Source: Utricularia gibba (lineage: Eukaryota > Streptophyta > Magnoliopsida > Lamiales > Lentibulariaceae). Taken from it: a stretch of DNA of 64,000 nucleotides. Where the stretch lies: NCBI GenBank assembly GCA_002189035.1, contig CM007990.1, forward strand, positions 496,001 to 560,000. Reading direction: 5' to 3'. The notes below the pieces were generated by a model, which searched no databases, had not been told where the DNA came from, and saw only the letters and a program-made list of their open reading frames with translations. Position 1 is the first letter of the stretch; every line of letters starts with the position of its first letter. The position numbers were made by a program, and so were the translations under genes. Below are positions 1 to 64,000 of the stretch, piece by piece.

Positions 1-1152
1 AATTAGGGCCAAAGGATCTTCCGATCATTGCTAGAACGGTTGGGAGATTGGCTGGGCGTGCTATTGGGTATGCTCAAATAGCGCGCGGCCAGTTCAATAG
101 CGTTATGCAGCAATCCCAAGCGCAGCAGGTACCGAATTGTGTGCGAAATTCATCAGCAGAAGTTGATTTTCTCGTATGAAGTTCTGGGAAACTGTTTATC
201 AGGTACATAAGGAATTGCAAGATGCCATGGCCCAATTGGAAGCCATTCGCCATGAAATCAGGACAGTTTCATTCATGAATCCTGGCTCAATGACAACTAG
301 GCTTGTGGACAAGATCGCTAACGAACCATTTGATGTTAATGGTGTGTCTGTTGCTTAACCATTTGTTGCACATTCATTTGGAATTGCATTTCACAGTACC
401 TCTTTTTCATGTGGTTTAGTAAAGAAGGATTCTTCGGAATCTCATAAAGAGAGTTCATTGAATCCCCGGGAGGACACCCCCAGTGTACCTAAGGTAACAT
501 CTTTTTTGTTGTGTGGAATGGGAGAAGCTTCAACCTGCTTTTCTGCTGAATTTGTTCCTTTGTATTGAGTTACGTGATTCTGATTTGTGATTTATCTCCT
601 GTATTAATCACTATGCTTTTAGACACCCCGCGCCTAGAAATCAGATAATCAGCTGATATCCAGCTTTAGCTGCATTCTCCTTCCCTCCCCGGCATCGCCC
701 ATGTTACATCATTCTTGCACCGTTTTTGTCGAATGATCCACCATCTTAAAGCCAGACACTTCTGTATCCTCAAGGACCACATTCAAGCAACCCCATCATG
801 TTCCGACATGCATGCCGAGGCAACAGCATATGCAAGATTGGCAGAATCCATGCCTTTCAACTCAAACTCCATGGATGAAGTCATCAAAGAGCTGAAGGAT
901 GGTTCAGGGCAGTTCGTCATTCTTCCCATATCAGCAGAGACTGCAAAACTACTACCCAACCGAAAAGGTTAGGACCTTTATCTCATCTCAGATTCATTCA
1001 TGGCTCCCAGTCTTCTGTCCTGAACAAATGTGACCTTCTTAGGCAGCTTAACGGGATCCGACATCCTCCTGGAAGCCATACTCGAGGAAGGGGTTGCCCA
1101 TGATGCACAAGGATTTCTGTACAACGCTCAAAGCCATACGGAAAAGGGATAA
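1..1152 (+). CDS. TATB: Mitochondrial TatB-like translocase protein, 3' part
   Basis: This is the 3' part of a gene cut by the window edge. Visible exons are about 3-128, 203-320, ~420-493, ~775-967 and 1043-1152, with stop TAA at 1150-1152. The first exon reads LGPKDLPIIARTVGRLAGRA, the conserved TatA/TatB segment that follows the membrane helix. The next exon encodes a helical stretch (VHKELQDAMAQLEAIRHEIR), then low-complexity sequence and a TGSDILLEAILEE tail. I know this arrangement from the plant mitochondrial TatB family (Arabidopsis At5g43680), thought to act in twin-arginine-type export of folded proteins such as the Rieske subunit at the inner membrane. The transit peptide and membrane helix would lie upstream of base 1. 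The start of the fourth exon is uncertain: 775 keeps phase but uses an AAG acceptor, and 670 also fits. Phases elsewhere agree. Confidence 0.72.
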
Positions 1153-1477
1153 TTCTTAAGCGCCACCTCTGATCACTTACAAATCTGAATATCATGTAAC
1201 ATATATTTGAAAAAATTGATCATATTTAATATTAATTTTTTTAATGTAAGAAAACCATACAATTTAGAAAGAAAGAGAAGGCATTGAATTTAACCTAAAG
1301 CAGTAGAAAGTACAGAGACAAGAGACAGGGAAATTGAACTGAATGTCGCAGGAAAGATTTCAGCCACCCACATGCACGTTTGTTCTTCCTTCTTCTTCCT
1401 CTTCTTCTTCCATTGTCGTATTCAGAGTGCTCGTGAATACGAGAAGGGAAGAAGATGCCGACCCCAACCGGGAACTC
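1153..1477. other. Convergent intergenic spacer, no gene seen
   Basis: About 325 bases between the TatB-like stop and the end of the minus-strand Aux/IAA gene. It is AT-rich up to about 1330 and should contain both 3' untranslated regions. No open frame here has family resemblance. Confidence 0.5.
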
Positions 1478-2137
1478 CTACTTGGGAGCTTGAACCTGCA
1501 ACCCTTTGGCTTCGGAGCCCCTCATGATCCTCATCCTTTTGCAGGAAGCAACGAACATCTCCCATGGCACATCTCCCACCAGCATCCAATCCCCATCCTT
1601 GTCTTGGTACGTCGGCGCGTACGGGGATGCGCTACTGTACCCCTCCCTTCCTGTTCCTGGGAACAAAAGGCGAGACCTTTAGAGATGTAAAGAAGAAGGG
1701 AAAAGGATGAGATGGAGGTTACCCAGGTTGCAGTTGTACATGTTCTGCAGAGCTGTGAGCAAATCGGCGTAGTTGTGGTAGAAGTTGAGGTCGATTTTCC
1801 TCAGATACGGAGCTCCATCCATGCTCACCTTCACAAACATGGCCCCGGAACGGTTATCCTCTTCCCCGGTTTTCCCGTCATGCTGCTGATGGAGAGTGTT
1901 TTTACGGTAGGAAGATCTCACCGGCGGCCACCCGACAACTTGCTGCCTGAAAAGTCATCAGAATCCATATCACCAACTGAGCCCGGGAGAGGACAAAACG
2001 TTAGGAACTCACTTCTGAAGAGGAGCGCCGCCGCCGCTTTTCTCGATTTCGGCGGAAGATCTCTTGCAGTGGAGCGATGCTGAAGAAGAAGACTTCCGGA
2101 TTTCATCGGATCCCGGCAGCCCCAAACGAAGCTCCAT
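1478..2137 (-). CDS. Aux/IAA transcriptional repressor, IAA1-4 type
   Basis: Three exons on the minus strand: 2013-2137, 1723-1946 and 1478-1656, giving about 175 residues. Domain I is at the start (MELRLGLPG, an LxLxL EAR motif that recruits TOPLESS). Domain II, the TIR1/AFB degron, is [14 protein letters not shown]-like and sits at the start of exon 2. Domain III carries [14 protein letters not shown], and domain IV has [17 protein letters not shown]. The protein stops soon after the KGL motif (KGLQVQAPK), lacking the EKCKNRS-type tail. With SYRKN after the degron, this fits the IAA1/2/3/4 clade. It is a nuclear, auxin-degraded repressor that binds ARF proteins through the PB1-like domains III/IV. 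It lies head to head with a second Aux/IAA gene starting at 4905. Splice phases are consistent throughout. Confidence 0.9.
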
Positions 2138-4904
2138 GGCGTCAAGTTTCAGATCCATTCAGCTTCAAGATGGCGATGATGGCAGCCGAAGAGTGGGGGA
2201 GTTTTATGGGGCGAACGGAGAAAATGACCCACGCCTAGGAGTGCTTTTAACGGCGTTAGTTGGAGTTAACGGAGGACCAATCTGATAGCCCGTCCTCCGT
2301 GAGACGAACCAACGGTCAGATGGTGGGCCCACCACCTTCTACGGACAGATTTCACTGTCGGGTACTGAAAGAGCAGGCTTACATTTTAAGATATATTTGT
2401 ATTATAAATAAATCAAAAATCATTTTTTATTATTAAAAAAATTGTAAATATTCAAATTTATTTCATTAAAATAATATAATAATAATTCCAAATCCCCAAT
2501 AATTCAATTAATTTCGTATTTTTGTATTGTGTACATACAACAAGAGTGGGCTTATTTATTTTGCCATCCTTTTCCTTGTCATTGAATTGATATTCGTGAG
2601 GCGCGAAAGCCTGTAAGAAAAGGACACGCCACGTGAGATGGGCCCCAGGGGCATGAACTGTCCGGGGGTGGCCTCGCCACCCACATGGGCTTTTATTACC
2701 CTGGCCCAATAAACCCATTTCCGTACCACGTCTCACCCATCCTCCCCTCTTCTGTGTACAAGTGTCCGACACCGCACCCCCACACTAGTTTGATGGTATG
2801 TATATGATAAAAATAGTCATTTTAAATATTATTTTGTATCTTATTATATGAAATGGAAACAATGAATCACCATTTTTCTAAATAATTGATATTGATTCCT
2901 CCTCTAAACTCAATCTCCTTAATCGAATCATTCGATACATTAGACATGTTAGTGAATTGTGTTCGATTCAAAAAAAGTATGCTTATTTGAGTACAAAGTC
3001 AACTCGAGTAGGGTTTGATTTGGAAATGCCCAAGATCCTTTGATTGAATTTTATCAATGCTCACATTTCCTTCGATTGAAGTTCATCGTAACGATTTCGA
3101 ACCCGAAACCGGAATCAAATAAGCATGTTGCATTGCTTTTGGATTAAGTAATTGGGGCATGACAAGAATGTGACCACATAGTTGAAGATGAAGTACCATG
3201 TCTTGGTACTACTATCAATGCCCATTTGAAGGTACATCACTTCATCCTACTACCTTATAAAATAGGTGGCTTTAGTGTTATATATCAAAGTTTTATTAAA
3301 TAATATTTACCGAATAATGTGTGTTGATCATAGTTCAAAGTTTGATATATCGAAAATAAAATGTTTTTTTGTTTAGAGTATAAGGTTAATAATTTGTGTA
3401 TGAAAAGCTATGATATATTAAAAAGCTTGTTTTTCTTAATTTAAAACTTGGATATAATAAATGAATTGATTTTATTTAAATAAGTATTCATTTTATTCGT
3501 AATTTTCAGGAGAAAATGATTGAATTTCGAATATATTATGGAAATCCGAAATTGAAAGAAGGGGAAGGATGATGGCCGCACGTGTTTCGCGTTAAATGGA
3601 ATGGGCCAGGCCGCACGGGCGCCTATCCTTTGTGGTTAAGGATTCAGGTTCAGGCCCATGTGTGGGGCCCATTAATTTATGCCTGAAGTAGACAAATGGT
3701 AAAAAATAAACAACATTAACTACTCCAGAAATTACCACACAAGTGTCACCGCGTCCACGTGTCGGCGCACTTGGCAAGTGAGAGCACGCGCCTTCGTTTG
3801 TTTACTTCTATCTCCAAATATCTGATCTGATCCTCCCTCACCCATTTGGCTGATGTGGCAGATGGGTGGCCCACTAGCCTTTATTATCAGGCTCCAGGTA
3901 TTTGGGCTTCCGTCCAGACAGTAATTGGGCCGGCCCATGTATTAATATTGCACTATCCAACTACTTTTTGGACATCCCTTATGCCACTAAACAATGCCCA
4001 ACACATGCGAAGTATTCGTTCTTTTTTTTTTTATCTAAATCTTTCAAAATTATTTTAAAAAATTTTATTTAAATTTTGAATCTTACATTAAATCTATATA
4101 AGAATGTGTAGTAAAGATTATAATAGTTTGAAAGATATGATGCTCGGATCAAAGGGTGTAACTGCCATCGACCCGGGTGATTGAATTCGGACCACCCAAA
4201 GTGAAACCGGGTGCGGGTCACGGGTGATGGACCATGGGTGCGTGCATCAGGACCAGGAGTCCGAGTGCAGTGTCACAACCGAACCCCGCTTAGCCCGTAC
4301 GTACTTGGTGGCCAAATAGAGCACATGGGTAATAGCCATTGACTTAGGCCCAACATCTTCACGTGCCCACACCTCATGTGGGCCATCCTCATCCCCTCAC
4401 GGGCCCCACGGCCACCGTACACACTCAATTAAAAAAAGATATCATTTAGTCAATAATTTTTTTTAAAAAATAGAATAAATATTTTGAAAATGTAAAAATT
4501 ATTTTTTAAAATGAATGAAAACCGACATCTAAAACGTATTAATTAGAAATGTTTTTATATGGAATTTATGATAATAATGGAGAAATGATGAAGACGGTTG
4601 TGTTTTCCGGGGGAGAAGGAATTATGTCGACAGGGCCAAGATCGGCAGCGACCGCGGTCGCCATCAAGATCGGGATGTCCAACTCATCCGGCCGTCCACG
4701 TGTACCGTTGTCAACGCCCGAGATTTCACAACCCACGTCCCTATAATGCCGCTCCACACTGGCTAAGCACACGCTTCGCGCACTACACCAGACCAGACCA
4801 GACCAGACCAGACGAGAGGAGAGGAAGAGGAAGAGGAAGATACCGCATTTTTTTTCTGTTTCCGACCGGAGAGATCTGCCTGCTGGAATCACGGGAAGGA
4901 CGCA
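2138..4904. promoter_or_regulatory. Shared upstream region of two divergent Aux/IAA genes
   Basis: This 2.77-kb gene-free region contains the promoters of both Aux/IAA genes. I see four exact TGTCGG auxin-response-type hexamers, counting both strands: 2356-2361 (+), 2766-2771 (-), 3760-3765 (+) and 4522-4527 (-). About 1.4 would be expected by chance in this length on two strands, so the excess is modest. CACGTG G-boxes occur near 2634, 3757 (directly before the TGTCGG at 3760) and 4362. The rest is AT-rich with no credible gene. Confidence 0.45.
4788..4812 (+). repeat. (CCAGA)n microsatellite in the Aux/IAA leader
   Basis: Five tandem copies of CCAGA, followed directly by a purine-rich GAGGAAGAGG tract to about 4840. 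It lies within 120 bases of the ATG at 4905, so it is probably transcribed as 5' untranslated sequence. Confidence 0.85.
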
Positions 4905-6075
4905 ATGGCGAATTACGACGGCGTGCTGTGGGAGACGGAGCTCAGGCTTGGGTTACCTGGGGGAGGTGGAGGAGGGGAGCCAACGGCGCCTCTTCTTCCT
5001 TCTGGGAAGAGAGGGTTTTCTGAGACGGTGGATTTGAAGCTGAATCTTGGCGCTAAGGAGATGAATTTTGAGGGGACAAGGCGGAGGATGTCAAGGATAA
5101 GGACAATCTATCTTTCTCCGCCAAGCCGCCGACCAAGTCGGTCCTTCTCCGCCGCTTTTTTCTTGTTTTGCTTTTCTTTCCTTTTTTTTTGTTTTCGCTG
5201 CTCAGTTTGACTGGGTTTGTGGTGCTATGAGATTGATTGTGCGGTTCGGTTGCAGGGCGCAGGTTGTGGGTTGGCCGCCTGTACGGTCATTCCGCAGAAA
5301 CGTGGCCGCTGTTCAGAAGAGGTCCGGCGGTGAAGCTGAGGAGACGGAGAAAGGATCTTCCGCCGTCGGAGCTCCCACCTTGGTGAAGGTGAGCATGGAT
5401 GGAGCACCCTACCTCCGTAAGGTTGATTTGAAGATGTTCAAGAGCTATCAACAGCTCTCTGATGCTCTGGGCAAGATGTTCAGCTCCTTCACCACAAGTA
5501 AGCACTGCCACCGAGCAAATCTTCAAAGACGAGTCCATGAATTCTTCTGTTTCTGCATCCTTCTCGCACACCCAGAAATAGCACTGCATATGAGAACTCA
5601 CAAGTTGAAAAGCCATTCTCTAAAAAAAAGTTAGTGACTAACTTTGGTTGTGTTCATTGGAGGTAAATGCGACCCACAAGGTATGTTGGATTTCATGAAT
5701 GAGAGCAAGCTTATGGACCTCCTTAGCAGCACAGACTACGTGCCAACATATGAAGACAAGGATGGAGACTGGATGCTCGTCGGTGATGTTCCATGGGAGT
5801 AAGTCTACAACATTGCAGATGTATAGCTATACAGATGTGTTGTATATCCATCAGCCATGAATGCTCATGCTTTCCTGCACCAACACAAAACAGGATGTTT
5901 GTTGAATCATGTAGGCGCCTCCGCGTTATGAAGACTACAGAGGCAAAGGGACTTGGTTAGTATCAAAAACCGACCTTAACCATTCGATAATGTTTATGAC
6001 TTGGGCTCACAGTGTGAGTAAAATGTTATTGTTTCAGCTCCTCGTGCAATAGAGAAGTGCAAAAGCAGAGTCTGA
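4905..6075 (+). CDS. Aux/IAA repressor, IAA7/14/16/17 type, with one-base frameshift
   Basis: Five exons: 4905-5136, 5256-5497, 5663-5798, 5894-5955 and 6038-6075. Domain I is TELRLGLPG, followed by [15 protein letters not shown]. The degron [15 protein letters not shown] opens exon 2, domain III has [17 protein letters not shown], domain IV has [17 protein letters not shown], and the tail [12 protein letters not shown] marks the IAA7/14/16/17 clade. The frame from the ATG is lost after EMNFEG at the G4 run 5072-5075. From 5078 a different frame gives [20 protein letters not shown], which splices in the usual family phase into [10 protein letters not shown]. The total coding length is 710 bases, one short of a multiple of three, so one missing G explains everything. 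With that base the protein would be 236 residues. I favour an assembly error over a dead gene because all other domains and splice sites are intact. Confidence 0.88.
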
Positions 6076-7873
6076 GTGGAAGGCGGGGAAGTCAGCTTGT
6101 TCAGTTGATCTTGCTGGTTGGGCATTCTCCTGCCACAGAACAAGATGGATGGAGCATGAATCATGATGTGTGCCTAGTGTTGTTGTACTCCCTGTTTATT
6201 AAAACTTTGTTTCCAAATGGCTATGGCTGGGCTCCCCTTGGTTTGCTGTCTTTGTGTAGTTCCTGCACTGTAACTTTCATGGCATGGTGTGTCTGAATAA
6301 TATCTTCAATTTCAACAACTCTTCCTCACCTGTAATACCACAAATATGTATCAGTTTCACAGTGTTGTGTGTATGCACTTGCCTTTGCTCTTCCCTATCT
6401 AACTCCATTATTGACTTGGAAGCTTGTTCCGGATAAAAATGTGACCTTGAAGGTCATGGGGGACATATGAACCCCACAAGTGGAGATTCCAATTAACAAG
6501 ACATATGAAGGGTGTCGAGGGAATCACTTGAATTTTATATTAGGAAACAAACTTATAAAAAATAGAAGAAAACCAGAGGGAAACAGGCCATGTGCAACAT
6601 TGAATATATTATACATGAATGGAGCAACAACTGACTACCAAGAAAAGTTAACCAGGGCAGTGGCTCAGCAATTAGCTATAACAAAAGCATCCCTTATTAG
6701 TAGGTAAGCATGTGAAAACTGACTCTGAATACTTGTAAAACTGACTGAATTTCAACAAGTAACTCATCTGCTTAAGCAGCCTTTTGTGTGCACAGTGAAA
6801 CATGAACAGAGACAAAGTTTTCATTCAGGGTTGAAAATGAGGCAAAGATTTTGGCAGATGTGAGTAAAAAACTGCATTACCTGCAGCGATTCAGAGAACC
6901 GTCAGAAGTGAGACAGGGCAGGGAGGGGCTTGGGAACTTACGCCTCTGTTGCAGCAATTAATATCAATGGGATGAGAGCCGAGCCACTCACCTGTCGACA
7001 TATGTCATCTCAGGACCCCCCTGTGCACACCTGTTGCAGTTCTGGTACATGTACAAAACTTAAAAATATCATCGTTTTCCATCCACTGCTTCCATGACTC
7101 AGTTCACAGAGTCTGGAATGTCAATCTTACGTGGTTTGAAGCTGAAACTATGTATGGTTATCTCCTTGCAATATGTTTCCATATTTTGCATATTTCCAAG
7201 TAATACTTTTTAATTAAAAGCAGGATCCATCATCTATGTGATTAGGAGGAAGGTAGCAGAAAGACAGCAAAACTGGCATACATTCAGAATTGTAATGAAT
7301 GTGGCCTCCAAGCAATGCAAGTGTGCCCGCAATTATATGACTGAATTTTGATGTACAACTTACCTTCAGATCAAACTTTCTCTGCCACCTTTAACTACAA
7401 GAAATTTACAGAAGTGAAAACAACCATATGAACAGAAGCATTCTATGCGCATGTTCAAGCAAAGAACAAAGATACCAAAGCCTTTACCCTTGTATTTGGT
7501 CTATGTTCAGTTGCAACCATGGATGGCATGGGAAAAGCCATCACCAGTTCCTTTGTATATCCTCAAAGATGACAATCCTTCTGATGGCTTCACAGAGGAG
7601 TCATCATCAATGAAGGACTTGTTCTTCCTAATCATTTCAACAATAGTATAAAATAACCTTGCACATTGACAAACAATGCAAAACAATAACCTCTGTCTCA
7701 TCTCATGGTCTGATATATGGCACAGTTAATTTAGCTTACATGCTTGCAATAGTGGGACTCCAATTCATGTGCCCAAGAGAAGTTATTATAGCACTATTCA
7801 TTCTTTGATGATAAGCAACATCACAAGGTAACAAAATGGAGAGATACAGATGCTGATAGTGAGGGTGAAATTT
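6076..7873. other. Gene-free spacer with Aux/IAA and psbW 3' ends
   Basis: About 1.8 kb of AT-rich sequence between the converging Aux/IAA and psbW genes. The first few hundred bases are probably the Aux/IAA 3' untranslated region. I found no reading frame with family resemblance on either strand. Confidence 0.5.
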
Positions 7874-8367
7874 TCAAAGGGAGAGACCAGATTCCTCATC
7901 CTCATCGAGGGAGGAAGTGTAAACGATGTAGAAGGACCAGATGAGTGCGAACACGCCCCCAGAATCCACACCAAAAGATTGTTGCTCAGTCCGAACGGAA
8001 GCCCGGTTCCCTCCGTGCTCAGCCTCTCGTCCACCAGAGCCAAAGCCGCGGTTGGGTTCCACGTCGCCGCGGCCGCGATCATCGCTGCCGCCCCCAACTT
8101 GGCGACATCGCCTTCTTGTTTAGGCTTCTTCGCCTCCACGGAGCACCTGGCTCTGCCCCCCTTGTATGGCAACGCTAGGCCTGCGAGCGTTTCATTCATT
8201 CACTCAACAAAAAGGGGAAAAGCCAATACAAAAAAAGCAGTGCCTCTCCACTGCATCAATAAGTGGCCTCTAACCGGAAACCGCGAGGGATCCGCCCACG
8301 GGGCCTTCCGGGGGACGACGACGGCGCGTGGAATGGAGGCTGAGGTGCAGGTGGATATCGCTGCCAT
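7874..8367 (-). CDS. PSBW: Photosystem II reaction centre W protein, with frameshift(s)
   Basis: Two exons, 8275-8367 (transit peptide) and 7874-8180. The mature part begins at [20 protein letters not shown], the PsbW luminal start, preceded by an alanine-rich thylakoid-targeting stretch. It should continue as one membrane helix ([15 protein letters not shown]) and the stromal tail [11 protein letters not shown]. Those halves lie in different frames, joined at a minus-strand G5 run (7956-7960 on +). One more G restores them. The exon 1/exon 2 phases also disagree by one with the best splice sites. A second missing base, perhaps in the run at 8310-8314, would fix this. Adding two bases gives 402 coding bases, or 133 residues, the length I recall for the Arabidopsis precursor. 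PsbW is a small one-helix PSII subunit that helps stabilise PSII-LHCII supercomplexes. Confidence 0.85.
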
Positions 8368-8710
8368 TTTTCCCCTTCCCTGATCGGAAAAAGCTAGATC
8401 CAATGTATCACCTCCGTGGGCGGGGAAGGGGGGATTAATATCCAACGCCAACCACAAATCAAAGATCACACTCCCAAGCTCCTCATCCACCAAGAGCCAA
8501 TCCCATGCCGCCACATGCAGTCGCATCCCTCATTACAGGGTGTATGTCATGTAATAGTGTTCAATAATTTCAACAAATAAATCCAAGTAAAATATCTGCG
8601 ACAAAAATGGGTTCTACAAAGAAACTCAGCCCTGCCTGTTATTGTCATAGAATCTGCTGTAGCCAAAATCAGATGCTGTGGATGGTCAAGAGGTAGAGAT
8701 GTTACTCTGC

Positions 8711-11605
8711 TTACTCGTGGATATTGCACTGTCTGAGTAAAGGATCATCGAAGTTGAGGTGTTTCTGCCACAAGGGCTTGAACTTTTCGATACCATTTTC
8801 AAGCCATGGTTTCTGGATTCCGTTGAAGTGGAGGACGGCTGCATGTTCGATGTCATCGGGACGGATGTTGGGGTCGTATCCGAGCCCGGTGACGTGCCAG
8901 CTCTTGTCTAAAGCAGCCGTGTTGTTGTGGAATGTTAGCCAGCCGATGCCTGTGCTGCCTGCCGCCTTGAACCAGTGATGCTCTTTGCCCTGTAGGCCAA
9001 AGGGGGTTTTCTTTTAGTGCAGCTGCAAGAGCTAAACAAGCCGAGATGATAAAGACAAGTACTCACTATGAGATGGTATTGGGCGTAGAGCATAGAAAGC
9101 CCTCGGTCTCTCCATGAAGTAAGGTTGAAAAGATTCAATCCAAAGGCCCAGGTGCAGGATGAGGGTTCGAACGCATGAGCCAATATGGGGTCAGTGAAAT
9201 TGATAAATGCATTCATTCTTGTGAGTGAGGGCTCGTCTTCGGTGCAGGCCATGGTGGCTGCATTGACTTTGCCTTTCATGTCTGTGTCCCAGAGTGGGGT
9301 TAAATCCCTTTGGACAACCACGTCATGATCAAGAAAGAGAATCATATCGAGATCAGGGAAGACATCAGGCAAAAAGAAGCGAAGGTGATTGAGCTCTGAT
9401 GTAAACCGGGGATCAGAGGAGCCCTCTCCCTGCAGCGACACATTATAGAACTCAGCAAGCCAATGCCAATTTTCTATGCTCTCCACTTGCACTACGGATT
9501 TTCCTGGGGGGTTTGATATGAACCACATCCTTATTGCAGGGAGGTTGAGGGAATCTGTTATGATATGGAATACCATACTCTCAGATCCCTGCAAATTAAC
9601 AAAAAGAGGGCATCAGTTTAGTGTTGGTGGAGGAAGAAAGAGGGAGAATTTACTCACGCTGGAAGAAGAGATAGTTGAGTTCACAACAACTGCACAAGCC
9701 AGGACATTGTCTGAGAAGATGGAAAAATGATAAAGATCAGAATTTGTCGATTTTCCTTTGTAGGGGAGACTTCTTTTCTCGATATCCAGAGCAAAATATT
9801 CTGCAGTCAACCTCATAGAGAGACAATGATAGCCTTTGGTGATGCTTCTTCCACCTAGGGTTCTGAGAAAATATTCTTGATTCTTGTTTGCAGTGATCTG
9901 TGATTCTGCTTTATAAATCATCGCACGAAGTTTCTTTACTATTGCGGAGCAATCAGGGTAGATGCGGCCAACTTTTGATACGGTGTATTGCAACACTTTC
10001 TTCTTGTGCATTGAACTGAGAATATGAACTAATGAAGCGTTTTATTCAATGTCATTGAAAACCCAGTGTAGGCAGCGTGTGTGCTGTATCTAAGGTGTGA
10101 CTAGTGCAGTACCTTCGTGACATATTCGAATCTTCAGTGGTTCGTCTTATGGCTCTTTCGAGGTCCTTTATCCGAAGCTTCAACTCTTTCACAATAGGAG
10201 ATCTGTTGTTTGGCCCCTGCTCTGCCATATACAAGTATTCTTTGGCCTTGAGCACTAGATCTTTCATTTCTGCAATATTCTCCTCCAACTTTCTCCTTGA
10301 CCTCGAGTGGACGACTCTGTTTTCTGCTTCCTTTAGGGAAACATACAAAAAATTAAAGAAATCAACATGCAGCAAAATAAGGAGCAATGAAGTAGAGCCT
10401 TGAAAATGTTGACATTGAGAGTCTGGAGGTGATGCAACAGTCTATTCACAAAAAGGTAATGAAAAAAAACCCATGCGCCTTAAATGTGACATGCTTTCCA
10501 TAGTTGTTCTGAAACTCATTGATGCCATCTATCTCAAGGCAACAATCTCGTATTTATGCATATGACATTAGCATACCCTAAAATCAGATTCTGCAGACTC
10601 GTCCTCTTCTAGATTTTCTTCATCATCTCCCTTTCCCAGTTGTCTAGGTGCTGAAACAATAGGGTAACGCAAATGAAAAAAAATATATCTTTGGAAGGTT
10701 TTCCTGAACATATCTGTATGAAATTGATAAAAAGTTACCACTCACCTACATTCTCTGAAGATGTTTTCAAACGATCTCCAAACACTAGTTCAGGCTCTGT
10801 TTTGTCCTCGATTTCTTCCTGGAATCACAATTGCATCACACAAGAAAATAATAAAAGGCACAGCTTCACTGAGTGGAATTTAGTTTACAATGTCTACTTA
10901 GACTCAAACAAGAGTACCGTACCCCTGAATGAAATACTGCCAAAGCTTCAATCTCCACCTTTTCTGCATCATAATCTTTGTGCTGCCTAGTTTCTAAACT
11001 TGAATAAAGGGGAAAAGAAAACGGCCCTTAAGGTCCAACAGATCAGCATCAAATCCCAAAAGACTCCAACTCACCATTACTTCCCGAAGAGTCTGGTACA
11101 TGATCTTCGAACACCAGCGGAGGTACCTCTTTCTGATCTTCCATTTCTTCCTATAAGCGCAGAATTATTTCATAATGATCTAGGAAAAAAAATAGTACAT
11201 ATATGATACACTGGATCTTCAAGACAAACCACTAAATCCGTACCTGTTGCTCCAAATTAAGCACTCGAGCCTCCGCTCTTTGTTTCTGTGCATAAACATT
11301 TCATGAGAGATCACTATTCAAATTTCTGTAAAAGAACCAACAAGTATTCCGCAAGCATAAAAAAAGACAAAACGCGTACAATGAAATGCAAATCCTCAAT
11401 AGCGTGTTCATCGACTGCACAGCAAGAAAAAACGCGGATCAGGTCGCTAGCTACAAAACTACACACTAATCATAACCGCAAGAATCATCAGCGTACTGCG
11501 AGAGTGAACACTTTTAAGCCTTCGCAGCAGACAGATAGGGCCAAAAACAGAGGAAAACAGAAAACAGAGGATCAACGTCCTCGAGAATTTTCGAGGCGCC
11601 TTCAT
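8711..11605 (-). CDS. GT8 galacturonosyltransferase, GAUT5/6-like
   Basis: Eleven exons: 11497-11605, 11380-11414, 11244-11285, 11075-11150, 10923-10993, 10746-10818, 10577-10650, 10113-10330, 9658-10015, 9067-9588 and 8711-8989. They total 1857 bases (618 residues) with all phases consistent. The N-terminus is a type II signal anchor (TLILCFLFSSVFGPICLL) and is followed by an acidic stem with two similar exon pairs starting EEMED and EEIED. The GT8 domain has LHCLSMRLT-like sequence, the metal-binding DxD as FLDHDVVVQRDL, and the late block KAAGSTGIGWLTF...LDKSWHVTGLGY. It ends in QCNIHE. GAUTs act in the Golgi on pectin homogalacturonan backbones. The CTWAFG and IGWLTF signatures suggest the GAUT5/6 clade, where DHD in place of DDD appears normal. 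The exact donor specificity is inferred. Confidence 0.9.
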
Positions 11606-11699
11606 CAACCAACCGCCGCCAACTCAGGATTTCCAATCCCGAGACTTGGAGAAGAGAAATGAACGAACCGCCGGCGTAGGAGATCGGAGACTAGGGTTT

Positions 11700-12050
11700 T
11701 GAATCGCTTTCCGATTTCCTCTATCTGAGAGCGCGGGGATGGCGGAACAGAGAAGGTACGGCATCCTCCCTTTTTATACGCATGCATGGAACGTGAGCAA
11801 CCGTCGCTGAGTGATCATGATTCATGGCCAATCCGTACTTTTCACTGGGCCCCATCTAAAATATAAATAAATACTTTTATTATAAATAATCCAACAATGT
11901 TACTAGTATAGGCCGACCCGGGCCGGGCCCAAACAATCACAGCCCATACTATATATAATTATTCCGGCCCATTATAAGCCCAACCAGTAACCTTCACCTG
12001 TATGTATATATTCTCTCCAATGCGCTACTGCTACTGAAATACAACCTTCT
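11700..12050 (-). promoter_or_regulatory. Upstream region of the GAUT gene with GGCCCA motifs
   Basis: This lies between the GAUT start and the pfkB stop. Between about 11910 and 11985 there is a cluster of site II-like motifs: GGGCCCAAA, AGCCCATA, GGCCCATTATAAGCCCAA. Such TGGGCC/T elements are bound by TCP-type factors in many plant housekeeping promoters. Their assignment to GAUT transcription is inferred from position only. Confidence 0.4.
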
Positions 12051-13792
12051 TCAGAGCGCTACCACATCCTTCATCTGCGCAGCTTCAAGCTTTGGAAGAA
12101 GATCAGCAGCCACTTTCTGAAAGGAGACGCGATGCAGCTGAGGGGCGTTTCCATTTGCGTGAAGCTTGGAGAGCAGTGTGACATCTGCTGTGTTCAAGTG
12201 CTGCTCCAGCAACTCATCCCAAAACTCAACATCCTCGTCGAGATTCGATGCTGCGATGAGTTCCATGACTTGGTTCAGCTTAGCAACGTTCCTGCCGGCA
12301 CCAACACCCATGGCAGTGGATGCACCAACTGCATTTGCAATGGCTAGTGTGTGCACCAATGGCAGCTTGTGTATGTATCCGAATGCAATGGCGGCGACGA
12401 AACTGTCGCCGCAGCCGACGGTGTCGACGATCTTCACCTGCAGAGATTGATCAGATTGATACTCAACAGTAGTGAGTTTGTTTAGAATCGTTGAAGGAGG
12501 GATCAGTACCTTAAAACCAGGGGCACAGGATATGGTTGAAGGTGTGATGATGACAGAGCCTTTAGGACCCATCTTGATGACCACCCATTTGGTTCGTTTT
12601 CCATTGCTGAGAAGATACTTTCCTGCTAAAATGGGATCTTCTATGCCTGTCAATGCTTCAGCCTGCAAGGGGGGAATGAACAAAACATTGGACATGCATA
12701 TTGTTGTTAGTTATCCTTGTTGTTCTTCAGTTTGCACCTCTTCAGAAGTCAATAGCAGAACATCACTGAACCGGAGGTACTCTTCTAAAGCCATTCGTTG
12801 CTCATGGCTGCCGGACATCAGGTGCTTCCCTCGGGGTCCAGGGTCGAAAAATATTGACACCCCGACATCAACAGCATAACTCAGGGCAGACAGGAGCAAA
12901 TGAGGAGACAATTCATCAAAACCATATCCATTGCAGAATATTACTTTTGATTGTCTTATAGCCATCTTTGCATCATTTGAAAGTGTGCTCAGCCAACTGA
13001 AGGTAGGCTCCTTGCTGAAATCAGCTCGGCTGACAAGAACCGGAACATACCATTAGTGAACAAACTTTCCAATATGTGAAAGTACCAATGAAATCACCTG
13101 CAAAAACCATGCTTTTGTAGAGGATCCACAAGTACCCAGCACAGAAGCGTTTCATATGCCATGGAAGAGGTATCGGCATCATTCTGCTCACTCATTTCCA
13201 CCATGCTTATACCTTGATCATCGAGCACATCCAGGAGGAAGCGACCGTAGGCTTCCTTACCAACATGGCCAATAGTAGCAACACGCATTCCTAGTCTAGC
13301 TGCAGCAATGGCCATATTGCAGTTGCCGCCAGCTTCCCAGTATTCCTATCAGCAGAGATAACAACACTATTGTGTCTACTACACAGAAGTGACTTCAAAT
13401 GAAATCAACACTAAATAGGAATCATTCAAAACCTTATCAGGAGGAGACTTGGACAGCTGTTCCAAATAAGCTTTACGTTCATCCAAGGGCTTAGGAGGCA
13501 ATTTGGGTACACTAAGCACAACGTCAACACACAAATTCCCCAGCGTAGCGACGTCGATATCCTTTCCCGAGAACGATCCAACCCAATCCTCCTCCACCCG
13601 CCCATAGCAGGGGACTGTCAAACAGTTCGAGCGGTGCCTCCGCACAGGGATTTCAACCCCTCTACATTTCCACACCAAAAAATTACGTAAATACTCATTT
13701 TTGGAAGGTAATCTAGGGTTTTGAAAGGATTCCGGATGCGGAGAGAAGAGGGCATAGTCGTATTTCACTCCCAACGCCACGTGACCTTGCAT
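12051..13792 (-). CDS. pfkB-family carbohydrate kinase (At4g28706-like)
   Basis: Five exons: 13433-13792, 13098-13345, 12738-13029, 12510-12662 and 12051-12437. They total 1440 bases (479 residues) with consistent phases. After a variable N-terminus the ribokinase fold starts at DVATLGNLCVDVVLSVPKLP. It continues with the substrate-binding WEAGGNCNMAIAAARLG, then FFDPGPRGKHL and LLLTSEEAEALTG. The catalytic and anion-hole motif is DTVGCGDSFVAAIAFGYI, where the final Asp is the expected base. The family form GCGDS replaces the more common GAGDS. By resemblance this is the ortholog group of Arabidopsis At4g28706. The sugar substrate is not known to me, so no specific reaction is claimed. The first ~45 residues contain no motif I recognise, and their targeting role is unclear. 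Confidence 0.88.
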
Positions 13793-14352
13793 CTACGAAC
13801 GGGCCTGCCGCAACGCTGAGAATAAAAAAATCTGCAACGGAATTCCTGAAACAACGAAGCCAATCGAAGAAGAAGAAGAAGATGCAAAATCAAAACTGGG
13901 AAGCTGTTCCAGGTTTCTTCACTTAGAGTGGATCACAAGACGTCAAACATGACAATTACACGGATAGATACTTTAATTAATTAATTATCTATTTTAATGA
14001 TTTAATCCAATTAAAAATTATTTAACATTCAAATTTTATAATAAATATTTAAAATATCACTGTATTTTATAATATGTGAAATAATAGAAAAAAATAAATT
14101 AAACAAAATTTATGTGAAAGAATTAAGTATTTTTATTATTAAAAAATCGTTATTTTTTGAGAAATAATATGGGAAAAAAAAATCCTCTTACGCCTGTCCA
14201 AGTTTGACTTCTTTTCTGCGAGTGTTGAAGATAAGGTTGATTTTTCAACCCACATGCTGGGAATGGGATGATTGCTTTGTGTATAAATAAGAATGCAGGG
14301 GCGGTAGCACCGCAGAGGGAAGAGGAAGAAGGAGGAGGAAGAGTGGCAAGAG
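13793..14352. other. AT-rich spacer
   Basis: This spacer lies between the pfkB start and the protease-inhibitor start. The divergent promoters must be here. From 13960 to 14160 it is nearly pure A/T. The stretch 14270-14350 is a purine-rich leader (GAAGAGGAAGAAGGAGGAGG). No gene is seen. Confidence 0.4.
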
Positions 14353-14646
14353 ATGTCGCAGTGCCCAGGTAATGCAGATGGATGATGACCCGGTCCAAGT
14401 ACTTTCTTGTTTATGGTGAAAAGATTGTGAGTTTGTTGGTGGGTTGATGCAGGGAAGCAAGAATGGCCGGAGCTGGTGCGCTGCCCAGGGAGGGAGGCGG
14501 CGGCGGTGGTGGAGAGGGAGAATAAAAACGTTCACGCGATAATCCTCCCGGATGGATCTCCGACCACCAAGGACTTCCGCTGCGACCGCGTTTGGATATT
14601 TGTTGACAACCGCGGCCTCGTCGTTCGCCCGCCGCAGGTCACTTGA
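14353..14646 (+). CDS. Potato inhibitor I family serine protease inhibitor
   Basis: Two exons: 14353-14368 (only MSQCP plus one base) and 14453-14646, giving 69 residues. Family marks are KQEWPELVRCPGREAAAVV, the reactive loop SPTTKDFRCDRVWIFVD and the invariant end GLVVRPPQVT. By alignment with the barley CI-2 loop the P1-P1' pair is Lys-Asp, which suggests inhibition of trypsin-like proteases; that specificity is inferred. The first Cys is near the N-terminus and a second is in the loop region,  so a disulphide is possible. There is no signal peptide, so it would be cytosolic or unconventionally located. Start and splice are supported by in-frame continuity and a GTAATG/GCAG intron. Confidence 0.9.
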
Positions 14647-14820
14647 CGGCGGCGGCGGCGCCACGTTTCCCCGCTCCGGCGGTTGTATACGTCATGCATG
14701 ATAATATAAGTAAAAGCAGTGGTTGCCATGGCTGTTTCGGCCGCATATGAACCAGAAAGCTTTATTTCCATTGAAAGTGATAACCTAAACAGGAGCTTCA
14801 ATGTCGAACTAGACAGATGT

Positions 14821-16096
14821 TTAAGTAACCCGGATGAGCAAAACCACCATGATGAAGATGCACGTCATGGCGAAGATGAGAACCCAGGTGAAGCATGAAG
14901 TTGCCGAGCTCTGCGAGTAAATCTCCGTCGCACGAGCCACTGCGTGCCCGGTGCTCGCCAAGCTCTGTTCCATAGCTTTCTCCGTGGAATCGAGTATCTG
15001 AAACAAGAAAAGATTTAACAGAAGAACAAAAGGGCTGCCAGGGAGGAATCACCTCACCTTCTCTTCGTTTCTGATGGACTGACTCATTGCAAGGCTATTC
15101 TCTTTCAGTTGCCTCGCCAAATCAACCATATCATCAGTCAGATCCTCTTGCAGCTTTCTGAGCAAGTCGAAACAACGTGTGTATTCATACATTTGCACAG
15201 AGATTAATGAGCTGCAACCTGTACATGGTTCTAGAAAAGAATATCAGAAGTACCTGTGTCTCTCAATATGAGTCTCTGCATCTGCATCCAACTTCACAAG
15301 CTTTTCAGAGGAACTCCCGGGAACCGCTTGGGAAGTGGGGTGTTCTGATGAAGTTCTGCACAAAGTGAGCGTAATATGTACGAGGTTTCCAAGGATTTTT
15401 CACAGCAAGATTGTTGAGATCATGCTCACAACAAGATTCTTCGCCTCAGTCCTCCAGAGGACCAAGCAATTTCTCCCTCTGTTACAAAATGGGACTCGCT
15501 GGCCCTGGTCTCATTGGCAGGCTCCTCAGCATCTTCTGTACTGGGCTGGAGTTTCAGATGGAAAAAAAGCATTAGAAGTAACTAAAACATATGCAGAGGA
15601 GAGACAACCGGAGGTTGAATGCAAGCTTATAACTTAAGTTCATGAGGGCTGCTTCAAAGCACCCACCGCAGATACAGCTGCTTTGGTTGCTATGGCTTCG
15701 ATCTTCTCAGAATACTCATTCAACAAGGCTTTTGAAACCCTGCATGTCAACAAGCTCATTATTTGAATTGGGTTCAGCATCAAATTGCCACAGACCAAAC
15801 TCCTAGGTGCAGAAATATGACTCCATACTCCGAAGTTTCTCCAAGAAAGATGCACAAACCTTGGAAAACCGTCAGAGTTCTTTTCGTTGGACAGTTCTTC
15901 GAGTTGCTCCCGCAGTGTGGTTACATACTTGACACCCAGAACAAGGAAAAACTTCATAAACAGGTTGATCTTTATTGATAGAGACGAAGACCCACATAAA
16001 TTAAGCACCTACATGCATCAGCTTCGCTTGATTTTGTTGATTGGGAGCTGCTACCAGTAATCTTCTCAAATTCACTTCCGTTTTGCTAAGGCCCAT
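14821..16096 (-). CDS. USE1: ER SNARE-like protein USE1
   Basis: Seven exons: 16013-16096, 15860-15927, 15667-15739, 15430-15545, 15254-15355, 15058-15157 and 14821-14997. They total 720 bases (239 residues), all in phase. The N-terminus [20 protein letters not shown] and the following [16 protein letters not shown] coiled coil match plant Use1 (At1g54110 family). The SNARE-like region is [20 protein letters not shown] to [19 protein letters not shown]. The protein ends in one tail-anchor helix ([20 protein letters not shown]) and IRVT. USE1 is a Qc-type SNARE that takes part in Golgi-to-ER retrograde fusion. The next gene on the same strand also encodes an ER membrane protein, but the two are separate units. 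Confidence 0.93.
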
Positions 16097-16720
16097 CCTT
16101 GATCCAAAAGACAACAATGGTTTCGCGACGAATTGAAAACTCTATACAAATCCGCGGCCAACTTTTTCTTCAAAATCGCGTCTTTCCAAAGTTGGATTCA
16201 GCAGGAGCGAAAACTGGAGATTTGCAATTCACCCGAGGGATTTCTGGAAGAGCGAAAATGGGGAATTGAGGAAGAAAGGAATTTTCCGAAGGGAAACGGG
16301 AAGAAGATGAACTGGTAGAAGGGGATCAGTGAGGCCCAGCAACGAAGATGGACTGAGCTTCTCCAGGCCCGAGCAACAAAGTGGGGCTGCAGAAAGATGG
16401 ACTGGACGGCCGCCATTAAAGCCTCGGGCTGGTTCTCCAAGGCTTCTTCGTGCTTAGGATGTGGATCATCTTCTCTGGTTGTTCTCTTGCTCTTACCTGC
16501 GTTCTCTTGCAACTGCCACAGGCCATTACAAAGCAAAGCAGCAATGTAAAAAGATTTCATGTTTCCCTGTCCGTGTTGACACTTGAACTAAAGAAAGCAG
16601 AGATGTCAGAGACGGTTTGAGTTCTAAAATTACAAAATTTGTAGTCTGCAATGAGCCACTTCCACAGATAACACAAGACAAGGTCTGCAAACACTGTGTA
16701 TCAAGCCCTGAAGACGACTC
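16097..16720. other. Spacer between USE1 and HAP6
   Basis: About 620 bases holding the USE1 promoter/leader and the HAP6 3' end (both on the minus strand). Short open frames on either strand (for example 16133-16318) have no family resemblance. Confidence 0.4.
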
Positions 16721-19700
16721 TCATGAAGCTTTCAACTTGGAAGAAGAAGCGGCTGCTGCAAGGTGAGACAGAGTCTTGTGTCCCACCAACAACAAGAACG
16801 GTCCGAGAAGACAGAGCGCCTTCAATGTGGTGAACAGATCCAACTGCAGATAAACAGCATATTGCTTTGTTAAAAAACCAAAGTTGGGTTGCTCTTAAAC
16901 CCTCACTAGACAAGTATTCACCTTGATCCAGAACGCTGCATACAGCAATAGCACAGCGGCGATGCCAACATGGAAGAGAAGTGCAAATACTGCTGAAGTA
17001 GTTGTCTTGGGGAAACCCTTGATGTTAGCACCAAGGCTGAAAGGCTGCAGAGAAGGAATGACAATTGAGATGGCTGATTTAACAGATAAACTGAAAGGAG
17101 GGGAGAGGATGGAGGAGGTGAACACCGTTGCAACTAAGAAACTGATGAACGGTATGATCACTAATGCCAAAAAGATGTTGGAGAGCCAGGCAGGGGCCGT
17201 CTTCTCGGGAGCCCGGAAGATGTGAGATATTTCTGCCTTGGGTCCGTATCTGGAGTAAAGGTCCACACGCTGAGGTGGTGGCCGGGGTACTTTTTCGGGT
17301 GCATCCGGAAGATCTAATTCAATGTGACCCAGAGTTTGGTGGAAGGAGTTCTCCTATAGCAGGGAAACTTCAGCAATTGAAAAATTGCATACATTGTGAA
17401 TTTTCTGTAAGAAGAAATTACCATTACAGAGTCCCCCAGTGTTAGCTCAATGCCATATCTACCGGAGAGATAAAACAGCTTCTCAACCAGCCCAAGAAAA
17501 TCCTGCAAAAGCAAAGCAACATTGAAAATGCTGATGGTAGGTGACATAACTGTGATAATTGGCATAAAAGGAGCAAGCAGAGTTCCATTGTCAGTCCAAA
17601 ACTAGACAGTAGTAAGAAGTTCTACTGGAACTCAACTAGAGAGATCTCAAATTTTTTGATGGAGCTCCCAACCAGAAAGATGTGTTCAACTCCACTCTCA
17701 TGTGTCAATTTCAGGAATGCCTGCGCAGAACATTGAAAGAAGATCATGAGACCTTTGCAAAACAAACTTTCGTGTCTGTAGACTAGATTTTTCCCACCTG
17801 CTTAGGCCTGAAAGCATTTTGAGATAGAGTGCTCAAGTGAAAGGACAGTCTCATCTTCTGCAGGTGGTTAGCAGATAAAGCAACAGCATTCTCTCTGTGT
17901 AGGTCTAGCCTGAATTACAAAATGGAGAAAAAGGAACTATGTGAACCAGTAGCATACTACCTTAAAACAAACTTTATTGGTATGATATTTTCAGATCATT
18001 TTATACTCAAGCATTTATTCACTCCAAAGCAAGAAAAGGATGAAAGATATGAACAAGGTAGAAAGAAACCCGCAGCATGATGAAACATGACCAAAATGAA
18101 CTAGTTGTGAGGAGGAAAATATACTTTGCGGACTCAGAGCTCCCACTATCACTGTCAAGAATTGTGATCTCTGCATTTTCAATCCTAACAACTCCAGTGA
18201 TATAAATAGGTACTTTAGTACGGCCCCCAGTGGCATAGTTTCCTTTTTCTTCTGAATCAGCAAACGAAATCTATAAAATCCAAGACATGAGAGTACGGAG
18301 TAAATGAAAATGGTCCTTCATGAGGGTACTACAGGAAGATGACTACGAGAAACAGAAGTACCTCAAAAGAGAAAACATAGCTTCCAATATCAATACTTGA
18401 AGGCAATGTTTCCAAGACATGCACCTCATTTTCAGGGTCATAATTCAGCTTCTACTCGAGGAGATTCAAATTTGTCAGACAGTCAACATGGAAATAAAAG
18501 AGTCTAAAAAGACAATCCTTCAGTTTCTCATACGTGCACATGTACCTGATCAATAACAGAACCATCTTTTGAACCCTGGGTGAATATCTGCATGAGCTTG
18601 ACTGCCACATTTGGAGCTGCAGACCCTAAAACAGTGGTAGCTTTTACCTAATAAAGAGCAACAGAGTAAGAATAGATGCTACAAGATCGTTCCTACGCAG
18701 GAAAAGAGAATCAGGACTAGTTACATACCTTGACTTGATCATTCCTTGTCGTTGAAATAACAGTGGCCGGGAATGACAAAATCAATGGTACTGATCCTCT
18801 GGAAAAGAAACATAAATCGAATGTCATAGTGGATACAGCACGCAGCATTAAGAAGAGAATCATGACACACATACTTTATGTTGTTTATGCAAGCCAAGGC
18901 ATCAATTTGATAATACAAGTCCTTGGCACTTCCGGGAACTCCAATACCAAGAAAGAACTTAGCCAATCCCAGAATTTTCTCATCTGGAAGCTGCTTCCAT
19001 AAAAAAAAAAAAAATGTTTTCAGGGGACAGAACCTAAAGTTGAAGGTAGACGGTTGACCAAATATGTAAGAAAAAATGTAAAACTAACACGTAAACTTTC
19101 AGGAGCAACTGCAGAAAATGCAGCTATTCCACGAACAACTGCTGCTGAAACGAAAAGAGGACCCTGATTCCCATGCGCATCAACAAGTTTCTCTTCAAAG
19201 TAATAGGTCCCATCATCTGAAAACCATGAAGAGATTCAATACTGATAACAACTAAAATAAAGAGAAGGATTATTTGAAGAATCTGAAAGTGCATTAGACC
19301 AGAAGTTTACGTATCATCAAAAGAGATTGCATACCATATCTTTCAATTCCATCAAAAAGCTTTACAATATCATTTTTCAGATCAGCAACCTAACATTTTG
19401 ATCAAATAGACCAAATTAGGATTGCCGGAAAGTAATGGTGACACTCATTTGACATCAGATGATAATAATGCAGGTTTACCAAATGCTCATCATCTACGGG
19501 GATTAAATGAAAAAAATAGAAGACAAACCACATTTTGATCAATTCCAGAAGATGATAAGGAAATAACTCCAGCAATAGCTTCAATAGCAATACCTACAGA
19601 ATATGTGAGAACCATTAAATAAAAAATGCATGAATGTGAATCGCACATGAAAGAAGAGATAGTGATAAATGAATATGGCAATAAAAAAAAATGTGTAACT

Positions 19701-20865
19701 CAGAATATTCATCCATTACCAGCTGCATCAAACCTAGACTCGGGGTTGTTTGAATTGAGGCGCCACCTACCATCACTTTGACTGAGAGCCTAAAAACAGC
19801 TGGCTAGTTAGGAATACTTCAAAAAAGAAAAAAAATCCATAGAGCATAATCTGCACAAATGACTGCAACAAATATGACAACCATTATTGACTGGGCAACT
19901 CTTTCAGCATCTCCTTCATTTATATGCACTTCAGGAGTGTGATCCTGCAGAACAAGTGGGAAAGATTATAGAATCAAATGGAAAATACAAATGAAGAAAG
20001 ATTGATATATCCGAGTAAACAAAACAAAGTTACCTTTAGTAGCACCAAGCTTTGAATTGCATGGTAAAAATCATGAAGATCACTGGCACCACTGAGAGAA
20101 TCTGTAAGTCTGGATTGAATGCCCTGGAAACCAAATGACACGGTCAGAAAATAAATCTCCGCACTTATGACACATGTTCCTAGATAAGAGAAGTGAACAA
20201 CAAGTGCAAGGATAAATGTCCAAAATACCTGAAAAGCCCCATGCTGGATTTCACAATTCAACAAGCTTTTAGCCCTCAGAGCATGAAATAAATGCTTGGT
20301 GTCTGAAGTTGGGGACTTCAACGCATCATGTACAGAAGCACAGCCAGAAGTACTTATATCAGCCCTTTTTTCAACCCCCAGAACCTGAAATGTCCTTAGT
20401 GCCTCATACGTCTCCTCCAAGCTGGAAACATCACATGAAAGTAAGAACACAATTGCACCTAAGAAAAACGCAAAATGGTAGATTACATCATTTCAGTTTA
20501 ACATTCACTCTACAATGCTGAAACAACTTCAACTGAAATGAGCATTCAAAACGGATCAAATCAACCGACCACATTAAGGGGCATTAGGACAAAAGTTCAA
20601 CGCTTTCCATAAAAATGCCTTATTTAGAAGGGAAAATGCAGTCCACATCGGATGACATAAACCACAAAAGGCCTCAATTGTAAGATGACAAGGGCATCTA
20701 TATTTTTTATAATGACCTCCCAAAACGTCCATCCGCGGAAGCAAACAACTCCAATGCGGCAAGTCGATGTGGTTCCGACACTGGGTGAACGATCTTTGAT
20801 TCGGTAGCCCAGGCCAGGGCAAAGAGCGCAGCAATCAGCAGGCCGAGACTCATCTTCATTCCCAT
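16721..20865 (-). CDS. HAP6: Oligosaccharyltransferase subunit, ribophorin II (HAPLESS6)
   Basis: A long many-exon gene. Boundaries I could verify are 20717-20865 (first), 20229-20421, 17126-17353, 16922-17044 and 16721-16843 (last, stop TGA 16721-16723). About a dozen further exons lie between 17400 and 20170. The N-terminus [20 protein letters not shown] is a signal peptide followed by [13 protein letters not shown]. Exon 2 reads [20 protein letters not shown], as in plant RPN2/HAP6 (At4g21150). The C-terminus carries [20 protein letters not shown], then three to four membrane helices including [20 protein letters not shown] and [15 protein letters not shown]. It is a core ER-membrane subunit of the N-glycosylation complex. 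No frameshift was seen in the exons checked. The internal exons were not all resolved, so the length is approximate (~690 residues). Confidence 0.9.
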
Positions 20866-21221
20866 GAAAGCTGTAGGCACGAATAGCGCCCCCAATTCTT
20901 CAGAAAAAACCCACCAACAGTGGGGAGAAGCCGATTTCTCCGCACCAAAACTTTCCAGTCCCCGTTTCAGAGAGAACCAAGAACACGGAGCTCTGAATGG
21001 TGATGTTGAGTCAACGAGTGTGACGTAATGTTCATTTCCCAATTTACCCTTCAAATTAGCAGGCCCAAATACTAACAGGCTTCCAAACAAAATACAAGCC
21101 CAAGGCCCGCTCTTTTGATATTAAAATAAAACAAAATAATTTTGTAATTTTTTAAAAAGAAATTGAACCCGCGAAGATAGCAGCACCCTTTTCCGAATTC
21201 AGAGCTCGGAAACCCAGGAGA

Positions 21222-21658
21222 CGATGTCGTTGGCGTCTCGTAGTGGTGCGCGAGGCCTCCGTCTACAAGATTCCGCCGCGACCAACCAGCGGCGGCTACA
21301 AGTACGGCGATTGGCTCCAGTCCGACAAGATCTGCTCCGATAGACTTCGCCGCCTGCGGCACCAGATGCGAGATCCGTTCGGAAGACCAAATTCAGGGGA
21401 ACTCTTCCCCAGCGTGCTTATTAAAGGCCGGGGCAAAGGGAGGCGGCGGTGGAGCCTGCTTAATTCTCACGGTACTTCGTGCTGAGGATCGAGGATGGGC
21501 GTGGGAATCACGCTTTTATTGGAGTGGGGTTTGATGAGAGAAACGAGGCGTTTGATTTCAACGTTGCGTAGTTCGGACCACGACAAGTGAAGGAGCAGTA
21601 ATGGCTCCGAGCAGAGCACATATTGGTATTCACCCTGCAGTTAATCACAGTTTCAAGG
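21222..21658 (+). pseudogene. NECAP-like (adaptin ear-binding coat protein) pseudogene
   Basis: One frame gives VVREASVYKIPPRPTSGGYK and YGDWLQSDKI, the hallmark start of the NECAP PHear domain. The sequence then falls apart: the segment expected to read like RCEIRLEDPNSGELF is split over two frames, 21420-21475 matches nothing well, and [20 protein letters not shown] with NEAFDFNVA appears in another frame from about 21475 to 21568. That is followed at once by a stop codon, and finally GIHPAVNH near 21630. Several indels of different sizes make this a real relic, unlike the single homopolymer shifts elsewhere. Functional NECAP proteins bind clathrin adaptors. I see no exons for the rest of the protein. 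Confidence 0.85.
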
Positions 21659-22049
21659 TGATTCACTTCGTCGCCTTCTTCTTTAACTGCAGTGCATTTT
21701 GCCCATTTTTCATAGTAGGGATCTTGGCAAATGAAACTGCATTGGGTTGTCTCCCTTCAGTTGATTGGAGGAATGACTTTGCAAGTCATCTGCATCCTGA
21801 ATTCAAATGCTTCATGACCTAGAAAAAGTGCAGCTTTCTGAAGTGTTTTACATGCGACAGAGATTCCTTTATCTGTTACCGCGTACTCATGTGAAGCTTT
21901 GGTCTCAATCAGCAGGAGCACGACCGTCCATCACTAATCGCTGTATTTCTAATTTCACCTGCAATACGATATTCAGTATTCTATACAGGGTTCCTTTAGT
22001 CCATGAAGCAAGATAAAGAAGGTTGTAGAACTGAAGAAGTGAAAGCACA
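21659..22049. other. Spacer, no gene seen
   Basis: This lies between the NECAP relic and the MRL7 stop. It probably holds the MRL7 3' untranslated region and decayed sequence downstream of the relic. Confidence 0.4.
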
Positions 22050-23346
22050 CTACCTCCAATGACCAATCGATGCAGTGTCGTCAATGAATGAAGGTTTCTT
22101 TGCATTATAGTAGAAGTGTGCGATCATTAGCACCAACTCCTCAGCAGTTCTGAACTCTGGAAACCATGCAGATTACAAGGGAAGGTGAAAAGAATTCTAT
22201 TATGTGTGTTCTACAGGGGAATGAAGAAAATCCTTACCTTTTTCCCTGTAAAGTATCTTGTTTCCACGAAGGAACAGAATTTGAGGGCACTCTTTGGCTT
22301 TAAGAGCATATGCCAAGTCTCTTTCGATGTTTACATCGATCTTGATCGTCTGGTTTGGAATCAAGTTATAACCAATACTTTCATCTTGCAAAATGTGCAC
22401 AAGAAATGGAACTGACCCGAGGAGGCAACCGATCCTTTGCTTTCCAATATAATTCTGCTGCTTTCTCCAATTCTCTTAGAACTTTCCAGTTCAAGCTGGA
22501 CCTGAGACAGAGAATACTTTTCAGACAAATTCATCCGACCAAAGATTTCAGACAAAGTAGCTAGTTTTCTTGCCTGTTGTAGCGTTCAAAAACAAGAACT
22601 ATCAGTGGACTCGGGTGGAAAGCAAAGCTCTCCCACTCAAGGCAATTGATCTCCTTCACCAAGCCATGGTCGATCTCTCCTTCCCAATCAATCTCAGTCC
22701 CATCTTCCCCTACAACATTCTTTATTGAATGCTGCTCAAAATAATCAGATGCCCTGATTCCCCAGCCAACATCTGCATCCAGTGGCCAACTTGAATCCTC
22801 CTCCTCCACCAGCATTGTTTTCTCTCCGGTTTCAGAATCAACACCATCCATTTCATCATCGGATGATTCGTCATCAAAACCTGTGAAACTGTCATCGCGA
22901 TCAACCTTATCTTTGATGATCTTCTCCATGTCTTTGAGAATTCCAGGGTTCTGCTGCCTAATTGAATCAAATGTTCGTTGCAGAGAATCCCGCACGAAGT
23001 CCTCAACAGCTGCTGCTTCGCTCTTACGCCCACGCCTCAGTTTTTTTGGGATCATTTCTGGAAAGGGCTTGTCTGAATCTTCATTCTTCTTCTCCACCCC
23101 TTTGGTTCTACGAGGACGAGGTTTCTTAGACTTAGGATTAAGATCATCCGCGTTTGTAGCAGAGTTCGCTGCATCAGCTGAAGATGCTATTACGCTTTTG
23201 GCCTTGCGAGGAAGTTGAGAAAGAAAGCGTCCACTTGAAGATGAAGTTGTAACTTCAACTCTCTTGGGAGGTAACGACAAGGAGAGGAGGTTGAAACCAG
23301 GACCAGCATTCATACCAGAGACAGAGAACAACATCTGCAAATTCAT
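22050..23346 (-). CDS. MRL7: Chloroplast thioredoxin-like protein MRL7
   Basis: Four exons: 22574-23346, 22417-22501, 22238-22349 and 22050-22156. They total 1077 bases (358 residues), in phase. The N-terminus is Ser/Arg-rich like a transit peptide, followed by a basic ([13 protein letters not shown]) and then an acidic linker ([16 protein letters not shown]). The conserved core begins at [20 protein letters not shown] and continues through [52 protein letters not shown] and [20 protein letters not shown], a thioredoxin-like fold without a CxxC active site. This matches Arabidopsis MRL7/ECB1/SVR4 (At2g31840), needed for plastid gene expression and chloroplast biogenesis. Intron 1 has a GC donor (ACAG|GCAAG), the only way to keep frame. 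An in-frame ATG five codons later is an alternative start. Confidence 0.92.
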
Positions 23347-24488
23347 TACGCTTGAAACCTTGACTTCAGACCTGCTACCGTAAGTAAAACAACGAACCTG
23401 TCAGAAAAAATCATCACACCATCCACCCAACAAATCACACACGAAGAAATCAAGCAATTGTTTTTCACCCAAATAAGCTCAAAGTCAAAATTCACTGAAG
23501 ACATGTTACGAACCACAAAAACCCAGTTCCAAAAACATTCAGCATCATTACTGTCACTTAAATACCGCCAAGTGAAGAATTGTTCGGGCAGGCATTTCAT
23601 CGAACACTTGGCAGTTGGCACAGAAGAAAAATTATTCTTTCTAGCAAACACCAGCACATATGGATAGAAACAACACCCCAAGCGCAGAACCCCAATTTGA
23701 GCCGCAGTAAAGCGGCATGAACACGATTAACCCGGAGAAAAAAAGGAAGCGAAAACCCACCGTCACAGACCTCCCACTCCCCTTCTCATCTCAAAACCCC
23801 CGGTGGATATTCCGTCCGTACTACCGTGTTCTTTATTCAGTTTATTTTTGTAGAGTATTTTGATAAATTAAGTAAAAAAAATTCCACCCTAAAATGAAAG
23901 AAAAGTATATTTTAAAAAATAATTTTATTTTTCTTAAATTACAAAACATTTTTATTAATATTCAAATACCTTCTTTTTGGGAGAAAAATAATATTATAAA
24001 CATTTTATATGTTCTTATTTTGAGGCACGTTGAATCAAAGGTGATAATCAAATTTAAAATTAAAATATTTATAATACGATAAAATTGGAATTATTATCTG
24101 ACAAATAAATGCGCGCAACGTGTCCATACACTGACCGAACACGTGGTGTGTTTCTGCGTAATTTCGCAACAGTGATAAATGGAGTAGCTGATCTGACAAT
24201 TTATAGTAATTTATTTTAAAAAGTTCAATTTTCACCAATTGTTTTCAGACAAATTCATGTAATAAATATTTTAAAATATTTGAATATCGTGTCTGTAAAA
24301 TCGAGAATAACACAAGTTAAAAAGGGACACCATGGCCCACACAGTCGAATAATCAAAAACAAAAAGATGTAAAACAGTGGAGTCGAGAAATGACGAATTT
24401 ACCCTTCTGGATTTTCTAATTTAATTTTTTTTTTCGAAGTAAAAGGGAAAAGAACGAAGCTTGACGAGGAGGAATACCTTAACCTTAC
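23347..24488. other. MRL7 leader and AT-rich spacer
   Basis: The stretch 23347-23800 is probably the MRL7 leader and promoter. From 23820 to 24440 it is very AT-rich with no gene. Nothing here resembles a structural RNA or a transposon end that I can recognise. Confidence 0.4.
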
Positions 24489-25650
24489 CTACATTAACGA
24501 CTTGAGAGACCTCGCTTTGATCGGCTTCCGTGCACGTTTCTTCCCAAGCTCCTCGTCTTCATCTTCGTCTTCGTCGTCTGGTGCGTCGTCGTCGGCGGCG
24601 GCGGTGGCGTCGAGAAAATCGAATTCGTCGGACATCAGGAGCGACCCGTAGATTTCATGTTCGTATTCGAAGCTGGAGGTTTGGTTTTCCTGCGTTCTCT
24701 TCTTGCCCCACCTGGGGCCGAACCCGGAGTAGTAGTAGAACTCGTTGGGGTTCGAGGAAGATGTCTTGGGCGGAGCTTTTTTCGGGCGGGAACGATGCGG
24801 ACGCGCCGCCGGCTGTTTCTCTGTTTTACTAGAGTAGCTTTTAACCTGCGATAGGGGGTGGTCACAGAGGGAATGCTCCTCTCGCGGGTATTGCCAGCTT
24901 TTCCCGTCCGATTCGCTGCACAAAATCGGTGGGTGGCTTTCCGCCGCCGCGGTGACGGGAAAATAATCCTCCGGCGGCCTAAAAAATAGATACCTCGCAT
25001 CATTTTCACAGCACTGTTCGGATAAGCAATCAGCAATCGACCGCAAAGGAGGAACCACCTTATCCAGTTAAGACAATAAATTGAGTACAAGGGCGAAACT
25101 CGCAAACACTATGGAAATAGGGATAGTAGGGTACGGCGAAAGAAGAGAACACAGAAGCGAGATTTTGTTTTACCGATGAAGAAAACTGCCGTCGCCGGCG
25201 AACCTATCGGCCTGCGTACGACAAAAAAAAAACATCAACAAATTTCCAGAAATGGGATCAATAATCACAACATAAAGAGGTAACCCAGAGTGAAATTCCA
25301 CTTCTCAAGCACAAAACATGGAGGGATTAAACAGCCACATACGAACCCTAGCGGCGCCCGCGATAACAAAACCCTAGAAAAAAAAAAGACCAGCCGAATG
25401 CAAAAGCGTATGCTCACAGATCTGCCCCTTCCCCCGACTCTCACCCCATTAATACACATCAATTGAGCGGCTTCGAATCGAAGGATCCAACCTCTAAAGA
25501 CGGCGGCTCCGGAGAGAACGACGGCGGCGAAAAGCTGCCGACATCCCACGGCGACTGATTCAGCTGACACACGTGAGTTCGAACTGGTACCTCCTGAAAC
25601 GACGCCGCATGGAGCGAGGGAGAGTTCTTCGCGTGGCGGCGTATCCGCAT
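24489..25650 (-). CDS. Plant-specific protein with a degenerate WRC zinc motif
   Basis: Three exons: 25492-25650, 25174-25211 and 24489-24978, giving 228 residues in phase. The protein starts MRIRRHAKNSPSLHAASFQE and VCQLNQSPWDVGSF, a start I associate with small plant proteins carrying a WRC (C-x9-C-x10-C-x2-H) module. In this copy the module reads CSESDGKSWQYPREEHSLCD. The second zinc Cys is Tyr (TAC), the spacing to the third Cys is short, and the usual DHH is DHP. It is followed by a basic stretch (PHRSRPKKAPP), a conserved-looking FYYYSGFGPRWGKKR, and an acidic-then-basic end (DEDEDEELGKKRARK). A nuclear, DNA- or protein-binding role is only a guess. I do not know a named function. Confidence 0.75.
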
Positions 25651-25842
25651 TCCGCCGCCGGAGCAGAGAAGAGAAGAGAAATCCTTGCTCCTGTGCGCGT
25701 CTGTGGAGTTGTGTCGCGTATATAATATTACACCACACAACGTCGCGCCTATTTATATATATGAGCATCTGCGTAGGATGCATTTATGTTATTATTTTAT
25801 TTCCTTTATTAAAATAATACCCGCTGTTATCACTAATTAAAC

Positions 25843-25864
25843 AAATAAATAAATAAATAAATAA
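25843..25864. repeat. (AAAT)n microsatellite
   Basis: Five perfect AAAT units in an AT-rich intergenic stretch. Confidence 0.85.
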
Positions 25865-25967
25865 TCCACACCTTTTCTATTTTTCATTTATTGGCGCTTC
25901 CCTGGCTGCAGCCTGCAGGGATGTGGTAATGGAACCCTCTGGTCCACTGCCAGTTCACCCTTTTCAT

Positions 25968-25982
25968 TTCTCTCTCTCTCTC
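25968..25982. repeat. (TC)n microsatellite
   Basis: About seven TC units followed by a T-rich tract. Confidence 0.8.
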
Positions 25983-26774
25983 TTTTTCCTCTTTTTTTTT
26001 TTTAATTACTAATTTATTTTTATTTGATAATGGGCCTTTCAGATAATTATTTGGGTTGTTTTGATTTTCAATTTCACATCAAATTATATAAAATATAATT
26101 AATTTTAAGATTTTAAAAAATTCAATTTTTACATTTTAAAACAAATTTATAAGATAATATAAATTTATATTATCGATTTTAATATATAAAAATATACATT
26201 GTAAATTTAATACATTAAATTATTATATAGTTTAATATGATAATATATTTTTAAGTGAATTAATAATTAATAATATGATTTTTTAATTAATCTATTACTT
26301 AATCACTATAACATAAATTCAAGAAATTTAATCATGTTTAAAGTTAATTGCTTAATCTAAATTTCTAATTTTATTACATAACAGAACTAGATTGAAATCT
26401 ACAAGGATTAAATAAAACTAATTTAAAAGATTAATTTACAGAACAAATCCTCTATATATTTTGAATATAATAGTTTATTTAAAACTTAAATCATATATTT
26501 TTTTAGTTGTATTTGATATTTTATATATTTAGAAAAATATTTCATAACTTGATAGAAACTAAAAAATCATAACTTATATTTTAGTGGAAACATTTATCGA
26601 AAAAAATGTTTACTTCAATAAATATGCATATAAAGTTCAAAATTATATAAAATTGATTTTTGGATAATGAATATAGTTTAATATATATAATTCTAGTTGT
26701 CAATTGAAAATTATTTTCTTATTTATGTTTTTTTCAAAAAATATTTTATTTAGTGTGTGAAATTCCATTTTCAC

Positions 26775-26936
26775 TTGTCTAAAGCCCAGCATGAAGCCCA
26801 TAGCCCATAAGCGCGGTAAAAATAAAATGGATTGGCGCCAGAATTTGAAATCTGCGCGCTTTCTTCGGAGTTCAGGCGAAGATAAAGACTCTCAGGTTTC
26901 CGAATTTCTCCATCGGATTCGCGATAATAGGGAGAA
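26775..26936 (+). promoter_or_regulatory. BARD1 proximal promoter with site II and E2F-like motifs
   Basis: Motifs seen are GCCCAGC, AGCCCATAGCCCATAAG and the palindrome TTGGCGCCA at 26832-26840, about 100 bases before the ATG. TTGGCGCC resembles E2F sites (TTTSSCGC), which would suit a DNA-repair and S-phase gene. The assignment is by motif only. Confidence 0.4.
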
Positions 26937-29900
26937 ATGAGGGAATTGGCTATGGCGGAAGCTCATGAAAGTGAAGCAAGGCTAGTGAATCCGTGGTATT
27001 TTCACTTGCAGAAGCTTGGACTTGAGCTGAAATGCCCTGTCTGGTGATTGATTCTCACCCTTCTCTGTTTCCTATCAAAATGACACCGTTTTTTTATAAT
27101 CCATCTTCCTGTTTCTTTTTTTTTCTCTTTTGATGCGTAAATAGTATGAAGTTGCTGAGCAAGCCCGTTCTGCTTCCTTGTAATCACTTGTTCTGCGGGT
27201 AAGAAATCTGTTATCTCCGGCGGATTCGAAGTTTTCTTGAAGGTGTTTATCTATATGTCTTTGTAATTGATATGCGCAGTGCATGCGTTCCACGATATTT
27301 TCATAATTGCCCTGCTTGTCAGCAGCATTACGCTGATCAAGGTGCGACTTTTAGTTCAAGGTTGTCTCTGGATATGCGTTCGGAATATTGTAAGAGTAAC
27401 ATTTCGCATGCTGCAGAAATAAGGCACGCTTCCTACATGGAAGAAATCATTAACACCTACAGGAGTTTGGAGGCTACATTCAGCTCAACCATCCTGCCAT
27501 TTTTATCTGCAGGTAAAGGAATGGCGAATGTAGAATGGTTCTTGGTACATGATTCATGGGTAATGTCATTGACTTTAAGATCTTATGAAAATTTCAGTTG
27601 ATAAAATCGCAGATAAACCTGGTGAAACAAAATCTAGAGTAAGAGAAGTTCCTACTATTGCCGTTGAAGGTAATATTTCTGGGATTCAGGCTACACAAAT
27701 GTCTCCAGGCGACTCGTTCCCAGATTCTTCGTTTAAGGATGACTCCAACGAAGAAACGTTAAAATGGAAAACCCCTCAAATCAAAGTGGAACATCGTGAG
27801 CAAGCAATCTCTCCTCTTCAACCGGAAAATATTAGTTCACGCAGCTTAATGAAGGTATGACTCGTTCCATGTCCTTGTATTGGTTTGTTTGTGTGTTAAG
27901 CACTTCCACTCATTCATTGATAGTTTTTAAAGTAAAGCTGACTCTAATGTTTGTTTTGCGATTCATCTCAACTACTGCAGAGTACAAAAAATCACAGAAT
28001 CAGGAAATCTGGCAGAGCCATATTGGATACTACAGCGGATCCTATGGATGATGAGGACACGTGCAATATGAGGGAACCCAAAAAGCACAAGAAGCTGAAC
28101 TGCGAGTTGCCTAGCAAAGATGCTGCTTTCAGGAATGATGAAGGCAGGTCTAACAAAGATTCTCTCGTTACTTCAACTAGAAAACTTTTTAATGACTCGG
28201 ATCTCACTAGAAGCGCATGTGCATTTTGCCAGTCTTCAGAGACAACTGATGTAAGTCCTCCTGTTTCTCTATCGATCCAGCATTTCACTCTCTTTCATTC
28301 ATACAATTGATGGGACGAATATTCCAAGTAAAGCTTCCCATGCTTAGTATTCACAATTGTACTTTGGCTGGCACCAGGCTACTGGACCGCTTCTACATTT
28401 TGTGAATGGAAGAGAAGTGGTAATAACTGAAATCAACTCCCCCAAAGTGGTTACAGCACACATCAAATGCATAGAATGGTATGTTGAATATGAACTTTGT
28501 GCTTCAAATTGTTAATTTAATCACTGGTTGCCAAAATTATTATGCTTTCCCTGGAGCTAGAAAGCTGCAGCAATGACCGATGTATGTGAATTATGTTCAG
28601 GACGCCAAAGGTATACTTTGCTGGTGAAAAGATTAAGAACTTAAAATCTGAGCTTGCTCGTGCTTCCAAGCTCAAGTGTAGTGTTTGTGGGTTAAAGGGA
28701 GCATCGCTTGGGTGCTTTGCAAAGACTTGCTGCAGAAGTTATCATTTTCCCTGTACTCTGGAAATCCCCAACTGCAGATGGGATCCTGTAAGTCACACCA
28801 TACTCTGGATCCTCTGACCGTGAAACTTTGGCTGTGACTTCTGAATGCGTTTCTAAATTGCAGGCTAAGTTTTTGATGTTGTGCCCCTCTCACAAACATT
28901 TGACTTTTCCAAATGAGACCTCCAACCCTGAAGAGCATGAGAATGAAGCTATATGCTCGTCCCAAGAACAGTAATGCATCTTTCTGCCTCGTACTTCCTT
29001 TTTGCATTCTCCTATCAGTAGATGTGAACTACTTAAAACTGCAGTACGACTGTTTCTCATCTCTAAGATCTTTAAACGCAGAACATCTGAGCAGTCAACT
29101 TTTTGGGCTTCACTTCCTAATGGACGGCAAGAATGGGTTTTATGCGGCTCTTCCCTATCATCAAAACACAAAGTAGTTTTTTCTGTTTGCAGCAACCTCA
29201 TTTTCTTTTTCAAACAAGCTCATGATGATCTGTGCTGTTGCAGAGTTTGCTTAGAGAATTTGCTGCACGGTGTGGTGCTACCTTGTCAAATTCATGGACC
29301 CCAAATGTCACTCACGTGATTGCCTCCACAGATGAAAATGGTGCCTTCTGTAGAACTCTAAAAGTCCTTATGGCCATTTTGAACGGAAAATGGATTCTCT
29401 CCATTGATTGTAAGCTTCCTCCAATGCTTCACATCTCTTATACTCAAATCCATCTGCTCACTTCAATCCTTCTTTCCAAGGGGTGAAGACTTGCCTGGAC
29501 AAAAACCATCCTGTGAACGAAGAACCATTCGAGATCAACATCGACAATCACGGCATCCGGGATGCCCCCAAAACAGGAAGACTAAGAGCACTAAGCAATG
29601 TAAGCAGACAACATTCCCTTCTACTGTTTTTCCCAAACAAACTCCCTCCACAAAAGCCTCCTTGCTGCTTTCACAGGCTCCAAAGCTCTTCTCTTCCGTG
29701 TGCTTTTACTTCCATGAGGACTTCGATCCATCCTACAAGAGCGATCTAGTGGATCTAGTCAAAGCTGGAGGAGGAAGCATCCTCGAGGAAATCCCCCTCC
29801 AGAAAACTACCCACAATCAGCGCCTCCTGCGACATTCATCGTGTACTTCAGTGAATGCAGCAGGGAGAGCGCAGCAGAGGGAATGGTTAAAAGGAGGATC

Positions 29901-30020
29901 TTGCAGACGTTGGCTGAATCCCAGAACGCAGCACTGCCCAGTGATGCCTTTCAGTTCATCCCGCACACGTGGATTCTGGAATCCATAGCTGCTTGTAGAG
30001 TTCCCGCTTCTGCAAGCTAA
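26937..30020 (+). CDS. BARD1: BARD1/ROW1 RING-ePHD-BRCT protein, with one-base frameshift
   Basis: Thirteen exons: 26937-27043, 27145-27198, 27280-27341, 27417-27512, 27598-27854, 27981-28250, 28378-28478, 28601-28787, 28864-28970, 29019-29172, 29244-29409, 29481-29599 and 29677-30020. The N-terminal RING is LELKCPVCMKLLSKPVLLPC, NHLFCGAC and HNCPACQQHY (C3HC4). A Lys-rich linker follows, then an extended PHD (ACAFCQSSETTD, HIKCIEW, CSVCGLKGASLGCF) and two BRCT repeats. In the last exon the frame shifts at the C5 run 29793-29797. One more C yields IPPPENYPQSAPPATFIVYF and a proper second BRCT ending FIPHTWILESIAACRV. Coding bases sum to 2024, again one short; with the extra base there are 674 residues. 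NPWYFHLQKLGLELKC marks BARD1 rather than BRCA1. It acts in homologous repair and, in Arabidopsis, WUSCHEL repression. Confidence 0.9.
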
Positions 30021-30548
30021 ACCCTTTGTTCCACTTTGCAAGTTCTGATTATTTGGGATTAAGGGTTTGCTTGGTTGGTATTTAATATTTAGTAATATTC
30101 ATTATATTAAAATGTTTTCTATTAATATTTTTTTATATTAATTATATAAAGAAAATATGAATTGTGAATAATGCTGTTTTAATACATTAAATTCACATAG
30201 AAGTTGAGAATTTTATAAATTCATATATGTGTTTAATTAGAATTTGGAAAATAAATATATTTATTTTATATTTCAAATGAAATATATATTTTTTTACTAA
30301 ATTTTAATTTATGCTTGATAATTATCAAATATTAAAAACAATTTTTATAGTTATATGGTTTAAAATAAAATGGATTTAATTTAAAGGTTTTTTTTACAGG
30401 CTGTCGCGGGTGTACGGAACGAGTAACGGTCACTTGCTTTAAAGTGTATGGGGGCGATTCTTCCTCTGATTCTCTTCCGCTGTTCCACTCGCTGAGGAAG
30501 TTGAGATTTCTTCTTCGTTTTTGTTTGATTGATTCTTTGAGCTGAGGT
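30021..30548. other. AT-rich spacer and JASON leader
   Basis: It is very AT-rich from 30080 to 30380, and the JASON leader and promoter occupy the remainder. No gene is seen. Confidence 0.4.
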
Positions 30549-32126
30549 ATGGGCTGCTTTCTCGGATGTTTTGGTGGAGAGAAGGAACTCGGACGGCGCA
30601 AGCAGCGGATTGATCGACCGGATCGGCGAACACTGGTGAGATGGGTCATTTATTTGACCGGATTGCTTGGTTTTGTTCGCTGATATCGTGTTGGATACTT
30701 CTTGAATTGGTTTTCTGTTGACGTGGAAGAGCTTTCGTTTGGACTTCTTTTTAGTTGTGATTCTTGCACTTTGTTGATTTTGCGGACACGAGGAAGAGTT
30801 ACTGAAGGCTGGTTTTTTTTTTTTTTGACACAGAGGAATAGAATTGGGAATGTTGCTGATAACAGAGTTGTGACAACTTCTGAAGTGACGATACGGGAGA
30901 GGAATGATGTACAACTGGAACAGACACTCAGGCCAACAACTTCCACCGAAGTGGTTCCAGAGTTGCTGTAAGAATATTTATGTTGTATATTTGATTCCTC
31001 TATTAGTAGCAATTGAGAACTTAAGCTAAATGCCTGAGAATCTTAATTTTCATGTTTTGGCAAGTGTTTAAGTTGTTTTGTTGATGTTCTGGTTTTTTCA
31101 GCTCATAAAGTTTGTACTTGTAGAAACAAACCTGATGTGGTGGAGCAACTATCCCCGAGTCCTAAGAAAAGAGTCACATTCAATGCCAATGTCACCACAT
31201 ATGAGCCTGTTCCTGACCATAATAAAGTTGAAGAACAGGTTGAAGCTTTACAAACATTGGTTCCAGCCAATTCAATAGCGGGAGAGGAGAACTCCATCTC
31301 GTCGAGTGTTGCGTCTTCTTACCCTCCAAACCACAGGTACCATGATGCAAGAGATAGTGAAGATGAAGCTGAGTATGAGGACTTGGATGATTTAGAAGAT
31401 GATCTGGAAGATTGCTATGAGGATGAAGAAGATTCTAGGAGTTTGGAGTATGATTGGTCCGAATCAGTTCGTACGGAATCAGTAGAATCAAGCACCGGAA
31501 AAATGCCCCAGAAATCTTCCATCCACAGTTCAGTGTTAGCTCCTGTGGAGAATATCACTCAGTGGAAAGCAGCAGTGTTGAGTGGGTTACATAAACTGCA
31601 GCCCGAGAAGGAGAACTTGGAATCTAATATTAAGTCCTGCAAAAACACAAGTCAAGAAGTTTCTGTTGACGCCAGTCTTTCAGGTTGGCTGGAATCTCCT
31701 GGACTCCAAGGATCCAAGAAGGCTAGTTTCAGTGGCTTCGGTTCTCCTCCAACAACCAACTCAGATGGGCGCAGTTCTCGAAAATCCTTAGAAGATAGAC
31801 CAATTTTAGGTGCATTGACAGTTGAGGAGCTCAGGCAAATTTCAGTGTCTTCCTCCACAAAGAAGTCTCCCAGCAAGAGCCCTGATGAAGTACCAATAGT
31901 AGGGACTGTTGGTAGCTACTGGAGTGATTCGGGATCAGCAAAGAGTTCATGCTCACCTATCCCTTTCAATGGAGCACCAAACACATCCAGCAAGTTCAGA
32001 GAGGTATTGTTTAAAACGATAAAAGTTTTTATAAGTCCTTCCTTCTGTGAAACCTGCTACTAATGCTCATGCAATATACAGGACAAGAGAGTTCATTGGC
32101 ACTCCACCCCTTTCGAGTCAAAGTAG
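30549..32126 (+). CDS. JASON: JASON-like protein
   Basis: Four exons: 30549-30635, 30834-30967, 31124-32003 and 32082-32126. They total 1146 bases (381 residues), in phase. It begins MGCFLGCFGG, so N-terminal Cys/Gly could be lipidated. Conserved blocks are SPKKRVTFNANVTTYEPV, YPPNHRYHDARDSEDE, an acidic run (EDLDDLEDDLEDCYEDEEDS), RPILGALTVEELRQIS and the end KRVHWHSTPFESK. These match the plant JASON family (Arabidopsis At1g06660 and its paralogs). JASON keeps the two meiosis II spindles apart in male meiocytes, and its loss gives unreduced pollen. This copy may be the meiotic gene or a somatic paralog; sequence alone does not tell. Confidence 0.85.
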
Positions 32127-32449
32127 GATATAGTTCGTGGCCAAGGGCGCCGCTCATGATTTCAGTTGGTAATGAGATGCGAAGGTGTTGATTTTTGAGA
32201 TAATACGTGATCTGTGTCATGTGTGAATTCCACTCCTGGTATTTCTCCTCCATATGTTATTGTCTTGTTTCATATGGTTTGAATGACATGTTTATTTGCT
32301 GACTGGAGAAACCAGAGATCATTTCCTAAATTCCAACAGCATAAGGTATTTCACAAAGCTAGCTTCGACACAAGATGAACACACAGAAAATGAATGAGGC
32401 TGTACAACATGGAATCCTATTTCCAAGAGAATTCAATCACTCAAAAATA

Positions 32450-34299
32450 CTACAAGCTATGCAGTGGGATGAACTCCAGGCTCACATACATACCTGAAAT
32501 TAAGCATCTAATGTGTAACCGTAGCTGTATTAAGCATCTAATGTGTAACCCCGGTGAGGGTGCAGCATCCACACAGCTTTCCAGGAGCGGCATTTCTTGC
32601 TCCTCATGTGTTTTGGCCGGATCACTACTCCCCATCTCCTCCACATCAGGTATTTTATCCTCATCAGAAGCATTTGTCTGGGAATCCTTTATCTTCATCC
32701 CTTTAGAGGGATCCTCAGGCTCATCTGAGGAAGGCGGCTCTTTTAGGGAATCAGTTCCTGACTTAGACTGCATTTCAAGCATCATCTGCAGGTATCTCCC
32801 CTGCTCTTCAATCCGAAGCTGCAGGTTTCTCTGTACCTGCAAAAAAAACGAAAACCCGAAAGCTACAAAACAAACTCTAATAGCAGGAGCCCATCTTATT
32901 CGACTCATGAAGGGAATGAAGCAAGCACAAGTGTTCAGTTTCATGAGTACATACAGATGTATACCTCAAGTTGTTCATGTAGACGTTTCTGAACTTCCAT
33001 TTGCAACCGCAATGCTTCCGAAATGTCGATACTTCTGCTTTTTAAACCAGCAGAAGAACACTTAGAATTGCAAGAGAAGCCAACTCAAAGCATGATTATA
33101 ACCAAAAATGGAGCAACAGACTCACGCTTTCAATTCCAGAGATGATAGTTCTTGAACGGATGCAGGTTTCTCCTCTGAAGATTCTGCAGGAAAACAGCAT
33201 GCTCTTCAGATAAGAAACAAGTGCATGTATGTATCCAGCAATTCAATATCGTCGAACTGCGAACGAACAAACCTTGGGGAGTCTCCGATCTAATTCTAGC
33301 AGTTCGATACTTCTGCACCCCAGAAAACAAACCCAAGGAGCAGTAAGAATGTCCAAAATGAAAAGGCCAGTTCCCAGATGGATAGTTACCTGGAGGTGGC
33401 TTTTTACATGATAGATTGTCAATCCATCAACGTTCATCAGCTTCAGAACACCCTTTGGAGTAGCCTCTGCATTGAAGGTGAACTTTTTTTCAAAATGGGA
33501 AATAGCTAGCCAGCAAGCATAGTGACAGAATGCAAGAAGACTGAAACTACTTTCGCTGCCTCCAAGTTTGTTGACTGCTTCCACAAGTGTCTCGTGCAAT
33601 TCTGGAGTCCACCGCATTCGCTGCTTCGGTGAAGCACCAGTTGGAGAAGATGATTGACCATTTTTGCTGCATGTTTCACCATGAGTTCCTGGAAGTTGCT
33701 GAGATACACGAGTCTGCTGAATCAAGATCTTCACCTGCGGTTTGGGAGCCTGTTTGATTCAAGCTTCAAAATTTTAAAACAATCAAAATACTCTGTTTCC
33801 CTCTAACTAAACTAGACACTAAAGAATGCTACACAGCAGAACTCGTGATCAGAGGAATTACCTCCTCCGGGGGTTCTAAACTTGGAGCTTTTACATCAAC
33901 AAGAAGCCCGCTCCAATCTGCAGCCAATGCATCATCATCAGTTATAAGCTGATCAGCCCACTCTTGCCATTCACTTGACTTGCTCAGGTCCTCAAATGCA
34001 ACTGCCATCTCATCACTGCATCCAGCATCTGGTGAATTGCTCTGCAGGGAATGGCTCACAGGAAAATCAGGAAACCGATCTGTGGACCAGGAGTCATCAT
34101 GTTCACCACCACATTTGGATTGGAGAATACTTGGATGTGCACACTGGGCCAATGCAATTGATTCCCCAACACCTTTCGACTGAGAAATTAAAGGGGTTTT
34201 CCTAAGATGCTTCTCTGGTCTTCGAATCGAGGACGTATGAAGATCAGTTGAAAATCCAGCACATGATGAAAAAATATGACCAACTGGTTTAGTTTCCAT
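32450..34299 (-). CDS. MYB-CC transcription factor, PHR1-like
   Basis: Seven exons: 33862-34299, 33551-33734, 33390-33466, 33273-33312, 33126-33183, 32965-33034 and 32450-32836. They total 1254 bases (417 residues), in phase. The start is [10 protein letters not shown]; an upstream in-frame GTG is not used. The N-terminal half includes [20 protein letters not shown], a PHR1-type acidic segment. The single MYB (GARP) repeat is [20 protein letters not shown] to [18 protein letters not shown]. The coiled coil [20 protein letters not shown] carries the LHEQLE motif. Such proteins bind P1BS sites (GNATATNC) and drive phosphate-starvation genes under SPX control. The C-terminal tail holds a 30-bp tandem duplication. 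The reading of the last ~30 residues is less certain because a C4 run precedes it. Confidence 0.9.
32499..32550. repeat. In-frame 30-bp tandem duplication in the MYB-CC tail
   Basis: A 22-base unit at 32499-32520 recurs exactly at 32529-32550 (period 30). In the annotated frame it repeats the peptide LHIRCLI. It lies in the last exon of the MYB-CC gene. Confidence 0.9.
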
Positions 34300-35661
34300 T
34301 GTCTGCCGTTGGTACACCGGATTCAGAGCAAGACTTTAGACCAACCCAGCTTCCACTTTCAGCTCCGATTAACTTAACCTGAAGATGAATCCAAATCTCA
34401 CAGATAAAAACAAAAGCAATCCTAAAAGGAAACATGACAAGGAACAGATAATTACTTAGAAGCAAAATGGATCAGGAGGAGAGAACAGACGTCATGAATG
34501 GGAAATTTAAAGACCACAAAATTTTTTTAACGGATATAAATCTTGGATACAAAGAAAGGGGATTTCTACAGAAAAATAATGCATGCTTTTTCAAGTAAAA
34601 AGGCAAACGCTAACATCAAAAACCTTCATCTTTCTGGAGTTGCCGAGGGATCATGTGCCATGAACCTTACGTAAAGTACGATGAAATTCAGAAGTCAATG
34701 GAAAGGCCACTAGAAGCAAAACCCAACACGCAAACCAGATAAAACCTTCACCCAAAATCACTAAAAAGCAGAAATCCCAAAATCACAAACCATCCTAACA
34801 GATAGGTCCGTACAGTGGCATCCACAATCAGCAAAAGAGGAGCACAGCGCGATAGCTCACAAGTCATTCAAAAAGAAGAAAAAAAGAAATCCTTACCTTA
34901 AAGCCCTCCAGAACAGCTTCAGCAAACAGAAAAACAACCTGCTTCCGCAATTCCCCTTCAGATCACCAACACTAAGATTGCCTGATTCTGAGAGAAACCA
35001 CACGCGCAGTCGGACATCCCCCGGCGGCACTGTCCCCACCTGAATCGTATGACGACGAGCGTGGCTGTCCTGTTATCCTCCCACCCTGTGTGTGGGCTCT
35101 AGCTTCTTCCTTCCAACGATTCACAACCAGGAAGTGCGTGCCTTTTCGCTTTTTGTTCTGTTCAACAACTAACTGTCCAAACAGAGTAGGCCCCACCACC
35201 GCACCCAATCATTTTGTCTGCTTTTCAATTTTTAATTGACGTTGCGGGCCCCACGATACTGACCGTTTGTCCGTACCGCGTTCGTTTTTTAATTCAAAAA
35301 ATATTATTTAATAACCAATTTTATAAAAACATTACTTTAATGTAAATCAAATAGTATATTCTCAAGAAATATTTAAATACTAATAACCCCCAATCAAGTG
35401 AAATGGCTCAAAACGCACAAAATGCTGACCACACTACACCTGCCTCAGTGTTCTGGTTGAGTCTAGGATTTAGACACTAGTTGAAAATCCAAGAAAAATG
35501 TTTGTCTTGATCGCATTAGTCACTTTGCTGCCATTTCCATCATCAAAGCAAGCATAGAACAATCCACAGGTTTCAAACAAGATGCAGAGAAATGGGAAAG
35601 AGGGAAGCTTCCAACCTGCAACAACAGAGAAATGGGAAGATGGGAGCCCCGGTTGTTGCAT
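34300..35661. other. MYB-CC leader and convergent/intergenic spacer
   Basis: The stretch 34300-35000 is A-rich on the plus strand and probably includes MYB-CC leader sequence with an intron. From 35220 to 35400 it is AT-rich. The stretch 35470-35661 is likely the RPL23 3' untranslated region. No further gene is seen. Confidence 0.4.
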
Positions 35662-36503
<842 letters not shown>

Positions 36504-36589
36504 TTTTCTTCGCTTCCGCCTCCCCGATTCCAGGCCAAGGCGCACGCAGCCAAAGGCTTTTTTATACCGAAAGGAATTTTGACAGTCTT

Positions 36590-36720
36590 TTGGGCTAGGG
36601 CTTCCTTTCAAAATGGGCCTTACAATTGTATGGATAGCTCAATAAGGTTATCCATTGCGAAATGGGCTTTTAGGACACAACAGTTATTGGGCGTTTTAGA
36701 TAGTACATAATAAAAGCCCA
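36590..36720 (-). promoter_or_regulatory. RPL23 promoter with site II (TGGGCC/T) cluster
   Basis: Within 220 bases upstream of the RPL23 ATG there are TTTTGGGCTAGGG, AAATGGGCCTTAC, AAATGGGCTTTTA, ATTGGGCGTT and AAAGCCCACG. TGGGCC/T repeats are typical of plant ribosomal-protein promoters. Confidence 0.6.
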
Positions 36721-37477
36721 CGTGCCAACGTGGGTCCCAGAGAATCTATGATGAAGCATGAGCTGTGTGTACGCTAAGGTGGAGCCCACGCGTTGTCGCC
36801 TTGTCCCTCCGCTTCTTGCAAAACACAACGGTTTTCTTTGGTTTGTTGCTACTTTGCTTGCTTTTAGGAACTTGTATTTGATTCGCTTCGAAAGTGTTTG
36901 TGATTTTGTACGTTGAGGCAATCCGTTTCTTGAGAAAAAAACAACAAAAAACTCACTAGTACTCTCAATGACCACTCATCTCAATCCTGCAAATACGCCT
37001 AATTTTGAGATTTTTGGATTGAATGAGTGATTCTGCACAGTTTTTGTAAGAAAGAAAGTGAGCGAATCATAAGGGTTGGTGAGCTTCTTAAATGATAATG
37101 GAGCAACGTAGCTGGTGTTGGTCGTGGGTTGAGGGCGAAGGTGTAGGGTTAGTGGTATAATAAAAGAGAGAAACGAAGTTTGGAAGCAACCAGATGGGGT
37201 CCCCGCGAGGACGACCATGATCGGTTAAAGCCGACAATGGATGCCCCCGCCAACCCCATTTCAGTTCCCAATAAGCAATTTCCTTTTCCTTTATCAGCCC
37301 TCGATCTCTAGACCCATAAATCCTCCGTGAATAAAACGGTACCAGACCTTTCTATCTCGTTAGTTTCCGCATACCCAGTTGAGTTTTCCTTCTTTTTATC
37401 TGGTAAAGGTTGATTCTTGGTGCGGAATAGCCGGTTGATTTCAGGCGGGGCGGGGCGATTTTTTCGGGGCGAGTGAA
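36721..37477. other. Divergent spacer between RPL23 and the third Aux/IAA gene
   Basis: It contains the Aux/IAA promoter and 5' leader. GC content rises just before the ATG (GGCGGGGCGGGGCG near 37450). No other gene is seen. Confidence 0.4.
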
Positions 37478-38810
37478 ATGTTGATGGCGTCCGAGGAATC
37501 ATGTGTTCGTGCTGGTGGGATTGGGTTGGAACTTGGGCTCGAGCTAAGCCTGGGTTGTGGGAAGGCCAAGGCTAAGGTCCCTGAGGTTCAGGAACAACAA
37601 GCGAGGATTTTAACCGCGAAGGATTTTGGTTCCTTGGTTTCTTCTGAGGTTTCTTCCTCTTCGTCTTCCTCTTCGGTTACCAAAGCTATTGGACCAGGCA
37701 CAAAAAGGAGCGGGGAGTTTCCATCTTCATCTCCACACCGGTAATCCCCCTCTTCATAATTTCTGAACTTTTTTTTTTATTACCAGAGATGTTTCTGCAT
37801 ATGTCTCAGAAGATGAAATTTGGATTCTCTGAATAGACATAGGAAGTTATCTCCTCATTGCATTTACTTTAATGGCTTTGGTGTTGGTAATGAGGATGAT
37901 TTATCCCTAAAGCACTTCTATGCCTCTGTATCTCACATTTTTCATGTGCATTTAGAACCCTGGGAATGAAAATGATCATTTCCAGGGATTCTACTGCGCT
38001 TTCTTGCGCCCTCAGTATAATTCTGTTAAGCAGATACAGATGCTCCCCTAAATGGATTAAATTTCTAAGTTCTATTACTAAGTTTTTTTTAAAAGGCATT
38101 CACTGTAGGGATTTAGTGTCAATAGATGGGATGATTAAGCTTCTTCTTCAATTTCTTGAAGCAGTCAGGTTGTGGGATGGCCTCCAGTGAGAGCCTACAG
38201 ACTGAACAGCTTGGTGAGCCATACAAAGCCACCTGCTACAGAAAACTTCTTGCTCAAGAGTGAAGATGGGGACAAAAGCATTTCAAATAAAAAATCACTG
38301 TCTTATTTTGTTAAGGTTTCCATGGATGGGATTCCCATTGGAAGAAAGGTGGATTTACTTGCTCATGACTCCTATAAGGCTTTAGCACAATCACTCGAGG
38401 AAATGTTTCGTCCCAGTCACTACCCAAGTGATAATGGATTCTTAGGGCCAAGTGAGGAACAAAGAACACTGGGTGGCCTCTCTAATTTCATACTGACATA
38501 TGAAGACAAAGATGGAGACTGGATGCTAGTTGGAGATGTTCCTTGGGAGTAAGTCTTCTATTACTGTACCCTGTTAATGCTGCTTGCTTGCTTCCAGCTG
38601 ATGTTATGTCTTGTGTTTCTCAGGATGTTTGTAAACACTGTGAGGAGACTCCGGATCATGAGGTCAGATGAGGCTAAGGGAATAGGTCAGAATACTTCTT
38701 CTTCCTCGAGTAGTTTTTGTTTCTTATAAACTAGAATGTCTGTAAATGCTTCCGGTCACCATTGCATTGCAGCTCCCCCATCTGGTGATATGAGGACGAG
38801 ACAAGAATGA
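37478..38810 (+). CDS. Aux/IAA repressor, IAA12/13 (BODENLOS) type
   Basis: Four exons: 37478-37740, 38165-38548, 38624-38685 and 38773-38810. They total 747 bases (248 residues), in phase. Domain I is the extended GLELGLELSLG. Next comes ARILTAKDFGSL, a signature of the IAA12/IAA13 group, then a Ser-rich run. The degron [19 protein letters not shown] opens exon 2. Domain III has VKVSMDGIPIGRKVDLLAHD and domain IV has [20 protein letters not shown]. It ends APPSGDMRTRQE. BDL-type Aux/IAAs restrain MONOPTEROS/ARF5 in embryo and root-pole patterning. That role is inferred from family membership. ATG at 37478 is followed two codons later by a second in-frame ATG. Confidence 0.9.
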
Positions 38811-39040
38811 AGGCATTCTGTATTCTGTAAGAAGTTGTGATCATCTGAGCATTCAGCCAGGCACACCCCCACAAGACCTCTTTTCCTTTGGCTGCGTGAT
38901 TTTCGATTGCTGTTACACCTTCGGGCGAATGCTCTTGAGCCCTTCGATCCATTTAGCAGTAGCCACTAGCCACCTGCTCAATGCATGAACTACCCAATGG
39001 CCTGATGTGTGGCTTACAACCTGTAAAGTGTGATCATTAT

Positions 39041-39084
39041 CTTTCTGTAACAACAGCTTGCTCTTTCTGTAACAACAGCTTGCT
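39041..39084. repeat. Perfect 22-bp tandem duplication
   Basis: The unit CTTTCTGTAACAACAGCTTG plus CT is repeated exactly twice (39041-39062, 39063-39084). It lies about 230 bases after the Aux/IAA stop, so it is probably in its 3' untranslated region. Confidence 0.9.
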
Positions 39085-39332
39085 TGTATCATTGTGTGTG
39101 TGTATGTGGACCTGTTTGTTTTTATCATCCTTGATGCTTATTTCAGCACATCCCTGATCAATGGATCATAGAGCCTGGTAACTTAACTTCATCACAGATC
39201 AAACTGAATCGAATCAGAGTTGGTCGAAGTGGAATGTGAAGATTGACTCAGATCAGCAAGTAATCCCAATATGGGAAGTTTACAGCACTTTCACAGTGAA
39301 AACAGAATTTCCAAGCAAAGAAGAAGAGCTGG

Positions 39333-39773
<441 letters not shown>

Positions 39774-40474
39774 TGACGAAGAAAACGGATCACACCCATA
39801 ACGATGAAACTCCTACTTTGGGCCGTGACTCCGGCCCAAATGAGTCCATATACCGAAGCTCAATAACGCCCATATCCAAAATCAAAATGCATCCATTTTT
39901 TAATATTTTAAAACATTATGATTAAATTATTATGTTTAATAAATTAATTTAAGATTTTATGAACAAATTCAAATTTCACATTGCAAAATTATTTTGTAAC
40001 ATAACATAAAATTTAATAAATGAAATATATATCAAATTTAATACAATATTTAATATAATTTCTTATTTAATTGATCTCGGAATTTGAATTTCAAGTTTTT
40101 TTTTTTTATAAAATGTATAAGGACTGAAATCTTCAAAAATTAAACGATATAAATTCAGCTAAATACGATAAAAAAATCTACTTTAACTTTTGAGCTTTTA
40201 AAAAAATGATGTCTTTTAAAAAAATGATATTTTTTAAAAGATTATACCACTTTTAGAAACAATTATCGATATTAAAAAAAAGCCATGTTGAAAAATAAAA
40301 GTTAAATGGCCGGCAAACGATGTCGGTGCTGCGAAGCACCGGCCTAACTGAAGTGCGCGAAGGCTATATAAAAGGGGAGCCCTGACGCCCACGGCACAAC
40401 CTCCCCGAGGAGAATTTTCGCTCTTCTCTCATCGTCTTCTCTGGCGCAGGAGCCCTAGGAGCTGAAGGGGTGTC
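39774..40474. other. AT-rich spacer upstream of the cupin gene
   Basis: It is almost entirely A/T from 39890 to 40300, then a GC-richer cupin promoter with TATATAAAAGG near 40365, about 110 bases before the ATG. No gene is seen. Confidence 0.45.
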
Positions 40475-40886
40475 ATGGCAGCCGAGGAGCCTTCTTCTGA
40501 GAATCTCAGAATCACAGTTCACAGCAATCCTCCCAAGTCCCAGCTGGATGAACTCGGGATCAAATCTTGGCCCAAGTAAGGAGCGCACCCTTGTGTTTCA
40601 TCGCTTTCTCTTTACTTTCAACTCGAGCCCATGCTGGAGGTTTGGGAGCTGCAGGTGGGGATGCTCTCCGGGGAAGTACAACTTGAAGTACGACGCACGG
40701 CAGACGTGCTACCTGCTGCGAGGGAAGGTGAAGGTTTACCCTAAAAACCCAGGAGGGGAAGTTGTGGAATTCGGAGCTGGAGATTTGGTTGTCATTCCCA
40801 AAGGGCTCTCCTGCACTTGGGATGTCTCTGTTGCTGTTGATAAGCATTACAAGTTCGATGCCTCTGCTGCTGCTTCTTCTTCGTAA
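40475..40886 (+). CDS. Small RmlC-like cupin protein (DUF861 type)
   Basis: Two exons, 40475-40575 and 40655-40886, giving 110 residues in phase. The sequence has ITVHSNPPKSQLDELGIKSW, WGCSPGKYNLKYDARQTCYL, LRGKVKVYPKNPGGEVVEFG and AGDLVVIPKGLSCTWDVSVA. This is the single-domain plant cupin of the EutQ-like/DUF861 group with the usual GDLVVIPKG turn. It has no signal peptide. The tail is a run of Ala and Ser. Members have no settled biochemical role, so none is assigned. A TATA box near 40365 and the Kozak-like TGTCATGGCAG support the start. Confidence 0.9.
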
Positions 40887-41199
40887 TCCCCTGTAAAAAT
40901 TGCAGTTTAAATATTATGGTTACTGTTGGATGTTCAACCGCTTTACTTCATCTTTGCAATAATAAAAGTAAAAAGGGCATTGCACAGAAGCCTGGGAGTA
41001 CCTTCAGAAGATATTTTGGGAGCTTGTAAAACCAGTTGTCAACGGGAGAGACGATGCTTTAAATGCTTACTTTGACCAGTCAAAAGTTTTACTGTATGAT
41101 CCATTATTTTTCACCGCGATGGTCCCGCTGAAGAACAAGATCAAACAGTGTTGTAAATTGCGCAAATCATTCCTTCATGCAAATTCATGTAACCAGCAG

Positions 41200-42000
41200 C
41201 TGTGCGAATGGCTAGGGATCATACTCCTTTTCCGAGATTCCAAGTAGAACTGCAAAGGAAGAGAGCATCCATGGCTATGCCTTCCCAAAATGGCCATGTT
41301 GGGAACAGAAGGCTGATCACGGACACCTTTTTCAAGATTCCACCAAGAACAGAAAAAGGAAGGGCGTCAACAGCTCCACCTCTTTACAATGGCAATTTGA
41401 TCCAAGCACATCCATTAGCACCATTAAAAGATCGCGTCTTCATGTGAAATTCCATCGTTTCACATTGCCAGTAGTTGTGCACCACAGCTTTGGATCATCG
41501 CCCTTTTTTTGAAGATTCGAAGAAAAACTGCAAAAGCAAGAGCATCACTGGTTATGCCTTCCATAAACGGCCATTTGATAAAAGCCTGATCACAAGCCCC
41601 TTTTTCAAGATCCCCCCAGGGAGGGCATCCACAGCTCCACCTTTTCAAAATTGCAATTTGATCACTAAGAGTGGAAACTTAACTACTGGAAATATGACAC
41701 CTTTTTTCAAGATTCCACCTATAAAAGAAAAACTCAGAGCATCAATTGCTGTATCTCTCAAAACTGGCACCTTTGATCTCAATACCACCTTCCGCCAAAA
41801 AAAGCAATGGGAAGAGCATCCACAGCCGTAAATCTACCTCTTAATCTAATTGCAGATGCATACGTATTGGGATCAACAGCCCTAATTTCGTAAAATCCTT
41901 TAGTAACCATAGGGCTGACCACAAACCCTGTTTTGAAAATCCCACCAAAAACTGCAATGCAATGACCTCACCTGCTCCAAATCACATTGCCCAGCAATGC
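41200..42000. repeat. Degenerate ~100-bp tandem repeats downstream of the cupin gene
   Basis: A motif close to CCTTTTTCAAGATTCCACC recurs near 41228, 41328, 41502, 41601, 41703, about 41790 and 41927. Each is followed 20-60 bases later by AGAGCATCCACAGCT-like and CAAAATGGCAATTTGATC-like words. Spacings are about 99-102 bases or roughly twice that, so I infer about eight diverged copies of a ~100-bp unit. No copy keeps a long open frame, so I treat it as an old non-coding minisatellite. Boundaries are approximate. Confidence 0.75.
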
Positions 42001-42293
42001 AAAATACGGCCATCACAACCAGCCAAATGATTTCCACTCGACGAAGAACCCAGCGCTAGGAGCCTCATTACGCGATCGGATACATGAATTACACCGCCGA
42101 TTCGAGAGTTTACGTTGATCTATGAAACGTCTACTCCTCGGTCTTCCCTTCCAAAGCCCCCAAATCTCCACAAGGGCCTTCCGGTTCCCTTCACGCTCCC
42201 GGCTCCAGCGAGCTCCTTCCCACTTCTCATGGGCTGTTCATTAGTACAGGGCCACGAAATTGAGCCCTCCCCAATGCATCTACCATTGTTGGG

Positions 42294-42318
42294 CCGGAGC
42301 TGCGTGGAACAGCTCCGG
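42294..42318. repeat. Perfect 9-bp inverted repeat with 7-base loop
   Basis: CCGGAGCTG (42294-42302) pairs with CAGCTCCGG (42310-42318) around CGTGGAA, with further G/C pairing outside. It lies in a GC-rich 42110-42420 stretch with no recognised gene. Confidence 0.85.
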
Positions 42319-42419
42319 TCCAATTGGATCCCCCAGTGGGCCCCAGAAGAGGGGAATTTACGGAATTGGGCCTGACGCCCATCTCTGCCAGCTCCACGTG
42401 AAAATCTTAAAGAGGTAAT

Positions 42420-45388
42420 CATTACAGCAACTGTACGTACGACCGTTTTATTTATATTATTTTAATATTATCCCACGACGTACAATCTTTATGTCAAAAC
42501 CATTAGTGTCCCTTTCGTAGTTAGCTGTCACAAATGATTATTTCGATATTTTAAATTATGTCATGCTCCAATATTTTAATCCTCCCAAAGGCCCACAACT
42601 GCACACATTAATGTCCACACCATTGTTTTTTAAAAAAAAAAATTAAAAAAAATCTTATTCCCCTCGAATGTTACCCTAAAGTTTTTTTATCAGTAAATGT
42701 TTTTTTTTTATTTTTAACAATAAAAAATTATAAATATGTTGTTTTAAATACAAAATTGAAATAATATCAATATATTATAATTATTTCAATTATTGAATAT
42801 ATTGACTTGTAAATCTAATGATTAGTATTTGACTTAATTGAAACCTTTAATATTTCTTAAATTATAAATAATTTAAATTGTAATAACCTAAATGTATTTA
42901 GACATGAGACACATAACATAATTTATAATATTTATTTTAATACTATTAATATTGTCGACGAAACCTACCCAAAGAATTAAAATATGGTTAGGAATACTGA
43001 ATATAATATCCACTATTCAAATCAATTTCGTATCTAAATCAATATCAATTCAATATTTGTATTCATAACGAATAGAGGATGGTGATCCCTACACATCAAT
43101 TGTTTAGAAACACAACTTGGGTTATTTTCCTTTCAATGTTGGTTGTAAATGGATGGCTCCACATCATCACCCCATTGATGGGATGAATGTGATTGGACAT
43201 CATGTGATCCATCCTTGCCAACTAGACATTTTTCTTATTTACATAAATAGCCCATAGTTTTTTGTGTGGATCACATTTTATATTCCATCTAAAATTATGT
43301 ACCACATTTGCTATTTCAGTCATTTGCAAGGGTGCCCCCATGCAAAATGCGTCATCAATCCACTTTCCACCGTGGGTGCTGTAATAACCATGGAATTGAC
43401 ATGCTGTCTTAGGATGGAAGTAAATGTCCGTACAGATGGCTATGGTACAGATTATGTTGCAATTAAAATGGAGTTAATGGGACGCGCGCCCGTGCACTTA
43501 ACTTTTTAAATGAAGAATGACATTGGGAATGAACGTCACGTTAGGATGCAACATATGGCTATTGAATTTTCCATTTATGGAACCAGTTGGCGCGTCAATA
43601 AATGGCAATTTTGATTTTGGACGCGAGGTCCCTTTTGTTCGAGCTATGTAACAAGTAGCTATAAGAAAAAAAAGTTTGCAATTTGTCACTTGATGGGCCC
43701 ATTTCATGTCATCCTAGTATCATTTAGAAATTTGATTATCCTGTGTAAAAGATGATATTGTTACTATTTCTTGGATGGGACCTTAACTTGCCCTTAATCC
43801 AAAACATATCATATTGGTTTCATATGTTTGTACGATATTGTATGTTTTGAACACATAGATTCTTGTCTACAAGTTGCAAGCATTTTGTGCATTGTCAAGT
43901 CTACCCTTGGAGATTTGGGAATCTCGTTTCGTGAAAAGCCTTTCAAATGGGGGTAAATTCGTATAATAACAAAAACAGTGGTTGGTCCAAATAGGGTAGC
44001 GTGGTCCTAAGGGGGGGTAAAATAGGCAATTCAGGGGAGGATTATTAAAATCAGATACACAACTCGAGGATGAAGGTAAGAAGTCGATGGCGCGTCAGGC
44101 TGCGGTTGGCCAGCGGTTGCGCAGTCGGGAATAAGGAGAATGAATGAATGTGAATGTTCGTCCCTTTTCGCTGTCCGAGCGTGGTTTTGGGGAGCAGTTC
44201 TCGCAATGGGTGATCGGAAATTGCGTACGGTACCGGTCGGAGACTAGTCAAAGCGGCACCCAGCTTGCAACGGCGGGTACAGTGTTGACTCTTGCCGGAA
44301 AAGTCGGGTTCTGAGAGGAATCAGGAGAATGTAGACTTGGAGCCACCTTTTTCTCTGCGTGCTCCGGTTTTGGATACCCAAACTGGAGATCACTTTGAAT
44401 CACACATTATGGATTTACTCGTCCTCTCCTTGATTGGTGAATTCTGGAATTAGGTATCAGAGAAGCAAAAACCATCCCACCCACCGCCCACGTGCGCCTT
44501 TTGAGGTGAGATTTTGGCCATGGAGTCCCTCACAGAAGAGCTGCTTGCCTAACTGCTCTTCCCGGCCAGAAACGTCAAGCGAGCTTTAAATATCACGCAA
44601 ACACAAACGCAGCTCCGGGGTGGCGTTTCCGGCGAAGGGAAACTCTTGCTTATAGCAAATCCCACATCGCCCGGGAGGGATTGGGGCGAGCGCTAGCATT
44701 TGGCATTGCTGTGAATCGGACGGCCAGGAGACCGCCAAGGTGGATAATGGGCGATACGATGCCATGTGGCAGCATCCCATTCGTCCCACTCCCCCAGACA
44801 TTTTCATTCGTCAGCTTCAACCAGACAACTCAATGGAATTTTATTACATTCCAAATTGAATTGTAATTTCGTATGACCTAATTATTCCTTTTACTGGAAT
44901 ACTTTTATTTACTTAGAATTACTATTAAGTAAAATAAATTAGCCATCAAAATATTTTTGAAATTATTTTTTAATTCAAAAAAATGTGAGTTTCACATATC
45001 ATATATCTTATTAGCATAAAAGATATTTTTTATTAAAAATTATTATTATTTTTCAGCATTTCATCAAAATCATCTTCAATAAAAATCATTCAATCTTACG
45101 TAAAATAATTTCTTTTATATTTGTATATATGGGATATATTAAAATATAAACTGTAATAAATGGAATTGGAAATCTAGTGGGGGTTTAGGTCATGACCTGG
45201 ACATGGGCCCACCATCCTATCACATGCATCTTTCAATGAAGCCAGAGGATGGTATCTGGACACCACCACTTGCTTACCTTCCACCGTCTATTTAAACCTC
45301 CCGTACACCCTGTTCTTCTTCATCCTCAATTTCGGACAAGGAGCAAACGCACAGGGATACAGATTTTTCTCTCCGGAGGGGGGAAAAG
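42420..45388. other. Three-kilobase spacer upstream of YUCCA
   Basis: It is AT-rich from 42440 to 43100 and 44850 to 45170. A moderately GC-rich stretch at 44030-44830 has no frame I recognise. The YUCCA promoter is at the right end, with TATTTAAACC near 45290. Nothing else is supported. Confidence 0.4.
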
Positions 45389-46705
45389 ATGCTGGGGTTC
45401 GAGGAAAGTGGGGTTTCTTGCAGGTGTGTGTGGGTTAACGGTCCGGTGATCGTCGGCGCAGGGCCGTCGGGGCTGGCGGTGGCGGCGGGGCTGAGGGAGC
45501 ACGGTGTGCCGTTTGTGATACTGGAGCGGGCAAATTGCATTGCGTCTCTGTGGCAGAACAAGACATACGACCGTCTGAAGCTTCATTTACCTAAGAAATT
45601 CTGTGAGCTGCCCGGAGTGCCGTTTCCGGGTGAGTACCCGGAGTATCCTTCTAAGAGGCAATTCATCGAATACCTGGAGAACTACGCGGAGCGCTTTGGC
45701 ATCAACCCTCGGTTCAACGAGTGTGTTGAGTCGGCGAGGTTCGATGAAGGGTGTAACTTATGGAGGGTGAAGACGGTTTCCCCTGACGGCGGTGTGGCGG
45801 AGTATATCTGCCAGCAGTTGGTGGTGGCTACCGGCGAGAATGCCGATCCAGTTGTGCCGGAGATTGAGGGCCTGACGGAGTTCGAGGGACAAGTGATTCA
45901 CGCCTGCGATTACAGGAACGGCGAAAGTTACAGAGGAAAGAAAGTTCTTGTTGTTGGGTGTGGAAACTCCGGCATGGAGCTTTCCCTTGACCTCTGCATC
46001 CACAACGCGAAACCGGCCATGGTTGTACGGAGCTCGGTGAGTGCATACCTTATCAGAATCCTCATTCTATTCTCTCTGTCGCTCTTTCTTTTTTCGCTTT
46101 TCTTCTAACTCTCTGCTCACCAGGTTCATGTATTGCCGAGAGAAATCTTTGGAAAATCCACCTTCGAAGCCGCCATGCTGTTTCTCAGATGGCTTCCTCT
46201 GTGGCTCGTAGACAAGATGCTGCTCGCTCTTGCATGGATTATCCTCGGAAACGTGGAAAAATACGGTCTTAAACGTTCTCCGATCGGCCCATTGGAGCTC
46301 AAAAACACCCAAGGAAAAACCCCTGTTCTCGACATCGGCTCTCTGCAAAGAATCAAATCCGGGGAAATCCAAGTCGTCCCCGGCGTAAAAAAGCTCTCTC
46401 CAGGGTCTGCAGAGCTCACCAATGGCGAAAGGCTGAAAATCGATGCCGTGATTCTCGCAACTGGGTACCGTAGCAACGTCCCCAAGTGGCTACAAGCAGA
46501 TTTCTTCACAGAAAACGGGTTCCCAAAATCCCCATTCCCAAGCGGATGGAAAGGAAAAGATGGTCTCTACGCGGCGGGGTTCACACGGAGAGGGATCGCC
46601 GGTGCATCTGCCGATGCGCTGAGAATATCACAAGACATCGTCCGAATCTGGAAGAGCGACATGAAGCAGCAGAAGGGGCGAAGACAAATCTCAACACTCC
46701 GGTGA
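45389..46705 (+). CDS. YUC: YUCCA flavin monooxygenase (auxin biosynthesis)
   Basis: Two exons, 45389-46036 and 46124-46705, giving 409 residues in phase. The FAD-binding motif is [17 protein letters not shown], then [20 protein letters not shown] and the FMO-type [13 protein letters not shown]. The NADPH-binding motif is [18 protein letters not shown], and the late [17 protein letters not shown] is the C-terminal ATGY motif. YUCCAs convert indole-3-pyruvate to indole-3-acetic acid, the rate-limiting step of the main auxin pathway. The start [16 protein letters not shown] suggests the YUC3/5/7/8/9 (RCVWVNGP) group rather than YUC1/4 or YUC10/11. It is likely cytosolic or ER-associated. No frameshift is seen despite GC-rich sequence. 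Confidence 0.93.
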
Positions 46706-48451
46706 CGGCTGATTCCCACCATTCTTCCATTTTTGTTCATAGATAGCATTAGGGATTCAGAAAAAAACTACTAGCTAGATTTAAACTCCTCCCCCCCCCC
46801 CTCCGGCGAGTTTTTGAATTCCCGCCTGTAAATCAGAATAACTTGGTTCTTTTTCTTTTTCCACCCGATTGCGATGGCTTACTTTTGAGGAAAGTCGTGA
46901 GCTCCAAAGATGGAGTTGGTGTGTTTCCCTATCTCAAGCGGTCCCTTATCTTATCATCACGATGGCAACTGCAAAACTGGGGCTCCGAGAGCGAGAACGG
47001 GGACGGCCGAGGGCATTTCCGGCAACAGAGAAGACATTCCAGTACACTGTCACCCCCAGCAGACCGCACACAGTACCGCTTCTTAGGTGGAAAAGGCCAT
47101 CGGCGTTGGGCTGTTTGGGCGGATGCGAATGCGCTTGTGGATCCCGTCCTCCGCCTGGGCCTGCGGCGGCGGCCGGCCCCATGCTCGTCTCCTCAAAACA
47201 AATTTGGGCACATTGCCCATCAACCGTTCACTCGTTTAATCATCTATCTAATCTTTTTAATATTTATTTAGAATAAATTATTTAATTTTCTAAAAACTGT
47301 TTTATTATTGAATACTAAAAAATTTTATTTTAAAAAATTTAAAACTTTTGAAACCATTTTTTAATATTAAAATATTATCTAATTTAATCATTACAATTTT
47401 ACGTTTTATCTTTTCAAAAAAAGTATTAATACAAAATCAGTATATATATTTAAAATTATACATATATTTTACGAAAATATATTTTATATAGTAAATATGT
47501 GTAATATTTCGAACCATCGTTCCTTTTTATCTTTGATTTATTGTATTTAAATAAATATATATTATACATTTTTAATTAAAAATAAGTACATATATTTTAC
47601 AAATTTAGGTTTAAAATAATGCTATATATGATAGTATATTTAAAATAGATAAAAAGCTTACTCAAATGCGAAAAAAAATATATTTAAATTACATAAATAT
47701 TTTATAAATAATGAAGAGGATGTACCTATCAAACTGATATAATTATCAACGAGTTGTATATTTAAAATAATAAAAATATATATATAAAGGTGTAAAAGCG
47801 AACAAAAAAATAATATTTTTTATGGAAGCATTTTGTTTTTGTTGTTGAACAGTGACATCCCGATAGGGTGGCCATCCTGGCACGTTACCTGTCCCTGTCA
47901 CGAAACCGCTGCACCACCTTCTAAACCGTTGATGCGTCACGTGACCCTAGCCTAGGGTGGTGTGTGCCATAATAATGCCCTAGGGTAGGGACGACCAATT
48001 TATTTTTTTTAATTAATTTATATTATTTGAAAAACAGAAATGGAAAGAGGAGAAAATGGGTTAGTTACAGGGATACAACGGAAGCAGAGGAGAAAACGCC
48101 GAAGAGCACCAGGGTACCGGCGTCCTTGCCTCTACGTTTCTCGTGTCGCCGGAATGTATCCACGCCGGGGGAGATTTTTTTGAACCGGCGTCGGCTTGCG
48201 TGCGTTGAAAGGATTCACTGTTTTGAGGTAAGGAAAGAGTTCGGGTCTTGTATTTGGAGGGTAGGAGTTTCGGCGAACATGCGGTATCCTGTATTGTCAC
48301 TGAAATTGCTTTTTTATCTGAGGGATTGTTGTTTTTTTGTGATTGAAGAATTGATTGGGGTTTGAGGGTATCTTGGAGGTGCGGCGTTGGATCGGATTGT
48401 CTTGTCTCTAGTAGGAGCTCATTGCAGTGGGAAGTGAGGCTTAGGCGACTA
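46706..48451. other. Spacer between YUCCA and TRM genes
   Basis: A C11 run sits at 46791-46801 in the probable YUCCA 3' region. The GC-richer 46860-47230 keeps a 142-codon open frame (46843-47271) without family resemblance. From 47270 to 47830 it is nearly pure A/T. From 48020 it should be the TRM leader. Confidence 0.4.
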
Positions 48452-50948
48452 ATGGAATGCTTAGAACCTTTGAAGAAGCTTTATAGAAGCGTCGAGGATG
48501 CATTCATCTCCGGACTGTATGGTGCAAGAAGTGGTATTACAAATTTGTTTTCGCTGTGCTTCATGTAGATGCGTCTTCTTGATGCTTATTAGTTGTTGTT
48601 ACTTGCAGAGTACATTTAAATGCGATAGGGACGCTCCTCCAAATGTCCGTTAACATGTTGATCGTTCAGGAGACGTCTAAGGAAGCAGACGCTTGGGGAA
48701 ATCAGCCTAAACTTGTGACCAAACTGATGGGGCTTGACGACTTTCCCACGGCAGAGAATGATAAGTCGGGTTATTCGCAGATTGCGTCGAGTTGCCATGA
48801 ACCAGAGAACAGATTTGCAGGAGGCACTGATCAGAATGCATTCGACGATGCCCATGATACATGGAAGCGATCATGGAAACCGTCACCATGTAAGGGGAAG
48901 CTTGGAGAGTCTGAAAGTGAGAAGAGGATGATGCATGTTGTTGGGCAGAAGTTCTCCAAAGCAAATAAGTTATCTACAGATGGAAAACTTTGTCAGTTAA
49001 AGCAATTTCAAGATGCAATGGGGTTTTGGGTTCCAGCAATGATGTATTCTTCAAGTGTATGCAAGAACCAGATTCAGTTTCTTCTGAGCAGCGTAAAAAT
49101 TGGTGGTCTGTTCCTTCTCCAGAGCATCGGCGGATCACTGTTCTTTATCCCTCGAGGATTTCCGACCACCGCAACTTTCTGCAAAAGGATGCGTTTTTAG
49201 GCCGAATTCCATCAGATAAATTCAGTACTGGTAGTTCCTGTTCTGCAATCTCGAGTGATTGCGAGATCCCCTCACAACCAACCCGGATAGTTGTTTTGAA
49301 ACCAAGAACTGGGAACGGAGATGGTGGGGGAGTTCCCACTGGTTCTCCAGATGTTGAACCAGGGGAACTGCCTTGTGATACACAGAATCAAGGGCCAGGG
49401 GAAAATACAGATATAACAAGAGAACGGGCACATGCATATGATAGCATGCTTAGCAGAGATGAAGCTTCGACTTCTTCATTTTGCAGCGTGGGTGAGGATA
49501 TCCCAACACCCAGTCAGATATCTTATTCCCCGAAGGTTTACCAGGAAGCAAAGAAACGTCTCTCTGTTAGGTGGGCTAGGATGACATCCAATGAGACATC
49601 CCAAGAGCCAAGATCGGATCTGAGAAGCACCAAGTCGTTGGGCGAGTTGCTTTCTCTTTCTGAAGCAACAGCGGCTGCAGTTCCTGGAGAAAATGATGGC
49701 TCGTATCCAGAAATGGAGGACCCAGAGGGCTCTGTAGTTCTTCAAACGGAAAATGCAGTTGAATCTCCAAGATATCTCGTGAGGTCAAAATCTGTTCCTG
49801 CAACATCCCCGGAGTTCGGAATAACCCTGGATTCGGGCATTTCAGTCGCGAAGCAGGGAATGCAACACAAGAAAGAAGCCAAGGGAAAAAGTGCGAAATC
49901 ATCCTTAAGGGGTTTGATTTCTAGTTTATTTCCCTTGAAAACCAGAAAATCAGGTATGGATAAAGCCTGCAATTCCATACCTGATGATGATGCCTCATCT
50001 TTTCCTGAGGAACCTTGCAAAACAAATGAATGTTGCACACTGAAGAAGCCTACCGTATCTGGAGGACATCTTCCAGAGTATCTAAAGCCTAGCTTGCAGG
50101 GTACATGTATTGTGCTTTACAGTGTTCTTCTACATTCTTGTTGATGATTTCTTTGTTCTGGTGTTAACATGAGTTCTTCAAACTCAGATGGCAAGACTTC
50201 CATCAGCTGGCTAGGGCCGAACCAACTTGGTAAATCACCAGCCATTGGAACCATTCCTCGCACCATATCAGGGGACGAGCCCTGCAGGTGCACGGTCACA
50301 TCTCCTCTTGCCGTAGAGTGCCCCAGTACTCGAATCAAGACGGAAGAATTGGATTGGGTTTCATATGCCAAATTACTGCTAACTGTTTCTGGTCTCCTAG
50401 AACCGAGCTTGTCCAGCTCTTATCCTGAAGGATGGTATTCACCTGAGACTCCATTGAACCCGCTGCTTCGAGATAAGTATATTGAAATGCAAGATAAGAA
50501 GGAGATGATACCCCAGGGAGCGAGAAGCCGAAGCCAATCAACCAGAGCTCTTGTTTTCGACTGCGTAAATGCAGCGTTGTTGGAAACGGCAGGCCCTTGG
50601 TTGGAATTGGGTCATTGCAACTCAGACAGGGATGGGTCGCTCCCATTAGGTGACAAGGTCTTGGCACTTCTGAACTCATGGTTCTCCAGAGAAGCTCTAC
50701 GGATGTCAAATGTGTGCGAGAACAGCGACAGTGTTCCTATGGAGATGGCGATGAAGGATGAGTTGATCAGTGGAAGGTGGACGGATCAGCTGAGAGTTGA
50801 GACAAGCATCATGAACAAGGATATCACAGGGACGTTGCTGGAGGATCTTGTGCATGAGGCTGTCGTTGACATGGCTTGTAGAGTTGAGCAAGACGGGGGC
50901 ATTCTCCTGAATGCATCCAAGCTTTGTCATTACAACCCTTTCCTGTAG
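48452..50948 (+). CDS. TRM/DUF4378 (LONGIFOLIA-like) protein, with one-base frameshift
   Basis: Three exons: 48452-48533, 48611-50100 and 50188-50948. The start is MECLEPLKKLYRSVEDAF. Family marks are WGNQPKLVTKLMGLDDFP (VARLMGL-type motif), QKFSKANKLSTDGKLCQLKQ, RITVLYPS, TRIVVLKPRTG, and a C-terminal DUF4378 block with ELDWVSYAKLLLTVSGLLEP, RALVFDCVNAALLE and LLEDLVHEAVVDM. TRM proteins bind TON1 and PP2A at microtubules and affect cell shape. The frame breaks at the G4 run 49020-49023; one more G joins QFQDAMGVLGSSNDVFFKCM. Coding bases sum to 2333, one short of a multiple of three, and 777 residues follow if corrected. The exon 1-2 junction (acceptor GCAGAG) is the least certain part. Confidence 0.85.
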
Positions 50949-51998
50949 GCAATTTTTTGTTGCCGCAGTGCAAATAATGGAATACAGATCAACTGGGGAA
51001 GGAATGCAGAAAGCAAGGAGATGAGCTTACTAAATCCCTGAGTACCAGGATGCAGGCCCAGGAGTAAAAGCCCACATTCCAGCCTCATTTCCACTGTTTC
51101 TAGGTTTGGGGTGATCTACCCTAATTTTCTGATCAGTTGGCAGCAATTTCGGGGGCAAGGGTGAATTTTCTTATAAGCGGCCGCCGTGTGAATCGGACGT
51201 TTAGGGTAAAGACGACGGCGGCCGTGAAAACTAAGTGTTCCAAGGATAAGGCCTTGGGATCAACGAACTAGGCGACGGAAGTGATCAGAGGGATGGTGGC
51301 CGGGAAGGCGGAGGCCACCCGGAACGCCGGGAAGAACGAGGCCGTCAAATTAATGACTGCAACTGAACTGCCCGGTCGGCTGGCTCGGACCGGGCCGGTT
51401 GGATGGATATTATTGTACGGGGCGGCGCATTTGGAAACATTCCGATGCTCACATTTTCGGTAACCGCGGTGGGATATTTTGCACGTGGGTAAAGCGTATA
51501 CCTAATCGTGCGACTTGGCAGCCACATCTTGAATCCGCTCCGAAACACCGAAGTCTTTCCATCTATCGTTGTCAGCATGATTGAGTTCAGTAAAAATCTT
51601 ATCTTGTCGCACCCGGAGAAGAAAGATTACTGGGTTGTGTTGTATATGGTTTTTCGAAGCTCTTTCCGAGCGACCCCGTCCATCTTGGTTGGCCGGCCGT
51701 TCTGTGAAGCCGGAAAGGGATGCCTTTCCGCGCGCTCCCCGGTTTGGAATGATGTGTGGTGGATACGGTAGCCCCTAGCGGATAAGGAGATACCGCATCG
51801 GAAGGGGAGAGGGGTGACCTGATTTGGGGTGCTTAATATCGAAGTTCTTCTTATTGGTTGAGGTCTGATCCAAGAGGGTCACACCCACATTGAACTAACT
51901 CTGTGATGTTTACTGGACTGCACCTAGAAGCTACAAATGAAGAGACAAATCCAGACCCTGATCTATTTTCCTCTCCATGTCCTCGTTACAGGGAACGA
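50949..51998. other. GC-rich stretch with no recognised gene
   Basis: The stretch 51170-51790 is clearly GC-richer than its surroundings, yet no frame on either strand gives a family I know. It may be a decayed gene or another kind of insertion. A 10-bp inverted repeat sits at 51178-51224. Confidence 0.35.
51178..51224. repeat. 10-bp perfect inverted repeat, GC-rich
   Basis: CGGCCGCCGT (51178-51187) and ACGGCGGCCG (51215-51224) are exact reverse complements separated by 27 bases. It could form a hairpin or be chance in GC-rich DNA. Confidence 0.8.
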
Positions 51999-52340
51999 TC
52001 ATGTGCTCCTCTTCTGTGGCTCCAGAGCTTTCACATTTCCCATTCTTCTGATGAAGTTTCTGGTACCAGTCACCGACGTAAAAGGGGGAGGCCCGAAGGG
52101 GCCCAACCACCCAAACACCTCCTGAGCTTGAGATTGGCAGAGGACGAGGTTTGCAGATGGTAGAAGTGTGTAGCGGGAGGGAAAGCCACTGCCCCTCTTG
52201 CAGTTGCTCTTCCTAGCAGCACTCCTCTCTTTCTTGTGAGCATTCTGATGGCCGCCCAAAGCCTGTGAGCTGCTGAACTTTCTGCAGCAGTATTGACAGT
52301 GAAAAGATTTCTGCTTTGCTATGCTCTGCCCTTCCTCCAT
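51999..52340 (-). CDS. Single-finger C2H2 zinc-finger protein (QALGGH type)
   Basis: A single-exon frame of 113 residues. It starts [20 protein letters not shown] and continues [20 protein letters not shown]. This is one plant C2H2 finger (C-x2-C-x12-H-x3-H) with the invariant QALGGH helix. The rest is Ser/Arg-rich, then [12 protein letters not shown]. No LxLxL or DLNxxP repression motif is visible in this frame, unlike many one-finger relatives of KNUCKLES or ZFP. It is a nuclear transcription regulator by family. Promoter and leader lie above 52340 on the minus strand. Confidence 0.8.
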
Positions 52341-53832
52341 GGCTGCACCACCACCCTCTATGGAAGCAAAGCGTGAAAATCATCACAAAACGCAAAGAGA
52401 GACAGATAAATAGCAAGTACCTGAAAAGGTTGGTGGGAGGGAAGAAGAGGCTGCGGAAGCCATCAGTGAAAAGTGGTGGAGTCAAAGTAAAAAAAAAAAG
52501 AAAAAACTTTGGATCGATTAAAGAAAACTGTGAACTGAAAAGATGGATAAGTAGAAGGAGACTACATCAAGGAGATAAGGTATGGAGAAAGAGTCGCTGG
52601 ATTGTGCTGCATGGCAGACAAGAATGATTGGTGCGAAACAAACAGAGCAGAGGGCAAGTAGGGCAAGTTTAACATACGGATTGGGAGCAAGAATCTCATC
52701 GCGATCTCATCTACTCCTATCACTTTGTGGCATGCATTTGGAGGACCCTCTTGCTTTAGAATCAAATCCACAGACTTTTTGGTTCCAAAATTCTCCACTC
52801 AACTCACCCAAATACCACCCTTACTTTCACCTCCCCCAGAGTTTACAACATGATTCAATCTCCTTTGTTCCCTGAAACCTTTTTAGGGAAATGATTCTTG
52901 GCAGGTGACAAGAGTGTTCATGGGAGGAGTTGCACATTTTCCCATATGGGCATCCTTGCTTTGGTTTCAGAGTTAACCAGAACTGTATGGGGTGCAGTAA
53001 AAAAAGGAGAAAAGCAGACTACTGGGTGGTTCTGGTAAAAGAAGGGTACTGTTGTAGCAGAAGCAACTGAGATTTGGTCTAAAAAGATGAGGCTGTGAGT
53101 GAAAGTGGGATGTGAAAGGCTGCAGAATCTCCACCTCTCCTCTCCTTGTCAAGATGCTTTGTCCAAAACCATCTATCTACCCAGAGTCCAACACATACGG
53201 CTGTCGTGAAGGTGGAGACAAACCAATTATTATATTGCAATAAGAAATACAAAAAAAACCAACTTTTTTTCCCTATTAAATTGACTATTTTAGTGGTTTG
53301 AAATTACTTTATTAAAAGTAAAGTTTTGATAAGAAATGTTATCTCAAACAGGTTTTAGATAATTTTAAATTACTATCCACATTTGTGGAAAGTTAAAAAT
53401 GTTTTGTCTTAAATGTGTGTTTTGAATAGATTATGCTTCTGGAAACGTGTTTCAAAAATTGTTTTGTTATCAAATACGAGTAATTTTTATTTTGAAAAAT
53501 TAATTTTAATAAGACCAATTAAAGTTGAAATTGAGATAAGGTTTTTCCATTCCTTTAGTTAAGACTACTGACCAAAAAATCATATACAACCTAGTCATTT
53601 GAATTTAAATTCAAATAAATTAAATATTTTATATCCAATAAAAAAATCAGTCGAGGGTAATGTCGTCATTTATATGAAAAATCTGATCAATGGATGGATA
53701 AAATGGGCCTGGGCTGTTCAACAAGATGGCCCACTTTGGGCCCGACTAGCTAACTGGTCCGTTGCAGATTAGGGCGAAGGGGAAAACGGATTCGGAGGAA
53801 CCGCCTTGTTTTCTGCTCCGAGTGGAATCAGG
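52341..53832. other. Spacer with LSM5 promoter at its right end
   Basis: The stretch 52341-53200 holds the zinc-finger gene's upstream region and no recognised gene. From 53220 to 53650 it is AT-rich. Between 53704 and 53760 there are repeated TGGGCC/GGGCT/TGGCCCA/TGGGCCC site II-like motifs before LSM5. Confidence 0.45.
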
Positions 53833-54401
53833 ATGTCGAACAATGCATCCGAGCTGCTGCCTTCAGGTTCTTCTCAATACGATTTGATCCTTTTTACCTT
53901 GTTCGTGCGTGCTTCACAGGTTCGTTTTCTACGTTTTGATTCATATGTCAAAATGTTGTCAACAATCCAGAGTTGATCGATCGGTGCATCGGGTCGAAAG
54001 TGTGGGTCATCATGAAGGGAGACAAGGAGCTGGTTGGCACCCTCAAGGGCTTCGATACGTTCGTGAACTTGGTGCTTGAAGACGTCACTGAATAGTCTGT
54101 ACAGTCTTGTAGCTTTGGGTTTTTAATAGCCTTGTAGCCGTTGAGTTTTAACCATTGTCTTGTCGATCTCTGCAGTGAGATAACTTCGGAAGGGCGGCGC
54201 CTTACAAAGCTTGATCAGATTCTACTCAATGGGAATAACATTGCCATTGTGGGTACTTGAATCCATTGCTCCGTAATTCAAAATTTGTGATGTGAATGTG
54301 CTGGGATATTTGACTTGGCACTGATGATGGACTATTCTGCTTATAACGGATTGTGCTAATGGATGCAGCTTGTACCTGGAGGTTCTCCTGATCCTGAATG
54401 A
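53833..54401 (+). CDS. LSM5: U6 snRNA-associated Sm-like protein LSM5
   Basis: Four exons: 53833-53866, 53971-54094, 54176-54248 and 54369-54401. They total 264 bases (87 residues), in phase. The start is [20 protein letters not shown]. Sm1 is [20 protein letters not shown] with [14 protein letters not shown], Sm2 is [18 protein letters not shown], and the end is SPDPE. LSM5 is part of the LSM2-8 ring on U6 snRNA (splicing) and the LSM1-7 ring (cytoplasmic mRNA decapping). In Arabidopsis it is SAD1, linked to ABA and drought responses. It is only slightly different in length from the usual 88-94 residues. Confidence 0.95.
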
Positions 54402-55487
54402 TGAAATGATGGATTATGCACGAGTCTGATCATTCTAGGCTAGTTTTTGCAGCCTTTCGGCTCCTGTAATTTCTGTGTTTTCAGTTCACTCAAGTGTAGT
54501 GGAGTTAGGAAAACTAGGAAGAGCTTCTGCTGTGAAGTATCCTTCTGTGAAAAAGTTACTCGATCATGAGGATTCATATGTCATGTTCACGGAATTGCAC
54601 TTTAGTTGTTCCACGCTTGTCTAGAATCTGAATCCATCGACATGATCGGTTCTAACTCATTCATACTATGAGTTCTACCTGCAGTTCATATGCCCTGGCC
54701 CTGGATCTGGCCTCCCCCGGATCCTATCTGAACCATCACTTGTCACCATCGAACCTCCAATCTTGCCCAAGTCCTCACCTTTTATCCAGCCCAAACTCTG
54801 CTTCAATCGGTTCTTAAGATGTACAAGGGTGTGGCTTCACTGTCAACGAAAGGTTGTCAGCAGCATCCCCTTAGAGTCATCCTCAGTGGTCCTGAAGTCC
54901 ATTGCTACATCCTGTTTGGCAATGAAACAGAAGCTTAGCTGACACTGCGTTGGCAGCATTAATCAAGCATGGGAATGAAAACTAGGAATGTTTGTCCTTA
55001 TAATAGACTTAGCGAGCAGCTGCTAGAATTATATGCAGTCAGATGGCTGGAACAGCCTGTTTGAGAGTCACCTGTCTTAAATAAATTTTTACCTTGAGAT
55101 TTTCACCTTATGATGGATCATGAAACATCCATGCAATAGACCACCCCTTTCTTTTTATCTGTCTTCCCTCCACTCAAGGACCACATGAGTTTGTCTGTTC
55201 TTGTACAGCACAGAGATGTGCTGGTTGCCGACAATGCATATCCTCCCAGTTGAAGTGTAACGGCTCTAAAGAGATTCCTGTGATCCTGACTGGGATTCTT
55301 CCTCCCAGCGATGTGAGTATGACATGAAGCAGTACATTGCATTCATATGCGCCTTCATCACCCCAGCATGATGCATAGAGATGGGACGAGGCTGACTATA
55401 TAAGAACCCCAAGCTGGAGCTTTTCTCAGCATTCCTAAAAGGGGTTTGTGAATGATTCATAACAGATCAGAGGAGCCTTCAAGCACG
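54402..55487. other. Spacer after LSM5
   Basis: LSM5 3' untranslated region, then about 900 bases of mixed sequence with no credible reading frame. It includes the promoter of the next gene. Confidence 0.4.
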
Positions 55488-56260
55488 ATGCGTACTCGAG
55501 GTGAGAAACGGCTTCTCACCTGTTATTCGAATGATTCACCTTGCTGCGTGTATGTATGCTAATTCACTGAATCTGCTCTCAGATGAAGGCAAGTCAAGGA
55601 GGACGCTTAGAGTGGTGGAGGAAAGCGACCTGAACTGCTCAAGCTTGAACCTTTTGTGCTTCCTGAGAGGAAAAGACTGCAAGGCTTCATTCAACAGAAT
55701 GAAGAAGGAAAATGCCAAACACAGAGTTCTTCCGATCACTGATCTAACTCATTCAACAAACACAAAGATTCAGTACCTCGACAGGGATGAAAAGGTCAGG
55801 GGGAACAACCGAATGAATCCGATCTTGAGGATGAAGGAGCTGGTGAACACGACAACAGTAGCTAGGGGAGAAAGACGTCACACTAAAAAGGTACGCACAT
55901 GATGCATTCAAATAGATTTCCATACAGAAGGAATTCTTTGCAGGCAAGTAATGAAAGAAACTATTAATATGAAACACAGGTGCTGCATTCCAAGTCCAAA
56001 GCGGGTTTAAAGTCTACGCCAGGGAAAGAAGAATCTCCTAAGAGCAGTATGAAATGGGGCACGGACTCCTCCATGTACTCTGCAATATCTAATGAAATGG
56101 AGTTCACCTCCCGAGATGAATTTATTGGTCTAGGAGGAAACTGGATAACAACTGATTCCGAATGTAAGCATTCTTGGCATCATTTGATAGAACAACTTAC
56201 ACATGCTGATCTAATCCTAGATGTTCCTCTGTTGTACCAGATGTTGTGCTCGAGCTGTGA
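55488..56260 (+). CDS. Plant protein of unknown function ending GNWITTDSEYVVLEL
   Basis: Four exons: 55488-55500 (MRTR plus one base), 55583-55890, 55980-56163 and 56241-56260. They total 525 bases (174 residues), all in phase, which is good evidence for a real gene. The N-terminal half is basic (DEGKSRRTLRVVEESD, FNRMKKENAKHR, GERRHTKK). The C-terminal half has SPKSSMKWGTDSSMYS, then EFIGLGGNWITTDSEYVVLE followed by a final Leu. I have seen the GNWITTDSEFVVLEL-type ending in plant proteins of unknown function but cannot attach a role. There is no signal peptide or membrane helix. The strong conservation-like C-terminus suggests a short binding motif (inference). Confidence 0.65.
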
Positions 56261-56613
56261 AGGTTACTCAAGGCAGTATTGGAAGATAGAAGTAGCTAGA
56301 ATTCTTCATTTCACCTTTTTGTTGCCATATACAAATGCTCCACCAAACTTAGGAATAAAATCCTTCAAACTAAGGCAGGAGGAAAGGTTGCTTTTCATGT
56401 GTACTCGGGCAGGTCATTAATCATGGAACTAAACGAAACGCACTGATCCTAGAAAAAGGTACATCTTGACAGTTCGAATTCATGCTGAAGGAATAGAGGC
56501 TGGCAAAGCCATCAAAAAATTAAAGCTTCAGGTGAAGATTCCTGTACCGATCTCACAAAATTGCAAGAAAAGGTGAACTTGATGAATAAACTTACCACCA
56601 GGCATGATCTTCA

Positions 56614-57059
56614 TCAGTGAATGCATACGGTGATTTCGAGGAAGGGATATGGCTGATCTTCGTGTTCAGCATCCCCATCTGTCTCCTCTTCTTGGTGCCC
56701 TGAACCCTGAAAACGACAGAATTAACACCAATCGTCATAAAAAATGGCAACCAAAACGCATCACCGATTGATTAAAAAAAAAAAACTAATCAGATAAACT
56801 ACTTCTTCCTCAGCAGCCCCTGTTGCTCTTGCTCTCTGCAAATTATTTTCCCCACAACGTACTATCACGAAATTTACAGATTAAGCACTGAGGCATCCCT
56901 TAACATCACTTCTGCTTCCAAATGGCAAACGGCCACCGGCACTCGTAGGGTTTCCTTACAAACGGAGTTCAAGAACAAGGTTTCCAGAACGCCACCACCG
57001 CCCGCGGCCGGAGATCTTTCGCAGCTGAAAGCCCCATCTACCCAAAACGTCCTTTTCAT
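56614..57059 (-). CDS. Possible small spliced gene, unresolved
   Basis: Weak candidate. An ATG frame from 57059 gives MKRTFWVDGAFSCERSPAAG and on; GTAAGG is a possible donor near 56957. A fragment RARATGAAEEE lies between good splice signals at about 56805-56838. A last fragment, GSGHQEEETDGDAEHEDQ then PYPFLEITVCIH, ends with TGA at 56614-56616. The last two fragments join in frame, but I could not connect the first in phase. I do not recognise the protein. Confidence 0.25.
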
Positions 57060-57432
57060 GGGCCCAGACTACTCGCACAACAACCGGGGCCCAGACCAGT
57101 ATCTTAAATTTTGACTAAATAGGAATTAAAATTATTTAAATTTTGTTACTTTCTTTTAACTATAAATTTCGTTTTTAAATCTTATATTTCGCGGTTGTCG
57201 ATTCATGATTTCTAAGTTAGGGGTATATTTGTCTTTTAATCTCACAATTCATTGAAATCCGGCCGTACAAAAAATGAATATCATGGCATCAATGTACCGT
57301 ACAAAAATCCCCTTCCCGGGGTTGAACAAATCGGTGGAAGGCATCCACGGCGGTGGAACGGGCTGGTCTCCGGCGACTGGGAGGGGGATTCCGTCCGGGG
57401 AGCCTTCAAGACGCATGGCCCCGGGAATGTAT

Positions 57433-60400
57433 TCACAGCGTGACGTCCACTTTTACAGATGAATCAGTAAATACTATACCTTTGGTGTTCTCTGCTTTTG
57501 GGTGATCTTCAGTTTCAAACTTGAGTCGCACTTGCATCGTCCTCACAAAGATGACTTCTTCTATCGCCCTTTGGCTCACCAACAACGATCTGATCAGCAG
57601 ATCCCGCTTTGAGGCCCGCTTCGGCTCCAAGATGTCGCCTATCCTCTCGGCTTTCTTCTGCGGCGTGTTGAGATGTGAACCTTCCTTCTCTTGGAGTCTC
57701 AGATAAAGGGCAGCCTGGATGATTGCCTGGGATGAGGAAGATACAAAGATCAGAGCCACCAAGATTAGCAGGATTCAGGGATGAAGTGGTTTGCAGTGTG
57801 TGCAGCCACCTCGCTGGTTCCGGGGCTGATTTTGATGGTGCGCTGGATACGGAGTCTCCCATCTTGCACCTCCTCCAAGCTTCGTTTGTCTTGTTGGATG
57901 TCTTGTTTGGTTGATTCTTCTTGTTCGAACACGAGATTATCGAGTTCATCGTACCACTGTTGAGCAAGGCTTGCCTGAAGATGGATGGCACTCCAAATCA
58001 AGCAAGCAACTACACCAAGAGTGAAAATACTGAAGAAGGGAAAGCGTTCTCTTACCTTTTCTGAAGACTGCTCCTTGCTCTCTTCTCCCGAAACTTCAAT
58101 GGCAGCTCCTCTAACTTGACACCAGACAGACCCTTCTTTTGGATGCTCGACTAGAGAGCTGTCTTGAGGGATATCGACATTCAATTCTATGGTAACAATC
58201 CCTAGTAGGACAGCAAGATTCTGTTAAGTCAAGTCACTCTGAGGCAGCAACATTAAGATCACTGCAGTCATCCAGGCAATGATATGCTAACGCTAGAAAT
58301 GGTGGACATGGAAGAGGAAATATACCAGGCAATAATTTAAAGCATTGTGTATAATCAGCATCAGGGGTATCATAACTGTCAACAGAAGGAAGAAAATGAT
58401 GGTATAAGAGAACAGCAATCTGAAGTTAATACTCCATGCTCTTTCTTACTCACACAGAATATACTCTTTCCAGAGAGGATGTGAGCCAGTAAGGAAGCCC
58501 AAGAACTCCGAAGTTTGAAAATTGAAAGCTTTCTGGCGATGTAGATCCCTTCTTGAACTTAACTACGGCTTGCCCAACTTCAACAACGACTAATCAATGT
58601 TACATGGATACGAGTGCAACAGGAGGGTAAGCTACTGTGTAATAGCGTACCGGCATCGCAGAATATTATGTTGTCAAGATGTTTAGCAAAAGAAGATATG
58701 ACAGCTGCACATGGAATCTGTGTTTTTGGGTAACTCAAAGCAAGTTGATGGTGTAGCCAATCAGCAGGTATGCTGCTTAGTGGCATGCATTTATCCAGAA
58801 TCATCTGCTGACAAATCTCTGAAATCTTTGAAGATTCTTTCAGGAAAAAGACAAATCAGATGCTGAAGAGCAGGTGAGCATGATATACATAGGAAAGGAA
58901 CCTACCTTTAACAACTTCTTTAACAAAGCCGGCTTTCACATCTACAATCCATAGCAGCTCACAGCTACGAATAAAATACAAGTGAAGGATTAAAACGAAA
59001 AAACAACAATGTGAACGAGATAAAAATTATAAAATCAATAATAGATGTGTTCTACCTCTGATTGAGTACAAAGATTTCGTTGTTAGATGATTTCAGGATA
59101 TGCCAAGGAAGTGAAAATGATTCCAAATTTAACTCTTGAGATTTCAACCTCGGATTTCTTTTCCTCCAAATGTTACTGATGATTCGATTCCACCAACCCT
59201 TACTCTTAGTAGTATCACCATTTGGTTTGATGACAGTCTCCACAACTCTTCTTGACATGTCGGCTCTCCTAATAGCATGGTTCTGTTGTTGAATGAAAAG
59301 AAAAAAGTTCACCACGGGCATAACAGGCGCACAGGAAAGGAAAAACATCAGATCTACTAGATGTACCTCAGAATCCGCAAAATAGAGTATGTCCTCAGAA
59401 GCATCGTACAGAGAAGCAGCAGGTCTCATTAACTTAGCATTTTCAAATTCCCCATCCTCATATCCAGGAGAAGAACCGATCTGAAAAGATGCAAGACTTG
59501 TAATTAAAACATTTTCGGTCTGGCATAAGTTCACAAAGAAATCACAAAAACGAGGATGCACTTACAGCGTCTAAAAATTTACCATCCTTGTCAAGAGAAA
59601 TAATCCGATGATGATTAACGTCTGATATAAACAATCGATTTCCTGTCTCATCAATGGAAATGCATCCTGAAAATGTGTAACACAAGAATCAATCAGCTAG
59701 AATCCGAAAAAAGAATCCATTTTTCATCTTCCTAATATAGTGCAAAAAAAGGCTTAGAAACTCTATACCAGGGAAAGAAAAAAGCAAGCTGCGCATGGCT
59801 GAACAAACACTAGGTTCCTTGGTAAAGAGGGGTTTGACCCAACTGCCTTTCAAGACATCCACCCCGGCTCCTTTCATATTTTGCGTATTCAAGTCCTTAA
59901 TAGCTGCCATAACACAACAGACAACACGCAGATGTTTATGTCCAAAGTCCAGCTAGTGAGAAAACAATACAATTCCAGAAAAAAAAGCTCATGATTGCAT
60001 GGAAACTCTCAGAATCAAACAGCTTATAATGCCAACAGATTATCCAAATTTAGTATTCCACAAGGAGGGGAAACAAAAACGAAAGATTGATACCACGGTC
60101 AAGCAACTTGATATCATCACTGTCACCCGGGTAGACTGCATGTTTCTTCAAGCCATCAAATATCAAGTAGCAAGGTATGCTTTCCATCTATTGAAAAAAA
60201 AAAGAAAAAAATGACTACGAATATCAAAGATGATGGTAGAAAGAGCATATAAAATAACGAATATCAAATGATCGGTACTCCAGATGCCTTGAGACTGAAT
60301 ACCAAAACACAGAGCTTTACAATCAAAACTGAGCTAACAAGCATGAAGTACTCTACCTAGCTGGATATGAATGATTCCAAAGACAGTGCAATTCAAAACT

Positions 60401-61563
60401 GTTCTGAAAAACATTTTTGGAAAGCTAGTATCATAAGCCACTAAAAAGTGCAAAATATCACCCTAGTAAAATGGCCTATTTTGAGAAACTGGAACTCCAG
60501 TTTTCAGGGCTTCCGAAAGGAAAAGCATAAACTCCAGAAAAATTTACGGAACAAGTTTCATAGTTTATAAAACTGGATAGCATTTATGCAAAGGAGGGCC
60601 TCACAAACCTGGTAAGCATTCTTGTTACAAAGCAAGATGGGAAACGTAACATATTCCTTCATGATTCTCCAAATCATATTTGAAGAAATGTCATGGCAGC
60701 ACTTAGGCTCGGTATACTGTAAAGCCAAAACTTGAAGGAAAGAATACCTATGGAATCAATGATGATTAGAAAATCAGGTATCAGCTCTTTCGCCTAGAAT
60801 TTAGACAAGCCTAGTCAATCCCATATACATCAATGCCGTGATACCTCTGCTGAAGTAATTTTGCATTCGCGAACATTTTAACAGCATGCTGACTAGCTTC
60901 CAAAGAAGACTCAAAATACTCACCCACAAGAACTAAGAAAACCCCCTTTTCCTTCAAAATATTCCCGCTTTCTACATTCACGTTGAACCAGCAATGAGAA
61001 TCACCTGAAAATTTACACCGTTAGAGCATTTGGAACATACTAAACCATGCATCGTGGATAGGCGCAGCACCTCAACCTCTAGGATGATGAAGCGACGATC
61101 CAATGAAGGTCATCAAATCATCGACTTTCGACAAATTCGGATGCTCTGTATCTGGAAAACTACCATACCTGACAAGGCTGTCACTTACCTATTAGAATCA
61201 ATGGAAAACTGAAAAGGCGAAAATTTCCAATTAACAAAAAGAAAAAAAAAACAAACAAAAAGTCGACACCCACCTCTGCACTTGGAAGCCCACAATCCCA
61301 AAACTCCGAGTCTTTGCAGTCCAAGACGCATTTAAATGGTAATTCGCTGAAAAATTGCTTCCTGCACCATATAACACAACGTAAAAAGAACTTCACCAAA
61401 TTATGAAAATGCATGCCAAACGAATAACTCATCAACGGAAAGCCTAACTTGCAAAAATAACTATCCAAAACGAAAAACACCCTGTGATTCATTATGCCTT
61501 ACCAAGAAAATGACTTCTGGGTAGAGCACACAATATACGGCGAGTTCCTTGTCTGAAGTACAT
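57433..61563 (-). CDS. EMB1974: NHL-repeat protein, EMB1974-like
   Basis: A many-exon gene. Resolved 3' exons are 58056-58201, 57810-57974 and 57433-57726 (stop TGA 57433-57435). Upstream exons include NYHLNASWTAKTRSFGIVGF (about 61371-61264), a block WFNVNVESGNILKEKGVFLV near 60990, and the NHL propeller: RLFISDVNHHRIISLDKDGK, GYEDGEFENAKLMRPAASLY, ILYFADSENHAIRRADM. Then follow NRIISNIWRKRNP and SFSLPWHILKSSNNEIFVLN. The C-terminus has WYDELDNLVFEQEES and AIIQAALYLRLQEKEG. The order and motifs match Arabidopsis EMB1974 (At3g07060), needed for embryo development, of unknown molecular role and probably targeted to an organelle. The start is uncertain: ATG at 61563 (MYFRQGTRRILCALPRS) is the first in-frame ATG in the first exon. 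Confidence 0.82.
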
Positions 61564-62423
61564 TCCGAGGCACGGAGACGTTCGTTCTTGAACCAGAACT
61601 CGGCCGCGTATTTTAGCAACAACAGAAATGGCAAGACTTTTGCAGGGTTTAATTCGCTTTCCTGTCTTGACTCTCGTCCTTGAGCAGTTCACAATCGAGA
61701 CGTGGGCTGTAAGGTTTGGGCCTCATTAATGGGCCTTTGTTTATGGGCCCAATAAGTAGATTATAAGGAGGCCGTTTCGCCATCAAACATGCTCCGTTGA
61801 AATTGGGCCCTGAAATCAGATCATGGTATCAGTGTACGGATGTTAACTGAAGCTTACTCCGTGTCCAAAGGTCGGACCACATTTCCTTCGTCACCGATCA
61901 TTCCGTAGCTCTCTGTTCTTAAGTTTCTTTCTTTCGAGGGCTTGGAGAGTTCTGCACTTCTTTTTTTTTAAAGAATTGCGATTCGATAATGATTCGCTGA
62001 ATGCTTGAAGCTTCTCTGGGAATGGGTATCGACATCGAGAGCTTTCATTTGGCTTTTGATTAAGCAAATTTCGAACTTGGGGTGTTGATGTGGAGAAGAG
62101 CGAGGAGTTAATCGTTTTCATTGAGAAAGAAGGTTTGATTTTGTTTCTACTAGTTGTTTCTTTTGGAGTTATTGTTGTTAAGTGAAGTGAACATTATCTG
62201 CTTCCATGTTCATGGTTTGAGTTCGAATTCTGTGTTTACAAGCTTGGATCTGTCTGGGATCTTTGGTGGGAGTCTGATCTGTTAGCGGGTTGGATGATGT
62301 GCATGTTAGCTGGTTGAAAATTGTGATAAATAAGCTGATACATTATTTATTTATTTTTTTCTTTGACAGAGAAGTTCTTGAGAAAAGTAAGGGTGTTTGG
62401 AGTCCTTTCTTGGTTTGGCAGAC
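61564..62423. promoter_or_regulatory. Divergent promoter between EMB1974-like gene and LUH
   Basis: An 860-base shared upstream region. Between 61715 and 61810 are TTTGGGCCTCATTAATGGGC, CTTTGTTTATGGGCCCAAT and AATTGGGCCCTG, a site II-like cluster. The LUH leader probably has an intron from about 62131 (AAG|GTTTGA) to about 62369 (TTTGACAG). Confidence 0.5.
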
Positions 62424-64000
62424 ATGGCGCAGAGTAACTGGGAAGCTGATAAGATGTATGGAACTTGAACTTTTAATTTCTCCCACATCTCAAGGATTCA
62501 TTTTAATGATTTAAATGTACTTGTATTTTCATCATGCCCGACCGGCGTGACGCATTTTTCGATTTATTTCAAAGCCATCGATGCCGATGAATGATTTTTC
62601 ATTTTCTGAACAGGCTTGATGTCTACATTCATGATTATCTGCTGAAGAGAAAGTTGCATAATTCTGCAAAAGCTTTCATGACAGAAGGAAAAGTAGCAGC
62701 TGATCCTGTTGGTAAGGAGTGTTTCTGTCAAACGGGGGTATTCCTGAAACCGTCAGGACTTTTTCCTCATTTTTTTTGGAAAATAAACCTTATCAGTTTC
62801 CTTGGACTCGGTTCTGAACTATATTGTAGCTATTGATGCACCTGGAGGATTTCTCTTTGAGTGGTGGTCTGTCTTCTGGGATATTTTTATTGCAAGAACA
62901 AATGAGAAGCATTCTGAGGCAGCTGCAGCATATATTGAGGTTTCAATTTTTTTTTTCTAAATGCATTTTTTGTTCTTATATGATTTTGTGCCGTTTGATT
63001 TACTTGTGATGCAAATAATTTTAGACACAGCATCTAAAAGCGAAAGAACAGCAGCTGCAACTGCAGCAGTTGCAACTTATGCAGCAGCACAATTTGCAGC
63101 GAAGGGATCCCAACCATTCTCCATTGGGTCCCTTGTCCTCTGATGGAATTATCGGGCAACAATCTGCAAGTTTGTTAGCTATGAAAATGTATGAAGAACG
63201 AATGAAACACCCAAATTCCATGGATTTGGATGCAACTTCAGGCCTAATGGATCCCAATCGGATGGCACTTCTAAAGGCGCAATCAACTCAACAAGGGTGA
63301 GTTTTCTTAAAAAATAAATGGCAAGTGTTGAAGAGTAATGAGTCATTTTTTTGTACTATCATTGGCTCAGACAAATGATGCAAGGAAACTCTGGGAGCAT
63401 GTCTGCCGCTTTGCAGCAAATACAAGGGCGGCCACAGCTTGCGAATGTAAGAGTACACTTCTTTCTCTCTGCTTTTCTCTGCTTTTTTGGTGGCAATGAA
63501 TCAATACGTACATATTTTCGGTAGGATGTCAAACCAGAAGTTAACTTCGGTGCCACACAGAAACCTCTTTCTATGGATCCATCATCCATGTACGGGCAAG
63601 CAATTCTTCAGTCAAAATCTGGACTTGGCAATGCAGGTTTGGGATATATTCGTGACTTTTTTTTTTCTCTGTAATTTGGATCATTTAGAAAATTGCAGAT
63701 GATGACTTATTTTTCATCGGCTATTCACTTTTAGCCTGTTTTTAACGTTTAATGGAGTAACCTACTCATTTCAGGGTTAAACCAAGGAGTAAGTGGCCTT
63801 CCGCTTAAGGGTTGGCCACTGACAGTGAGTTCTCGATGTCCCTGCTTTCCATGTTACCTGTTTTCCATGCCAAAAGGAAGACTAACAAAATCGTCTGATA
63901 TCTGTTAGGGAATCGACCAACTAAGACCAAATATGGGTCTGCAAATGCAGAACCCTGCAGTGCAGTCTCAGAACCAGTTTCTGTTGGCATCACAACAGCA
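62424..64000 (+). CDS. LUH: Transcriptional co-repressor LEUNIG_HOMOLOG, 5' part
   Basis: Visible exons: 62424-62455, 62614-62711, 62830-62939, 63025-63296, 63371-63446, 63525-63636, 63775-63824 and 63909 to the window end. All are in phase. It begins [11 protein letters not shown], then the LisH motif [20 protein letters not shown]. The LUFS domain follows ([37 protein letters not shown]), then Gln-rich sequence ([20 protein letters not shown]) and [20 protein letters not shown]. The WD40 propeller would lie beyond base 64000. LEU/LUH bind SEUSS-type adaptors through LUFS and recruit repression machinery. LUH is also known as MUM1 in seed mucilage. [11 protein letters not shown] and the GWPLTGI block favour LUH over LEUNIG. 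Confidence 0.92.

Follow-up and report, generated by a model that had tools for sequence, protein, structure and literature searches.

In the assembly of the plant Utricularia gibba, four unrelated genes within a 64-kb stretch of DNA (the window, corresponding to C2:496001-560000) lose their reading frames at runs of four or five G or C, and we put at about 0.94 the probability that these four breaks are errors of the assembly consensus in which one base was dropped at each run. One base would be dropped during consensus calling at G or C runs, and the drop would be more frequent the longer the run. The fault is confined to G/C runs and is genome-wide, with A/T runs of 4-7 bases in intact coding sequence unaffected. 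As we infer from the broken frames together with the genome-wide pattern, the true DNA would carry an extra base at each site, and the genes of the plant itself are probably intact. The frame breaks at G/C runs are almost certainly sequencing errors and not a real biological feature.

Each of the four runs is one base short for its reading frame, and the printed letters agree with the positions at which an earlier, sequence-only reading had placed them (Table 1). The breaks read GAGGGGACAAGG in the Aux/IAA gene, CGCCCCCAGAA in psbW, AATCCCCCTCC in the BARD1-like gene and ATGGGGTTTTG in the TRM gene. In all four genes, family sequence extends upstream to the run, and translation makes the downstream part readable in the frame that is reached by adding one base.

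Table 1. Positions in the window of the four genes, their frame breaks and the G runs of psbW exon 1.
Feature	Position	Strand	Basis
Aux/IAA gene (IAA14/17-like), five exons, break at 5072-5075	4905..6076	+	frames; Pfam AUX_IAA; homeolog in frame
G4 run, one base short	5072..5075	+	frames and homeolog comparison
psbW gene (approximate ends), break at 7956-7960	7861..8387	-	Pfam PsbW; PDB PsbW chains; homeolog
C5 on + strand (G5 on coding strand), one base short	7956..7960	-	frames and homeolog comparison
Two G runs of psbW exon 1, at which a second base may be missing here and in the homeolog	8300..8303 and 8310..8314	-	
BARD1-like gene, start provisional, break at 29793-29797	27126..30021	+	BRCT matches; human BARD1 alignment
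C5 run, one base short	29793..29797	+	frames
TRM gene (named by the sequence-only reading; start approximate), break at 49020-49023	48440..50949	+	open frames on both sides; homeolog in frame
G4 run, one base short	49020..49023	+	frames and homeolog comparison

That a single added base would rejoin recognizable family sequence had been claimed for every one of these genes, and the claim holds by Pfam for AUX_IAA, PsbW and the BRCT pair, a single unknown residue X having been put at the break of each joined product before the search, and by open frames and the homeolog for TRM. The joined Aux/IAA product matches AUX_IAA with an E value of 3.5e-40, and the coding sum of 710 previously given for this gene fits as well, our draft model of 709 falling one base short at a splice junction. 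The joined psbW product matches PsbW (E 5.8e-38), and plant PsbW chains from solved photosystem II structures (PDB) align straight through the break. Between exons 1 and 2 of psbW there is the same phase problem in the window and in the homeolog, where the length is equal; a short run at either of the two G runs of exon 1, or another donor site, could explain it. For the BARD1-like gene, the match to the BRCT pair (E 2.8e-14 and 9.9e-12) covers only the C-terminal part of the joined product, while the piece upstream of the break can be aligned with human BARD1 as far as '..KPKPDS' = '..IPXPEN'; a DNA search of the assembly with this gene returned only itself, with no near-identical or homeologous copy. 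The frame of the TRM gene is open downstream of the break, and its homeolog is 71-73% identical. Apart from psbW exon 1, one lesion was seen per window gene, and the downstream frames are open and, where tested against a family, family-like. Conserved flanking frames are expected of living genes, and the possibility that the window genes are pseudogenes, with several lesions and relaxed constraint, was rejected on their single lesions and open downstream frames. Elsewhere in the window, positions 38496-38556 and 1559-1621 resemble Aux/IAA exon sequence, with 83-92% DNA identity to the IAA gene, and judged by this likeness the window may hold more Aux/IAA genes.

A copy of the window block derived from whole-genome duplication lies at C451:2260001-2320000, and this copy is in frame at IAA, psbW and TRM. 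At IAA the homeolog reads GAGGAGGAT against GAGG-GGAC in the window, at psbW CCGCCC against CC-CCC, and at TRM ATAGAAGTT against ATGGG-GTT. The situation is reversed at a YUCCA gene, where the window reads GTCGGCGCAGGG and the homeolog GTCGG-GCTGGG, the one-base loss in the homeolog falling at about C451:2304491 (about 44491 in L018-L023 joined), inside the near-invariant GAGPSG motif. A scan of all frame-breaking gaps between the two copies gave clear coding breaks at IAA, psbW and TRM, plus the homeolog YUCCA. The homeolog TRM has another frame difference at its extreme C-terminus, which may be a further loss or a tolerated change. The homeologous block also contains a subtilase gene (C451:2294978-2296333) with no C2 counterpart among the matches listed, which hints that the window's side lost this gene once the block had been duplicated.

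The assembly (100.09 Mb, 516 contigs) was then surveyed by gene family, exon by exon and in six frames, a search in which an error of one base shows up as a match divided between adjacent frames. Twenty-one further breaks were resolved in four unrelated families, namely GRAS (14), HSP70 (3), KCS (2) and Exo70 (2), across many contigs, and every one of them is a single-base loss, with no gains. Break positions, set by eye from conserved protein motifs, carry an uncertainty of about one codon; so placed, 18 of 21 lie at a called G/C run of at least three bases, whereas about 8% of positions touch such a run. The called run at the break has six bases in six cases, five in two, four in five, three in five and fewer in the remaining three. 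None of the breaks is clearly at an A/T run, although one short-run event (L047) could equally be the loss of a base from an A run. The same short motif is broken in unlinked genes: RPGGPP or its equivalent is interrupted in three DELLA genes (L050, L051, L052) as well as in the GRAS genes L049 and L055, and the sister GRAS genes L058 and L062 have their breaks at one and the same C6 run. Some split matches were set aside as introns or insertions and not one-base shifts, these being GRAS splits at C4:1155380, C1:1229400 and C375:104030 and KCS splits at C1:7843340 and C213:993530. UDPGT was left out of the event count because its model matches C-terminal parts only and cannot reveal frame breaks, and tubulin and subtilase because introns and insertions split their matches.

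Run length and base class were compared between broken sites and 56.9 kb of intact GRAS, Exo70 and KCS coding sequence, with intact genes only in the denominators. For runs of at least four bases in these families, 12 G/C runs are broken against 241 intact, and no A/T run is broken against 405 intact (lengths 4-7), a difference with a Fisher p of about 9e-6. By called G/C length, the ratio of broken to intact runs is 6/4 at six bases, 1/39 at five and 5/198 at four; for runs of 6-7 bases, six G/C runs are broken and four intact, against none and 20 for A/T (p about 4e-4). Paralogues share motifs, so the events are partly dependent and these p-values overstate the case. The sequence-only reading had noted no frameshift in A/T runs of the exons it followed, and in the families surveyed none is clearly at such a run, L047 being ambiguous. 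From the family tables, the break rate can be roughly estimated at one per 5 kb of coding sequence. The longest G/C run of the window by far is a C11 at 46791-46801, after the YUCCA gene; long G/C runs are thus not always cut to below seven.

A technical cause predicts a defect that is genome-wide, runs in one direction and rises with run length, and all three were found, which strongly supports such a cause. The errors are of one base at runs, their rate climbs with length, and they strike unrelated genes throughout the genome; the shared sign and base class, the increase with length, the scatter over the genome, the shared motifs and the conserved flanking frames together are characteristic of G/C-run under-calling in the consensus. 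A shared technical cause had earlier been preferred over four independent inactivations, and the 21 additional losses in unrelated families, unidirectional and length-dependent, reinforce that preference. Some observations stand on the other side. Many G/C runs of 4-6 bases, and the C11, are printed without visible harm. In two GRAS loci outside the 21 (L090 and L091), which may be genuine pseudogenes, the frames are rejoined only by a shift in the opposite direction or by two losses. Additionally, a 31-kb contig (C241, L066) and part of another (L067, C304:2235061-2241060) are 99.5% identical over 3.45 kb with two one-base gaps, and may represent an alternative haplotype or a recent duplication; they share an HSP70 break, as they also would were it a real mutation. 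This pair served as a control comparison, in a region that consists of partly broken HSP70 copies, with more broken HSP70 remains downstream.

That HSP70 break, common to two diverged contigs, is among the points in favour of real mutation, by which slippage at G/C runs would have inactivated the genes, perhaps through weak mismatch repair or loss after whole-genome duplication. Homopolymer slippage is common as true mutation, and whole-genome duplicates are present that could be lost freely. However, gains would be expected beside losses, and all 21 resolved family events are losses; there is no clear event at A/T runs, though these are more numerous; three DELLA genes would have been struck at one motif; the remainder of each frame is conserved, usually with one lesion per gene; and a rate of roughly one break in 5 kb of coding sequence would leave a sizeable fraction of the gene set broken. 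We therefore consider real mutation very improbable. Still harder to credit is that there is no error in the printed DNA, the cell itself recovering the frame at G/C runs through slippage in transcription or programmed ribosomal frameshifting. The conserved downstream frames and the constant sign of the shift would suit such a mechanism, but no slippery heptamer or stimulator common to the sites is evident, the runs at the events span six bases down to 1-3 in unrelated genes, and an assembly fault is the simpler account, for which no cellular mechanism is needed. We know of no precedent for frame restoration on such a scale in a nuclear plant genome. The broader proposition, in which the DNA is as printed and the plant lives with or corrects many G/C-run losses, for example by slippage in transcription, is likewise given next to no credence.

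An unlikely variant of the under-call explanation is a technical fault in which one base with G or C on both sides (such as GG-A-GG) is dropped, so that the run arises from the loss. In the intact copies of IAA, psbW, TRM and YUCCA, a different, non-run base stands inside the run, so that the missing letter cannot be shown to be the run base, and letter by letter a single interrupting base may have been lost at these four sites; for run under-calling to account for the difference, the broken copy must have gained a longer run. The objection is weak, because an aligner would in any case set the gap against such a base. With the copies about 20% diverged, one would expect the other copy to carry an identical run of at least five only about one-third of the time. 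Furthermore, so steep a rise with called run length is typical of homopolymer under-calling, the reading that we prefer.

Under consensus under-calling, the finding is ordinary biologically and useful as a warning. In the U. gibba assembly, a frameshift that lies at a G/C run does not count as evidence that a gene has been lost, and truncation would be wrongly read into three DELLA genes, psbW, BARD1, an Aux/IAA gene and several HSP70 and Exo70 genes. The three DELLA genes in particular, which appear frameshifted at RPGGPP or right beside it, would be mistaken for a loss of DELLA function, and "losses" of DELLA, psbW and HSP70 in this assembly are not to be trusted without read support. Before gene loss is inferred in this small plant genome, such sites need checking against reads or transcripts; two RNA-seq data sets of U. 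gibba, PRJNA595351 and PRJNA354080, are named in PMC10663240.

The U. gibba PacBio assembly is described as ca. 100 Mb with a Unitig_8 of 6.8 Mb (PMC8333044) and as an HGAP assembly at 88x (PMC5793159), and the platform behind the sequence analysed here appears to be PacBio CLR with HGAP/Quiver; among the papers searched, none mentions homopolymer errors in the U. gibba assembly. The breaks resemble those known from PacBio CLR HGAP/Quiver consensus, in which single-base indels at homopolymers frameshift genes before short-read correction (PMC5964635; PMC4853030). A Plasmodium HGAP/Quiver assembly had 25,352 indel differences from the reference, and 5,857 after short-read correction, most of them at homopolymers (PMC5964635), and in Xanthomonas the Quiver frameshifts at a G9 run were mostly gone with better chemistry (PMC4853030). 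The errors in U. gibba differ from those reported for HGAP/Quiver in being G/C-biased, in occurring at runs as short as 3-4 bases and in having been resolved only as losses, whereas in the Plasmodium report it is chiefly long tracts of an AT-rich genome that are at issue. With 454 pyrosequencing they have in common run-length miscalls that rise with run length. Homopolymer errors of 454 data are expected alike at A/T and G/C and in both directions. In contrast, the losses here are G/C-specific, and contigs of 6-8.5 Mb are ill-suited to 454 assembly; of the two data types that the sequence-only reading had offered, long reads, apparently PacBio with HGAP/Quiver, are thus a likelier source than pyrosequencing.
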